Shown piece after piece: positions 1 through 64,000 of a stretch of 64,000 bases of DNA (the first letter of the stretch is position 1; each line of letters begins with the position of its first letter). Source of the DNA: Lacinutrix neustonica (GTDB lineage Bacteria > Bacteroidota > Bacteroidia > Flavobacteriales > Flavobacteriaceae). Where the stretch lies: NCBI RefSeq assembly GCF_026625145.1, contig NZ_CP113088.1, forward strand, positions 682,001-746,000, given 5' to 3'. The position numbers and the translations under genes were made by a program. The notes beneath the pieces are model-generated. The model was not told the DNA's origin. It did not search any database and saw nothing but the letters and a program-made list of their open reading frames with translations.

Positions 1-285
1 GAGATTTGTTGTAATAAACGCCGTTTCAAAATAAAGTAACCCAATGAGTCCAATGACTAGGGTAATTTGATCTCCAAAGGAATCTAATTGTGAGCCTCGA
101 GAGCTCGTGATTTTTAATTTTCGTGCTAAAAAGCCATCTATAGCATCTGTGACATAGCTAATTAATAAAAACCATGTAAACATTAAACGACAATCCAGCC
201 AAATCAAGACCAACAAAAAAGGGGCTGCAAATATTCTATAAAATGAAAACCAATCGGCAATATTGAAGTTTTTAAAAGTGAACAT
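1..285 (-). CDS. CDP-alcohol phosphatidyltransferase family protein (C-terminus cut by window edge)
   Basis: Transfers a phosphoalcohol onto a CDP-activated lipid during phospholipid synthesis in the inner membrane (PgsA-like family). Reading the minus strand from an ATG at 285, the protein opens with a hydrophobic helix and carries the family signature D-x2-D-G-x2-A-R-x8-G-x3-D-x3-D, seen as DAIDGFLARKL followed by G and two Asp residues in SQLDSFGDQ. These Asp residues bind the metal and CDP. The frame stays open to base 1, so the C-terminal membrane helices lie outside the window. The exact alcohol substrate cannot be told. The neighbouring MscS gene starts its 3' end three bases away, suggesting one transcription unit. 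Confidence 0.85.
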   Translation of the reverse strand, partial: MFTFKNFNIADWFSFYRIFAAPFLLVLIWLDCRLMFTWFLLISYVTDAIDGFLARKLKITSSRGSQLDSFGDQITLVIGLIGLLYFETAFITTNL

Positions 286-287
286 AT

Positions 288-1195
288 TTAAATCTTAGTT
301 TGCTTTAAATCAATTTTTAATTCTGGTATTTTTATGAGTTCTAAAGTAGAAGATGCTAAAATAACTTTACCCTTAGTAGCTTTAAATCCTTTTCTTATAC
401 TATCATTTAAAATATTTTTAGTCATTCGTCTTTTTTTATAATCAACAATATAACGCAAATTGAATTCAATCCAATTGTCTGTTAATTTAATGGCTAAAGT
501 GGGATCTAGTTGTGCGTCTTCAATGTAATATTTATTAACAATATTACTCCATTGTGCTTTAGAATTTGCCGTATATTCTGAAAGTGTTTTGGAAGCCATT
601 TTAATAACTATGGTCTTGGCCATCTCGACGTCAGATTCATATTTGATAGGCAAATTAAATTCGTCCCAGATGAAAGGAAAGTCTTGCGAATAATTATAAA
701 TAGGCCCTTTAAACACAAAAGCATTACTCAATTTTACTATTCTACCACTATAATTATCGCTACTCACCCATTGGCCAATTTCCATCATTGTGGTATAAAT
801 GCTATCCACATCAATGACATCTCCTTTAATCCCGTTGATTTCTATTCTATCACCAGGCTTATATACTTTCACCACAAAAATATAAACCGATCCAACAACA
901 CTTAATATTAATTCTTGTAACGTAAAAGCAATTCCCGCGGTAAATAATCCAATGGCAAGTGTAAAGTCTTTAATAGCCCCCGAGAAATAAAAAAAGAAAG
1001 CATGATTAGCACCACATAGCCAATAATTTCAATTCCTTTTTGGGATTTATATCGTACGACCGTGTTTTCTATATTATGTTTAAGAAACTTTCTAATAAAT
1101 TGAATGCCTAAAAGGATAAGTGCTACTATGAATAGATATTTTATAACACTGTAGAACGTTGGGTTTTCACTCAACCATTGTTTTATCGTCTCCAT
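288..1195 (-). CDS. Small-conductance mechanosensitive channel, MscS family (frame break near 985-995)
   Basis: Membrane channel that releases solutes on hypo-osmotic shock. The N-terminal part (1195 to about 990) has two hydrophobic helices. The second part (from about 995 down) has the pore-lining helix, readable as DFTLAIGLFTAGIAF, and the MscS beta domain starting KVYKPGDRIEING. The two parts are in different frames. Adding one T to the T-run restores continuity; removing two bases at TCTCGGGGG also would. The break is therefore probably a sequencing error, and the repaired protein is about 300 residues, normal for a minimal MscS. It is one of only three breaks in the window not clearly at CCGGA. 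Confidence 0.85.
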
Positions 1196-1207
1196 TGTTA
1201 AGTTGTT

Positions 1208-1504
1208 TTACTCGTCCTCATATAAACGCAATCTGTTTTTTAAATCTTTAATTTGATTTTGTAATGTGACTACTTGTTTGAGAAGATTATCTACAACATC
1301 TAAGCTCTCGAAATTTAAATCGAGTTCAAAGTGTAAGCGCATCATTCTTTCTAAATCATTAATCTGGGTAATTTTAATATAGCGTTCATTGTTTGCATCA
1401 ATGATTTCAATAAGTTCATAATTATGTAGACTATCAATAAATGTGTTTGGTACATTATGATATAAACAAAATTGCTGTATTGATATTAAATCGTCTGTCT
1501 CCAT
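1208..1504 (-). CDS. Chaperone modulator CbpM-like protein
   Basis: A 98-residue protein with a MerR-like N-terminal helical domain and a C-terminal coiled coil (VVDNLLKQVVTLQNQIKDL, charged to the end). This architecture matches CbpM, the partner that binds the J-domain of CbpA-type co-chaperones and tunes their activity. Its ATG overlaps the stop of the upstream DnaJ-like gene (TAATG), so the two are translationally coupled, as expected for a CbpA/CbpM pair. The function is inferred from size, coiled coil and this coupling; sequence similarity to enterobacterial CbpM is modest. Confidence 0.75.
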   Translation of the reverse strand: METDDLISIQQFCLYHNVPNTFIDSLHNYELIEIIDANNERYIKITQINDLERMMRLHFELDLNFESLDVVDNLLKQVVTLQNQIKDLKNRLRLYEDE

Positions 1505-2381
1505 TACCTTAGTTTTTGCAGTTCTTTTATAAGCTCTTTTTCTTTTGAAGTTAATTTGGTTGGAATCTTTATTTCGTAGGTAATAAATAAATCACCAAAC
1601 TGTCCTTCCTTTTTATATTTCGGAAACCCTTTCCCTTTGAGTTTAACCTTGCTTCCATTCGGGTTTCCGGTTTAATGGTTAATTTAACTCTTCCAGTAAA
1701 AGTGTCTACCATAATATCGCCCCCTAATAAGGCTGTATATAAATCTACATGAACTGTTGTATATAGATTATCCTTATCGCGTTTAAATTTTGAATGGTTA
1801 ACAATTGAGAACTGAATATATAAATCGCCATTGGGTCCCCCATTAAAACCTTTGCCACCATGTCCTGCAATTTTTATTATTTGGCCGTTTTCTACTCCTG
1901 CAGGTATGGTTATACGAATATTTTTATCATTTACAGTAATGGTGCGTTTATGAGAAGTATAAACATCTTTTAGGTCCAACTGCATTTCAGCATTTAAGTC
2001 GTGACCCCGATACTTTACACTCCTATTTCTCGAGGAGCCGCCTCCAAACATACTTCCAAAAATATCTGAAAAATCTTGCTCATACCCCCCACCCGATGCT
2101 GTTTGTGCGCGTCTTTGATACTCCTGCTGCTGTTTTGCCTGTTCGTAAGCTTCGGCATTTTGCCAATGCTCACCATAGGCATCATACTTTTTTCTGTTTT
2201 CACGGGTTGCTCAAGACCTCATTGGCCTCATTTATGGCTTTAAATTGCTTTTCAGCTTCTTTATCATTTGGATTTAAATCGGATGGTATTTACGTGCTAA
2301 CTTTCGGTATGCTTTTTTTATATCCTTATCCGTCGCCTTTTTTGTTATACCTAAAACCTTATAGTAATCTATAAATGCCAT
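1504..2381 (-). CDS. DnaJ/CbpA-type co-chaperone, three frame breaks at CCGGA sites
   Basis: J-domain protein that stimulates DnaK. From ATG at 2381 the N-terminus reads [18 protein letters not shown], with the J-domain HPD loop near residue 33. A Gly-rich linker ([20 protein letters not shown]) follows, then the substrate-binding C-terminal domains ([33 protein letters not shown]). There is no zinc-finger region, so it is CbpA-like rather than full DnaJ. The frame breaks at 2279-2284, 2199-2206 and 1658-1663. Restoring CCGGA at each gives one continuous protein of about 292 residues that ends at 1504 and overlaps the CbpM start. Confidence 0.85.
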
Positions 2382-2408
2382 TGTATTGTTTGTTGTTAAA
2401 TCCTAATC

Positions 2409-2774
2409 TTATATTTTTATTATATCTGTCGGTGTCTCTATAAGAATAGTCTTATCCCCTCTTAAAGCAATAGGTTGCTTCATAATGTCCGGATTATGTT
2501 GTATCATTTTTATCCAATCATCGCTAGACAATTGGTGGTGTTCAAATTTACTATTATAGCTGGGGTGTTCTTGATTTACAAAATCTTCGATTTTAATTTT
2601 AAGACGCTCGGCCAACTCTGCAATTTGTGTTCCCGTGAGTTTTTGCTTTAAAAGATCTATAGGCAAGACAGGAATGCCTTCAGCTCTAGCATAGGCCAAG
2701 GTTTGCTTAGCGCGTACAGAATTAGAATTATAATATAGTGTTATTTGTCTATTTGATGTCGCAATCTCCCCCAT
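2409..2774 (-). CDS. ArsC/Spx-family thioredoxin-fold protein
   Basis: A 121-residue protein matching the arsenate reductase/Spx fold: beta strand ITLYYNSNSVRAKQTLAYA, a middle helix region, and the C-terminal cis-Pro segment KQPIALRGDKTILIETP. The usual N-terminal catalytic Cys (CxxC/CxxS) is absent; the equivalent place reads YYNSNSVRAK. Arsenate reduction is therefore unlikely and the molecular role is unknown. Such proteins are common in flavobacteria and often labelled arsenate reductase. It lies downstream of a small hypothetical gene with a 7-base gap. Confidence 0.7.
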   Translation of the reverse strand: MGEIATSNRQITLYYNSNSVRAKQTLAYARAEGIPVLPIDLLKQKLTGTQIAELAERLKIKIEDFVNQEHPSYNSKFEHHQLSSDDWIKMIQHNPDIMKQPIALRGDKTILIETPTDIIKI

Positions 2775-2781
2775 AACTAAA

Positions 2782-2997
2782 TTACCCTTTATTTTTATAC
2801 GTTTCTATATGATGTTTTAGCAGCTGTTTTAAAGTCTCTAAATAGTCCTTCATCGCTTTAATACCAATATCTGGATGATTATTTGCTGGAATAGTCATTG
2901 GCGTTTCATCTAAATACAGGTATAATTCAGGATAATTCGTTTCTATACGAGTCGTTAGCTTAGTGATTTCAATAAGGGTGTCATGTAAATTTTTCAT
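2782..2997 (-). CDS. Small hypothetical protein
   Basis: Seventy-one residues, soluble, mostly helical, acidic at the start and basic at the end (QLLKHHIETYKNKG). No motif recognised. The frame is tight against the ArsC-like gene (7-base gap), so the two are probably co-transcribed. About 200 bases upstream (2998-3200) I see no gene; that stretch holds a short perfect inverted repeat, TCAGTA-5-TACTGA, at 3091-3107 of unknown meaning. Confidence 0.6.
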   Translation of the reverse strand: MKNLHDTLIEITKLTTRIETNYPELYLYLDETPMTIPANNHPDIGIKAMKDYLETLKQLLKHHIETYKNKG

Positions 2998-3200
2998 TGT
3001 ATTTCTTAATTAAAGGTTGATTTATCATGTCTTTATTACTAAATGTCTTTCTAATTATTACAAAAACCACTTTTAATCGCATGAATTAGGTCAGTAATAA
3101 ATACTGAGACTACGTATTTAAATCAGCACAACTTTATGTATATGAATGTATTAAAAAATAATGAGAATCTTCAATAAACGACAAGAAAACTCGACGCCCA

Positions 3201-3411
3201 TTAGCGTGCTTTCGTTGGGCAGGTGCGAATACCAAATGGCACATACAGTGGACAAAAACTAACAACACTGGTAAGCAAAAATATGCCCGCAAAGACCAAT
3301 AATAAGATACCTAAAGTTCCGAGAGATCACTTCTGTTGCAAACAAAACAATGACGATGACAGCGACTATAAAACGAATCACGCGATCTGCCTTTCCCATA
3401 TTCTTTTTCAT
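3201..3411 (-). CDS. DUF2892/YgaP-like small membrane protein, one frame break at a CCGGA site
   Basis: About 70 residues from ATG at 3411 (MKKNMGKADRVIRFIVAV). Two hydrophobic helices are followed by the family-typical tail with Cys and Pro: after repair the second half reads GTLGILLLVFAGIFLL, then SFCPLYVPFGIRTC, ending at the TAA at 3203-3201. The break is at 3318-3324, where TCCGAGA (plus strand) should be TCCGGA. DUF2892 proteins occur in stress and rhodanese contexts, but their biochemical role is not established. A TGATAAATATCA palindrome with a -7 box lies just upstream (3428-3470), tying it to the same control as the stress block at 11.8-20.6 kb. Confidence 0.8.
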
Positions 3412-3427
3412 AATATTTATATTTTTA

Positions 3428-3470
3428 TAAATATAGGCGCTTGCTCTGATTGTTAAAATGATAAATATCA
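3428..3470 (-). promoter_or_regulatory. FNR-like operator plus -7 box for the DUF2892 gene
   Basis: The palindrome TGATAAATATCA spans 3459-3470. On the minus strand TATATTTA (3435-3428), one mismatch from the Bacteroidota -7 element TAnnTTTG, has its centre 33 bp downstream of the palindrome centre. This puts the palindrome at about -41 and predicts a transcript start about 10 bases before the ATG. Geometry is the same as at the other sites in this window. Confidence 0.6.
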
Positions 3471-3488
3471 GTTGAATCAAGAGCCTTT

Positions 3489-4163
3489 TTAGGGAAGTAC
3501 ACGACCATCTTCCATAGTGATGATTCTATCTGTACGTTTTGCAAAATCTTCGTCATGAGTAACAATGAGCAAGGCTAAGTTTTGTTCTACACTTAACTTT
3601 TTAAAAATATTAAACACATTGTCTGAATTATGACTATCTAAATTCCCTGTGGGTTCATCGCCCATGATAATAGAAGGACTATTTATTAAGGCTCTAGCAA
3701 TAGCCACACGTTGTTTTTCTCCTCCTGATATTTGAGACGCGCGTTTATGTGCTAAATGTGCGATGTTTAATATTTTTAGTTTTTGAAAGGCATCTTGCTC
3801 GATTTCTTTTAAGGATTTGTCGGCTAACTTTTTCGCCGGTAACATCACATTTTCTAATACAGAAAATTCTGAAAGTAAATAGTGAAACTGAAACACAAAA
3901 CCGATATGCTTATTGCGTATGTACGATAATTGATTCCTAGTCTGACCCGTAATTAAAGTATTATTGAGAAACAACTCCCCTTCATATTCTGTATCCATGG
4001 TAGATAAAATATAAAGAAGTGTTGATTTGCCACAGCCCGATTTTCCCATAATTGAAACGAACTCCCCCTGATCAATCTTAAAATTAATATCTTTTAAAAC
4101 ATGAAAAAGCACAGGCTTTCTAAAGTATTTATTTATGTTTCTAGCTTCTAATACTATATTCAT
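3489..4163 (-). CDS. ABC transporter ATPase, LolD/MacB family
   Basis: A 224-residue ATP-binding subunit. Visible motifs are Walker A GKSGCGKST, Q-loop FVFQFHYLL, signature ISGGEKQR, Walker B IIMGDEPTG and the H-loop VTHD. The close match to MacB/LolD ATPases plus the FtsX-like permease immediately upstream (1-base gap) and a periplasmic adaptor before that indicate a MacAB-like export or extrusion system. Gene order in transcription is adaptor, permease, ATPase. No outer-membrane factor gene is adjacent. Substrate unknown. Confidence 0.9.
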   Translation of the reverse strand: MNIVLEARNINKYFRKPVLFHVLKDINFKIDQGEFVSIMGKSGCGKSTLLYILSTMDTEYEGELFLNNTLITGQTRNQLSYIRNKHIGFVFQFHYLLSEFSVLENVMLPAKKLADKSLKEIEQDAFQKLKILNIAHLAHKRASQISGGEKQRVAIARALINSPSIIMGDEPTGNLDSHNSDNVFNIFKKLSVEQNLALLIVTHDEDFAKRTDRIITMEDGRVLP

Positions 4164-4164
4164 A

Positions 4165-5428
4165 TTACTGACCTCTAATTATTTTAACAGGATCTATATT
4201 TTTAGCTTTCCTAGAAGGTAGATACCCCGCAAAAAAAGTAGAAACCATAGCAAAAACAATTCCTATAATATAAAACCAACCATTAAAATTTATAGGATAC
4301 GTTTTTACAGTGGGTAGTGCCTCTGTTTTAAATGGGATAGTGTTAATTATATTGGTAAACACCAAACCAATGAGCAGTCCTAAGAGCCCCCCAACTAGAC
4401 CTATAATGATCGCTTGACTCATGAAAATATATTGCACATCTTTTCCGAGAAAAACCAATCGCTTTTAAAATAGCAATATCATTCATTTTTTCATAAATAA
4501 GCATGTTTAAAATATTGTAAATACCAAAACCAGCAACGATTAACAAGGTGATAGATACAGCGTAAGTAATGAGATTTCTAATGGTTGTGCCCGTTTCAAA
4601 TTGTGCATTTGCCGTATTGATATCTATGGCTTTTAAATTAAATTGTTTCTCTATTGTTTTAGATAATGATAAGGCCTTATCAATAGTATAAAGTTTAACA
4701 TTAATATCTGTTATATAGTTTTCTGTTTCTCCTAAAATACGTTGCACTGTTTTTAAGTTTACAAAACTTTGAATGGCATCCAAATCGGCAACACCACTTT
4801 GGTAAATACCAACAATTTTTAAGGGAAACACATCACCTTTTATAGTGCTTATTTGTACCCGATCTCCAAGAGATAAAGACATTTTTTTGGCGACGCCCGC
4901 ACCTAATAAAATCCCGTTGTCTGTATTTTGAAGTGTCTCTGCAGAACCCTCCACGATATAATCTTTAAAATTGAATAACCTCGCTTCTTCTACAGGAATG
5001 ATTCCCGTTAAATTACCGCCTAATTCAATAGAGCCAGCTATATAAAAAATTTGTGTTTTAATTTGTGGAATGGCACCTTTTACATCTGCATTCTCATTTA
5101 ATAAATGTATGATGGGTAAGGCATTGTGTATTTTTTTCTGACTTTGTTTTGGTTTGATAGAATGTACAACATTAAAGCTATTTTTAAAAGCGTCGTACAC
5201 ATCAACGGGTTGTTTTTTCGAGGGTTCTATTTCATTATAAATATGAATATGAGGGGTTTGATTTAAAATTAAGTTGTCTAACATGGCATTTAAACCAGTC
5301 ATAAAACTGACTAAAGTAATGTAAGCGCCAATACCAAAAGTAACCCCTAAAGCAGCAATCGCCGTTTGCTTAAACTTCGTCAGCAAATGCGTTTTGGCAA
5401 TGTTCAAAATAATTTTCCAGTTAAGCAT
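4165..5428 (-). CDS. FtsX/MacB-like ABC transporter permease, one frame break at a CCGGA site
   Basis: Inner-membrane permease of the exporter. The start is taken at ATG 5428 (MLNWKIILNIAKTHLL), which overlaps the adaptor stop by 8 bases. One N-terminal membrane helix, a large periplasmic MacB core (about residues 45-280), then three C-terminal helices including LITYAVSITLLIVAGFGIY. The FtsX motif ILKAIGFS is interrupted at 4444-4450, where minus-strand TCTCGGA should read TCCGGA. Repair continues into GKDVQYIFMSQAIIIG and the conserved end, about 420 residues, normal for the family. Confidence 0.85.
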
Positions 5429-6506
5429 TATTCGGTTTATAAATGTATGTGGCTTCTGTAATCCCACTTAAAATTTCAACATATTCTAAATTTTCTAAGC
5501 CTTTTGTTATAGTTACTAAACCGTTTTCGGTTTTAACTTTATCGGAATGTATCACATAACTTTTTGGGATGGTTAATACGTTTTCCTTTTTTGAAATAAT
5601 AATATTTGCTTCTCCGGATAATCCAGGATAGACTATTTCAGGAGACACATCGAATAAAGCTTCTAATTTAAAAGTCTGATTTCGTTCGTCCTTTTTAGGA
5701 TAAATTTTTGAGATTCTTCCAGTAAAAATATCACCATTGTAGGCATCTAACGTAATGATGACCTTTTGATCTTTAGAGATTTTTACAATATCCACCTCAT
5801 CGACTAAAAGTTCTACTACAAAATTCGATTCACTTCCTATTAAAGCTAAAGATTGCATGGTGGATACAATCTCTCCTGGTTCATTATAAAGTGCATATAC
5901 TTTGCCTTTGATTTTGCTTTTTACAGTAAAATCCTTTGTGTTAATTAAAGCGGTTTGGTAGTTATTATTTGCTTGTTTTACCGTCGTCTCTAATTCATGC
6001 TTGGTATTGTTGTATCTCCCTTTTAAAAGCTTCAGATTATTTTGAGCTAATTTATAGTTCAACAATTTGGTATCATACTCGACTTTTGATCCTATGCTTT
6101 GCTCCCAAAGGGTTTTCTGTCTGAAAAAATTGATGGAATCATTTTTAAGTTTAAGCCATGCGGCATTAATTTCATCTTGAATACTTGCTAAAATAGTAGC
6201 ACTTCCTGTATAATTTTCTTTGGCTAATTCTAATGATAATCCGGCATTTTGGGTATTAAGCTCTGGTGTACTATTAATAATTTGCATTAAAGGATCACCC
6301 TTTGTAACCAGGTCGCCTTCCGTTACCAAATTCTTATCTAAAATACCACCCACATTCGCATAAACGTTATACAAACTATCAGGCTGAATAGTCACTGAAG
6401 AATAAACCGATTCTGTAATATCTCTTAACTCAGGACGTATTTTATCTTGTTTTTTAGAACAGGAAATCGATACGATAAAAAAAAACATTAAAACTGAAAT
6501 TCTCAT
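5421..6506 (-). CDS. Periplasmic adaptor lipoprotein (HlyD/MacA family)
   Basis: A 361-residue membrane-fusion protein. The N-terminus is a lipoprotein signal with lipobox-like SISC before Cys-16. Then come the first half of a lipoyl/barrel-sandwich domain (GGILDKNLVTEGDLVTKGD), a long alpha-helical hairpin (about residues 85-180), the second lipoyl half (KSKIKGKVYALYNEPGEIV) and beta-barrel domains. It links the permease and ATPase encoded next to it to an outer-membrane exit duct encoded elsewhere. The 8-base overlap with the permease start suggests translational coupling. Confidence 0.85.
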   Translation of the reverse strand: MRISVLMFFFIVSISCSKKQDKIRPELRDITESVYSSVTIQPDSLYNVYANVGGILDKNLVTEGDLVTKGDPLMQIINSTPELNTQNAGLSLELAKENYTGSATILASIQDEINAAWLKLKNDSINFFRQKTLWEQSIGSKVEYDTKLLNYKLAQNNLKLLKGRYNNTKHELETTVKQANNNYQTALINTKDFTVKSKIKGKVYALYNEPGEIVSTMQSLALIGSESNFVVELLVDEVDIVKISKDQKVIITLDAYNGDIFTGRISKIYPKKDERNQTFKLEALFDVSPEIVYPGLSGEANIIISKKENVLTIPKSYVIHSDKVKTENGLVTITKGLENLEYVEILSGITEATYIYKPNNA

Positions 6507-6523
6507 CTTAAGGGTTCATTATT

Positions 6524-7615
6524 TTAATAGTGTAGCTTAGACTCAAGAATAATAAATTCATTGAGGTTCGAAAAATCAATAGCACCTACTAATTTGTTAT
6601 CCTCTGTTACAGCGAAAAAAGGCTTTTTCTCTTTAACAAGCTGACTGTAAGCCTCTTTTAAACCACTATGAACACTAATAGGTTGGTGTGTTTTTGTCAT
6701 GACTTCACTAATGCTTTTTAATCTGTTTTTTGAGTGTTTTATAACATCTGCTCTATATAATATTCCAGCAACCGAATGATCACTATTGACAATCACAAAA
6801 TTGGTTTCACTTCCGGTTAATAACACGTCAATAACGTCTTGAATGGTATCATTAGGGGTAAACGTTGTAATATCTGTAAGCATCGATTCTCTCACCGTAT
6901 GATCTTTAAGGAGCGCATTGTGCTTCACGAATTTATGTTCACCATAGGCACTTATAAAAATAAACAGCGCAATAAAAATTAACACCGGATTATAAAGTAA
7001 GCCTATAAGTAAGAGCAGCACAGCTATAAATTGCCCTACAACAACAGCTACGCGTGTGGCTTTAACACGATCCACAAATAGGGCTAATAAAGCTCTGAAC
7101 ACGCGTCCACCATCCATTGGAAATGCAGGTATGAGATTAAACAAAAACAAACTTAGGTTAGCGACAAAAGTGTAGAGTAGTAAATTTTGAAAGGTAAAAG
7201 TATTAAGCGATATCAAAAGCTCACTGAAGCTTTGACTCGTAAAACTGCTTATGGGTATAACAACATAAAGCAGCATGGCCAGTACTAAATTAACCAATGG
7301 ACCCGCAATAGCTACTAAAAATTCTTGTTTTGGTTCTTCCGGAATGCGCTCCAAGCTTGCTACACCTCCTATGGGGTACAATGTTATTTTTTTAGTTTGT
7401 ATCCCAAAACGCTTAGCAACACTGGCGTGACCTAACTCATGCAATAGCACACAAAAAAAAACAATACCTACGAATGCCAAATTAAACACGACCCCTTCAT
7501 TGGATGCCTCGTTGCGAATCTGCTCTAAAGCAATCCACAATAACAAAAAGAAAAAGGTCCAATGAATACTAATTTCAATTCCTAGAACACGACCTATAGT
7601 TAAGTTTCCTTTCAT
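6524..7615 (-). CDS. Site-2 protease-like M50 metalloprotease with CBS domains
   Basis: Intramembrane zinc protease of the M50B group. Zinc motif HELGH (in LLHELGHASVAKRFG) is about 60 residues in; the third ligand motif is FPMDGGRVFRALLA. Six or so membrane helices are followed by a C-terminal CBS pair (RESMLTDITTFTPNDTI and SEVMTKTHQPISV), which usually senses adenine nucleotides. I place the start at ATG 7615 (MKGNLTIGRVLGIEIS), as homologues begin here; an ATG at 7651 is in frame but would overlap the upstream gene. Target protein unknown. Confidence 0.85.
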   Translation of the reverse strand: MKGNLTIGRVLGIEISIHWTFFFLLLWIALEQIRNEASNEGVVFNLAFVGIVFFCVLLHELGHASVAKRFGIQTKKITLYPIGGVASLERIPEEPKQEFLVAIAGPLVNLVLAMLLYVVIPISSFTSQSFSELLISLNTFTFQNLLLYTFVANLSLFLFNLIPAFPMDGGRVFRALLALFVDRVKATRVAVVVGQFIAVLLLLIGLLYNPVLIFIALFIFISAYGEHKFVKHNALLKDHTVRESMLTDITTFTPNDTIQDVIDVLLTGSETNFVIVNSDHSVAGILYRADVIKHSKNRLKSISEVMTKTHQPISVHSGLKEAYSQLVKEKKPFFAVTEDNKLVGAIDFSNLNEFIILESKLHY

Positions 7616-7634
7616 TTTTTTATTACCATTCGTT

Positions 7635-8923
7635 TTAAACCAAATTTTCAAAGCGTTTAAACGCTTCTTTTTCTAAAGTTTCTTGATAATCAGGATGGGC
7701 AATTTCTATTAGCGCCTTAGCACGCTGTTTTAAATTTTTTCCAAAGAGATCTACAATACCATTTTCTGTTACAACGTAATGAACATGTGCTCTAGTCGTG
7801 GTGACACCCGCCCCCTCCTTTAAAAAAGACACTATTTTAGTGAAGCCTTTTGCTGTTATAGAAGGCATAGCAATAATGGCTTTCCCCCTTCGGAAAGCGA
7901 GGCGCCGCGTATAAAATCCATTTGCCCCCCTACTCCGGAATACTGGTACTTACCAATAGTATCGGCACAAACCTGCCCTGTGAGATCAATTTCTATGGCA
8001 CTATTTATAGCCGTGACTTTCGGGTTTTTTCTAATTAACTTGGTATCATTCGTATAAGAGGCTTCCTTAAAATACACCATAGGATTATCGTCTACAAAAT
8101 CATATAATTTTTGTGATCCCATAGCAAAACAAGTCACAATTTTACCTTGTTTTACTTTTTTATCTTCTCCTGTAATAATGCCCTTTTCTATTAAAGGTAA
8201 AATGCCATCAGAAAACATTTCAGTATGTATCCCTAAACGTTTGTGATGATTCAAATTTGCTAATACGGCGTTAGGGATATTGCCAATACCCATTTGAAGA
8301 GTTGCTCCGTCTTCTACTAAGGAAGCGACATATTGACCAATAGCTTCTTCCATTGGCGATAAGTCTCCAGATCCAGTAGCATGTATTGGGCTATTGACTT
8401 CAATAGCATAATGAATGTTACTCATGTGAATAATACCATCACCATGGGTTTTTGGTACCTGAGGATTAATTTGTGCGATTACAATTTTAGCTGCCTCCAC
8501 AGCAGACAGTGTAACATCTACCGAAGTTCCCAAGGAGCAAAAACCGTGTTGGTCCTGGGGTGACACTTGAATGAATGCGACATCTATGGGTAATATTTGT
8601 CTTTTAAAAAGCAAATGGACCTCACTTAAAAATATGGGAATATAATCGCCATTCATAGAATTCACGGCGCCTCTTACATTACGCCCTACAAAACAACTAT
8701 TGACTTTAAATGCTTTATTATAAGGGTAGTCTGCATGTAAGGCTTTCCCTTCGGTGTGCAATTGAATAATTTCAACATTTTCCAAGGCGTTATAACGTTC
8801 GCATAATGCATCTATTAAGGTATTAGGGGTCATGGCCGCCCCTTGAATAAAAACTCTGCTTCCGGAGGTAACATAAGAAACGGCTTCTTGTTTGGTAACC
8901 ACTTTCAATTTGGTATTTTTCAT
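7635..8923 (-). CDS. Acetyl-CoA hydrolase/transferase family protein, one frame break at a CCGGA site
   Basis: Family of CoA-transferases (acetate or 4-hydroxybutyrate CoA-transferase and acetyl-CoA hydrolase) that move CoA through a glutamyl-CoA intermediate. N-terminal domain with VFIQGAAMTPNTLIDAL; C-terminal domain with MGIGNIPNAVLANL and a region ending ARAHVHYVVTENGIVDLFGK, typical of the family. The frame breaks at 7889-7894, where TCCGAA (minus strand) should be TCCGGAA, giving SLSGRGKAIIAMPS. Repaired length about 429 residues, full size. Substrate cannot be assigned from sequence. Confidence 0.85.
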
Positions 8924-9055
8924 TTTGCTTATACTTAGTCGGTAGGTATTTAATTAGTAATGACCTATTTATTATTATTTTAGTTTTTTGAGGTTCCATT
9001 TTTTATCCTTCCCTATGGTCCCAATTAAGCGTTCTGAAATAAATTTTGAAGTGAT

Positions 9056-9583
9056 TTACGGGGCTTTAAGAAGGTTTGAAGGTGTTAATCCAATATAAAC
9101 AGCATCTGTTAAATAGGTTTTTATTTGTCCTGTTGGATCTATGGTAACCTCGAAGTACTTATACCTGTATACCTTCTTATTTAGTATTTCATTTTCTCCC
9201 AAATCTACTTTTACCAATTCTAATGCAATGGCAGTATTATTATTAAAAGGCATGGCGTTTAAGAATTGAGGGGCAATAACTGTTTTACCTGTTTTATCAA
9301 TGTAACCATAATACGGAATACCGTCTTTATTTTGGGTAATCAAGCATCTGTTACTCTCAAATATGGGGTAATTGATTTTTCCAAATGTGGTAAGCACAAG
9401 ATCTGTTCTAAAGTCAACGACTAAATCACCTTGAGTATCAATAAATGCCCATTGACCATCTTTTTTAATGGCTACTAAACCATTATGAACAGGTGAAATA
9501 TAATCTAGCTTTTCAAGGTTTTGCGATAGGCTAAAAAGCGGAATTAATATTAATGCTATTAGCAAAAGGACTACTTTTTTCAT
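9056..9583 (-). CDS. Exported WG-repeat protein
   Basis: A 175-residue protein with an N-terminal signal peptide (VVLLLIALILIPLFSLS) and WG-repeat-like units: GLVAIKKDGQWAFIDTQGDL and YYGYIDKTGKTVIAPQF. WG repeats are beta-rich and appear in cell-surface or periplasmic proteins of Bacteroidota without an assigned activity. It stands alone, about 130 bases beyond the CoA-transferase start. A degenerate FNR-like box with a well-placed -7 element lies upstream (9611-9653). Confidence 0.75.
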   Translation of the reverse strand: MKKVVLLLIALILIPLFSLSQNLEKLDYISPVHNGLVAIKKDGQWAFIDTQGDLVVDFRTDLVLTTFGKINYPIFESNRCLITQNKDGIPYYGYIDKTGKTVIAPQFLNAMPFNNNTAIALELVKVDLGENEILNKKVYRYKYFEVTIDPTGQIKTYLTDAVYIGLTPSNLLKAP

Positions 9584-9610
9584 AATAATAACGAATTATA
9601 ATACTGACAC

Positions 9611-9653
9611 TAAAAGTATCCTGAATCTCAGTATTATAAAATGATATTAGTCA
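9611..9653 (-). promoter_or_regulatory. Degenerate FNR-like operator and -7 box upstream of the WG-repeat gene
   Basis: TGATATTAGTCA at 9642-9653 differs from TGATnnnnATCA at one position. On the minus strand TACTTTTA (9618-9611), one mismatch from TAnnTTTG, again sits 33 bp from the palindrome centre. The spacing match is the main support; the single mismatch makes this weaker than the other sites. Confidence 0.35.
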
Positions 9654-9675
9654 TGTAAACAATGAAAAAAAACTA

Positions 9676-10374
9676 TTACAAGGTCGCTAAGGCAATCTCT
9701 ACCATTTGATTAAAGGTACTCTCGCGTTCCTCTGAAGACGTCTTTTGCTTAGTAACTAGTGAGTCTGAAATGGTTAAAATAGCTAATGCTTTAACATCAA
9801 ATTTAGCCGCAATGGTATAGAGTCCTGCTGCTTCCATTTCAACACACAGCACACCAAAGTCTGCCCATTTTTTATAAGAGTCGAAATCGTCCTCATAAAA
9901 TTCATCTGCAGAGAGTACATTCCCTGCTTTAATAGGAATGTTTTTATCTTTAGCATAAAGGGCCGCCTTCATAAAAAGCTCAAAGTTAGCAGTGGGTGAA
10001 TAATCGGCATTTATAAAACGTGAATTATTAATGCCGGACGTTGAAGACGCAGACATGGCAATAATGATATCGCGAATTTTTACGTCTTTGTGATACGACC
10101 CTGCAGAGCCCACGCGTATTAAATTTTTAACTCCGTAGTCATTAATTAATTCATGACAGTAAATTAAGGCAGATGGTATCCCCATTCCTGTGCCTTGTAC
10201 AGATACCCGTTTCCCATTATAACTTCCGGTATACCCTAACATACCGCGAACTTCGTTATAACAAACAGTGTCTTTTAAAAAGGTTTCTGCAATCCATTTG
10301 GCGCGCATAGGATCACCAGGCAATAATACGGTTTCTGCAATGTCATCTTTTTTTGCTTCAATATGTATACTCAA
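9676..10374 (-). CDS. deoD: Purine-nucleoside phosphorylase, DeoD type
   Basis: Cleaves purine (deoxy)nucleosides with phosphate to base and (deoxy)ribose 1-phosphate. 232 residues, the usual size for the hexameric bacterial enzyme. Motifs: phosphate-binding GDPMRAKWIAE and GTGMGIPSALIY, nucleoside-binding ESTF-type acidic segment VEMEAAGLYTIAAKF, and catalytic Asp in TISDSL. It is the last gene of the TerB-like/thioredoxin/deoC/deoD operon (2-base gap after deoC), which joins purine salvage to deoxyribose catabolism. Confidence 0.95.
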   Translation of the reverse strand: MSIHIEAKKDDIAETVLLPGDPMRAKWIAETFLKDTVCYNEVRGMLGYTGSYNGKRVSVQGTGMGIPSALIYCHELINDYGVKNLIRVGSAGSYHKDVKIRDIIIAMSASSTSGINNSRFINADYSPTANFELFMKAALYAKDKNIPIKAGNVLSADEFYEDDFDSYKKWADFGVLCVEMEAAGLYTIAAKFDVKALAILTISDSLVTKQKTSSEERESTFNQMVEIALATL

Positions 10375-10376
10375 AA

Positions 10377-11024
10377 TTATTGTGGGTTTAAAACAATTTG
10401 TATTCCGGAGGAGGTGCCAATTCGGGAGACCCCTAAATCTATATATTTTTTAGCTGTTGTCGTGTTTTTTATGCCCCCTGAAGCTTTTATTTTCAATTGA
10501 TCTTTAACTTCCGCTTTCATTAACTTAACAGTGTCAAACGTAGCACCACCAGAACCAAAGCCAGTCGAGGTTTTAATATAGTCGGCCCCAGCGTTTATAG
10601 ATAATTTGCAGGCTATTTTTATTTCCGTGTCTGTTAAATAGCACGTTTCAAAAATGACTTTCAACACTCTGTCTCCTATTTCCTTTTTTATTTCTAAAAT
10701 CTCGTGTTCAAGAGTTTTAAAAGCTTTTGCCTTAAGTAAGCCCAAATTAATCACCATATCAATCTCATCGGCGCCATCTAAAACAGATTGGCTGGCTTCA
10801 AAGACTTTAGCGTTAGTCGCCATGGCACCTAAGGGAAAACCAATAACAGATGCTATTTTAATTTCTGAATTGAGCAACTGCTCTTTTGCAAGAGTAACAT
10901 AACAACCATTCACACAAACCGCAACGAACTCATATTGCTTGGCTTCATCGCACAAGGTTATAATGTGATCTGGAGTTGCTGTTGGTTTAAGTAAAGTGTG
11001 GTCTATATACTCGTTAATTTGCAT
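10377..11024 (-). CDS. deoC: Deoxyribose-phosphate aldolase
   Basis: Class I aldolase splitting 2-deoxyribose 5-phosphate into glyceraldehyde 3-phosphate and acetaldehyde. 215 residues, full length. The Schiff-base Lys is in YIKTSTGFGSGGAT; the second active-site Lys is in LKIKASGGIKN; the N-terminal motif is YIDHTLLKPTAT. Its ATG at 11024 overlaps the stop of the repaired thioredoxin gene (TAATG), so the two are coupled. Confidence 0.95.
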   Translation of the reverse strand: MQINEYIDHTLLKPTATPDHIITLCDEAKQYEFVAVCVNGCYVTLAKEQLLNSEIKIASVIGFPLGAMATNAKVFEASQSVLDGADEIDMVINLGLLKAKAFKTLEHEILEIKKEIGDRVLKVIFETCYLTDTEIKIACKLSINAGADYIKTSTGFGSGGATFDTVKLMKAEVKDQLKIKASGGIKNTTTAKKYIDLGVSRIGTSSGIQIVLNPQ

Positions 11025-11322
11025 TATTGATGAGACTTTATAATAGTTACAATCTCATTTTTTTGTAACACTCGGACTGGCGCCACAATTGTTTACCATT
11101 TTTAAAAAGCAACAATGTTGGCACGCCACGAACTTGGTATTTTGAGGCTAAGGGCTGGTTTTTATCCACATCAATCTTTATGATTTTCACCTGATCACCA
11201 AGGACTTCTTTTACTTCTTTTAAGATGGGAGCTAATAGTTTACATGGCCCACACCAATTGGCATGAAAATCCACTAAAACAGGGATCTCTGAATTTATAA
11301 TGGTGTTAAAACTGTTTTTCAT
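11024..11322 (-). CDS. Thioredoxin, one frame break at a CCGGA site
   Basis: Small disulfide reductase, about 98 residues after repair. The active site WCGPCK is near residue 25, with cis-Pro in [12 protein letters not shown]. The frame slips at 11072-11076: minus-strand TCCGAG should be TCCGGAG. The repaired end reads [18 protein letters not shown] and stops in a TAATG overlap with deoC. A shorter reading that ignores the slip would end at 11047 with an unrelated tail. No signal peptide, so cytoplasmic. Confidence 0.88.
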
Positions 11323-11709
11323 TTATTTTTTAATTTTGAAGGCTAAATCTAATCTTGCAAGCAAGATGAGTTCAGACTTATTTTTTCTTGCAAAACTGGA
11401 AGCCACTTTGTTTGCTGTGCTTAAAATTAAATGTTTTATTTGATTTGTGAATAAGGCTTCGTTATTATTTTTAAAGGCCATAAAACTTTTAAAACAATCT
11501 TCAGCATTATATTCTTGATCCTCATGTAACCAATTAAAAACGTCAAGAATAGGGAAAGCTTCTGACCCCGTGGCCCATTCCTTTTCTATGACATGCTCTA
11601 AAGTACTAATTTCTACCTCATGCACTTCACCATCAGCTAATGCTATCGCATAGAACAGTTTGCCTAGATTTTGGTAAAAAGCGCGTGGATAATTGTTTTC
11701 CCCTTTCAT
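11323..11709 (-). CDS. TerB-like tellurite-resistance family protein
   Basis: A 128-residue helical protein. The segment GKLFYAIALADGEVHEVEIS matches the acidic helix-loop of TerB/DjlA-N domains, which carry conserved Asp/Glu and may bind metal. First gene of the operon with thioredoxin, deoC and deoD; its stop abuts the thioredoxin ATG with no gap. A shared FNR-like operator (11761-11772) faces both this operon and the kinase operon. Function beyond the fold unknown. Confidence 0.7.
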   Translation of the reverse strand: MKGENNYPRAFYQNLGKLFYAIALADGEVHEVEISTLEHVIEKEWATGSEAFPILDVFNWLHEDQEYNAEDCFKSFMAFKNNNEALFTNQIKHLILSTANKVASSFARKNKSELILLARLDLAFKIKK

Positions 11710-11729
11710 GTTACCATATGTTTACCAAG

Positions 11730-11804
11730 CGAAACTAAAGGGTCTTTCCTAACTTAACAATGATATATATCAGTAATACCAATTCATTCGTTATATATTT
11801 TTTG
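11730..11804. promoter_or_regulatory. Bidirectional FNR-like operator with divergent -7 boxes
   Basis: A perfect palindrome TGATATATATCA lies at 11761-11772. Toward the kinase (plus strand) a -7-like TATTTTTTG is at 11796-11804; toward the TerB-like operon (minus strand) TAGTTTCG is at 11737-11730, one mismatch from TAnnTTTG. Both box centres are about 33 bp from the palindrome centre, so one dimer could act as class II activator on both sides. The plus-side box has one extra T. Confidence 0.6.
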
Positions 11805-11840
11805 TAATTTTATCAAAAATACAAACTACAAAAATCCGCA

Positions 11841-13720
11841 ATGTTTCAGAATAATCAGGATGTTTTTCAAATTTTATCTGAAGCCATCTCAGAAGGCATT
11901 CTTATCGTAGATGAACATCAAAATATCGTCGCAGTAAACGCGTCAACAGAGGCTATGTTTGGCTATGCTAAAGACGAATTACTAGAGCAACCCATTAGCA
12001 CTTTAATTCCACGAGAATACCATAAAAACCATGATCATCATTTTGACACCTTTTATAAACATAGTGAAAAACGCACCATGGGAAAGGGCCGTGCCCTTTT
12101 TGGAACTAAAAAAAGTGGCGATACGTTTCCCGTAGAAGTGGGTTTAAATCCCTTTACCATTTATGATAAGACCTATGTTATGGCATTGGTTATAGACATT
12201 ACCGAACGTAAGGAAAAGGAACGGGATTTAATGATGAAAAGTGAGGCACTACAATCTGCCAGTAATGGAATTATTATCACAGATGCCCTTAAAAAAGATA
12301 ATCCGATCATTTATTGTAATCCCGCTTTTGAGAAATTAACGGGCTATTCTGAAGCGGAGATATTAAATAAAAACTGTCGGTTTTTACAGGCTGATGATAG
12401 AGACCAAGAGAGTGTAAAAGCACTAAGACAAGCTGTAAAACAAGGTAAGAGTTGTCAAACCGTTATTAGAAATTATAAAAAAGACGGCACATTATTCGGA
12501 ACGATTTAAATATTACTCCTGTTAAGGATAAAAGCGGGGTTATTACGCATTTTATAGGGATTCAAAATGATGTTACTGAGCAAAAAATTAGCGAACAGGA
12601 ACGCAATCACCTAGCAACCATTTTTGATGAATCCCTTAATGAGATTTTCGTTTTCGATGCTAAAACCCTGAAATTTGTAAATGTTAACTATGGCGGGCAG
12701 AAAAATATTGGGTATTCTTTAGCGGAATTAAAAACAATGACACCGCTTGATATTAAACCAGATTTATCTGAGGTTACCTTTCAAAAAATTATTGATCCGT
12801 TATTAGACGGACAGGAAGAAAATATTGAATTTGAAACAAGACACCAGCGTCGAGATGGCTCTTTTTATCCAATACAAGTACATTTACAGTTGTCTACTTT
12901 AGGTGATAAATCAGTATTTGTTGCTATTATTATGGATATTACCGAGCTAAAAAACTATACCCAAAGACTTGAAAAAACAGTGGAAGAGCGAACAAAACAA
13001 TTAAAAGACGCATTAGAAACTGAAAAAGAACTTAATGAGCTTAAAACAAAGTTTCTCTCTCTAGTCTCGCATGAATTTAAAACACCATTAACAGGGATTC
13101 TAACCTCTAGTATGTTGCTTAGTAAGTACACCCTAGAAACCCAGCAAGAGAAACGCGATAAACATATTGAAACGATTACCAACAAAGTGCATTATCTTAA
13201 TAGTATTCTAAATGATTTCTTATCTGTAGAAAAATTGGAAACAGGAAAGGTGACTTATAAGTTTACAACTTTTAAGTTAAGCAAAGTGGTTAATGAGGTG
13301 ATTTACAATGCAAACATGCTCTTGAAAGAAGGACAAAAAATTAATTATCCCGAGAACATAGATGATATCATACTTACTCAGGATGAAAAAACGATTGAAC
13401 TGTCTCTTTCAAATTTAGTACATAATGCCATTAAATACTCCCCTGAAAAGACTACAATACAATTAAATATCCATCAAGATCAAACTCAAACCGTGTTTGA
13501 AGTCATAGATAGTGGTATTGGTATCCCTAAAAAAGATCAAAAGAATATTTTTAATCGGTATTTTAGAGCTGAAAACGCGTTACTCAGTCAAGGTACTGGC
13601 ATAGGCTTAAATATTGTAAAAACACACCTTGAAAATTTAGGCGGTAGTATTCATTTTATAAGTCAGGAACAAAAAGGTTCAACATTTACGATGATTATTC
13701 CAAACACACCAAATCAATGA
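11841..13720 (+). CDS. PAS-LOV-PAS sensor histidine kinase, one frame break at a CCGGA site
   Basis: Soluble hybrid sensor, about 626 residues after repair. Domains: PAS1 (about 8-125), LOV (about 132-250), a third PAS (about 255-375), a coiled coil (KTVEERTKQLKDALETEKE), HisKA with phospho-acceptor His in SLVSHEFKTPLTG (about residue 411) and HATPase_c with N box NLVHNAIKYSPEK and G boxes DSGIGIP and GTGIGLNIV. The LOV call rests on NCRFLQ with Cys-179, the flavin-adduct cysteine, the NYKKDGTLF strand and HFIGIQNDVTE. The frame slips at 12495-12500, TTCGGA for TTCCGGA (or TTCTGG, which would restore the usual Trp). No membrane helices. The stop overlaps the regulator ATG by 4 bases. Confidence 0.88.
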
Positions 13721-14772
13721 AAAACGTTTTATTAATAGAAGATGATGCTGTATTACGTGAAAATACGGGCGAGTTATTAGAGCTAGCAAATTATAAAGTC
13801 CATACTGCAGCCAATGGTAAAATAGGTTTAGAAATTGCAAAGCAGAAAATGCCCGACATTATCGTGTGTGATATCATGATGCGAGAATTAGATGGTTACG
13901 GGGTACTGAATGGCTTGTCTAAAAATGCCGATACAAAGCATATCCCTTTTATCTTTTTATCAGCCAAAACCGAAAGGCAAGATGTTAGAAAAGGCATGGA
14001 CTTGGGTGCAGACGACTATATTACAAAACCTTTTAGCGAAGATGAGCTCATTAGTGCCATAGAAAGCCGTTTAGCTAAGGTTTCTATTTTAATGGATTTA
14101 AAAACTCAGCAAGCCAATCCTGCTGAAGAAACAAATGACAATGAACTTAGAACATTAAATGATCTTAAAAATTTCTTTGATGATAATGGTAATCTTTTTT
14201 CTTACACCAAAGATGACATCATCTACACAGAAGGACATAACTCAAATTATATTTACTTGGTAATTAAAGGAGTGATTAAATGTCATAAATTGGATGAACA
14301 AGGTAAAGAATTAACAACCGCTTTACATAAAGAGGATGATTTGTTTGGCTATACGTCGTTTACCCAAAACATTCCTTATCAGGAAACAGCTACCGCAATG
14401 GAAAACGTAGAACTGGTGGGTATTTCTAAAAATGAACTCAAGTCCGTTTTAAATAGTAATCACAAAGTAACTTTAGAGTTAATACAACTCTTAACAGATG
14501 ACATTTACGGAGTAAAGAATCAATTGCTTCAAATGGCCTATAGTTCGGTTAATAAAAAAACTGCGGCAACCCTTTTGAAATTTGCAGAGAAATTAAATCG
14601 TAATCCCGAAGATCCTATAAAAATATCAAGAAACGATTTAGCTAGTGTTGCTGGTATTGCAACAGAAACACTTATTAGAACCATGTCTACTTTTAAAAAG
14701 CAAGGCCTTATTGAAATTGAAGGCAGAAACATTCGAATTCTTGATCTTGAAGGACTAAAAGCAGTAAGTTAA
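13717..14772 (+). CDS. Response regulator fused to Crp/FNR-type DNA-binding protein
   Basis: A 351-residue fusion. The receiver domain (1-120) has acidic pocket EDD, phospho-acceptor Asp-52 in VCDIMMRELDG, Thr/Ser in FLSAKT and Lys in YITKPF. A cNMP-binding-type beta roll (about 160-265: TEGHNSNYIYLVIKGVIKCH) follows, then a Crp-type HTH (about 285-351). The recognition helix ASVAGIATETLIRTMSTFKK has E-T-x-x-R, which in FNR contacts TTGAT half-sites. No Cys cluster for Fe-S is present, so oxygen is not sensed directly; the signal is probably phosphorylation by the coupled kinase. Its operon carries the TGATnnnnATCA box, suggesting autoregulation. Confidence 0.9.
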   Translation: MKNVLLIEDDAVLRENTGELLELANYKVHTAANGKIGLEIAKQKMPDIIVCDIMMRELDGYGVLNGLSKNADTKHIPFIFLSAKTERQDVRKGMDLGADDYITKPFSEDELISAIESRLAKVSILMDLKTQQANPAEETNDNELRTLNDLKNFFDDNGNLFSYTKDDIIYTEGHNSNYIYLVIKGVIKCHKLDEQGKELTTALHKEDDLFGYTSFTQNIPYQETATAMENVELVGISKNELKSVLNSNHKVTLELIQLLTDDIYGVKNQLLQMAYSSVNKKTAATLLKFAEKLNRNPEDPIKISRNDLASVAGIATETLIRTMSTFKKQGLIEIEGRNIRILDLEGLKAVS

Positions 14773-14790
14773 AGGAAGAAATCACGAATA

Positions 14791-14833
14791 TGATTTATAT
14801 CATTTTTTAAAAAAATCCTTCCCTATACATTTG
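14791..14833 (+). promoter_or_regulatory. FNR-like operator and perfect -7 box for the first universal stress protein
   Basis: TGATTTATATCA at 14791-14802 and TACATTTG at 14826-14833, an exact TAnnTTTG. Centre-to-centre spacing is 33 bp, placing the palindrome near -41. This is the clearest copy of the arrangement in the window. Confidence 0.7.
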
Positions 14834-14892
14834 TCTTATACCCACGCTCGTATTAACAAACTACAAGCAGGTGTTAATTAAGATAAATTTAA

Positions 14893-15734
14893 ATGAAGAC
14901 TATTCTATTACCAACAGATTTTTCTGAGAATTCATGGAATGCCATTGTTTATGCGCTTAATTTCCTTGAAAAAGAGCCCTGTACATTCTATTTATTACAC
15001 GTCAATAGATTGAGTGACGTCATGACTAGTGAATTACCTTACTCCAATGTTCCGAAGTAATAGAAAACACATATACTAAGCCCGCAAAAAAAAAGCTACG
15101 CCAATTTTTAATGCGCATTTCAGAAGCATTCCCTAATAATAAAAACCACACGTTTTACACACTTACCGATTACAATTTTTTTATTGAGTCTATAAGAAAA
15201 CACGTGGAAGAAAAAAAAATAGACCTCATTATTATGAGTACTAAGGGTGCTTCTAGCATACAAAGGCACATCGTTGGCACCAATACTGGAGATATTATAA
15301 CCAAGGTTCATTGTACCACGTTAGTGGTGCCGGAAAACGCGAAATTTACAAGTCTTGAGGAAATTGCTTTTCCTACAGATTTTTTACAATTCTACGGTGT
15401 AAAAACGTTAATACCCCTTACAGATATTTTAGAACGTCATGAAAGCGCCTTAAAAATACTTCATATTAGTAAAAAAGAGTTTCAATTGAATAATGATCAA
15501 CAAAAAAACAAAGAATTTTTAGATGATTATTTTAATAGTCATCATCATAGTTTTCACTTTTTAACAAATAAAAGAGTGGAAAGCGCCGTACAGTGTTTTG
15601 TGGAAAGCCGAGGGATCAGTATGATTGCCATGGTTGCAAAAAACCTAAACTATTTTCAGCAAATATTATTTCATACAAGAGTTGAAGAAATAAGTTATCA
15701 AACCGAAATACCTTTTTTGGTGTTACACGAATAA
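14893..15734 (+). CDS. Universal stress protein 1 (tandem UspA domains), one frame break at a CCGGA site
   Basis: About 280 residues with two UspA domains. Domain 1 starts MKTILLPTDFSENSWNAIVY and has a nucleotide-loop-like segment STKGASSIQRHIVGTNT. Domain 2 has lost the Gly loop (reads VAKNLNYFQQILFHTR). The frame breaks at 15051-15055: TCCGAAG should be TCCGGAAG, giving NVPEVIENTY. A short reading from 15111 would miss the whole first UspA half. Followed after 12 bases by a small membrane protein. Usp proteins aid survival in growth arrest, oxidative or low-oxygen stress; the ligand here is unknown. Confidence 0.85.
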
Positions 15735-15746
15735 AAAATAACTATT

Positions 15747-16133
15747 ATGGACATTTCAATCTTTTTAGCCAAGTTTTGGGGGTGGTATATTATCATTTTC
15801 TTTGTTATATTAAGTATAAACCCTAGACGAATTAAACAAATTTTTCAGGACTTAAAAGATGAGAAATTTCTTATATTATCTGCATTCCTAGCAATAATTA
15901 TCGGCCTATTAAACTTATTGTTTCATAATATTTGGGAACCTAGTTGGAAAATTGTTATCACATTAATAGGTTGGTTTTCATTATCTATTGGCCTATTCTT
16001 ATTCATTTTTCCAAAGCGCACTTCGTCTTGGTTAATATTAGTTAATGTAAAACTGGTGCAAACACTTTATACCTTATTACTAATTATTGGAATGTATTTA
16101 CTCAATGTTGCCTATGGTTTTATTCTATATTAA
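15747..16133 (+). CDS. Small four-helix membrane protein of unknown function
   Basis: A 128-residue protein with four predicted membrane segments: WGWYIIIFFVILSI, FLILSAFLAIIIGLLNLLF, IVITLIGWFSLSIGLFLFIF and LVQTLYTLLLIIGMYLLNV. Between helices 1 and 2 is a basic/acidic cytosolic loop (PRRIKQIFQDLKDEK). No catalytic motif seen and I do not recognise the family. It follows USP1 with a 12-base gap, so it is probably in the same FNR-box-driven unit. Confidence 0.7.
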   Translation: MDISIFLAKFWGWYIIIFFVILSINPRRIKQIFQDLKDEKFLILSAFLAIIIGLLNLLFHNIWEPSWKIVITLIGWFSLSIGLFLFIFPKRTSSWLILVNVKLVQTLYTLLLIIGMYLLNVAYGFILY

Positions 16134-16144
16134 TTTTATGACAC

Positions 16145-16187
16145 TGATATATATCATATTTTAAAAATTATTTGTATATTACTTTAG
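16145..16187 (+). promoter_or_regulatory. FNR-like operator and -7 box upstream of the candidate small RNA
   Basis: Perfect palindrome TGATATATATCA at 16145-16156 and TACTTTAG (one mismatch from TAnnTTTG) at 16180-16187, 33 bp centre to centre. Predicted transcript start is about 16194. No convincing gene with an ATG follows before the terminator at 16500. Confidence 0.6.
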
Positions 16188-16193
16188 TTTTTT

Positions 16194-16531
16194 TCTTAAA
16201 AGAGACGTATATAAGACTTTAACATACATCTATAAATCGTAAGACCTTATAGCATGTAGAAGTGATCAAATTTAGTTTATTTGGCAGCAAATACTTTGGC
16301 TATCTTTCAAGCAAAGAAATCTTTAGGATTACTATTTGTCAAGTAGTAAAATTAATCACTTATAAAGAAACAGGAAGCCTAAAACTTCCTGTTTCTATCA
16401 TAAAAATGGCTATTAATCAATTGCTCTATATTCATTATGTTTCTATTGAACGACACTTAATGAAGTTTGAGGTAATCTAAACCTTAGGCAATGAGACTTA
16501 AAAAGGAATGCAGAATAGCGTTCCTTTTTTT
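16194..16531 (+). ncRNA. Candidate FNR-box-controlled small RNA (or unrecognised small peptide gene)
   Basis: Between a good operator/promoter (16145-16187) and a strong terminator (16500-16531) lies about 340 bases without a recognisable gene. Inside is a perfect 12-bp hairpin at 16366-16396 (AGAAACAGGAAG / CTTCCTGTTTCT, 7-base loop). A 72-codon frame at 16262-16480 starts with GTG, has no homologue I recognise and would include the hairpin, so I favour an RNA. The ends are inferred from promoter geometry and terminator position. Confidence 0.45.
16500..16531 (+). terminator. Intrinsic terminator of the candidate small RNA unit
   Basis: Stem AAAAAGGAATGC / GCGTTCCTTTTT with a 6-base loop, followed by a T-run. 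It separates the small-RNA unit from the next operator at 16559. Confidence 0.8.
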
Positions 16532-16558
16532 GTTTTCAATAAAAACACATCTCACATC

Positions 16559-16601
16559 TGATAAATATCATGGTTTCTTTTTTGAATACGTGTTAATTTA
16601 A
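16559..16601 (+). promoter_or_regulatory. FNR-like operator for the USP2-USP3 unit
   Basis: Perfect palindrome TGATAAATATCA at 16559-16570. At the position expected from the other sites there is TAATTTAA (16594-16601), two mismatches from TAnnTTTG, so the -7 box is weaker. The ATG of USP2 is 21 bases further. Confidence 0.55.
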
Positions 16602-16621
16602 TACTCTAAAAAGATTGTACT

Positions 16622-17473
16622 ATGAAAAGCATACTAATTCCAACCGATTTTTCAGATAACGCCTTGAATGCTTTAAAATATGCTTTAGAGCTGTTCAAAT
16701 ATGAAAGAGCCGAATTTTATTTTTTACATGCTTACGAAGATGACATTTACAATGACGAGCGTTTACTTAATCAGGATGTTTTTGAAGAGGTCGTAGAGAG
16801 TGTTAGAACCCGTTCTCAAGACTATCTCAAATCGTTTTTAGAGGTTGCAAACACCCTTTCTCCCAATCCTAAATATACCTACCATACGATTTCTGCGTAC
16901 AATTCTCTTATAGATGAAGCAGATAAAATAGCGACCGATAAAAATATAGATCTCATTGTTATGGGAACAAAAGGAAAAACAAATGATAGCGCTATTACTT
17001 TTGGAAGCCACACACTACAAGTCTTAAAATATGTACAATGTCCGGTTTTAGTAATCCCGAACACTACCACTATAAACAACCTAAACACATTGTTTTTCCT
17101 ACTAATTTTATGATTCCTTACAAAAGAAGAGAGTTGAAATTATTATGCGAAATAGCCGCTCCATATCGGGCAGTGATAGATTTGTTATACATCTCAAAGC
17201 ACGAAAAACTTTCCGAGACGTCAAGAAGATAACAAAAGGTTTATAACTGAAGAACTACCTAAGAACGAAGTGAATTTTAAAGTAGTAGATAATAAAAACA
17301 TGACCAATGCCATTTATATTCATATGAAAGAAAACAACAGTGATTTATTGGTCATGGTCAATACCAGGCATTCGTTTCTAGAGAATATTCTATTTGAATC
17401 TGCAGTAGATAAAATGACCTTACATATAGATGTTCCTTTTTTGGCTATGCAAAATATGAGACGCGATTATTAA
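16622..17473 (+). CDS. Universal stress protein 2 (tandem UspA domains), two frame breaks at CCGGA sites
   Basis: About 283 residues after repair. Domain 1 (MKSILIPTDFSDNALNALKY) ends with GTKGKTNDSAITFGSHTLQV, a recognisable but altered nucleotide loop, then CPVLVIPEHYHYKQPKHIVF after restoring CCCGGA at 17056-17060. A second break at 17212-17218 (TCCGAGA for TCCGGA) leads into EDNKRFITEELPKNEVNFK and the degenerate domain 2 (VNTRHSFLENILFESAV, ending DVPFLAMQ). USP3 follows after 17 bases with no promoter box, so the two are co-transcribed. Confidence 0.83.
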
Positions 17474-17490
17474 TTGTTAATCCATATAAA

Positions 17491-18337
17491 ATGAAAAACA
17501 TACTATTACCCACAGATTTCTCAGATAATTCCTGGAACGCCATTGTTTACGCCTTACAATTGTTTAAAGATGACACGTGTAATTTTTGCTTACTAAACAC
17601 GTACACCCCTATTTTTTATCATATGGAGCAGGTTTTGGTTACCTCCCCACAAATGAGTTTAGAAAGCATCGTTAGAGAGAATTCTGAGAGAAGACTTGAA
17701 GAAATGAAGACGCGTATGGAGCAGGAATTTGGTAATCCTAATCATACGTATTCTAGTATTTCTGCCTTTAACACCTTAATTGGCGAAATAGAGGAACTCT
17801 ACAAAGCTAACGTCATGGATCTAATAGTGATGGGCACTAAAGGTGCTTCCGGTTTAAAGGAAGTTCTCTTTGGAACCAATACGGTACATACCATTAAAAA
17901 TTCAAAATGTCCTGTTTTAGCTATTCCGAGACAATTTTGAGTATGAAGCACCGCATGAGATTTTATTTCCTTCAGATTATGAGGTGCCTTTTACACAAAA
18001 ACAACTACAACCTATTATAAATATTGCTTCCAATCACAAGGCTAGAATACATGTGTTGCATGTTTCCTATGGCCAGGATCTTACTGAAAAACAAGAAAAA
18101 AACAAACACAAGTTAGAAACGTATTTTAAAACCATTTCTAATATTTTTCATGAGCTAAGCAATCAAGATGTTTCAGTAGCTATTTCAAACTTTCAAATGA
18201 AAGCACGCATCAATTTACTGGTTATGATGAACAACAAGCACTCCTTTTTTGAAAACGTGTTTTTTAAAGCAAAAATAAACCAGATAAGCTTTCATTTAAA
18301 TATTCCTTTTTTAGTGATTCCTTCAAAAAACAAATAA
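17491..18337 (+). CDS. Universal stress protein 3 (tandem UspA domains), one frame break at a CCGGA site
   Basis: About 281 residues. Domain 1, MKNILLPTDFSDNSWNAIVY, is nearly identical at its start to USP1 and has the loop GTKGASGLKEVLFGTNTVHT. The frame breaks at 17925-17931 (TCCGAGA for TCCGGA), giving AIPDNFEYEAPHEILFPSD. Domain 2 is degenerate like USP1 and USP2 (MNNKHSFFENVFFKAKI, ending NIPFLVIPS). Probably a tandem duplicate of an ancestor shared with USP1. Confidence 0.85.
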
Positions 18338-18367
18338 CTTTATTATAATTTTGAGTACCTTTAAGTA

Positions 18368-18410
18368 TGATATAAATCATGTTGTAGAATACATTCTTAC
18401 TGTAATTTTA
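18368..18410 (+). promoter_or_regulatory. FNR-like operator and -7 box for hemN
   Basis: Perfect half-sites in TGATATAAATCA at 18368-18379, then TAATTTTA (one mismatch from TAnnTTTG) at 18403-18410, 33 bp centre to centre. hemN starts 21 bases downstream. FNR control of hemN is known in Proteobacteria; here it is inferred from the site. Confidence 0.65.
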
Positions 18411-18430
18411 CCAAAACAATTTAATCATAT

Positions 18431-19796
18431 ATGTGTCATTCTTTAGTTAGTAAATACAATATTTCGGGTCCGCGCTACACTAGTTATCCAACCGTCCCCT
18501 ATTGGGATATGGATTCGTTTTCTTTAAAAAAATGGAAAGCGTCTTTAATCCAGTCTTTTAACGAAAGTAATAGTACTGAAGGAATTAGCCTATATATTCA
18601 TTTACCTTTTTGCGAGAGTTTATGCACCTTTTGTGGTTGCAACAAACGTATAACCAAAAGACATGAGGTAGAAACCCCATATATAAATGCAGTCCTTAAA
18701 GAATGGCATTTATATTGTAAACTATTCAATATAAAACCAAAAATTAAAGAGCTACATCTTGGTGGTGGTACACCCACTTTTTTTAGTCCGGAACATTTAA
18801 ACGCGCTTATTACTGACATTCTTAAAAGTGCCACCCTCGCGGAAGATTATGTATTTAGTTTTGAAGGTCACCCCAACAATACTACTGAAGCGCATTTACA
18901 AACGCTTTATCATTTGGGCTTTAGACGGGTCAGTTTTGGCGTACAAGATTATAATTTAACCGTACAAAAAGCCATACACAGAATTCAACCCTTTGAACAT
19001 GTCAAAAAAGTAACTGAAATGGCTAGACAGATAGGTTACACCTCTATTGGTCACGATATCATTTTTGGACTTCCTTTTCAAACAGAAGCCCATGTGGAAG
19101 ACACCATAGAAAAAACAAAAGCGCTACTTCCAGATCGTATTGCTTTTTATAGTTATGCCCACGTCCCTTGGATAAAAGGCAACGGGCAACGTGGCTATAA
19201 GGATACAGATGTACCAAGTGGTATTACCAAACGCAAGCAATACGAAATAGGTAAAAAACGACTTTCAGAGGCAGGCTATCTTGACATTGGGATGGATCAT
19301 TTTTCTCTTAAAACAGACACCTTATACCTAGCCAGGGAAGACAACAATTTACACCGAAATTTTATGGGGTATACACCGTCTAAAACACAAGCCATGATTG
19401 GTTTAGGAGTCTCGGCTATAAGTGATAGTTGGTACGGATTTGCACAAAACACTAAAAGCATTGAAGACTATTATCATTTAATAGAGGCTCAAATTTTACC
19501 CATTTCTAGAGGTCATATTTTAAATAATGAAGATCTTATCATCAGGCAGCATATTCTAAACCTTATGTGCCACTTTAAAACGGCTTGGGATGATAACACT
19601 TTACGTTTTAATGACTTACCGAGAGACACTCATGAGGCTTAAAGAAATGGAAAGGGATAACCTCATAGAAATCCAATCAAAATCAATAGTTGTTACTGAA
19701 AAAGGGAAACCATTTATAAGAAACATCTGCATGGCTTTTGATGTTTTACTACAAAGAAAAAAACCCGAAACGCAACTGTTCTCAATGACAGTTTAA
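18431..19796 (+). CDS. hemN: Oxygen-independent coproporphyrinogen III oxidase (radical SAM), one frame break at a CCGGA site
   Basis: Converts coproporphyrinogen III to protoporphyrinogen IX without O2, in the cytoplasm. The [4Fe-4S]/SAM motif CxxxCxxC is seen in PFCESLCTFCGC. Other family segments: SGPRYTSYPTVPYW at the N-terminus, LHLGGGTPTFF (SAM-binding Gly motif), EGHPNNTT, RRVSFGVQDYN and YLDIGMDHFSL. The true HemN N-terminus and length (about 454) argue against the shorter HemW paralogues. The frame slips at 19618-19624 (ACCGAGA for ACCGGA), continuing as LPETLMRLKEMERDNLIEI. USP4 follows after 13 bases. Confidence 0.93.
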
Positions 19797-19809
19797 ACAC
19801 CAAATTATT

Positions 19810-20644
19810 ATGAAAAAAATTATCGTACCTATAGACTTTTCTAAACAGTCTGAATACGCTTTAGAAACGGCTGCTAAATTAGCACAGAAACACAATGCTG
19901 AAATTTTAGCGTTACACATGCTGGAGATTTCTGAAACTATACTAACAAAAGGAAGCAATGAATTACAGACTGAAACGCTCTTTTTCATGAAGTTAGCGGA
20001 AAAAAAGTTTAATGAATTTATGGATAAAGACTTTTTAGAAGGCGTTACCATCACTCCTATTATTAAACATTTTAAAGTCTTTTCGGAAGTTAATGATGTC
20101 GCTCAGGAGCATAACGCAGACCTCATTGTTATGGGGTCGCACGGCGCTAGCGGTATCAAAGAAGCGTTTGTTGGCTCGAACACAGAAAAAGTCGTTAGAC
20201 ACTCGTTCATTCCTGTATTAGTCATTAAAAAGGGTCCGGTTTCAGTAGATTTTAACACAGTACTCTTTGCTTGTGATTTCTCTGAAGAAGCTGTCAAACC
20301 TTACCGAGAAAGCGAGAACATTTTTTAATACGCTAGGTGTTACCATGCATTTAGTGTATGTCAATTTACCTAACGAGAATTTTATGAGCTCAACAAAAAT
20401 GAAAGCACAAGTTTTTAATTTTCTAGAAAAAGCAGATGGTCATTTAGAACATTTAAAACAGGTCTATTATGTAAATGATTATACTGTTGAAAAGGGAATT
20501 TTAAATTGCGCCAATGATATGAATGCAGATTTAATTGCGATTGCGACACACGGAAGAACAGGAATTTCTCATTTCTTTTCAGGGAGTATTTCTGAAGATA
20601 TTGCCAATCACGCGTCTAAACCAGTAATGACTTTTAAAATATAA
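19810..20644 (+). CDS. Universal stress protein 4 (two intact UspA domains), one frame break at a CCGGA site
   Basis: About 278 residues. Unlike USP1-3, both domains keep the ATP-binding pattern G-x2-G-x9-G-S: GSHGASGIKEAFVGSNTEKV in domain 1 and THGRTGISHFFSGSISEDI in domain 2. The frame slips at 20303-20309 (ACCGAGA for ACCGGA), giving VKPYRKARTFFNTLG. It is likely co-transcribed with hemN and ends before a strong hairpin at 20663-20710. Confidence 0.87.
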
Positions 20645-20662
20645 TTGCAGGTTAATCTATAT

Positions 20663-20710
20663 AGTGATCCTAAAACTATTATCTGCTATCACAGTAGTTT
20701 TGGGTTCACT
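20663..20710 (+). terminator. Long hairpin terminating the hemN-USP4 unit
   Basis: Two 16-base arms (20663-20678 and 20695-20710) pair at 14 of 16 positions, AGTGATCCTAAAACTA against TAGTTTTGGGTTCACT, with a 16-base loop. The T-run is weak (TTTTAATA after the arm), so termination efficiency is uncertain. From 20711 to 20979 I see no gene; a smaller inverted repeat at 20933-20960 (GAATACA / TGTATTC) may end the serB transcript. Confidence 0.6.
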
Positions 20711-20979
20711 TTTAATATACGCAATGTAAGCCTATTAATCACAGTCTCTATTGTGTCATAAACTCTGATTGATAGAAGATGCTGTATATTAATTGGTATG
20801 TCAAGAATGGATTGTCATTTTTTGGTCATGTACTCCAGTCGAAAATCCCAACCTAACCAATCGAGTAAGCTTTTAGCACTTTTACAATCTAGAGAAAAAG
20901 AAAATATTGCTTTTTTTATAGGTTAGATTAGAGAATACATTGAAAAGCAAAATTGTATTCTTGTCCTGATTACTTTGTG

Positions 20980-22204
20980 TTATTCCAACAAATCTATATG
21001 TTTGTCGTGATACCCCAAGAGATACAATACACCATCTAGACCTATACTTGATATCGAACTTTGAGCATTGTCTTTTACCGTTGGTTTCGCATGAAAAGCG
21101 ATCCCTAAACCAGCTAGATTGAGCATCGGTAGATCGTTAGCTCCATCACCAACAGCAATGGTTTGACTAATATTCAAGCCTTCTTTTTCTGCGATTTCTT
21201 TAAGGTATTCTGCTTTTTTGTTACCATCGACAATTTCCCCAAGATAGCCACCTGTTAATACTCCATCAACGATTTCCAGCTGGTTTGCGTACACGTAGTC
21301 CATATCTAATTCCTTCTGTAAATAGTGCCCAAAATAAGTGAAGCCTCCGTAAAGAATAGCTGTTTTAAAGCCGTAACTTTTTAAAGTAGACATTAATCTT
21401 CTCACGCCTTTGGTTAGTGGTAAGTTAACGGCGACATCATGTAGTACGTCTTCACTTAAGCCTTTTAATAGTTTCATACGACTGATAAAACTTTCATTAA
21501 AGTCAATTTCTCCTTGCATGGCGGCTTCCGTAATTGCTTTAACTTCATCGCCAACACCAGCCAATTCCGCCAGTTTATCAATCACTTCGGCTTGTATTAA
21601 AGTAGAATCCATATCGAAGCATACCAAGCGTCTGTTTCGTCTATAAATGTTATCTTCCTGAAAGGCAATATCTACATCCAAGTCTCTAGAAACCTGCATG
21701 AATTTTTTAGTAATATCGGCTTTATCTTCAATATGTCCTCGTATCGACAATTCTATAGAAGCTCTAGGATACTCTTCCTTTTGAACTAGGGAAGTACGCC
21801 CCGTTAAGCGTTTTATGGCATCAATATTTAATTCCTTTTCAGAAATGATATTGGTAACTTTTGATATTTGTTCTGCCGACAATTGTTCTCCTAGCACGGT
21901 AACAATATAACGATCCTTTCCTTGGAGTGTGACCCAATGCTCGTAATCGTCTAGCGTAATCGGCGTAAACTTCGCTTTGATTCCCAGTTCGTAAGACTTG
22001 AATAATAGATCTTTTAATACAGGCGCTGAACTTTCACCAGATTCAATTTCAAATAAAATGCCTAATGATAAGGTTTCGTGAATGTTTGCCTGACCAATAT
22101 CTAATACTTTCGCATCATATGCTGCTAAAACAGCAGTTAAACTTGAGGTTAACCCCGGTTTATCTCGGACCGGAGATGTTTAATAAAATTATTTCGTTAG
22201 CCAT
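20980..22204 (-). CDS. serB: Phosphoserine phosphatase with N-terminal ACT-type domain, one frame break at a CCGGA site
   Basis: Last step of serine synthesis. The HAD catalytic motif I is CFDMDSTLIQAE; motif II/III segments are LYGGFTYFG and VGDGANDLPML. From ATG at 22204 the N-terminal region reads MANEIILLNISGPDKPGLTS after restoring TCCGGA at 22163-22169 (seen as TCTCGGA on the plus strand), which is a classic ACT-domain start. About 408 residues, like other long SerB proteins. A GTG at 21897 would give only the C-terminal part and is not the start. Confidence 0.92.
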
Positions 22205-22267
22205 AAAGTAAAAAGTCTATTAGAAAGTAGAGGCGTTTTTTAGTAGTCAATCCAAAGAAAAATGGGT

Positions 22268-22753
22268 CTAATTAATAAATCTATTGTGCCAACTCTCACT
22301 TGCAGGCACCTCCCAATTTTCGTTAAACTCTGCAATGTTAGTCACTAAATTATTAAAAACGATGGTGTTTTTAGAAACCGCCTTTTGTTTTGCCATGATT
22401 CTAAAATCGGTCAATGTTTTATAAGCCACGTATTCTCCTTGTTTATAAGATACGTTCATTTTATCCATTAAATCAACTTGATATTCTTTCTCTAATTGTT
22501 GAATAAAACGGACTGATGCGTCAATACTGCACCCTGTGGCTGCCTGAGCCTCTTGATTTATAGCCAATATAATGAAACGCTTATATCGAATCTCATATCC
22601 CGCTTGTAAATCACTTCCATGTGCCGTCCAATTGGTAATAAAAGTATTAAGCTTGTCTTTTATTTCTTCTAACTCCGTTTCAGAAAAGGAACGATTAGCC
22701 TGATAGATCCGCATTTTTGATTCTTCCGGTAACGTATTGAATTCTACTAGCAC
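22268..22753 (-). CDS. Conserved hypothetical protein
   Basis: A 161-residue soluble protein without signal peptide or membrane helix. Segments YQANRSFSETELEEIKDKL and NQEAQAATGCSIDASVRFIQ resemble a widely conserved Bacteroidota family sometimes mis-labelled as an ABC transporter ATPase; no Walker motifs are present. The Cys in ATGCSIDAS is notable but no catalytic role can be assigned. It lies between serB and two PH-domain genes on the same strand. Confidence 0.6.
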   Translation of the reverse strand: MLVEFNTLPEESKMRIYQANRSFSETELEEIKDKLNTFITNWTAHGSDLQAGYEIRYKRFIILAINQEAQAATGCSIDASVRFIQQLEKEYQVDLMDKMNVSYKQGEYVAYKTLTDFRIMAKQKAVSKNTIVFNNLVTNIAEFNENWEVPASESWHNRFIN

Positions 22754-22795
22754 GATTTATCTTTTTAGCATTAATTATAGTACAAAAATACAGTT

Positions 22796-24289
22796 TTACA
22801 TCCAATCTTTTCGCTGCGATTCTACTTGATATAATAAAAAATTCACAATCGCATGAGCGGTATCTTCTTTAACATAAAGTATATTGGTGACTTTTGAAGC
22901 AGTAAATACTTGGACGGTAGCGATTTTTCTAATTTTTTGAAAAAGACCTTGTTTTGTCGCTACGGCTTGAATTTTATGTATTTCCAATACTTGAGTACTG
23001 GTAGACATAGAACCACTACCAACAACCAAAAGGGTGTCATTTATACTATAATACGCTTTTTTGTAGCGCCAATAGATGAGTAATGACAATAATGGAATAC
23101 TAATGATGTTTACTATCCAAAAATTCATATTAAAGATGAGAAAACTAATGAAATTGATGAAAACAAAGGGGAAGAGTGCTTTTAAAAATAAAATACGGAT
23201 ATAATATTTTTCAGGTTTTGCTTTTTCTTGAATACGTGTAAAGCTCGTAATGAATTTTTGAGACAAATAAGTGGCTTGTGACGCGCTCAACCCTACAATT
23301 GAAAAGTGTTTAAGTAACTTTTTATCTACCATGGCTTGTTTAATGCGCAAGGTATTTAATCCGAAATACTGCTTCACTCTATTGGTTACAATCTCAATAT
23401 TTTGAATTCTTGAAGGCAATAAATTAATCGCTACTTTATTAAATAAGCCCTTTTTGATTTCAACTGTTTTTTTGTGTTCAATGACCTGTAAATTATAATT
23501 GAGCAAAAAGGTGTTTACTATAGAGAAAAGAATGGATATAAATAAAGCGACTAATACAATACTAACAGACAACACAATTAAAAAACCTATAGCTTGTTGA
23601 TTTTGAATCATAAAGGCTTTAAACGTCTCTCCTATTTTTAAATTTTCTAAAAAATTTTCATAAGTGGAATACAACCCACCAATAAAACCAAAGATTATAA
23701 GAAAACTTTTAATATGATTCTGACTAAACCCCTCTAAAAGCAATTTTTTAATAGACGCTTTATAATAAATATGGTCTTCTTTAAGAAATTCTGCGGTGAC
23801 TTCCGCGTTACTGATATTCAAAAGTAATTCTTCTTTTAAGGCAATTGCTAATGATCGACTTAATGCGATTATTTTGACTTCAGCTTTTGCATCACCCGCG
23901 GTTTCTATATCTAATTGAACAACATGAATAAGTTGTTGTAACACATTTTGTTTGATATATATATTCTGAATTTTGGTCTTTGAAACGCTTATGTTTTCTT
24001 TATTAATAATCCCTTTTGAAAGGAAAAAATCGTCACTGTAAACATGAAATTTAAAATTTAAATATTGAAGAATGGACCTCGTTAATACCAAAAGAAGTAT
24101 TAAAACAAGGAGGAGTAAAACGGTACTTATTGAGACTCCAAACAAAGCTTTATTCTTAATCAAACTATAAGAAAAGGCGGCAATGAACACAAAAAGACTT
24201 TTAATAATTTTGTAGCTGTTTAATCCAAAAAGCACAACAATTCCTCTAACAGATTGTCTTGATGGTTCTTGAAAATTAAACGTGTTCAT
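22796..24289 (-). CDS. Bacterial PH-domain membrane protein, YdbT-like
   Basis: A 497-residue membrane protein with three repeated units, each a pair of hydrophobic helices followed by a bPH_2 (DUF304) domain: YSDDFFLSKGIINKENISVS, KKTVEIKKGLFNKVAINLLP and SINDTLLVVGSGSMSTSTQV, each followed by an I-Q-N/H-K-I-Q element. YdbT and YdbS pairs are typical of Firmicutes and Bacteroidota; function not established. The start overlaps the end of the YdbS-like gene by 14 bases, indicating coupling. Confidence 0.8.
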   Translation of the reverse strand: MNTFNFQEPSRQSVRGIVVLFGLNSYKIIKSLFVFIAAFSYSLIKNKALFGVSISTVLLLLVLILLLVLTRSILQYLNFKFHVYSDDFFLSKGIINKENISVSKTKIQNIYIKQNVLQQLIHVVQLDIETAGDAKAEVKIIALSRSLAIALKEELLLNISNAEVTAEFLKEDHIYYKASIKKLLLEGFSQNHIKSFLIIFGFIGGLYSTYENFLENLKIGETFKAFMIQNQQAIGFLIVLSVSIVLVALFISILFSIVNTFLLNYNLQVIEHKKTVEIKKGLFNKVAINLLPSRIQNIEIVTNRVKQYFGLNTLRIKQAMVDKKLLKHFSIVGLSASQATYLSQKFITSFTRIQEKAKPEKYYIRILFLKALFPFVFINFISFLIFNMNFWIVNIISIPLLSLLIYWRYKKAYYSINDTLLVVGSGSMSTSTQVLEIHKIQAVATKQGLFQKIRKIATVQVFTASKVTNILYVKEDTAHAIVNFLLYQVESQRKDWM

Positions 24290-24791
24290 TAATCTTACTG
24301 GTTAAAAGCGAATGAATGTTAATGGCTTCATCTATTGGTAAACCTGAAATAGATAAATCTCCACCCGATTCGCCAGCAGTATATACGTATAAGGACGCTA
24401 ACTTCAATTTTTTAGCGATAAAACTTTGCTTGGTTTCCAAATGTTGAATTCTAATAAATGGAACGGTTGTTCTTTGATGATTTAACCACCCTTTTGCATA
24501 AATGATATCTTGAGTTCTCAGGGCATACCCTCGCTTTTTAAAGCTCAAATAACTAATAACACACTGAAAAACAAACAATAACAACAACACAGTAATAGCA
24601 TAATAAAAAGCACTAGACACCCATTCTTTTTTTATAAAGACATGCGCTAGAATAAGGAGCCCAAATAAAACGCTATACTGAATAGCAATATTAATGGATA
24701 TAATATATAAATAACTTTTAGATATTGGGTTTAAGGATACCGCTTCAGCTTTAGGTAAATTTTCAATTTTAATTTCTGAATTAGTAAACAT
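24276..24791 (-). CDS. Bacterial PH-domain membrane protein, YdbS-like
   Basis: A 171-residue protein with two membrane helices (YLYIISINIAIQYSVLFGLL and AITVLLLLFVFQCVISYL) and one bPH_2 domain (RTQDIIYAKGWLNHQRTTVP, IRIQHLETKQSFI). Together with the downstream three-domain partner it forms the common YdbS/YdbT pair. It starts 7 bases after the Fe-S protein gene ends. Confidence 0.8.
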   Translation of the reverse strand: MFTNSEIKIENLPKAEAVSLNPISKSYLYIISINIAIQYSVLFGLLILAHVFIKKEWVSSAFYYAITVLLLLFVFQCVISYLSFKKRGYALRTQDIIYAKGWLNHQRTTVPFIRIQHLETKQSFIAKKLKLASLYVYTAGESGGDLSISGLPIDEAINIHSLLTSKINEHV

Positions 24792-24798
24792 GGGTGTA

Positions 24799-25589
24799 TT
24801 ATAAATCCTGAGCGTTAGCGATTAATTCGGCAATATCCATGACTGCAATTTCGCTTTCTTTTTCCTTTCCTTTAACACCGTCTGTCATCATGGTGTTACA
24901 AAAGGGGCATCCCGCTGCAATAATCTGTGGTTTGGTTTCTAAAGCCTGTTCTGTACGCTCTATGTTAATATCTTTATTTCCCGGCTCTGGTTCCTTAAAC
25001 ATTTGTGCACCTCCTGCGCCACAGCATAACCCTCTAGATTTACAGCTTTTCATTTCTACCAACTCGGCATCCAATTTCCTAATTAGGTCTCTCGGGTGCT
25101 TCATATACATTATTTGCGCGTCCTAAATAACAGGGATCATGAAACGTAATACGTTTCCCTTTAAATTGGCCGCCTTCAATGGTTAAACGTCCTGCATCCA
25201 ACAAATCTTTTAAAAACTGAGTGTGATGAACGACGTCATAATTACCACCTAAACCTGGATATTCGTTTTTAAGGGTGTTAAAACAATGCGGACAGGCTGT
25301 GACCACTTTCTTAATCTCATAAGCATTCATAACCTCTATGTTTGTAACGGCCTGCATTTGAAATAAAAACTCGTTTCCTGATCGTTTTGCGGGATCTCCA
25401 GTACAACTTTCCTCCGCTCCTAATACGGCAAAAGAAACATGCGCTCTATTAAGCAGTTTTACAAATGCTTTGGTTATTTTTTTTGCTCTGTCATCAAAGC
25501 TACCAGCACAACCTACCCGAATAATACTTCGGTTGTTTACCTTCTGCCATCATTTCTGCCATAGTTGGCACTACTAATTGTTCGCTCAT
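24799..25589 (-). CDS. HdrB/GlpC-like CCG-domain Fe-S protein, three frame breaks at CCGG sites
   Basis: About 263 residues from ATG 25589 (MSEQLVVPTMAEMMAEGKQP). Two CCG (cysteine-rich) domains carry ESCTGDPAKRSGNE, CPHCFNTLKNEYP, SRGLCCGAGGAQMF and GCPFCNTMMTDG, as in heterodisulfide reductase B and LutA/GlpC-type redox proteins that bind non-cubane or [4Fe-4S] clusters. Breaks at 25528-25533 and 25516-25520 (N-terminus) and 25090-25096 (middle) all fit CCGGA repair. Partner of the membrane-anchored ferredoxin-type protein at 26070-27383. The electron donor and acceptor are unknown. Confidence 0.83.
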
Positions 25590-25609
25590 TTTATTTTATT
25601 TATGAGTTT

Positions 25610-25951
25610 TTACTCGTCTTCTTTTATTGCTGCAAAATCTGTTTTTGCTATTCTTATATAAACCGCCAATTTCTTTTTACCGTTCTGTATTATATTCTTT
25701 GGGTCGTATTTTTCGCTTTCTGTTCTTCTAATAGCGTCTTCTCCCAATAACCGCAATTGTTTTTTCGAACAGTAATCACAAAACACTTTTCTTAATTTGA
25801 TGCCTTGAGGCCGACTGTTACGGAATTCTATTTCGGTATAGGCCTTTATTTGCAACGAATCTTGTTTATACCCTTGGGCAAAAATGGTTGAAATGGGACA
25901 CACTACTACAAGCATCATGACAAGCTTATATAAGAGTGATTTTTTTTTCAT
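25610..25951 (-). CDS. Small exported protein between the Fe-S genes
   Basis: A 113-residue protein with a signal peptide (LVMMLVVVCPISTIFA, cleavage likely before QGYKQ). The mature part contains VFCDYCSKKQLRLLG, a CxxC that could be a thiol or metal pair, then RTESEKYDPKN. I do not recognise a family. It sits between the HdrB-like and HdrC-like genes in the same orientation, so it may serve that redox module from the periplasmic side; that is inference. Confidence 0.6.
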   Translation of the reverse strand: MKKKSLLYKLVMMLVVVCPISTIFAQGYKQDSLQIKAYTEIEFRNSRPQGIKLRKVFCDYCSKKQLRLLGEDAIRRTESEKYDPKNIIQNGKKKLAVYIRIAKTDFAAIKEDE

Positions 25952-26069
25952 TTCAATTACCCCTTTTAATTTTAAGTATTGGGCTTTGTTAAAACATCCT
26001 AAAACAAGTCACTACCAAAGCCTAAACTTTTATATTGCCTGTCTACTATGCGGTAGGAACTCCTACCAT

Positions 26070-27383
26070 TTATTCATTTTTCCAGTTCAACCGATCCATT
26101 TGATTATAAGGCCATGGTGCGCCATTATTTTCTATGTTGGTCATCATATTATTAAGTTCCATTGGAGCCGCACTTTCTTCCATCACAAGATAACGACGCA
26201 TTTCCATTATAATATTTAAGGGGTCGATACTCACAGGACAAGCTTCAACACAAGCGTTACACGTGGTACATGCCCATAATTCTTCTTTAGTAATGTAATC
26301 GTTTAACAACTGCTTACCATCGTCTACAAAGATTCCTTTATTAGCATCTATATTTTTGCCTACTTCTTCTAAACGGTCTCTTGTATCCATCATAATTTTA
26401 CGAGGAGAGAGTTTTTTACCCGTTTGATTCGCTGGACATTCGCTAGTACAACGCCCACATTCTGTACACGTATATGCATTTAAGAGGTTTACCCAACTTA
26501 GATCCTGGACATCACTTGCACCAAATTTTGATGGCGGTTCTTCTGTTTCCGATTCGGTTGGTGCAGCAAATGGATCTGCATCGGGATCCATCATGAGCTT
26601 GACTTCTTTAGTTACTGCATCATTGTTTTCAAACTGTCCCTTAGGTCTTAATTTTCCATAATACGTGTTTGGAAAGGCCAATAAAATGTGTAAATGCTTT
26701 GAAAAATATAAGTAATTTAAGAATACCAAAATACCTACAATATGTAACCACCAAGCACTACGTTCTACTAAATGAAGGCTATTTTGCGATAATCCGAGAA
26801 AACAGTGGTGTGATGAACTGACTAATTACATTTCCCGAATTATAACTTTGAAAAGTAGCGTCTGTCGCATTCATTATTAAAAATAAACACATTAATACCA
26901 CTTCAAAATAAAGAATGATATTACCATCGCTTTTAGGCCAACCCTTCATTTCAGCACTTAAAAAACGTTTCAGTTTAATAACATTTCTACGCAACCAGAA
27001 TACAATGACCGCAACTAATACGGCTACAGCTAAAATTTCAAAGCTACCTATGAGAAAACCATATACTGCTTCGGCAAATACTTGTGGCCTATTCTATGAG
27101 TCCCTAATAAACCGTCGATTATAATTTCTAATACTTCAATATTGATAATGATAAAGCCTACGTAAACAACAACATGAAAAAAACCGGCTATAGGACGTTT
27201 AACCATTTTGCTTTGTCCTAAGGCTATCATTGCCATGTTTTTCCAACGCTGTGGTTTATTATCACTCACGTCTTTATCTTGACCTAATTTTATATTACGC
27301 CACAGTTTTTTTACGTTTCTTGAAAAGTAACCAATTCCTACTACAAGAATAATGGCGAAAATGATGTTTGGTAAGTAATTCAT
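26070..27383 (-). CDS. HdrC-like membrane Fe-S oxidoreductase, two frame breaks at CCGGA sites
   Basis: About 438 residues. The N-terminal half has several membrane helices (PNIIFAIILVVGIGYF, FFHVVVYVGFIIINIEVLEI and others), like the NarI-type haem-b anchor. The C-terminal half has two [4Fe-4S] ferredoxin motifs, CTECGRCTSECP and CTTCNACVEACP. Breaks at 27069-27074 (GCCGA for GCCGGA) and 26793-26799 (TCCGAGA on the plus strand for TCCGGA) are repaired to LPEAVYGFLIGSFE and PLFSGLSQNSLHLVERS. It would pass electrons from the quinone pool or a carrier to the CCG-domain partner. Confidence 0.83.
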
Positions 27384-27401
27384 TTCTTTGGTTTATGTCA
27401 T

Positions 27402-28379
27402 TTAATCTTTAGGATCTTCAGTGCTATCTTCTATTTCATTACCTTCTGCATCGTAACGTTTTGGTTTTTTACCAAAAATAGAAAAATGAACATAGCGCTT
27501 AGGATTTAATTTCATGTCCTGCAATAGTGCTTCCATTTGCTTGGAAGCTCCAGTAAGGTTTTCATACATTTTATCGTCCTTTAGTAATTTTCCTAAAGAC
27601 CCCTCTCCATTTTCTACACTGGCTAATACATTGTCAAATTTCTCAACCGTTTCTTGCAGACTCTTTATAGTTCCTGCTAAATTAATTTTAGACAAAGAAT
27701 CTGAAAACTTAGAGAAATTTTCAGTCATGTTCTCGGCATTTGATAGTGTATTATTTAATTTGGACTTATTATTTTCTAAAAGTTCATTTAACGACTGGGT
27801 CGTTTTATTAAATGAAATGATCGTCGTATTCAAATTGGCAATACTTGCTCTCAAGTTCGCTCTTGTTTGCTTATCAAAAATAGAATTCACATTAACTAAA
27901 AGTGTATCGGTTTCAGACATTACATTTTCAATCGTATGCTGCAGAGGTTCTAACTTATCGTTTAAAATCTCTGTCATCCCAGCTTTTATAGTGCCTTGTA
28001 AATAATCTTCATTTTCAGCATTAGCACCACCATCATAGGCAGGGATTATCGCTACCGCTTTACCTCCTATAAATCCATTTTGATACAATAAGGCCTGACT
28101 ATTTTTTGAAAACTCAAAGTCTGTATCAATATCCATTTTAACCACCAGAGTCCCCGAGTTGGCATCTTTAAAATAAATATCTAAAACTTTTCCTACGGCA
28201 TAACCATTAATAGTTACCGGGGTTGATGGTGTTAGCCCATCTACATTATTATATTCTGCATAAATAATACGCGAGTTATCTAATAAATTATTGCCTTTTA
28301 AATAACTGAAACCAAATATGAATAGTATTATTCCTAAAATGACTAAAATAGCAGTTTTAATTTCTCTTGAGATCTTCAA
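27402..28379 (-). CDS. MlaD/MCE-family lipid-transport protein
   Basis: A 325-residue protein with one N-terminal membrane anchor (TAILVILGIILFIFGFSYL) and an MCE domain (EYNNVDGLTPSTPVTINGY, AVGKVLDIYF). A long alpha-helical region rich in Asn/Leu/Lys follows, and a charged C-terminus. MCE proteins form hexameric rings that carry phospholipids between the membranes. The ATPase and permease partners (MlaF/MlaE) are not in this window. It stands between the amidase and the Fe-S module. Confidence 0.87.
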   Translation of the reverse strand: MKISREIKTAILVILGIILFIFGFSYLKGNNLLDNSRIIYAEYNNVDGLTPSTPVTINGYAVGKVLDIYFKDANSGTLVVKMDIDTDFEFSKNSQALLYQNGFIGGKAVAIIPAYDGGANAENEDYLQGTIKAGMTEILNDKLEPLQHTIENVMSETDTLLVNVNSIFDKQTRANLRASIANLNTTIISFNKTTQSLNELLENNKSKLNNTLSNAENMTENFSKFSDSLSKINLAGTIKSLQETVEKFDNVLASVENGEGSLGKLLKDDKMYENLTGASKQMEALLQDMKLNPKRYVHFSIFGKKPKRYDAEGNEIEDSTEDPKD

Positions 28380-28432
28380 AGTTGTATGGTTAAGATTGAA
28401 AACAAAAATAAAATAAAATAAATAGTAAATCG

Positions 28433-29544
28433 TTATTTTGAGCCTTGATTTAGTGCTTTTTCCAAACTTATACGATTTCCGTCTTTATAGGCCACTATAA
28501 AAGCACTTTTAAATCCTTTTATTCGCGCTTGCTCTTGCATGGTTTGTATTTTGTTATAATCTGAAGTATAACCATAAAAATATTTGTAAAAATCGCCTTC
28601 CTTTTCACGGGAAACAGCTTCAAGTCCCTTAAAGTTATTAGCCTTTGGCTCTAATTTTGTAGACCCTGCAGCAATTTGTACTTTAAAAACAATATTACTA
28701 ATAATATTTTCTTCTATAGGTATTTGATCGTCTTCCACAGCCTCTTCGACACTATAAGCAACCTCACTAACATTAGATTCAACGGTACTTTTATATTTAA
28801 GAATCGCTTTTGAAATAGCTGAAGCCATTTCTGTCTGACCTTTTAACGAGTTTAAATATTTCCCTTCTTCATTATTAGTAATAAAACCAGATTCTACTAG
28901 AACACTAGGCATCACTGTTTGGTGCAATACGATAAAACCCGCTTGCTTAACCCCTCTGTTTTTTCTTTTGAGCGCATAGGTGAAGTTATCTTGAATATTC
29001 TTGGCTAATTGAATGCTTTGATCAAGGTAAGCTTCTTGCATTAATGTCAAGCCAACAAAAGACTCGGAGAATTTGGGTCAAATCCGTTATAATTTTCTTG
29101 ATAATTATCTTCTAAAAAAATTACCGAATTCTCTGCCTTTGCAACTTCAAAGTTGGTGTCGTTTCTATGGATTCCAAGGACATAGGTTTCGGACCCTGCC
29201 GCTTGTGAATAGTGCGCATTACAATGTACAGAAACAAATAAATCGGCATTGGCCTTATTAGCAATACTTCCTCTAACAAATAAATCAACAAAGGTGTCTG
29301 TTTTTCTTGTATAGACCACCTTTATATCTTCATTCTTTTCTAACTCTTTACCAACTGCTAAGATGATTTTAAGAGTAATATCTTTCTCTTTTAAACCACT
29401 TTTAGCAACTTTTCCAGGTTCGCGACCCCCATGCCCTGCATCTAAAACAACAATAAATTGCTCTTTTTTAGCTATTTGCGCATTAAGAGTCCTACCAACA
29501 CCCAGTGTTAATATTATTGTAGTTGATAAGAAAATCCTTTTCAT
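28433..29544 (-). CDS. N-acetylmuramoyl-L-alanine amidase (Amidase_3) with C-terminal SPOR-like domain, one frame break at a CCGGA site
   Basis: Periplasmic cell-wall hydrolase that cuts septal peptidoglycan. Start at ATG 29544 (MKRIFLSTTIILTLG, signal peptide). The zinc site is in VLDAGHGGREPGK, SVHCNAH, and the catalytic Glu in VLVESGFITNNEE. The C-terminal SPOR-like part (VFKVQIAAGSTKLEP, FKSAFIVAYKDG) binds denuded glycan at the septum. The frame breaks at 29064-29068 (TCCGAG for TCCGGAG), restored to NSPESFVGLTLMQEAYL. About 370 residues. Confidence 0.9.
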
Positions 29545-29609
29545 CTGCGTTTTTATATTATTATAACCCATATTGTTTCTATTTAGTATTGGTTTTTAAA
29601 TTTTAGTGA

Positions 29610-32427
29610 ATGATAAATTATTCACAAAAAAATAATGTAATTTTGGCAATTCAAAAACCGAGCCATACTTTAGCAAAAATACATTTAAAAGCGTTGCATA
29701 CAAATAGATTTCATATACTTTTTGCCCTAAGTTTTACAGTGTTTATCAACACTTTTGGCTTTTCTCAAGTCGATGGCGAAAAAGAAAGCATAAACGTACC
29801 TTCTAAAGAAGAAGAAGAAGAAGAAGAAGAAGAAGCCCCTGTAACACCACAAGATTCCCTTACTTTAAACACCAATACTTTAAACGCCAAACCTGTTGTA
29901 GAAACAGACTCCATCAAAACAGATTCCATAAAGCCAAAACCAGCATTATTACAGGACATCGTAACATATAGCGCTAAGGACTATACCTCTTTTAATCGTA
30001 AAGATCAAAAAATGTACTTGTTTAATGAAGCAAAAATTAGCTATCAGGATATGGAAATCACGGCGGGAATTATTGTCATTGATTACACTAAAAATGAAGT
30101 GTATGCCGGCCGTTTAAAAGATTCTTTAGGCGAGTATTCTCAAAAACCAATTTTTAAACAGGGCGCCCAAGTGGTTGAGCCGGATTCTATACGTTTTAAT
30201 TTTAATAGCGAAAAAGCTTTAATCTGGAATAGTGTTACAGAAGAAAGTGGTGGCACTATCATTTCTGAACTTACCAAAAAAGAAAATGATTCGGTTTATT
30301 TCGTGAAAAATGCCAAATTTACCACGGCGAAAGATTTAGAAGATCCGTAATACTATTTGTTAATGAACCGTGCTAAGATCGTTCCGGGTTCAAAAGTAAT
30401 AACAGGGGCTACTCGTATGTATATTTACGAGGTACCAACACCAATTTTTGTGCCTTTTGCTTTTTTTTCCATTAAGTAAAAAGCAAACCTCTGGTGTGAT
30501 TTTTCCAAGTTTCGGAGATAATAATAGAGGTTATTTTATCCAAAATGGTGGGTATTATTTTGCAATAAGCGATTATGTAGACTTGGCTGTTCTCGGTGAT
30601 TATTATACCAATGGGAGTTATGGATTACGCTTTGAAAACAGATACAAAAAGCGCTATAAATATAACGGTAATCTTTCCTTTAGATTTGAGAATTTAATTG
30701 ATAGCGAACGGGGCTTTCCGGATTATTCAAAATCAAACATTTACAATTTGCGTTGGTCGCATTCTCAAGACACCAAATCTAATCCTAATTCTAGATTTTC
30801 AGCCTCTGTAAACCTTGGTAGTAGTAATTATTACCAACAATCCGTAAACCAAGTTAATGCCGCCAGTTTTTTAAATAACACATTAGCGTCTTCTGTGTCC
30901 TACTCTAAAACGTTTCAAGGGGAGCCCCAGGTAAATATGAGTTTAACAGCAACCCATTCACAAAATACGCAAACCGAAAGCATAAACATGACTTTACCTA
31001 CATTGCAAGCCAGCGTGGGCCGTGTGTATCCCTTTGCTCCTAAGTTTGGTTCTAAAAAAGGAATTATTCAAAATGTTAACTTACAATATAATGTAAGAGG
31101 CGAGAATAGAATTACCACGACAGATTCACTCTTCTTCAAATCGGAAATGTTCGATGATGCCGTAATAGGAATGAAACACTCCATACCATTAACCACTAAT
31201 TTTAAGGTGTTTAATTACTTTAGCGTAAGTGCCAGTACAAATTTTGACGAAACATGGACCTTAAACACTATAGATCGCTATTACGACTCTGAAAACAATG
31301 AGACCATAACAGAAGACATAAAAGGGTTCGATGCCTATAGAACTTACAATTTTAGCTCGAGTATAGGGACTACTATATATGGCTTATTCAATTTCGAAAA
31401 AAATGGAGAGAATAAGAAGTTAAAAGCTATTAGACACGTAATGAGACCAAGTGTAAGTTATAATATTAATCCAGCATTCGATAAATATTATGACACGTAT
31501 GAAGTCACAGATATTAATGGTAATCCAATTGAAGATCTCGAATTTTCTCGGTTTGAAGGGAGTTTATACGGTGCTCCAAATAAAACCTATTCTAGTTCTA
31601 TTGGGTTGTCGCTCTCCAATAATTTTGAGGCTAAAGTGAGAGATAAAGACAGTACCAAAACCGAACCAAAGAAAATTATTCTGTTAAATAATTTGAACTT
31701 TTCAACGTCTTATAATTTAGCAGGGGACTCTTTACGTCTCAGTCCTGTGAGAATGAGTGGTGGGACACAATTGTTTCAAAGTAAAATGAATGTAAACTTT
31801 GGAGCCACATTAGACCCCTATGCCCTAGATAACAATAATAGGCGTGTTGACAAATTTAATATTGATAATGGTGGAAGTCTGTTTAGATTAACAAGTGCTA
31901 ACCTTACTTTAGGCTACAGTTTAAGTAGTAAAGATGGTAAAGGTGACGAAAGAACAAGTGATCGAAGTCGTAATGAAACATTGCAAAGTGGTGGTCGTGA
32001 TGATGATTTATTTGGTCGCTCTCAGGATTTTGCAGACCAACAATTTGGTGATAAAGAGGAGGAAGAGGAAGTACCGAGCGCTTTGTATAATTATAAGATT
32101 CCTTGGAGTTTACGACTGGCCTATGCGGTTAACTACTCTAATTCAACTAGACAAAGTGAAATATCATCACACTCTTTAATGTTTTCTGGTGATATTGATA
32201 TTGCACCACGATGGACTGTGGGCGCTTCTTCGGGTTACGATTTTAAAAATCAAGGTTTTACTTATACCCAATTGCGCTTTGAACGTGATTTACTAAGTTG
32301 GCGTATGAATTTTAGTTGGATTCCATTTAGCACAAGAACCTCTTGGAACTTTTTTATAGGTATTAAATCAAGTATATTAAAGGATTTAAAATACGAAAAA
32401 CGCAGACAACCCGATCAAAGTTTGTAA
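29610..32427 (+). CDS. lptD: LPS-assembly outer-membrane protein LptD, in-frame stop at a CCGGA site and one T-run slip
   Basis: Outer-membrane barrel that inserts LPS, about 939 residues. The N-terminus has a signal-anchor-like segment (HILFALSFTVFINTFGFS), a Glu-rich linker and the OstA/LptA-like beta-jellyroll (DIVTYSAKDYTSFNRKDQK, MEITAGIIVIDYTKNEVYAG). The C-terminal part is a long beta-barrel rich in Tyr/Asn/Ser. TAA at 30348-30350 interrupts the frame, but the same frame continues (YYLLMNRAKIVPGSKVITG): TCCGTA for TCCGGA would restore Glu. A T-run near 30463-30470 has one T too many. The exact start is uncertain. Confidence 0.88.
29808..29831 (+). repeat. (GAA) microsatellite encoding poly-Glu in LptD
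   Basis: Eight consecutive GAA codons give a run of Glu residues in the linker between the LptD signal segment and the periplasmic domain. Trinucleotide repeats can change length by slippage without breaking the frame. Confidence 0.85.
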
Positions 32428-32513
32428 TAGCGTAAACCCGTTCTTAGCCATCTGTATTCAAAAAATATTAATGAGATTTCTGCTTTCGCGGGAACTTAAA
32501 AACTCTTTTCCTT

Positions 32514-32897
32514 ATGAAAAAAATCATATCCACCTCTAAAGCTCCGGCCCCAATAGGCCCTTACAACCAAGCTGTTTTAAGCGGAAACACCTTATATACC
32601 TCAGGACAAATCGCCTTACATCCTGAAACTGGCGTATTGGTGATTGACGATATCATTACAGAAACAAAACAAGTAATGGAAAACATGAAAGCTGTTTTGG
32701 ATGCAGCAGACATGACTTTTGAACAAGTTGTAAAAACATCGATATTTATTAGTGATATGAATAACTTCTCTAAAATAAATGCCGTTTATGCTACTTATTT
32801 TAATGATGAAACAGCCCCTGCACGTGAAACGGTTGAAGTCGCCAATTTGCCTAAATTTGTGAATGTTGAAATTAGCATGATTGCAGTAAAAGAGTAA
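32514..32897 (+). CDS. ridA: RidA/YjgF family enamine/imine deaminase
   Basis: A 127-residue trimeric protein that hydrolyses reactive 2-aminoacrylate-type imines released by PLP enzymes. Family signature YTSGQIALHPETG near the N-terminus and the substrate-binding Arg in PARETVEVANLPK. KAPAPIGPYNQAVL is the classic RidA start. It follows lptD by about 90 bases and ends before a strong hairpin shared with the convergent gene. Confidence 0.93.
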   Translation: MKKIISTSKAPAPIGPYNQAVLSGNTLYTSGQIALHPETGVLVIDDIITETKQVMENMKAVLDAADMTFEQVVKTSIFISDMNNFSKINAVYATYFNDETAPARETVEVANLPKFVNVEISMIAVKE

Positions 32898-32919
32898 AAC
32901 TCTTATTTAAACAAAAAAA

Positions 32920-32953
32920 CTTCGGCCGTCTATACTCGTATAAATGACCGAAG
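32920..32953. terminator. Bidirectional hairpin terminator between ridA and the BadF-family gene
   Basis: A 16-bp stem (CTTCGGCCGTCTATAC / GTATAAATGACCGAAG) with three G-U wobbles and a 2-base loop. A7 before it on the plus strand gives a T-run on the minus strand, so it best terminates the minus-strand BadF-family gene. Confidence 0.8.
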
Positions 32954-32977
32954 CTCCTATGATTAAAAGGGCCTCCC

Positions 32978-33844
32978 TTATTTTTTTAAAGCATCGGTAT
33001 GGAAATTGACTAAGCCCTCAATGGGTCTACGCTCAAAGTTCCCTATTCTAAAGCCCATTTCCTCTGCCACTTCTTTTATTTCAGACTTACAAAAGAATGC
33101 AATTGACCCCGCAAAATGAACGGGTACCGTTTTTATTTCTTCTTTGTATTGAAAAATCATGTTTTTTGCAAAGAGTCGAATGCCCTCTTTTATTAACTTT
33201 TGAATGTAGGCTGAGTCTCTATTCAAGATCATAAATTCTGCAAATTGAGCCAAATAGGCATTCGGATTTGGTTGTTTGTACAAGTTATATTTAATAAAAT
33301 CTGATTCCATATTATATTTACCTGCAAAAGATATTTTTATATCTTCCGGCATATGATTAAAATAATAATCTCTAATCAATTGCTTTCCATAATAATTTCC
33401 GGAGGCATCATCCATTAGAGTATATCCTAAAGAATTTACGCGCTGGTGTAGTATTTTTCCATCATAATAGCTACAATTTGATCCAGTGCCCAAAATACAA
33501 ACAACCGCCGCTTGATCTCTAGAATCTATTGTCGCATAAACCGCCGCCATAGTATCTTCTTTCACTGCAATATCTGCATTTATAAAGAATTCCTGCAAAA
33601 CGACTTTGAGCATTAATCTAGGGTTCTCTGTGCCACAGCCAGCGCCATAAAAAAATACATGTTCTACTTTTTCTTTTATGTCTACTAAGTCCTTACTCTT
33701 TTTTATCGTTTTTCTTAGTTTCTTTTCCGATAAAATAGCTGGATTCAAACCCTTTGTTCTAATTTTTTCACGTAATTGTTTTCCCTGATTATCCACTGCA
33801 ATCCAATCACATTTAGTAGAACCACTGTCAACGATGAGTATCAT
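32978..33844 (-). CDS. BadF/BadG/BcrA/BcrD-family ATPase, N-acetylglucosamine-kinase-like
   Basis: A 288-residue ASKHA-fold protein: phosphate-1 loop MILIVDSGSTKCDW, phosphate-2 loop CILGTGSNCSYYDG, and adenosine region HFAGSIAFFCK. In flavobacteria this group is usually annotated as N-acetylglucosamine kinase-like. No Fe-S Cys pair of the BadF activator type is seen, which favours a sugar kinase. It precedes gap and pfkA on the same strand, consistent with a role in sugar phosphate metabolism. Confidence 0.75.
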   Translation of the reverse strand: MILIVDSGSTKCDWIAVDNQGKQLREKIRTKGLNPAILSEKKLRKTIKKSKDLVDIKEKVEHVFFYGAGCGTENPRLMLKVVLQEFFINADIAVKEDTMAAVYATIDSRDQAAVVCILGTGSNCSYYDGKILHQRVNSLGYTLMDDASGNYYGKQLIRDYYFNHMPEDIKISFAGKYNMESDFIKYNLYKQPNPNAYLAQFAEFMILNRDSAYIQKLIKEGIRLFAKNMIFQYKEEIKTVPVHFAGSIAFFCKSEIKEVAEEMGFRIGNFERRPIEGLVNFHTDALKK

Positions 33845-33934
33845 AAGTCAATTGGTGTTTAATGAAATAAAAAGCGCAACCTCAAGCTGAAATACGATTT
33901 AGAACTTAAGTACTGCGCTATATATAACTCTGTT

Positions 33935-34942
<1,008 letters not shown>

Positions 34943-35013
34943 CTATGTTATTTAATATTATATTTATTGATATAAGTTCCTAAGAGTTGAAACACTCTTA
35001 TAGGTTTTGTAGT

Positions 35014-36000
35014 TTACGTGGTCATAATATCTGACACCCGAATTAATTCTTTATTAATTTTAGATTGCCCTTTAATGGCTTTTTCTAATGGTGTTAATGC
35101 TATTTTATCATTTAATAAACCCACCATTTGATTAGAAACACCTTCCATGAGACTCTCAACAGCTTTTACTCCCATTCTACTAGCGAGAACGCGGTCGAAA
35201 CAAGAAGGAGAACCGCCCCGTTGCATGTGTCCTAAAACCGAAACACGCACTTCGTATTCTGTCATGTTTTCTTCTACGTAATCTTTAAGTTCAAAGACAT
35301 TTTTTCCTATTTTATCCCCTTCAGCAACCACAACAATACTTGACGATTTACCGGAGGCTTTACTTCTTCTTAAGGATTCTAATAGGCGATCTAAACCTAG
35401 GTTTTCTTCAGGAATCAATATTTCTTCTGCTCCAGCACCAACCCCAACATTTAAAGCTATGTGCCCCGCATCACGTCCCATAACTTCAACAAAAAATAAT
35501 CTATTGTGTGAACTGGCTGTATCTCTAATTTTATCAATGACATCAACTACCGTATTTAAAGCAGTGTCATAGCCTAACGTGTGAGAGGTACCGTAGATGT
35601 CATTATCAATCGTTCCAGGAATACCCATGACTGGAAAATCAAATTCCTGATTAAAAATTAAGGCCCCTGTAAATGTACCATCACCTCCAATAAGTACTAA
35701 GCCATCTATTTCTTTTTCTTTTAATGCGTTGTAAGCTTTTTTTCGACCTTCAGGTGTTCTAAATTCTTTTGAACGTGCAGATTTTAAAATTGTACCTCCT
35801 TTATTAATAATACCTTTAACATTTCACGGCTGTTAAATCTTTAAAATCGCCTTCAATCATGCCTTCGTAGCCACGATAAATCCCAACGCACTCTATATTG
35901 TGGTAGGCACAAGTTCGGCCACAGCGCGAATGGCAGCATTCATTCCTGGAGCATCTCCCCCGGAGGTCATCACCCCTATTTTCTTCATTTTTTTGGACAT
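35014..36000 (-). CDS. pfkA: 6-phosphofructokinase (ATP type), two frame breaks at CCGGA sites
   Basis: Commits fructose 6-phosphate to glycolysis. From ATG at 36000 the start is MSKKMKKIGVMTSGGDAPGM; ATP-binding LIGGDGTFTG; catalytic GTIDND; substrate-binding VEVMGRDAGHIAL. About 328 residues, full size. Breaks at 35914-35919 (GCCGAAC for GCCGGAAC) and 35823-35830 (GCCGTGA for GCCGGA) restore AVAGTCAYHNIECVGIYRG and LTAGNVKGIINKGG. Without repair only a partial C-terminal domain would be read. Confidence 0.92.
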
Positions 36001-36181
36001 CTATTTTCCTTTAAAAAGTTAAAGCTAATAAAGTAAATCTAGATAATACTATGCTTTTGTTAAAAATTAACAGCAGCAAAATCACTATAACGTTTTAGTT
36101 AATAAAAATGTTGAAAAAACCTTAAATTAATAGAGAAATGGGAGAGATGTTGGCCATAAAAAAAATGATTTTTATTTACTT

Positions 36182-39100
36182 TTAATACCAATACCATCTC
36201 GGCAATGCATTGTTTTCCTTTTGAGAATTATTTTGATCTTCTGTTTCAAGAGTCGGCTTTTCTTTTTTGTTAAAAATTCGACGAAGCAGTTCTCCAAACG
36301 TATCAAAATCTACCGTATAATTAATACCTAAACCTTGAGTATATCCTATTTCTTCTCCAAAGTTTCTAATACTATTTTCTCGGTTAAAAACGGTAGCTGT
36401 TAATGTACCATCTTCATTTAATAAAAAGTCTATTTGTACGTCTCCAGCTATTACAGATTCTGTGGCACCTGCACCCCCTATTGGCACACCCACTTTACCA
36501 TTAATCAAAACACGATCTGTTATTTGTGTTTGAAGCGTCACCCCTAAACGGTCTTCTGTAATTAGATCTGGTCGATTTAAACCCGCTTCATAATTTAAAC
36601 CAATATTAATTTTACTATCATTATCAGTAAAAAAACCATTAATTAAGCCATTCAGTCTTTCTGTGATGGTCCCCGTAATGTTTATGTCTTTATTTTGGCG
36701 ATTAAAACTGCCTGTTGCCAAAATATATAAGGCTTGGTTGTCTCTTTCGTCTTTGGAGTCTAATCTATAATTCAACTCCGATTTTATTGTAGAAGTTACA
36801 TTAGGGAAATTAAAGGTAAATTCCGGTTCCGGTTTCGCCAATTGCCCCGTTAAATTTATCTCCAACTCTACAGGAATACTTTGTCGTATAGGATTATCTA
36901 ATAATGCCGAAGGATTGGTCCTTAATTTATAGATGGCTTGAATATTTATAGCAGCATCTAAAGGATCTCCATTCCATGCTAAGGTACTTTCAAACGGACG
37001 CACACTAAATTCTTTTTGAACCACCCCCCCAAATAAGAAGTTATAAACCCCCTCATATACGATAAAGTCACCAAACATTTCAAACTTACCATTTGTATTG
37101 ATGTTAAATAATAACTGTCCTGCTCCTCTACCACTAATACTACTGCCCGTTGTGCGATCCATAACAATTTCAATAAGCGCATCATTGGTAACATCTAAAT
37201 CAAAAAACAATTCCACTCCCGAAACGTTATCAATTTTAACCTCTTGACCAGAGTATTTTGCATCCTTCTCTTCCGGACTTAAAAAATGAATGAATGAATT
37301 GTCGCCAAACGTCTCAACATCGCTTAGAGGGATAAAGAAAGTCGTTCCCTTTTTCGTTTCTGCCTCTGCAGAAATTCGCAAGGCTTGCGTGGGTCCAAAT
37401 ATTTTTGCAGTACCACCAATGAACCCCTTACCGTAATACAGAGATTCTTCAGTAAACTTGGTATCTAAAACCATTAATCTATCTGTGTCAATAGTGAGAT
37501 CTAATTTCCAGTTACTAAAATTAACATGGCTAATAGAGCCATCTAAGACACCTTTGGTATTTTCTTTAGTATCTGTGATTTTTACTTTATTAAAAGTAAA
37601 GGTTTGCTCTTTTAAGGTTACCGAGGCTTTGTTTTGAAAACCAAAATCTACATTTAGAAGCGGCACATTTAATCCGCCCCGATCTATTGTTAACTCGCCA
37701 TTCATATTTGGTTTATTCAAGTCACCTTCCACCTTGGCTGTACCGTTTAAATCGCCTCGAATTTTGTTAAGTACTGGATCTAAGAACGGCGTTAAAATAT
37801 CCAGCTTAAAATCTTTAAACTTGAGATCTACATCAATATAGGATTTATTCTTTGTTACATCGATATCTCCTATGGCTTGAAACGATTTTGCATCGTCATT
37901 CTTAATCTTAGCATCTACAGTATAACGCGTTAAGCTAGAATTTCCTGTTATTTTAGCATCAAAAGACCCTAAATAGTTGTGATTAACCTCTAAGTCATCA
38001 ATAGTAATCGTTGAATTTGGTAAATAACTTCCGTTTTTTTGGAGTATGTCTAATTTTCCATTCACATTACCTGCTAAGGTTAAACTATCGACTCGGGCGT
38101 GATTTTTGCTAAATCGACGTCTTTAAAATTCAATTTTAAATCTTTATAAGTGGAATCTCGAATAACACCGAGAAAGATCTATTTGTTCATTTTGATGGCT
38201 CATAACCAGCTGTTCAATATTTATGGATTGAAAGCCCCGATCGAATTCTATTTTATTATACTTGTCCCCTGCTCTATTAATTTCCCAAATGCTCTCTTTA
38301 AATATAACTTCACTCCTTTTAAAGCCAACCACTGAATTGTTTTTCTCATTAAGCGTATGGTAAAAGCTTAAATTATAATCGTCACTATTATTTTTACCTC
38401 CTTTAAACTCACTTCGCATGTATAACGTATCGTTTATAGTCACGTTAATAAGATTAAATTTAGAGATGTCATAAAATTTCGTGTTTAAACTATCGATCTC
38501 AATATAGGTGTTAAATAGTGGGTTTTTATTATCTACTTGAATCTCAATGTCATTAGCAAAATAATTAAGCAATTCTATTTTTGGGGATTTAAAAGTGAGT
38601 TTAAACTCTTTTTCATCCGTTTCTACACGCCCCTTAATAAAGGTGTTTTTGCCAAGTTTCAAATCAGAATAAAAGACTTCAACAATCTTATTATAAATCT
38701 TAAAATTGAAGTCTATATATTGATCTGTAGCAATTAGATTGGGTGCCTCACTGGTATAAATACTTTTTATTGAGTTTTCAAAAAGCTTGCCTATATCATT
38801 TATTTTGAATTCTCCATTCATTGAACCCTCAATGATATCTCGGCGAATTAATTGTTATAAAACGTTCTTTGTCTTTAAAACTTGAAGTAATTTGAAAATC
38901 ATCAAAATAATAATCATCATTTTCATTTTTGTAGTTGGTTGTATTAAAAGAAATATTACCTACGGCATCATCAAGTGAGGTGCCTCTCATGTTCATTTCT
39001 ACTATGCCTTTAAATTCTGAAGTTTCATCACGATTGTAAAAGTTTAAAGCCTTAAGATTGAGATATTCTATATTTGCTGTAAAATCGAATGCATTAATGG

Positions 39101-40569
39101 CTTTAGAGAAATCTGCAAGGCCGTTAAAGTCTAGTTTTAAATTTTTATCGTCAACTAGGAGCGCTCCATTAAACACACTCTGTTGGTATGTTCCATTTAC
39201 ATTTATGTTTTTATAATCGTACTTATTATAATTTATGGAATAAACATCTCCTTTAATTCTAGAGCTCAAGTTTTCTTTTTTAAACCCTTTCCCATCTACC
39301 TCTAAATTGGCTGAAATTTTACCAAGGTTTGGATCTTCTAAAAATTTGCCAATATTAAAATCATCGAAAATAATTTTCCCCTTATAAGTAGCCGTTTCAA
39401 TATTGTTAACATTCGAGATGCTTAAATTAGAACGGGCAATCCCTATTTGAGTTAAAATATCTAAGTCGGCATCAATCTTTGTCGTTGTTATTTTCGTGGT
39501 TCCGTTAATATTGAAATTCCCCAACTTACCAAAAATAGAAGGAATGGAAGCACCTAAAACGTTAGGAAGAAGGCTTTTTAAATCTCTATAGTTAGATGAT
39601 AGGTTTGAGAAAACGCCTTGCATTTCAAAATCATTGGTCGTTTTACTTATCAAATTTTTAAAATTCAAGTCCCCATAGACCCTAGTATTACTACTGGTAT
39701 TTAATCTTAAGTTATCAAACTGCAAATTATTTAACGTTCCGTGAAATACTAGTATTAAACTTGGCCCGTTGGCCAACACCAAACTCATCATAAAACATAT
39801 TGAGTTCATCTAAGGCGACGTTAGCATCGGTAAATCGAGCTTCGATATTTACTTTGTTTACAAAATCTGCGAGATCCTCCCTATTATAATTAAAGGTTAA
39901 GTCTCCTTTTAGCGCGGATTTTTTAGTTTTTATAATTAAGTCATCAAACACCATCGTGTTTAAAGTATACTTAAAATTAGTGGACATGTTCTGCATAACC
40001 AACCCTCTTTTATCTAAAAACGACAGGGTGTTTATTCCGGCTTCGACCTCACTCCCGTTAATTAAGAAATTCGTGGCATTGACATCCAATTTATCGAATA
40101 GAAGCACGTTTGGATACTCTTTGTTTTCATCAATAAACCTAAACGTACCATTATAAATGGAAACATCACTAGAAGACAAAAGAAAAGTATTCTTTTCGGA
40201 TCTTGGATTATTAATATCAAAACGAGCTACAAAAACATCTAGATTTGTTTTTGTTTCATCTTTATACGTTTTAACATTGAAAATTAAATCTTCTAAATCT
40301 ATATCGCCAAAATTAAGCGTCCCATTAACAAGGTTATTAAAACTTAGGATGGACGTGTTTAATTCTGAAGCACTAATTAAGGTGTCTTTTCTATAATCGC
40401 GAATTAAAATCTCTTTTAACTCAATGTCTCCATTAAATTGCAAACCAATTTTCCCAATATTTATATTGGTTTTGAAATCATCATTAACGCGCTTAGTAGC
40501 ATATTTTCCTAAGTAAGTCTGAACAGCAGGAATAGAAAGAAACAACACCAAAATGATGAACAAGAGCAA
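36182..40569 (-). CDS. tamB: TamB-like translocation/assembly protein (DUF490), four frame breaks at CCGGA sites
   Basis: Very large AsmA/TamB-type protein of about 1,460 residues that spans the periplasm and is thought to carry lipids or help outer-membrane protein assembly. An N-terminal anchor (LLLFIILVLFLSIPAVQTYL), long beta-helical repeats, and the C-terminal DUF490 domain (SGRGAGQLLFNINTNGKFEM, ITGTITERLNGLINGFF). Breaks at 39738-39744, 38838-38844, 38167-38173 and 38092-38096 all resolve to CCGGA. The first start codon is TTG at 40569; the frame is open to about 40620 with a KKFLKIVGKL helix, so the true start may be upstream. Confidence 0.87.
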
Positions 40570-40707
40570 TACAATTGCTACTAATTTACCGACTATTTTA
40601 AGAAACTTCTTGATATGGAATTTAAGTTATAAAAAACTACCTTTGTTAAAGATTAATAACTAATTATTATTAGTCAAAATTAACAATTATAATGCCGAAA
40701 ATAACGA

Positions 40708-41731
<1,024 letters not shown>

Positions 41732-41860
41732 AAAACGATAACTTATAATTAAAATGTATCAACATCTAAATTTAGATGCGTTTAAACTTTAGTTAAATAG
41801 GCACAGCAGGTCATGTCTAGCGAAAGTATCCCATTTAAAAACAAATGAAAATAAACATCA

Positions 41861-42569
41861 ATGCAACTCTTTTACAGTCCGGAAATAAATAAAGAACAAG
41901 CGCAATTTGCCTTCTCGAAAGAAGAAAGTAAACACATTGTAAAAGTGTTGCGTAAAACCATTGGCGATGTTCTTAATATTACTAATGGTAAAGGCGATTT
42001 GTTTACTGCTGAAATTAGTAGTGCAGATATTAAAAACTGTGTGGTAACTATCGTATCGTGTGAAACACAAAAACCCCTATCGTATCATTTGCATTTGGCT
42101 GTTGCTCCCACAAAAATGAATGACCGCTACGAGTGGTTTTTGGAAAAGGCTACTGAAATTGGTGTTACAGAAATTACTCCCATACTATGTGACCATAGTG
42201 AACGTAAAGTAGTTAAAACGGAGCGCTTTGAAAAGATTTTACAAGCGGCCATGAAGCAATCCCTACATTGTTATTTACCAAAATTGAATGATGCCATTCC
42301 CTACAAAGACTTCATAAAGCAAACCTTTAAAGGCGACTTGTTTATTGCCCATTGTGAGGAAACCGATAGAAAATCATTAAAAAAAATGCTAAAGCCGAGA
42401 AAAGGACATTACGCTATTGATTGGTCCTGAAGGTGATTTTTCTGTTAAAGAAATAGAAAATGCGCTTGTTAATAATTTTATTCCCGTAACTTTGGGTGAA
42501 ACACGTTTACGCACTGAAACAGCGGCTATTGTGGCCTGCCATAGCGTAGCCTTTGTGAATGAAATATAA
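41861..42569 (+). CDS. rsmE: 16S rRNA (uracil-1498-N3)-methyltransferase, one frame break at a CCGGA site
   Basis: SPOUT methyltransferase modifying U1498 of 16S rRNA. PUA-like N-terminus (SKEESKHIVKVLRKTIGDVL), EKATEIGVTEITPILCDHSE, and after repair the trefoil knot IGPEGDFSVKEIENAL and LGETRLRTETAAIVA. The frame slips at 42394-42400 (GCCGAGA for GCCGGA), restoring KPEKDITLLIGPEG. About 235 residues, full length. The DUF4159 gene starts 1 base after the stop. Confidence 0.92.
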
Positions 42570-42570
42570 A

Positions 42571-43212
42571 ATGAAGTTATATCTATCTATTTTCTCCTTT
42601 CTTTTTTCTGTACTTCTTTTTGGTCAAGATTTAGCCGTTTTAAAATATAAAGGTGGTGGCGATTGGTATTCTAATCCTACAGCTTTACCTAATTTAATTC
42701 AATTTTGTAATGCTAACATTGCGACAAAAATGAATACCAGGCGAGAAACGGTTGAAGCTGGTAGTATTGACATTTTTCAATATCCATTGCTACACATGAC
42801 AGGTCATGGCAATGTTTTTTTTAGTGATGAAGAAGCCGAGAACTTAAGAACCTACCTTCAAAGCGGTGGCTTTTTACATATTGATGACAATTATGGCATG
42901 AAAGATTATGTTATCAAGGAACTTAAGAAAGTGTTTCCAAATCAAGAATTAAAAGAATTACCCTCCAATCATGCTATTTTTAGCACGGCCTTTACATTTA
43001 CAAAAGGCTTACCAAAAATTCATGAACATGACGGTAAAAGACCACAGGCGTTGGGCTTGTTTTATGAGTCACGTTTGGTTTTATTATTAACTATTGAAAG
43101 TGATTTGGGCGATGGCTGGGAAGACCCCGAAGTTCATAATGATCCAGCAGATATTAGATTAAAAGCATTTCAAATGGGCGCTAATATTGTGAAGTATGCT
43201 TTTGAGAATTAA
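42571..43212 (+). CDS. DUF4159 exported protein
   Basis: A 213-residue protein from ATG 42571, with a signal peptide (KLYLSIFSFLFSVLLFGQ). Conserved segments GGGDWYSNPTALPNL, FQYPLLHMTGHGNVFFSD and LQSGGFLHIDDNYGMKDYVI are typical of the DUF4159 family, which resembles a class I glutamine-amidotransferase-like fold. Function unknown; often linked with Fe-S or MoxR-type genes elsewhere, not here. An upstream in-frame ATG at 42559 would overlap rsmE and is less likely. Confidence 0.8.
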   Translation: MKLYLSIFSFLFSVLLFGQDLAVLKYKGGGDWYSNPTALPNLIQFCNANIATKMNTRRETVEAGSIDIFQYPLLHMTGHGNVFFSDEEAENLRTYLQSGGFLHIDDNYGMKDYVIKELKKVFPNQELKELPSNHAIFSTAFTFTKGLPKIHEHDGKRPQALGLFYESRLVLLLTIESDLGDGWEDPEVHNDPADIRLKAFQMGANIVKYAFEN

Positions 43213-43282
43213 TCCGCTACCCTATCTCAAAGCGCACACCGCGAACTCATATCCGGAATACTAATTTATAGACCTCTTAAAT

Positions 43283-43783
43283 TTGCAACTCGACCACTAC
43301 ACCAACAATTTTAAAAAACAAAAATTCCCAATCGTTTTAGTTTGTGACCAGGTGACTAATGCCCCCAACATTGGAAGTCTGTTTCGTACCGCGGATGCTT
43401 TTGGAATTGAAAAACTTGTTTTTTGTGGAAGTACTATACCTTTGGGCAGAAAGATGACCAAAACGTCTCGAGCCACAGAAAAGGTAGTGAAATATGAAGT
43501 TTTTGAAGATGTTTCGGAAGTTATTTCCCAATTAAGAGCTGAAAACTATCAAATAATAGCATTAGAAATTACAGAGAATAGTGCTCCCATTCACTCGTTT
43601 AACTTCCTAACCACCAAACCAATGGCTTTAGTTATTGGGGACGAAAATTTTGGTGTCACCGAAGCGGTATTGAAACAAAGCGATGCGATTATTCATATCG
43701 ATATGTTTGGCCAAAACAGCAGTATGAACGTGGTGCAAGCGGCAACGATCGCATTATATGAAATAACGAAGCAATCGCGTTAA
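43283..43783 (+). CDS. TrmH/SpoU-family RNA methyltransferase
   Basis: A 166-residue SPOUT 2'-O-methyltransferase without an N-terminal substrate domain. Motif 1 TNAPNIGSLFRTADAFG, motif 2 LVIGDENFGVTE, motif 3 SSMNVVQAATIALYE. The target could be a tRNA or rRNA ribose; size matches TrmL/TrmH-like minimal enzymes. It starts with TTG at 43283; no ATG or GTG lies upstream in frame near the conserved start. Confidence 0.87.
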   Translation: MQLDHYTNNFKKQKFPIVLVCDQVTNAPNIGSLFRTADAFGIEKLVFCGSTIPLGRKMTKTSRATEKVVKYEVFEDVSEVISQLRAENYQIIALEITENSAPIHSFNFLTTKPMALVIGDENFGVTEAVLKQSDAIIHIDMFGQNSSMNVVQAATIALYEITKQSR

Positions 43784-43851
43784 AATTTTTTCCTTTTGTG
43801 AGGTTTATCATTGGTGTGAATTGAGTAGATTTACACATTAATTAATTTATT

Positions 43852-44950
43852 TTGACTTCAAAAACAATTTCAAACGGTATCTTAAGGGCTATCGCTATTC
43901 TCGTTGGTATCGTTATTCTAATGTATTTTGTATATAGCATTCAGTCTGTCATTGCCTATATCGCCATTGCTGGTGTCGTTTCATTATTAGGCCGCCCCTT
44001 AAAACGCTTTTTGATGGCTAAATTAAAGTTTGGAGATACTCTAGCCGTTGTAGTTACGATGTTTATCTTTTTTTTAATTTTAGCTGGTGTAATAAGCATG
44101 TTTATACCTCTAGCTATGGAGCAGAGTAAAAACTTATCGCTATTAGATATTGATAAATTACAAGGAAATTTTGAAAATTTATATCAGGAATTTATTACGC
44201 ATTTCAAATTAAACCATCAAGATGTTGAAGAATCTATTAAAGACTCTAAGGTGTTTTCTCGGATTAAATTTTAGCCTTATTCCAAATTTTATTAATGCAG
44301 TGCTTACAGGTTTTGGTAGTTTTAGTATTGGATTGTTTTCGGTATTATTTATCTCCTTTTTCTTTTTAAAAGACAGTTCTTTATTTGGTAACAGCGTTAT
44401 CGCTCTATTCCCCATTGAAAATGACCACCGTATAAAAAAGTCTTTATTCGTTATACGAGATTTGTTATCGCGCTATTTTGGGGGGTTGCTCTTACAGTTG
44501 CTTATATTATTTTCGATTTACTCGATTATACTACTCATTTTTGGTATTGAAAACGCAGTCATCATTGCATCGCTTTGTGCCTTGTTAAATGTTATTCCTT
44601 ATGTAGGACCAATGATTAGTGCTGTATTAATCGTTTTACTAACCATGTCTAGTAATCTGGGAGAGAGCTTTAGTGAAGTCATATTACCTAAAACCATCTA
44701 TGTTTTAATTGGTTTTATCATAGCGCAATTGGTCGATAACTTTTTTAGCCAGCCGTTTATATTTTCTAAAAGTGTAAAATCACATCCCTTAGAGATTTTT
44801 ATTATCATTATTATCGCAGGATTACTGTTTGGCATCGTGGGGTTAATTTTGGCCATTCCTGTTTATACAGCTATCAAAGTGATCGCCAAGGAATTCCTAT
44901 CAGAATATAGAGTGGTTAAAAAACTAACCAAAGGATTAGATAGAGACTAA
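43852..44950 (+). CDS. AI-2E family (PerM-like) transporter, one frame break at a CCGGA site
   Basis: About 366 residues with seven to eight membrane helices; conserved ALLNVIPYVGPMISAVL and IAQLVDNFFSQPFIFSKSVK near the C-terminus are typical of the PF01594 family. Substrate cannot be assigned (some members export AI-2 or act as Na/H antiporters). Start is TTG 43852 (TSKTISNGILRAIAI). The frame slips at 44257-44263 (TCTCGGA for TCCGGA), restoring VFSGLNFSLIPNFINAVL. Confidence 0.85.
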
Positions 44951-44954
44951 CAAC

Positions 44955-46136
44955 TTGAACAAATCCATTTTAAATAAAGAAATTCAGGAGTTTATACAGA
45001 ACAATATGAGTTCAGATACGACGGCTCTTGTATTAAAAGGCACGACTTTCCCTCAAGTTGACACTCTAGAAATCATAGAACAAATTGAAGCGCGAACACG
45101 TAGTGAAAAGAAATTACCCACCTGGTTTTCTTCCAAAAACATCTACTACCCTAATAAGTTAAATATAGAACAGACCTCTTCTGAAATCACTGCTAAATAT
45201 AAGGCGAGTTTAGTTGGCGGTCATAGCTTAATAGATATCACTGGTGGTTTTGGAGTGGATAGTTATTACTTCTCAAAAAACATACAACACGTGACACATT
45301 GTGAGTTGAATCCTCATTTATCTCAAATAGCAAGTCACAATATTAAGCAATTAGAAGTCAAAAATATAAGTTGTTTTCCCAAAGATGGGATGAAAACGCT
45401 AATAAGCTTGAACACCCCTTTTGATTGGATTTATATCGACCCATCAAGACGCGATGACAGTAAAGGGAAAGTCTTTTTATTAAAAGACTGTTTACCAAAC
45501 GTTCCCCATTTTCTAGAATTATTTTTTAAATATTCTAAAAATATCATGATTAAAACATCGCCTTTGCTTGACCTTTCTATAGGGATAAACGAATTACAAG
45601 CAGTAAAAGCGATTCATATTGTTGCTGTAAAGAATGAAGTAAAGGAACTCCTTTGGATTTTAGAGCGTGATTTTACGGGTGCTACTGAAATAAAAACGGT
45701 CAATATCCAAAAAGAATCTGAAGATCATTTTGACTTCTATTTGAATGAAGAATCTCAGGCTGTTGCCGACTTAGGTGAACCACTCACCTATTTATATGAG
45801 CCAAATGCTGCCATCTTAAAAGGGGGTGCCTTTGAAATTCTAGCAGAAAAACTTCAGCTTAATAAATTACATAAACATTCTCATTTATATACTTCAAAAA
45901 AATTAATCGATTTTCCTGGAAGGCGTTTTAAAGTGGAACACATTTTACCTTACAATAAAAAACAATTCAAGCGTGTTATACAAGTTGCTAAAGCGAATGT
46001 GGCCACTCGTAATTTCCCCGAGACGGTACAACAAATTCGTAAAAAATTAGGTTTAAAAGATGGTGGAAACGATTATCTTTTTTTCACGACCAATTTAGAA
46101 AACAAGAAAATTATAATTGCTTGTAAAAAGGTATAG
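44955..46136 (+). CDS. THUMP-like class I SAM-dependent methyltransferase
   Basis: A 393-residue protein. N-terminal linker, then a Rossmann methyltransferase with SAM motif SLIDITGGFGVDSYYFSK and catalytic-type DWIYIDPSRRDDSKGK, then a C-terminal THUMP-like region (DFPGRRFKVEHILPYNKKQF, KLGLKDGGNDYLFF). The target is probably RNA; the exact substrate is not known. The start is TTG 44955, 4 bases after the AI-2E stop, the third TTG-started gene in a row. Confidence 0.82.
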   Translation: MNKSILNKEIQEFIQNNMSSDTTALVLKGTTFPQVDTLEIIEQIEARTRSEKKLPTWFSSKNIYYPNKLNIEQTSSEITAKYKASLVGGHSLIDITGGFGVDSYYFSKNIQHVTHCELNPHLSQIASHNIKQLEVKNISCFPKDGMKTLISLNTPFDWIYIDPSRRDDSKGKVFLLKDCLPNVPHFLELFFKYSKNIMIKTSPLLDLSIGINELQAVKAIHIVAVKNEVKELLWILERDFTGATEIKTVNIQKESEDHFDFYLNEESQAVADLGEPLTYLYEPNAAILKGGAFEILAEKLQLNKLHKHSHLYTSKKLIDFPGRRFKVEHILPYNKKQFKRVIQVAKANVATRNFPETVQQIRKKLGLKDGGNDYLFFTTNLENKKIIIACKKV

Positions 46137-46202
46137 CATCAATTCTCTTTTATTTAGCGCACATCGTTACAAACCGCAAATCTTATCTTTAAACAAAAAA
46201 TT

Positions 46203-46724
46203 ATGACGGACTGGTTTACATTCAATGGCAATGCTTTTTTAAGCATTATACTAACAGCTACAGGTATTTATATAGCGACTATAATTTGTACCCGTATTGC
46301 AGGGAAACGCAGCTTTTCTAAAATGTCAAGCTTCGATTTTTCCATGACGGTCGCTATTGGTAGTATTATTGCCACCACCATTGTTTCTAAATCTGTAAGC
46401 CTTCAGGATGGTGTTATTGGTTTAGTGATTACCTATAGTTTACAACTAGGTATGGCCTATTTGCGCAGATATCAAATCATTAGAAACACGGTCGATAATG
46501 CGCCATTACTTTTAATGGATGGCCAGGACATTTTATATCAAAATCTTAAAAAGGTAAGAGTCACCGAAGATGATTTACGTTCTAAATTAAGAGAGGCCAA
46601 TGTTTTAAAATTGTCACAAGTTCGTGCTGTTGTTATGGAGGCTACGGGGGACATAGCTGTTTTGCACACGAAAGATGAAAACGTTAAAGTTGAAGATTTT
46701 CTTTTAAAGCATGTAAAACGTTAA
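46203..46724 (+). CDS. DUF421 (YetF-like) membrane protein
   Basis: A 173-residue protein with three membrane helices (FLSIILTATGIYIATII, FSMTVAIGSIIATTIV, GVIGLVITYSLQLGMAYL) and a C-terminal cytosolic YetF domain (LLLMDGQDILYQNLKK, VTEDDLRSKLREANVLKL). Family of unknown function, common in sporulating and non-sporulating bacteria. Its stop overlaps the repaired stop of the convergent pdeM gene. Confidence 0.83.
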   Translation: MTDWFTFNGNAFLSIILTATGIYIATIICTRIAGKRSFSKMSSFDFSMTVAIGSIIATTIVSKSVSLQDGVIGLVITYSLQLGMAYLRRYQIIRNTVDNAPLLLMDGQDILYQNLKKVRVTEDDLRSKLREANVLKLSQVRAVVMEATGDIAVLHTKDENVKVEDFLLKHVKR

Positions 46725-47370
46725 ACTTCAAAAATACCGGAGTTTGTAAAAGCATAATTTTTACAATGTTCGGACCACCTTTAGTATTCAAACCTGTAAA
46801 CAAGCTAAACGCTGGTAATATTAATTGAAAATTGGTTACTTGATAACACGGTAACTTTATGCTCTGCTTGGCTTTACCTCTAATCACAACACCTGGATGT
46901 GTATGGCCGGAAATTATAAAATGCGCTTCCACAGGTTTGACTTTATCATGAATAAAACGAAAAGGAAGAATCTCTAAAGCTGGATTTGAAATTTTAATGT
47001 TAAGGGCTTCATAAATCGTATTTGACACTCTATCATGGTTCCCAATAACTAAATACAACTCCAAGCCTTCAAATTGTAGAAGCCACGTTTTAAAGGTTTG
47101 TATATCGCTATTAACTTCTGCGTGAAATAAATCACCAACAATAATAAGTTGTCGCGCGTTAAAATGAAGTATTAAGGCTTTTAGTCTTTCTAAATCCTTT
47201 TGAAGGACCTGATCGCTAATAGGAATGCCACTTTTTCTAAAGTGAGCCGATTTCCCAATATGTAAATCTGATAACACTAAAGCCTGTTGTGCCCTCCAAA
47301 ACAAGGCACGTTGATTGGTAAGCGTTAGCATCTCTTCTTTAATAATAATGTCTTTTGTATGGAGTTTCAA
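46721..47370 (-). CDS. pdeM: Ligase-associated DNA damage response endonuclease PdeM, one frame break at a CCGGA site
   Basis: Calcineurin-like metallophosphoesterase of the ligase-associated repair island. Metal-binding motifs: LSDLHIGK, VGDLFHA, IGNHDR, SGHTHPG. About 216 residues after repair: TCCGAAC at 46769-46774 (minus strand) should be TCCGGAAC, giving GGPEHCKNYAFTNSGIFEV and a stop at 46721. An unrepaired reading runs to 46684 with a tail that does not fit the family. It is the last gene of the exonuclease-ligase-helicase-pdeM operon (3-base gap after the helicase). Confidence 0.9.
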
Positions 47371-47373
47371 AAA

Positions 47374-49830
47374 TTAATCGAGCTTAAAAACCTGTTGCTG
47401 TATGCGTTGTATTCGTTTCCCTAAATCCTCATTACTCATGGTGCTTCGTAACCGATCTACTTTTATAGGAAAACTCAAAGGTGTAAAAGATTTTGCTCTT
47501 TTTAAAATGATTTTACTTTTTTCTATCCGTTCAAAAGCAGCTCGCAAGCGTACTTCTTCTAATTGCTGATTAAAAACTTCGGCATAAGCTTGCTTTAATA
47601 ATAAATTATTGGGCTCGTAATCCTCAAGTACTCTAAAAATCAACCCCGAAGACGACTGTAAACTCTTATTGTTTTTTCGGGTACCAGGTTGTGATTGCAC
47701 AACTAAACCTGCAATAACCGCTATGTCTCTAAATTTACGAGAGGCCATTTCACTGGCATTGATACTGGCAATGACATCCTCCATGAGATTTTCTTTTGAT
47801 AAAATGGCTTCAATATTAGCGTCATGCAATGGGATGTCTTGATCACTCAATAATTCAAAACCATAATCATTCATCGCAATAGTAAAGGTTAGTGGTTTAA
47901 TCTTACTTAACCGGTAAGCGATTAATGCCGCAATAACTTCGTGAACCAAGCGCCCTTCAAAAGGATACATGAATAAGTGAAACCCATCTTTTGTTTCAAT
48001 AAGTTCCACCAAAAACTCATCTGCTTTTGGAATATGTGAATATTTGGCCTGTCGAACGATTAACGGATGTAAAAACCTTAGTTCCCGCTCTTTATTCCCG
48101 GGATGTAAAGCCTCAGACAATTTTAATCTTAAAAAATGACTTAAATATGAGGTTAAAGGTAAACGCCCGCCCATCCAACTTGGTGTCATAGCATTTTTGG
48201 CTTTGCTTCTCTTTACTAAAACAGACATGTCTTTAATTTGAATCATCTCTAGCCTTCTTCCGCCCAAAATAAAAGTACTTCCGGGTTTCAGTTTTGAAAT
48301 AAAGTACTCCTCTATCATGCCAATATACCCCCCGTAAATAAACTTAACCAGTAGCATGGCATCACTAACAATCACACCAATATTCATGCGATGCAACATG
48401 GATATGCGTCTGCTCTTTACTTTATATTTTCCATCGTCCTCCAACACCACTTTATGAAATTCTTCGTAAGCCTTTAGTGTGGTTCCTCCTTGAGTAATAA
48501 ATTGTAATGCCCATGAAAAATCCTCTCGGAGTGAGGTAATGAAACGCATGTACTTGTTTTAATAGCTTGTAAGTTTCCTCTGCTTTAAACCCTTCACCAA
48601 CAGCTAATGTGACTAAAAACTGAACCGAGAATATCATACGTTAAAACCATGGGCTCACGGGCCTCTATTTGTTCTTGTTTTACCGCTTCTTTTAAAGCGG
48701 ATGCTTCAATAAGTTGTAAGGAATTTGTTGGTACAAAATAGATTTTGGACACTTCATAAGGGGAATGACCACTTCTGCCTGCACGCTGCATAAAACGGGC
48801 AATTCCCTTTGGAGACCCTATTTGAATCACGCAATCCACAGGTTTGAAATCAACACCTAAATCGAGTGAAGACGTACAAACGACTGCTTTTAAGAGGCCT
48901 TCAGAAATACTGTCTTCAATCCAGTTACGCACGTTCTTATCTATGGAACCATGGTGAATGGCTATCTGTCCTGCCAAATCTGGATCTTGTTCCAATATAA
49001 TTTGATACCACAATTCACTCCGGTTTCCGGTGTTTGTAAATATTAGGGTGGTGTTATTCTCATAAATAATAGGTATGATTTTAGAAGCCATTGTTTTTCC
49101 CAAATGTCCTGCCCATGGCAATACTTCAACGGCATCCGGCAGAAGTGACGTAATCATGATCTTCTTTTTCTCTTTCGCTGTGATCATCGTCGTTTTCATC
49201 CCGGAATAGGGAATTAAAACAGTCTTAGCTTCTTCTAGGTTGCCTATGGTCGCCGTAATTCCCCAAACACGTAATTTTGGAGATAACGATAAAACTCCGG
49301 CGGCAGCTAATTCAGTAAGCACACCTCTTTTACTTCCTAACAACTCGTGCCACTCGTCTACAGCAAAACATTTGACGTGTTTAAACCATTTTGAATTATT
49401 TTTCTGTGAAAATAATAGATGCATGGTTTCCGGAGTCGTTAATAACACATCTCGGCATTAAGCGTTCTTGACGCCGTCGGTCTTTTTGTGGCGTATCGCC
49501 ATTTCTAGTTTCTACTGTCCAATCGAGACCTAGGTCATCTACAGCCTGAGACATGGCTTTTGCTAAATCTTTTGCGAGAGATCGCAGCGGACTCACCCAT
49601 ATTAATTTTAATCCTTTTTTATAAGATTCTCGTGTGTTGAGATAATCTATAACAACGGCTAAAAAAACGGAAAACGTCTTACCAAAACCAGTAGGTGCAA
49701 CGACCATTCCGTAATAACCATTGCTGTATTTATGCCAGGTTTTCAATTGAAAGCTAAAAGGCGTTTGGTCTTTCTCTGCTAGCCAATTTTCAATGATTTT
49801 ATAACCGTCACTCTCTTTGAATACACTCAT
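47374..49830 (-). CDS. Ligase-associated Lhr-like DEXH helicase, three frame breaks at CCGGA sites
   Basis: About 818 residues. Walker A VAPTGFGKTFSVFLA, DEXH box AVDEWHELLG, motif SAT-like WGITATIGNLEEAK, C-terminal helicase motifs TNTGNRSELW, SSLDLGVDFKPVD and QRAGRSGHSP, then an Lhr-type C-terminal region. It unwinds DNA 3'-5' in repair of damage together with the clustered exonuclease and ligase. Breaks at 49450-49456 (GCCGAGA), 48624-48630 (TCTCGGT) and 48524-48530 (TCCGAGA) all fit CCGGA. Stop and next start are adjacent to the ligase gene. Confidence 0.9.
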
Positions 49831-51420
49831 TTAATTGGTTTCAATTAATGCGGTTACAGATTCTATAGTATCTATTTCATTTACGGGCTTGTCCTTACGC
49901 CAACGTTTGATTCTTGGAAAACGCAGGGCCACCCCGCATTTATGGCGTTTACTATAGGCGATACCTTCGAAAGCAATCTCGAAAACCAGTTCCGGTTTTA
50001 CGGTACGCACGGGCCCGAATTTTTCAATAGCATTCTTATTCACCCAACGTGATATTTCTGTAATTTCAACATCTGTTAATCCGGAGTAGGCTTTGGCCAC
50101 GGTTACTAAACCCTCATCCTTTTTTACAGCAAATGTATAGTCTGTGTATTTACTGCTTCGTCTTCCACTACCCTTTTGTGCATAGATCATTACGGCATCT
50201 ATAGTGAGAGGCTCCACTTTCCATTTCCACCAATCGCCTTTTTTCTTCCTACGTGATACACGGATTTTTTTTGTTTCAACATGAGACCCTCACTATTAAA
50301 ACTTCTCGCATGGTTTCTAAAGGTGTCTAACGCATTCCAATGTTTAAACTGAATCACTTCAGATAATTTCAAATTGTCCGGAATCGTAGGGTTTTCAAAT
50401 AATTTTTCCAGTTGAAGTCTTCGACTTTGCATGGAATGCTGCCTTAAATCTTCACCATTCCATTCCATCACATCGTAAACATAAAAACCAATAGGCACTT
50501 CCTCCATTAATTTTTTAGAAACGTTTTTACGATTCAAACGTTTTTGTAAATCATTAAACAACAAGACCGCACTGTCCTTCACTGCGAGAATTTCTCCGTC
50601 AATAACAAAATCCCCCTTTAATATTGAAATTGATTCTATTAATTCAGGAAACTGTTCGGTCACTAGTTCTTCGCCGCGAGACCAGATGTAAATTTCATTA
50701 TTGCGTTTAACTATTTGGCCACGAATACCATCCCATTTATATTCTACTTGCCAGTCTTCAGGTTTACCCAAATCAATTAACTCCTTTTCCAAGGCATAGG
50801 CCAAACAAAAGGGATAGGGTTTCGAATTATCGTAGTTAATGTGTGTTCCATTAATAAGTGCATCAAATGAAATAGAATTGACGTCCCAATGACCAATAAT
50901 ACTATGCATGAGTTGATTGGCATCAATACCGGACAGCTTTGCTAAGGCGTTAACCAAGGTTTTTTTAGACACACCAATTCTAAAACTTCCCCCAATTAAT
51001 TTATTAAAAATAAGGCGTTCTTGCATGTGTAGACCGGACCAAGCATTTAACACGTAATCCTTTTTCTCTGCATCAGACTTTGGTTTTAAGGCCATCAGCT
51101 CCGTCATCCATTCGTGAAGCGATTTATCTAGGATTTTTATTGGGTCCGGAAGAATTAATGCAATGGTTTCCCCTAAATCACCAACCGTGCTATAGCTCTC
51201 GAGAAACAGCCATTCACGGTAACTTTGTAATCTCAAAAGCCCATTGTTTCATTAAACTTGTTTTTACGGGTCTTGGTGGGCGCTTACCAGTAAAGATGGC
51301 AATAAGCCACAAGCGGTCTTGCTCAGGAGCGTTTTTAAAATAATGAACCAAGGCCTCAATTTTCGCATTGGTTTTATTGGTTATTTCTAAAGCACTTATT
51401 AATTCTGAAAAGTTTTTCAT
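49831..51420 (-). CDS. ATP-dependent DNA ligase of the repair island, frame breaks at a CCGGA site and an A-run
   Basis: About 530 residues. N-terminal helical domain (MKNFSELISALEITNKTNAK), nucleotidyltransferase Lys in VEYKWDGIRGQIVKR, and OB-fold C-terminus (KKKGDWWKWKVEPLTIDAVM, GVALRFPRIKRWR). Breaks: 51214-51220 (ACCGTGA for ACCGGA, restoring ITKLPEWLFLES) and a T-run (plus strand) at 50239-50244 that is one base short. The ATG overlaps the exonuclease stop by 4 bases. It differs from the NAD-dependent LigA used for replication. Confidence 0.9.
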
Positions 51421-52443
51421 AGTGCCACACTTTGCTTTTCTTTAGCCTCTTCTGCGCCCAATTGCTCGTCACCATACTCTGTAATGAGCTCTTCAGCAGG
51501 AATGCCTATTTCGTTCAAATATTTAGAAAAGGTTGCTTGCGAACCGTGAGTGACATAGACTTTTTCTGCTTCAGAGGCTTTCACCGCAGATAATAACCCA
51601 TTCCAATCGGCATGATCACTTACTGCAAATCCAGCATCAACGGCTTTCCATCGTCTATTTCCACGAATTTGCATCCACCCCGAGCAAATGGCAACGGCTG
51701 CATTAGGAATTTGTTTTAGCATTTTAGAACCTAATAATGCAGGAGGCAAAATAACAATCTTATTCTCGGATGTCTTTTTTGTATAAATCTGAAGTGAGTA
51801 ACGTTGTTTTCGGCAAATGAATACGAGAACTGGTAATCGCTTGATTTATATTATGGATAGCGCGATGCACATAAATGGTATCTAAACCATCGACTAAAGA
51901 TATAATACGTTGCGATTTTCCCAATGAGTAACCAATAAAAACACTCGTTTTGTTATTCGTTTGATTTTGTAGTACCCAATGGTGAAGTTGCTCCTGGAGT
52001 TGTTGCTCTGTTTTCCAGTGGTAAATGGGAAGACCAAAAGTACTTTCGGTAATAAAAGTATGGCATTTAACCGGTTCAAAAGGCTCAGTAATAAAGTCTG
52101 CTTGTGTTTTATAGTCGCCTGTAAACACCACAACTTCTCCTTGGTATTCTAAACGTATTTGAGCGGAACCAATAATATGCCCTGCCGGATGAAAACTCAC
52201 TTTAACCTGATTAATAGTACGTGTTTCATTATACCCCATACTCTCAATAAGTATGTCGCCTCCTATTCTATGCTGAAGGATGGCTTTAGAATGGTGATGA
52301 CAAAAATATTTTTTATTTCCCCATCTGGCATGATCGGCATGGCCGTGTGATATGATGGCGTGATCCACAGGATACCAAGGGTCAAGATAGAACCGCCCTG
52401 GAATACAGTAAATCCCTTTTTTAGTGAATTTTATAAATTTCAA
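51417..52443 (-). CDS. Ligase-associated exonuclease (metallo-beta-lactamase fold), one frame break at a CCGGA site
   Basis: About 342 residues, MBL/beta-CASP type. Zinc motif ISHGHADHARWG, then SFHPAGHIIGSAQI, VFTGDYKTQ and the C-terminal His in FAVSDHADW. Start at ATG 52443 (MKFIKFTKKGIYCIPGRF). The frame slips at 51764-51770 (TCCGAGA for TCCGGA), restoring KKDIRNKIVILPPALLG. First gene of the repair operon; the ligase overlaps its end by 4 bases. Confidence 0.9.
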
Positions 52444-52544
52444 TAGTTACATTTTAGAAGTATAATTTACAACTATTGAGCCTTTTTTATGTTGAGATTA
52501 ACGATAATTTAACCGATTTTGAACCCGCTAATTACAGATGTACA

Positions 52545-52706
52545 TTATTCTTCTTCGCTATTACTCGCTTTAGAGCGCGCAATAATAGCCTTCAATTTTT
52601 CTTTGCGGTCTATTTTTCCCTGACGAAGTTTATTCTTTTTTTTATCCATAAGCTTAGAATGCTTAGTCTTATTTTTCGTGTTTTTAGGACGTCCCGTTTT
52701 AGCCAT
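52545..52706 (-). CDS. Small basic protein (53 residues)
   Basis: From ATG at 52706: starts MAKTGRPKNTKNKTKHS, very rich in Lys and Arg, then a probable helix RQGKIDRKEKLKAIIARSK and an acidic tail SNSEEE. No recognised motif. Such short Lys-rich proteins are conserved in flavobacteria, which supports coding. It could bind nucleic acid; that is speculation from composition. It lies just upstream of the repair operon and downstream of three tRNAs. Confidence 0.55.
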   Translation of the reverse strand: MAKTGRPKNTKNKTKHSKLMDKKKNKLRQGKIDRKEKLKAIIARSKASNSEEE

Positions 52707-52747
52707 GAAATAAAGTTATAAGTTTTAAATATCTATTAGAAACAAAA

Positions 52748-52775
52748 AATCCCTTTCAAATAAATGAAAGGGATT
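52748..52775 (-). terminator. Terminator of the tRNA cluster
   Basis: Perfect 11-bp stem AATCCCTTTCA / TGAAAGGGATT with a 6-base loop, followed on the minus strand by a T-run. Directly after the last tRNA. Confidence 0.85.
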
Positions 52776-52778
52776 CTG

Positions 52779-52852
52779 TGAGCCCTGAAGGATTCGAACC
52801 TTCGACCGCCTCCTTAGAAGGGAGGTGCTCTATCCAGCTGAGCTAAGAGCCC
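52779..52852 (-). tRNA. tRNA-Arg (anticodon TCT)
   Basis: A 74-base cloverleaf: acceptor GGGCTCT/AGGGCTC, D-arm GCTCAGCTGGATAGAGC, anticodon stem CCTCC with loop CTTCTAA (anticodon TCT), T-arm GAAGGTTCGAATCCTTC. CCA is not encoded. Last of three tRNAs in transcription order. Confidence 0.95.
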
Positions 52853-52892
52853 TTAGCATTACAAGTTTAAAAGTGATTTTCAAACTAAAAAG

Positions 52893-52967
52893 TCGGGGTG
52901 GCAGGATTCGAACCTGCGACCTCCGCGTCCCAAACGCGGCGCGATAACCGGGCTACGCTACACCCCG
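52893..52967 (-). tRNA. tRNA-Pro (anticodon TGG)
   Basis: A 75-base cloverleaf: acceptor CGGGGTG/CACCCCG, anticodon stem CCGCG with loop TTTGGGA (anticodon TGG), T-arm GCAGGTTCGAATCCTGC. CCA not encoded. Confidence 0.95.
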
Positions 52968-52988
52968 ATTCCCGGTTATCTAATATTG

Positions 52989-53077
52989 CGGAGAGACAGG
53001 GATTCGAACCCTGGGTAAGTGTTTCCACCTACGACGATTTAGCAAACCGCTCCTTTCGGCCACTCAGGCACCTCTCC
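52989..53077 (-). tRNA. tRNA-Ser (anticodon GCT)
   Basis: An 89-base class II tRNA with a long variable arm. Acceptor GGAGAGG/TCTCTCC, anticodon loop TTGCTAA (anticodon GCT), T-arm CAGGGTTCGAATCCCTG. First in transcription order of the Ser-Pro-Arg cluster. Confidence 0.95.
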
Positions 53078-53167
53078 AATTGTTTATGAACTCTGCTCTA
53101 ATTGCGGATGCAAATGTAAGACAACATCTTATATAACGCAACAAATTTATTTATTTTTTTTTAATAA

Positions 53168-55213
53168 TTATTCTGGATATTCTATTCTTAAATGATAAAT
53201 ATTTGCAAGCTTGCGCTTTAGCACTTTTTTTATGGCCTGAATTTCTTTAAAAGTTATATTGGCATTTAAAAATTGTCCATCTTCCATTTGTTTACTTAAG
53301 ATACTTTCTACAAAATTATCAATTTTTGTCGATGTGGGCTCCTTTAAACTTTTTGAAGCGGCTTCAACACTATCACACATCATTAGTATTGCCGTTTCTT
53401 TACTAAAAGGCTTCGGCCCTGGGTATGAAAAATCGTCGATGTCTACATTTTCATTGACCTCTTGTGCTTTCTTATAAAAATAATAAACACTGCTTGTACC
53501 GTGGTGGGTTCTAATAAAATCAATCACACGATCTGGAAGATTGTTTTTCTTTGCTATTTCTATACCGTCAAGGACATGATCTATAATTATTTTAGCACTT
53601 TCTTTTGGTGATAATTCGTCATGCGGATTTAATCCTGAAGATTGATTTTCTGTGAAATAGGTAGGATTATTCATCTTACCAATATCATGATACAGTGCTC
53701 CCACCCGTATTAACATGGCATTGGCTCCAATTTCATTGGCTGATGCTTCTGCCAAATTCGCAACGTTTAAGGAATGGTGAAAAGTGCCTGGAGCTTCATT
53801 AGATAACCGTTTTAAAAGTTTTGTATTGGTGTCTGACAATTCTAAAAGCGATACATCTGAGACCAATCCGAAAAGGTTTTCATAAATATAAATAAGGGGT
53901 TGTACAAATAAAGTCGCTAGACCGCACAGAATAAACATTCCGAAAGTTTCCCATTTTAAGGTATCAACACTGCCCTCATGAATAACAAAAAACGCAAAAT
54001 AGGCGATGATATAAACTAAGGTAATCTGTCCAACCGATATAAATAGGTTCGCGCGTTTATATAATTCTGAAACCGTTAAAATAGTGACTATTCCAGCTAT
54101 AATTTGTAAGAACATATATTCATAACTATTAGGCACTATAGAACCCAATAACAAAACGGTAATAACATGTGTAAACAGCCCTAAACGCGCATCAAAAAAG
54201 GCTTTTAAAACCAAAGGCAAAATAGCGATAGGTACAATATAAATATATAAAGAATTATAATTAACCAATAGTGTTGTTAGCAACACCATTAATAAAATAT
54301 TAAAGAATATAAAGGTGACTTTTGTATTGTTATTAAAGACTGTTAACCTATATTTTCTTAGAAATAATAGAAGCATTAGCAGGGCTAAAGCTACTAATAG
54401 TGTGTAGGAAAAAATGATTAAATTGTAATTTGATTCGTTCCAAACTTGCGATTTATATTCAGACTTTAACGAGGTTAAAATTAAAAATTTGTTGCCTTCA
54501 ACGACCTCTCCTTTAGAAATAATTAAGGTCCCCTTTTCAATACTGCCTCTTGTATAAGATATTTTACCCATTGCTTCCTGTAGAGCCTTTTCAGTTAAAT
54601 CCCTATTATAAGTCACGTTTGGTTTTATAATATTGAAAAACAAAGCCGTTAGCGGTTTTGAATAGACCTTTAAATTTGAATTTTCTAATTCCGAATCTAT
54701 TTTTTTGCTAACTTCAGATAGGTTATAAAGACTTCCAAAATCTGTTTTTTTCTTTTCAACCCGGTTATCTAAAATGGTGATGTTGGCATTATCTTTAATA
54801 GTGGTAATATCGTTTAGTACGCCATAGTCATACAGGTCCTTAATAATATCTCTTCCTATCCTTTTTAATCGGGACCTGTTCTTTTTTATTGAGTCCGGAA
54901 TGGCTTTATTAAAAGTGTTGTTAAATTCATTTAACACAAACGGCGCTACAGCGTTATCCAGTTCAAAATACCTGGTGCTATTCTTTTCAATATTATTTTT
55001 TTCTTGCGTTAACTCCTCTTCTGTTTTTTGAATCGCAAAATCGAAAGGGGCATAGAGTGTTTCAGACTGCCAAGGTTTTCCTTTTTCAAAATTATATTTA
55101 AATTTTCCGCTTTTAGGAAATAGGTAAACAATTAAAAAAGTAGTAGAAATAAAAAGAAGTGCTTTATATATTAGTGAGTGATTTTTATAGAATTTATTGA
55201 TTAAGTCCTTCAT
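53168..55213 (-). CDS. 7TM-HD family phosphohydrolase, PgpH-like
   Basis: About 681 residues from ATG 55213 (MKDLINKFYKNHSLIYKAL). One N-terminal membrane helix, an extracellular 7TMR-HDED domain (about residues 40-270), seven membrane helices, then a cytosolic HD domain: HHSLNVANLAEASANEIGAN, GALYHDIGKM and FIRTHHGTSSVYYFY. Relatives degrade cyclic di-AMP. Frame intact. An in-frame ATG at 55282 would add 23 residues without a conserved role, so I do not use it. Confidence 0.9.
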   Translation of the reverse strand: MKDLINKFYKNHSLIYKALLFISTTFLIVYLFPKSGKFKYNFEKGKPWQSETLYAPFDFAIQKTEEELTQEKNNIEKNSTRYFELDNAVAPFVLNEFNNTFNKAIPDSIKKNRSRLKRIGRDIIKDLYDYGVLNDITTIKDNANITILDNRVEKKKTDFGSLYNLSEVSKKIDSELENSNLKVYSKPLTALFFNIIKPNVTYNRDLTEKALQEAMGKISYTRGSIEKGTLIISKGEVVEGNKFLILTSLKSEYKSQVWNESNYNLIIFSYTLLVALALLMLLLFLRKYRLTVFNNNTKVTFIFFNILLMVLLTTLLVNYNSLYIYIVPIAILPLVLKAFFDARLGLFTHVITVLLLGSIVPNSYEYMFLQIIAGIVTILTVSELYKRANLFISVGQITLVYIIAYFAFFVIHEGSVDTLKWETFGMFILCGLATLFVQPLIYIYENLFGLVSDVSLLELSDTNTKLLKRLSNEAPGTFHHSLNVANLAEASANEIGANAMLIRVGALYHDIGKMNNPTYFTENQSSGLNPHDELSPKESAKIIIDHVLDGIEIAKKNNLPDRVIDFIRTHHGTSSVYYFYKKAQEVNENVDIDDFSYPGPKPFSKETAILMMCDSVEAASKSLKEPTSTKIDNFVESILSKQMEDGQFLNANITFKEIQAIKKVLKRKLANIYHLRIEYPE

Positions 55214-55302
55214 TATGAATTGAAAATTAATTTCTAATTTCAAATGTAACAAATATTGTTTTCTATTCTCTGTTATATTCAATTTATGCCTCCCATTTTT
55301 AG

Positions 55303-56525
<1,223 letters not shown>

Positions 56526-56538
56526 ATTTGGTAGATTA

Positions 56539-57288
56539 ATGCAATACGGCATTTGCAACTTAAGCATTGTTCCTTTAAGACTTGAAGCAGCAGACACTAG
56601 CGAAATGGTTTCGCAAGTGTTGTATGGTGATGTTTTTAAAATCATAGAAGAACGAAAATTTTGGTGTAAAATCCGTTTAGCATTTGACCAATATGAAGGT
56701 TGGATTGACAAAAAGCAATATATAGAACTATCGGAAGAAGCTTATGGTATCATCATCCAAGAGAAACCAAATTTATCTACAGATCTAATTGAGTTTATTG
56801 AAGATGACCATAAACAATTATATTCCATTCCTTTAGGGTCCACATTAAACGGATTAAAATTTTTAAATCATCATTTTGATGGCCATGCTTCTAACATAAT
56901 ACAAAGAAAAGAAGCGCTTATAAACACAGCTTTTTCCTATTTAAACACACCCTACCTATGGGGAGGTAAAACGCCGTTTGGTATTGATTGTTCGGGTTTA
57001 CCCGAGATGGTTTACAAACTTAACGGCTACAAATTATTACGAGATGCTTCGCAACAGGCCACTCAAGGTGAGGCTTTAAGCTTTATAGAAGAAAGTGACC
57101 CTGGGGATTTAGCCTTTTTTGATAATGCTGAGGGGCATATTGTACACGTAGGTATCATTATGAAAGACAACTACATCATTCATGCTCATGGCAAAGTTCG
57201 TATTGATCGATTAGATCATTCCGGTATTTATAATGTAGATAAACACATACACACTCATAAACTTCGTGTCATTAAAAAAATCATATAA
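56539..57288 (+). CDS. NlpC/P60 family cell-wall peptidase
   Basis: A 249-residue protein. N-terminal SH3-like domain (LYGDVFKIIEERKFWCKI, YEGWIDKKQY), then NlpC/P60: catalytic Cys in PFGIDCSGLPEMVY, His in HIVHVGIIMKDN, third residue His in YIIHAHGKVR. Hydrolyses gamma-D-Glu-meso-DAP-type peptide bonds. No obvious signal peptide, as for many Bacteroidota members. Ends before a strong terminator. Confidence 0.9.
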   Translation: MQYGICNLSIVPLRLEAADTSEMVSQVLYGDVFKIIEERKFWCKIRLAFDQYEGWIDKKQYIELSEEAYGIIIQEKPNLSTDLIEFIEDDHKQLYSIPLGSTLNGLKFLNHHFDGHASNIIQRKEALINTAFSYLNTPYLWGGKTPFGIDCSGLPEMVYKLNGYKLLRDASQQATQGEALSFIEESDPGDLAFFDNAEGHIVHVGIIMKDNYIIHAHGKVRIDRLDHSGIYNVDKHIHTHKLRVIKKII

Positions 57289-57320
57289 AAAAACCGCTTT
57301 TCAAAAAAGCGGTTTTTTTT
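57287..57320. terminator. Bidirectional terminator
   Basis: A-rich/T-rich flanks around a stem AAAACCGCTTTT / AAAAGCGGTTTT with a small loop. Works for the plus-strand NlpC/P60 gene and the minus-strand TPR gene. Confidence 0.9.
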
Positions 57321-57338
57321 ATATCGTTGAACGTGTTA

Positions 57339-58581
57339 CTAAAGGTTAAAATTCACTTTAATTTCTTTAGCTTTTGCCGCTTCTCCTACTGCCGAATAAA
57401 TATTCATAAGTGTTCTAGCAACGTCTGCATCTGCATTACCACTGTTCACTACTTTTTCTAAATAAGGAATCGCTTCTTTATAGACAATTTTACGTTTGGC
57501 AATTAATTCATCATAACGTTGGTTATCTGCACTAGAATTACCCAATCCATTCATTTCTTCTACAATAGCTTTATCTTCATCCAATATTAAAACAGCTAGA
57601 TTGGTTAATGCATTCACATTGTTTGAATCCAATGATACCACTTTCAAGTAGTACTTTTTCGCCTCTTCTTTCTTTCCTGCTTTTGAAGATAGAACCCCTA
57701 GATTAAATAATAAATCTTTATTTTCCGGGTCCCTAGCGGTAGCTTCTTTAATTAAACGCTCATACTCTTGAGTATCACCTAACTTGTAATAGATGTTAGC
57801 TTCTGTAATGACTAAATCAGAGTTTAATGGATCTGTAGCTCTCGCCTCTTTAATGGCAGTCAATGCTTCATCCATTTTATCTTGCTGAAGATAAATAAAA
57901 GCGATGTTTTTTGTGATTTCGGGAGCTTTAGATTTTGTATCTCTTTCGCCAGGAGCAATATGAGATTTAATTGTTTTTACATACAAATCTCTTGTTGCCT
58001 TATCAAAAACCTCTTCTTCACCAGTCTCTTTGTTTATGGCAAAATACTCCGTTTTAACTCCAGTATATCCTAATTCTTTAAGCTTTAAATAATGTTTTAA
58101 AGCGGCATCGAAATCTTGTCCACTTACTGCACTTACTGCTGCATAATATAAATACTCGGCATCAGCAGGAACAACTTCGTGCAAATTAGCGAAAGCCATT
58201 TCTGCTTCTTTAAAATTTTTATTTGTAAATAAAGTGTTTGCTTTTTGAAGTAAGTCATTTTCCATTAATTTTCTCAAATCTGCAACTTCATCAGCATAGG
58301 AATTTCCGAGATATATTTTCAAGACTTTCTACAGCCATCATTACCTCTTCGCCGGAACCAGCACCATTGGCAAAGAATGCTTTTCCTTTATTAAGATAAA
58401 ATTTCGCTTTGCTTTTATCGTCCATAGATGAAAGTAATGGCTCTAATTCTAAAACTGCAGCTTTAGCTTCTGCATAATTATTATTTTTTACTGCTTTCTC
58501 TAGCTCTCTTAATTCTTTCTTTTGTGCAAAAGAAAAAAAGGTTATCATTAATGCTAATGAGAGAATTAATTGTTTTTTCAT
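57339..58581 (-). CDS. Exported TPR-repeat protein, one frame break at a CCGGA site
   Basis: About 413 residues. Signal peptide (LILSLALMITFFSFAQ), then TPR units, for example ALLFNLGVLSSKAGKKEEA-like and NIAFIYLQQDKMDEAL. The frame slips at 58304-58310 (TCTCGGA for TCCGGA), restoring LENISGNSYADEVADL. Role unknown; TPR proteins act as scaffolds. It follows gyrA on the same strand after about 30 bases. Confidence 0.85.
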
Positions 58582-58612
58582 GTTAAATTATAATTTTTAT
58601 TTAAAGATTTTT

Positions 58613-61143
58613 TTATTCTTCTTCGTTAGAAGCAAGAGTCGTGCCATTGTCTATTTCATCCGGATTTTCAACGCCTTCAATACCTTCTTCAATAACTTCT
58701 TCGTCCTCATGCATCACTTTTGCAACTGCGGCAATAGAATCTTTGCCTTTTAAATTAATCAGTTTAACGCCTTGTGTCGCACGACCCATCACTCGTAAAT
58801 TGGCTACCGCCATTCTAATGGCTATCCCCGATTTATTGATAATCATTAAGTCATCCTCATCGGTTACACTCTTAATAGATACTAAGTTACCAGTTTTTTC
58901 TGTAATAGAAATCGTTTTTACACCTTTTCCGCCGCGATTAGTAATTCTATAGTCTTCTAGACTAGATCGTTTACCATACCCATTCTCTGATACGACAAGG
59001 ATGCCACTTTCCATATCGTCTACAGCAATCATTCCAATAACCTCATCTGTGTCTTCATTTTGTAAACGAATACCTCTTACACCGAAGCACTACGCCCCAT
59101 TGGTCGTGTTTTGGCTTCTTCAAAACGAATGGCTTTACCCGATTTTAAGGCTAACATAACTTGGCTTTCGCCTGTAGTTAATTTTGCTTCTAATAAAACA
59201 TCATCCTCTTTAATCGTAATGGCGTTAATACCATTGGTTCTTGGACGTGAATATTGCTCTAAAGAGGTCTTTTTAACTTGACCTTTTTTAGTCGCCATAA
59301 TAACGTAATGACTATTAATGTAGTCTTCATCTTTAAGATCTTGAGTACAAATAAACGCCATCACTTTGTCATCTTGCTCAATATTAATAAGGTTTTGAAT
59401 GGCTCTTCCTTTTGAAGTTTTACTTCCTTCAGGAATTTCATACACACGCATCCGGAAACATTTTCCTTTTTGAGTAAAGAATAGCATGTATTGGTGGTTA
59501 GTACCCACAAATAAATGTTCCAAGAAATCCTCATTACGCGTGGTTGATGCTTTCTGTCCAACACCTCCTCTATTTTGGGTTTTGTATTCATTTAAAGACG
59601 TACGTTTAATATAACCCGCATGAGAAATAGTAATGACTACTTGTTCATTTGGAATCATATCTTCGATACTTAAATCTCGCCCTGCATATTCAATAACTGA
59701 ACGACGCTCATCACCATATTTATCGCGAACAACCACTAATTCTTCCTTAATGATAGCCATACGACGCTCTTTTTTGTCGAGGATATCCTTTAATTCAATT
59801 ATCGTTTTCATTATTTCATCGTACTCTCCTCTTAGCTTGTCTTGCTCTAGTCCTGTTAATTGACGTAGACGCATTTCAACAATTGCTTTGGCTTGAATTT
59901 CAGAAAGTTTAAAACGTTCTATTAAGTTCGTCCTAGCTTCATCTGCATTCGAAGAGGCTCTTATTATTTTAATAACTTCATCTATATTGTCTGAAGCAAT
60001 AATTAAACCCTCTAAGATATGCGCGCGTTCTTCTGCTTTGCGTAGTTCGTATGTTGTTCTTCTTACTACAACATCATGCCTGTGCTCAACAAAATAATGA
60101 ATGAGCTCTTTTAAATTTAATAGTTGTGGACGCCCATTAACCAATGCAATATTGTTAACACTGAACGACGATTGTAATGCGGTATATTTATATAGTTTAT
60201 TAAGAACGATATTTGGAATGGCATCACGCTTTAACACGTAAACAATTCGCATTCCATTTCTATCAGATTCATCACGAATAGTAGCAATACCTTCGATTTT
60301 CTTTTCATTAACCAAATCTGCAGTCTTCTTAATCATGTCTGCTTTGTTGACCTGATATGGAATCTCATTTACGATAATACATTCGCGACCATGAACCTCC
60401 TCCAATACTGTTTTCCCCCGCATTACTATACGTCCTCGACCTGTATGAAATGCTTCTTTAACACCATCATAACCATAAATAGTTCCTCCTGTTGGAAAAT
60501 CCGGCGCTTTAATGTGTTGCATTAATTCATCAATCTCAATGTCATTATTCTCAATATAGGCAATGGTTCCATCGACAACTTCTGTTAAGTTATGTGGTGG
60601 CATATTTGTTGCCATACCTACCGCAATACCGTAAGCTCCATTAACTAAAAGGCCCGGAATACGTGTTGGTAAAACGGTTGGTTCCTCTAATGTATCATCA
60701 AAATTTAATTTGTGATCTACTGTTTCTTTGTCAATATCAGCAAGCATATCCTCAGATATTTTTCGCATTCTTGCTTCAGTATAACGCATGGCTGCAGGGC
60801 TATCGCCATCTACAGATCCAAAGTTACCTTGACCATCAACTAACATATAACGCAAACTCCATTCCTGAGCCATACGCACCATTGCATCATAAACCGAAGT
60901 ATCACCGTGTGGGTGATACTTACCTAAAACCTCACCCACAATTCTTGCAGATTTTTTATGTGCACTATTTGCTCTAACACCCAGTTCGTGCATACCATAT
61001 AGTACACGTCTATGAACTGGCTTTAATCCATCTCTTACGTCTGGTAAAGCACGTGACACAATGACTGACATTGAATAATCAATGTAAGCCGATTTCATTT
61101 CATCTTCAATATTGATTGGAATCAGTTTTTCTCCTTCTGCCAT
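58613..61143 (-). CDS. gyrA: DNA gyrase subunit A, one frame break at a CCGGA site
   Basis: Type II topoisomerase subunit, about 843 residues. Start at ATG 61143 ([18 protein letters not shown]). Conserved [20 protein letters not shown], quinolone-region [15 protein letters not shown], catalytic Tyr in [10 protein letters not shown], and C-terminal pinwheel repeats including the GyrA-box-like QNRGGVGQK. The frame breaks at 59081-59085: TTCGGT (minus strand) for TTCCGGT, restoring GRSASGVRGIRL. As gyrA is essential, the break is surely an error in the sequence. Confidence 0.96.
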
Positions 61144-61402
61144 ATAAAATATTATTTAGTTTTTATAAGTATTTCAAAACGTGCTAATATAAATATTTCA
61201 TTAGTGATAGTAGGCCTTGAAGCTTTCTTTTTTAAAGGTATTTATTAACAATTACGCCTGTTCTCTCTTAATAAGTATCTTGTTAATTGTTTTGATTTTA
61301 TAAAGTTTTTTTTGTCTATTAGCTACAGACATAATATTTAAGGAATAGTTTTTGCGATTGATATTATGATTTAGTAAATTTAATGCAGAAAGGAAACAAT
61401 TT
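61144..61402. other. Divergent intergenic region between gyrA and clpC
   Basis: 259 bases, AT-rich, between two divergently transcribed genes. A TTTTTTGTC and a TAGTTTTTG element occur upstream of clpC but not at the usual spacing, so I do not call a promoter. No TGATnnnnATCA and no RNA structure seen. Confidence 0.4.
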
Positions 61403-63952
61403 ATGGATGATAATTTTTCACCAAGAGTAAAAGATGTTATAGCATATAGCAAAGAGGAAGCACTTCGGTTAGGTCATGATTTTATAGGGACAGAACATTT
61501 AATGCTTGGTTTATTGAGAGATGGTAATGGGAAAGCCATTAATATATTACACGCCCTAGATATTGATTTAAATCATTTAAGGCGTAAAGTGGAAATTTTA
61601 AGTCCCGCTAACCCCAATGTAACCATCACCTCAAACGAAAAAAAGAACTTACACTTAACAAGACAAGCAGAACGCGCTTTAAAAACTACGTTTTTAGAAG
61701 CTAAATTGTTTCAGAGCACGTCCATCAATACAGCTCACTTGTTATTATGTATTTTAAGAAATGAAAACGATCCGACTACAAAGCTTTTAAATAAGTTAAA
61801 AGTGGATTATGATAACGTAAAAGAACAATTCAAGTCTATGATTACAAACGACGATAATTACATAGAGCCTAAAGCGGAGTCATTTCAAGATGATGATTCT
61901 CAAGCTAATGAAGGCAACGAGTCTAAAGACATTTTCAATACACCTACCGGAAAAGGTAATAAGAAGTCTAAAACACCTGTTTTAGATAACTTTGGGCGTG
62001 ATTTAACAGCAATGGCAGAAGAAGGAAAACTAGACCCTGTCGTTGGACGTGATAAAGAAATTGAACGTGTGTCTCAGATTCTGTCACGCAGAAAGAAAAA
62101 CAACCCCTTACTTATTGGTGAACCAGGAGTTGGTAAATCGGCCATAGCAGAAGGCTTAGCGAACCGTATTGTTAAACGTAAGGTATCACGTATTTTATTT
62201 AACAAACGTGTCGTGACTTTAGACTTAGCAAGCCTTGTTGCTGGAACCAAATACCGTGGCCAGTTTGAAGAGCGTATGAAAGCCGTAATGAACGAACTAG
62301 AAAAAAACGATGATGTGATTCTTTTTATTGACGAAATTCATACCATTGTAGGCGCTGGAGGTGCTACGGGAAGTTTGGATGCCTCAAACATGTTTAAGCC
62401 GGCATTAGCGCGCGGTGAAATACAATGTGTAGGAGCCACAACACTGGATGAATACAGACAATACATTGAGAAAGATGGCGCTCTAGAACGTCGTTTTCAA
62501 AAAGTGATAGTAGAACCCACTACAGTAGATGAAACTATAGAAATTCTAAACAATATAAAAAGTAAATACGAGGAACATCATAATGTATCTTATACAGACG
62601 AAGCCATTGTAGCTTGTGTGAAGTTAACCAATCGATACATGACTGAGCGTTTTCTTCCGGACAAAGCCATTGATGCTTTAGACGAAGCTGGATCCCGCGT
62701 TCACATAACTAACATCAATGTTCCAAAACAAATCATTGAGTTAGAAAAGAAACTTGAAGAGGTTAGAGTGACTAAAAACTCTGTGGTTAAAAAACAGAAA
62801 TACGAAGAAGCTGCCCGTTTAAGAGATGATGAAAAACGGTTAGAAAAAGAGTTAGCCATCGCACAAGAAAAATGGGAAGAAGACACCAAATTACATAAAG
62901 TCACCGTAACGGAAGACAACGTAGCAGATGTTGTTTCTATGATGACCGGGGTACCTGTGAATCGTATTGCGCAGACCGAAAGCAACAAACTAGCTAAACT
63001 TCCTGAGCTTATTAAAGGAAAAGTTATCGGTCAAGATGAAGCGGTTGCTAAAGTAGTGAAAGCCATTCAACGTAATCGTGCTGGACTTAAAGATCCTAAT
63101 AAGCCTATTGGGTCGTTTATCTTTTTAGGTCAAACAGGTGTTGGTAAAACACAGTTAGCCAAAGTGTTGTCTCGAGAGTTGTTTGATAGTGAAGACTCTC
63201 TCATTCGTATAGACATGAGTGAATACATGGAGAAATTTGCTATTTCTCGTTTGGTTGGTGCGCCTCCAGGATATGTGGGGTATGAAGAGGGTGGACAATT
63301 AACAGAGAAAGTAAGACGTAAACCTTATGCTGTTATTCTATTAGATGAAATTGAGAAAGCCCATCCCGATGTCTTTAATATGCTTTTACAAGTTTTAGAT
63401 GATGGGTATTTAACCGATTCTTTAGGTAGAAAAATTGATTTCAGAAACACGATTGTGATTATGACTTCAAATATTGGAGCACGTAAATTAAAGGATTTTG
63501 GTACGGGTATCGGTTTTGGTACGGCCTCTCAAAAATCTCAGGAAGATGCGAATGCCCGTGCAGTGATTCAAAATGCTTTGAAAAAATCTTTTGCGCCTGA
63601 ATTTTTAAACAGAATTGACGATGTTGTGGTTTTCAATTCCTTAGAAAAGGAGGATATCAATAAGATTATAGACATTGAATTAGACAAATTATTAGATCGT
63701 ATCACAGGTTTAGGGTATACACTTAAATTAACGAAAGCAGCTAAAGATTATATTGCAGAAAAAGGGTTTGATAAGCAATATGGTGCACGACCTTTAAAAC
63801 GAGCGATTCAAAAATATGTTGAAGATGCGTTAGCAGAAGAAATTATCACCGCTCAAGTTACTGATGGGGACGTGATAAAAATGGACTTGGATAAGAAAAA
63901 TGATGAAATAAAAATCACTATTGAAAAAGCTGAGAAACCAGCTGAATCATAA
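61403..63952 (+). CDS. clpC: ATP-dependent Clp protease ATP-binding subunit ClpC
   Basis: An 849-residue AAA+ unfoldase that feeds ClpP. Clp-N repeats at 1-150 ([20 protein letters not shown]), D1 Walker [14 protein letters not shown] and Walker [13 protein letters not shown], a UVR-type middle domain ([19 protein letters not shown]), D2 Walker [13 protein letters not shown] and Walker [13 protein letters not shown]. Length and middle domain fit ClpC rather than ClpA or ClpB. Intact; it is the last gene of the window. Confidence 0.95.
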
Positions 63953-64000
63953 AATAAATAATAATACCTATAAATTAAAAAGCTTCGATATGTTTTCATA

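Follow-up and report, generated by a model that had tools for sequence, protein, structure and literature searches.

The many genes that look broken in the window, by which we mean the whole stretch of 64,000 nucleotides analysed here, very probably reflect an artefact at a modified pentamer, CCAGA (TCTGG on the other strand), whichever enzyme makes the mark, and the organism itself almost certainly has these genes unbroken. An earlier note on this DNA had attributed the breaks to systematic miscalls at one modified pentamer whose modifier is encoded elsewhere, and this view is well supported. However, the pentamer it named, CCGGA, is off by one base, as both a scan of 5-mers and the relative's sequence at the breaks point to CCAGA/TCTGG. 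Breaks were located by comparison with G005, the nearest relative compared, which belongs to the same genus, is mostly 80-87% identical in DNA, and supplied its intact genes as the reference. The affected features are as follows.

1658..2285, minus strand: DnaJ-like gene, scoring under the curated family cut-off, with frame breaks at 1661, 2203 and 2281
4443..4452, minus strand: LolC/E-like permease gene (below cut-off), CCGAGA-form break where G005 has CCAGA
11068..11078, minus strand: thioredoxin gene, frame break with a CCGA form close by
12494..12504, plus strand: PAS-domain/histidine-kinase-like gene, CCGA-form frame break
15050..20312, plus strand: CCGA- or CCGAGA-form breaks at 15054, 17059, 17215, 17928, 19621 (hemN) and 20306, the last in a universal-stress-protein-like gene (below cut-off)
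22162..22172, minus strand: serB (phosphoserine phosphatase), frame break
25089..29070, minus strand: frame breaks at 25093, 25519, 26796, 27073 and 29066; an N-acetylmuramoyl-L-alanine amidase-like gene (below cut-off) carries the one at 29066
30464..30474, plus strand: T-run length difference, no CCAGA site
35823..35924, minus strand: pfkA, two frame breaks (35827, 35918)
36196..39746, minus strand: a single 1464-aa gene with weak resemblance to TamB (49 bits against a cut-off of 825), five breaks (36200, 38096, 38167, 38841, 39741)
40810..41274, plus strand: tsaD, three frame breaks (40814, 41134, 41268)
42393..42403, plus strand: rsmE (16S rRNA uracil-1498 methyltransferase), CCGAGA-form frame break
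44259..44269, plus strand: membrane-protein gene, family uncertain, CCGA-form frame break
55481..55491, plus strand: acetyl-CoA acyltransferase (thiolase) gene, CCGA-form frame break
58305..58315, minus strand: TPR-like gene (below cut-off), CCGAGA-form frame break
59080..59090, minus strand: gyrA, near the gene end, CCGA-form break where G005 has CCGGA
1..64000, no strand: CCAGA/TCTGG, 28 sites, 0.44/kb (2.02/kb in the G005 stretches)
1..64000, no strand: CCGGA/TCCGG, 83 sites, 1.30/kb (0.36/kb in the G005 stretches)

In the parts of the 64-kb window that can be aligned with G005, we counted 39 net frame breaks in 25 genes. The earlier note had reported 42 in 28 genes; the abundance of breaks stands, our number being lower because the count covers only the window parts that have a counterpart in G005, which leaves out regions such as that at about 46.9-52.4 kb. 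Nonsense changes form no separate category in the 39, whereas the 42 took in both kinds of change. We excluded breaks lying 10 columns or less from the end of a gene, and also 'compensated' indel clusters netting a multiple of three, of which the same comparison gave 36. Thirty-four of the 39 breaks carry one of the forms CCGA, CCGAGA, CCGTGA and CCAGGA within 6 columns, on both strands as had been described, and the sites bearing these forms span positions 1661 to 59085. One of the 34 matches, at 52519 in a poorly aligned 122-aa ORF, is probably due to chance, and of the five breaks lacking a form, two (52493 and 52719) lie inside the same ORF and three (989, 7884 and 30468) are homopolymer-length changes. 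The four indispensable genes singled out previously, gyrA, tsaD, pfkA and serB, are each broken in comparison with G005; the gyrA ORF of the window has 688 aa and its G005 orthologue 846 aa. The window and its flanks together hold 96 breaks in 140.6 kb of coding sequence, and the wider sampled stretches hold 147 breaks over 210 genes and 198,749 bp, with 119 of the 147 bearing a form, so the predicted false pseudogenes do extend well past the window.

The sequence of the relative at these sites identifies the word that fails. At the 39 window breaks G005 has CCAGA 17 times, CCTGA five times, CCGGA once and other words 16 times, and at the 57 flank breaks it has CCAGA 33 times and CCGGA once. 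A motif-free k-mer comparison found CCAGA/TCTGG five-fold depleted (59 here vs 313 in G005) and both CCGGA (173 vs 64) and CCGAGA (62 vs 11) enriched, with near-equal counts of CCAGC, CCAGG (102 vs 109), CCAGT, ACAGA, GCAGA and TCAGA. The depletion was seen in all 12 of the genome's own stretches counted (0.42 CCAGA per kb vs 2.02 in G005). When 5-mers represented by 50 sites or more were ranked, CCAGA had the highest indel rate, 81/448 compared with 3,204/219,649 for all 5-mers. At the genome's own CCGGA sites in the aligned part (n = 172), G005 has CCAGA at 65 and CCGGA at 17, and CCGGA had seemed to be the original word because it is the commonest misreading of CCAGA. Where CCAGA is expected, the assembly has CCGGA by substitution, CCGA by loss of a base, CCGAGA by gain of one, or some rarer form, and about three quarters of the expected sites are wrong while about a quarter are intact. 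The failure occurs regardless of the flanking base, and the orientation and importance of the gene have no influence; intact CCAGA is found most often before T (22/107). The effect had been called partial on the grounds that many CCGGA sites are intact: it is partial with respect to CCAGA, whereas the CCGGA sites are largely silent misreadings of CCAGA. The forms CCGTGA, CCGTA and CCGCA are two edits from CCAGA and one from CCGGA, which counts against an origin in CCAGA.

For these comparisons, we dropped HSPs shorter than 300 columns or below 72% identity (70% in the 80-relative site test) as well as lower-scoring overlapping HSPs; the comparisons with 80 relatives used the length and identity limits only, with overlaps kept. 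K-mers stretched over more than 8 alignment columns were left out of the site tests. Owing to rearrangement between the two chromosomes, position-matched stretches of G005 mostly failed to align, and homologous stretches were then located by search, one search-placed anchor giving about 17 kb of alignment. Of the seven segments taken from the genome itself, four (X4-X7, 78 kb) matched none of the stretches retrieved and lie outside the site tests.

The misreading is probably caused by a base modification at CCAGA that was absent from basecaller training. The assembly is most likely a single-molecule consensus, probably a nanopore or nanopore-only one, judging from the analogous cases below and from the homopolymer-length breaks. 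Like the Dcm site CCWGG, CCAGA is near-palindromic about its central A:T pair (C-C-A-G-A over T-C-T-G-G), and one C5 methyltransferase could thus modify the inner C of either strand and mislead the reads of both, which would explain a consensus that is mostly wrong at these sites. Were just one strand modified, opposite-strand reads ought often to have rescued the consensus, a consideration that counts against the proposal.

As the earlier note had anticipated, genes for methyltransferases are present beyond the window: searches of the genome with five Pfam families gave four candidate loci, none of which the analysis linked to CCAGA, and PF02086 had no match in the genome. On balance, the modifier is somewhat more probably than otherwise a 493-aa C5-cytosine methyltransferase at about 2.245 Mb (PF00145, 286 bits), whose gene adjoins an HNH nuclease gene (HNH_2, 42 bits) at about 2.244-2.247 Mb. 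Two plasmid homologues of this enzyme that we inspected among the matches listed adjoin LlaJI-type nucleases and not HNH genes, and the homologues among the matches listed did not reveal a target word. Database matches to the HNH gene were part-length only (53 records, none covering 80%).

Four known systems come closest to the present case. CCAGA is the m5C site of a restriction-modification methyltransferase of Neisseria meningitidis (PMC7046676, PMC7973814), likened to the present case by word and by enzyme class, and here too a C5-cytosine methyltransferase gene lies beside one of restriction type (HNH); the evidence there came from PacBio and MspJI data, not from nanopore errors. In Klebsiella pneumoniae, the Dcm sites CCAGG/CCTGG, which carry m5C in a CC-W-G word nearly identical to ours, give rise to consensus errors (Wick et al. 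2019, PMC6591954), but here CCAGG is unaffected and CCAGA fails. Modification-induced nanopore errors in Listeria monocytogenes fall at GCAGC and GCTGG and left a consensus that was wrong even after polishing, with Q26-32 before amplification (Chiou et al. 2023, PMC10687267). Those errors, like ours, are confined to a lineage-specific asymmetric pentamer, but were mainly mismatches with few indels and were proven by whole-genome amplification, whereas here indels are many, the word is CCAGA and the effect is known from the assembly alone. Finally, methylation-induced R/Y ambiguities, described for K. pneumoniae and some other species and sharply reduced by PCR sequencing (PMC11610573), resemble the present errors in the confusion of A with G and T with C at strain-specific motifs; those are base ambiguities, whereas deletions and insertions are also frequent here.

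The same artefact could arise if a different enzyme made the mark, be it N6-methyladenine or some other; this alternative shares the artefact part with our explanation and differs in the enzyme alone. Genes for two such enzymes are present, a type IIG protein of 1014 aa at 851 kb (1351 bits with the padloc type IIG model) and a 228-aa N6/N4 methyltransferase at 3.108 Mb, and type IIG enzymes fit well with asymmetric recognition words. A/G and T/C confusions are also the main ambiguities in K. pneumoniae, as far as the available part of that report shows (PMC11610573). However, with a mark on one strand roughly half of the reads would be correct, whereas some three quarters of the sites are wrong in the consensus, and in the literature searched, as seen in the parts available, CCAGA modification is m5C (PMC7046676, PMC7973814). 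We regard a different enzyme as possible but unlikely. It is improbable that CCAGA carries a bulkier or unrecognised modification made by an uncharacterised system of this marine Flavobacteriaceae lineage, which would explain the strength of the effect.

It is also improbable that no modification exists and the basecaller or polishing model simply fails on the word CCAGA. From sequence alone such a failure is inseparable from a modification; however, CCAGA is common, so a failure in every genome would presumably be notorious, and the Listeria pentamer errors nearly disappeared on amplified DNA, according to the accessible part of that study (PMC10687267).

Codon position separates CCAGA from CCGGA, the word that the earlier note took to be modified and misread. 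In favour of CCGGA, every observed form is one edit from it, a 5-mer of equal length restores the frame equally well, G005 has CCGGA at the gyrA break, and CCGGA sites of G005 at codon position 3 show indels in 3/32 cases. Yet CCGGA is over-represented here, not eroded, and the codon-locked sites of the two words behave differently. Of 114 CCAGA sites at codon positions 1 and 2, eight are intact, 14 read CCGGA and 14 have an indel, while of 66 such CCGGA sites 15 are intact, one has an indel and one reads CCGTA, the rest being other substitutions (CCGGA-or-indel vs intact, 28 vs 8 for CCAGA; Fisher 1.4e-6 for the contrast between the words). At codon position 2, 108 CCTGA sites gave no indel and no CCGGA; codon-locked CCGGA and CCTGA sites are thus nearly unaffected. 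At position 3, CCTGA sites of G005 show indels in 17/125 cases, and against 80 more distant relatives the indel rate here is no lower at CCTGA (8.6%) than at CCAGA (7.3%). These figures count against CCAGA as the word, and we infer that they, like the indels at CCGGA sites in position 3, reflect synonymous turnover to CCAGA. The contrast between the codon-locked sites, taken together with the G005 words opposite our own CCGGA sites, leaves CCGGA a very improbable modified word.

Least probable of all are genuine mutations, either in a decaying or hypermutable lineage or through true avoidance of CCAGA. The depletion of CCAGA agrees with them, and of the 65 CCGGA replacements seen over the first 158 kb, 63 fell at codon position 3, resembling synonymous evolution. 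We had considered reading the A-to-G changes in this way from early counts of 63/191 (position 3), 2/32 (position 1) and 0/27 (position 2), and dropped it once added sites gave 14/114 at positions 1 and 2. This rate, against 3/518 in six control motifs (Fisher p 8e-9), implies that selection is no filter. The CCGGA share among intact, CCGGA and indel outcomes is similar at positions 1 and 2 (14/36) and at position 3 (83/190; p 0.71), so the errors are blind to coding constraint; CCGGA replaces CCAGA at 35/130 sense and 30/120 antisense sites. Other synonymous exits from CCAGA at position 3 (CCTGA 33 and CCCGA 32 of 325) do not exceed controls. Mutation would also have had to break gyrA, tsaD, pfkA, thioredoxin and 5/12 genes of a block that is 93% identical to its counterpart, while the gyrA region of 80 named relatives has three breaks in 512,990 aligned bp (78/80 have none). 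The corresponding 10,680 bp of this genome hold four, including one inside the poorly aligned ORF. In the same region the relatives' CCAGA sites are kept at 8.7% here vs 50.5% in G005. A reverse control, counting breaks in G005 against our own ORFs, gave 69 in 60/175 gene comparisons and was invalid because ORF fragments of broken genes re-count the same breaks; the break count in the 80 relatives took its place. Three primer words found no rRNA gene for a motif check in the retrieved stretches.

Within the literature searched, this class of artefact is known, and the motif CCAGA and this host are new. With misread CCAGA as the cause, about 0.6-0.7 breaks per kb of coding sequence, extrapolated to 3.9 Mb, would amount to of order two thousand false frame breaks, and CCGGA-type substitutions would come on top of these. 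The genome appears to be the species representative, and the errors pass into its predicted proteins, its pseudogene counts and its completeness, which is 84.46 for a single contig, with 10/12 other genomes of the genus at 99-100. A codon-phase comparison of an assembly with a relative can name the modified word and separate it from its misreading. Confirmation of the modifier would provide a CCAGA methyltransferase in Bacteroidota.

We surveyed frame breaks in 204 kb of the Lacinutrix neustonica chromosome around the window by tracing 140 intact genes (140,619 bp) of G005, the nearest relative compared, from the same genus (listed as 100% complete; DNA identity to this genome mostly 80-87%), and found 96 net frame breaks in 62 of the 140 genes. 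The window contains 39 breaks in 25 genes, and at 34 of the 39 one of the forms CCGA, CCGAGA, CCGTGA and CCAGGA lies no more than 6 columns away, although the match at 52519 is probably due to chance; the flanks contain 57 breaks in 37 genes, 44 with such a form. Extending the survey to 1.0-1.12 Mb and 3.1-3.2 Mb gave 147 breaks among 210 genes (198,749 bp), with 97 genes hit and 119 breaks bearing a form; 5 of 12 genes are broken in a block of 93% identity near 1.0 Mb. As a control, we compared 80 named relatives with G005 over seven genes of the gyrA region; they showed 3 breaks in 512,990 bp, with none in 78 of the 80. This genome has 4 in 10,680 bp of the region, including one in a small ORF that aligns poorly. 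The frame breaks described in the earlier note are therefore real, and they extend beyond the window as it expected. The broken genes include gyrA, tsaD, pfkA, serB, hemN, thioredoxin and rsmE, which score over curated family cut-offs, and DnaJ-like, LolC/E-like and TamB-like genes, which score below them. Homopolymer-length breaks away from any CCAGA site occur at window positions 989, 7884 and 30468 (A, C and T runs), and these three fit nanopore data.

The genome is a single contig of 3,905,328 bp, of which the window covers bases 682,001-746,000, with a listed completeness of 84.46 and contamination of 4.93. Listed completeness is 99-100% in 10 of 12 other genomes of the genus; a value of 84% is odd for a single-contig chromosome and is in keeping with widespread gene breakage. 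Of the 80 top-ranking relatives retained, Winogradskyella records have the GyrA closest to that of this genome (96%), which places the source among marine Flavobacteriaceae. The window is collinear with G005 across three rearranged blocks, with synteny interrupted at ~20,645-20,981, 46,895-52,428 and 57,307; for 46.9-52.4 kb, the G005 stretches compared contain no equivalent at the corresponding position. Three tRNA genes (Arg-TCT, Pro-TGG, Ser-GCT) are clustered on the minus strand at 52,778-53,077, and 77 bp over the tRNA-Pro gene are identical to another G005 locus.

To find the failing word without presupposing a motif, every 4-, 5- and 6-mer was counted in 158 kb aligned with G005. CCAGA is depleted (59 in this genome vs 313 in G005), CCGGA (173 vs 64) and CCGAGA (62 vs 11) are in excess, and CCAGC, CCAGG, CCAGT, ACAGA, GCAGA and TCAGA are nearly equal. 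At the 313 G005 CCAGA sites this genome has, among other readings, CCGGA 65 times, CCAGA 35, CCGAGA 27, CCCGA 24, CCTGA 23, CCGA 20, CTAGA 16, CCAAA 14 and CCGTA 10; several of these replacements are ordinary synonymous changes. CCAGA also has the highest indel rate of all 5-mers with at least 50 sites (81/448, vs 3,204/219,649 for all 5-mers), and 8 of the next 14 overlap it. Its density is 0.42/kb in 12 stretches of this genome (284 kb) vs 2.02/kb in 418.6 kb of G005. The ratio of observed to expected CCAGA counts is 0.46 in this genome and 1.21 in G005; among the 80 relatives the median is 1.15, and the lowest value, 0.67, comes from a short locus with 5 sites. CCAGA sites of those relatives in the gyrA region are intact in 8.7% of cases in this genome and 50.5% in G005, so the loss does not depend on G005 alone. 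Indel rates here at the relatives' sites in this region are no lower for CCTGA (8.6%) than for CCAGA (7.3%); middle bases turn over freely at that distance, and we therefore give more weight to the nearer comparison.

The error is seen whatever the flanking base and is less pronounced when T follows: 22/107 sites are then intact, compared with 15/206 for A, 8/78 for G and 5/57 for C. The sites that survive are disproportionately often followed by T (TCCAGAT: 34 in our 284 kb and 78 in the 418.6 kb of G005); GCCAGAA and CCCAGAA have zero left in our stretches (77 and 34 in G005).

Real synonymous A-to-G evolution was suggested by 63 of 65 CCAGA-to-CCGGA changes having the middle base at codon position 3, a test with few sites, and was rejected with 220 kb aligned. 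At codon positions 1 and 2 (n=114), 8 CCAGA sites are intact, 14 read CCGGA and 14 carry indels; the corresponding A-to-G change occurs in 3/518 sites of six control motifs (GCAGA 1/67, ACAGA 1/140, TCAGA 0/51, CCAGT 1/135, CCAGC 0/73, CCAGG 0/52; Fisher p 8e-9). The CCGGA share of intact, CCGGA and indel outcomes is 14/36 at positions 1 and 2 and 83/190 at position 3, the latter including some natural change (p 0.71). Changes that are blind to codon position and break genes such as gyrA, tsaD and pfkA are not accumulation in living genes, and hence are error, not evolution.

The earlier note took CCGGA as the misread pentamer, and this is not borne out. At codon positions 1 and 2, G005 CCGGA sites (n=66) gave 15 intact, 1 indel and 1 CCGTA, vs 28 CCGGA-or-indel outcomes and 8 intact for CCAGA. 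CCGGA, being the most frequent misreading and of the right length, misled the first reading. CCTGA has 0 indels and 0 CCGGA at position 2 (n=108) and 1 CCGGA at position 1 (n=6). Position-3 indels occur at 17/125 CCTGA and 3/32 CCGGA sites of G005, where this genome may well have CCAGA through ordinary synonymous change. Counting against CCAGA, the forms CCGTGA, CCGTA and CCGCA can each be reached from CCGGA by a single edit and need two from CCAGA; a caller that tends to take the middle A as G and then errs again would account for them.

The error is tied specifically to CCAGA, and its cause is very probably DNA modification: a base in CCAGA would be modified and read by a caller without training on it. 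Published modification-induced errors match in kind. In Listeria, GCAGC or GCTGG sites of native DNA are reported to carry consensus errors, nearly all of which disappear after amplification (PMC10687267), and Dcm sites (CCAGG/CCTGG) reportedly made up ~70% of Klebsiella consensus errors with then-current callers (PMC6591954). R/Y ambiguities at strain-specific motifs are described for part of a set of 264 isolates (32 species); in ten K. pneumoniae samples, PCR sequencing reduced them from 2357 to 44 positions (PMC11610573). CCAGA/TCTGG resembles the Dcm site in its symmetry about the central pair, its outermost bases excepted, and one C5 enzyme could thus mark both strands.

A whole-genome search with five Pfam families gave the following candidates and neighbor:

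2.245 Mb: C5-cytosine methyltransferase, 493 aa, N-terminal helix-turn-helix, the only C5-type match
~2.245 Mb, directly after it: HNH nuclease gene, 374 aa
851,333-852,040 (851 kb): type IIG-like protein, one found
52,498-53,451 (52.5 kb): type I HsdM, then a gene read by eye as a specificity subunit
3,107,579-3,108,133 (3.108 Mb): N6/N4 methyltransferase, 228 aa

No D12-type methyltransferase was found in this search, and a weak match at 3.681 Mb looks, by eye, like a HemK/PrmC-like protein methyltransferase. All the methyltransferase matches lie outside the window, where the modifier had been predicted, and any assignment to the motif is that of a candidate. We lean slightly towards the C5 methyltransferase as the modifier, because N. 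meningitidis has a recorded m5C restriction-modification site at CCAGA, reportedly confirmed by MspJI cleavage (PMC7046676, PMC7973814), and because marking of both strands would explain a wrong majority. Judging from the listings, our literature search gave no further paper on DNA methylation at CCAGA. The C5 methyltransferase gene sits in an island-like segment (2,238,001-2,256,000, local 2070-8706) with, by eye, an integrase, small genes and the HNH nuclease. Two of its plasmid homologues (57 and 56% identity, residues 120-488) adjoin LlaJI-type nucleases. Among the matches listed, the best-ranked plasmid homologue, on an Acinetobacter schindleri plasmid (local 2408-4233), adjoins a very-short-patch repair gene.

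In summary, on the evidence of ~13% of its length, this genome has a sequencing artefact at CCAGA throughout, very probably caused by DNA modification. The earlier explanation by a modified motif holds in kind, with CCAGA in place of CCGGA. Artefacts of this kind are already known; the motif and the host are new as far as our searches reach.
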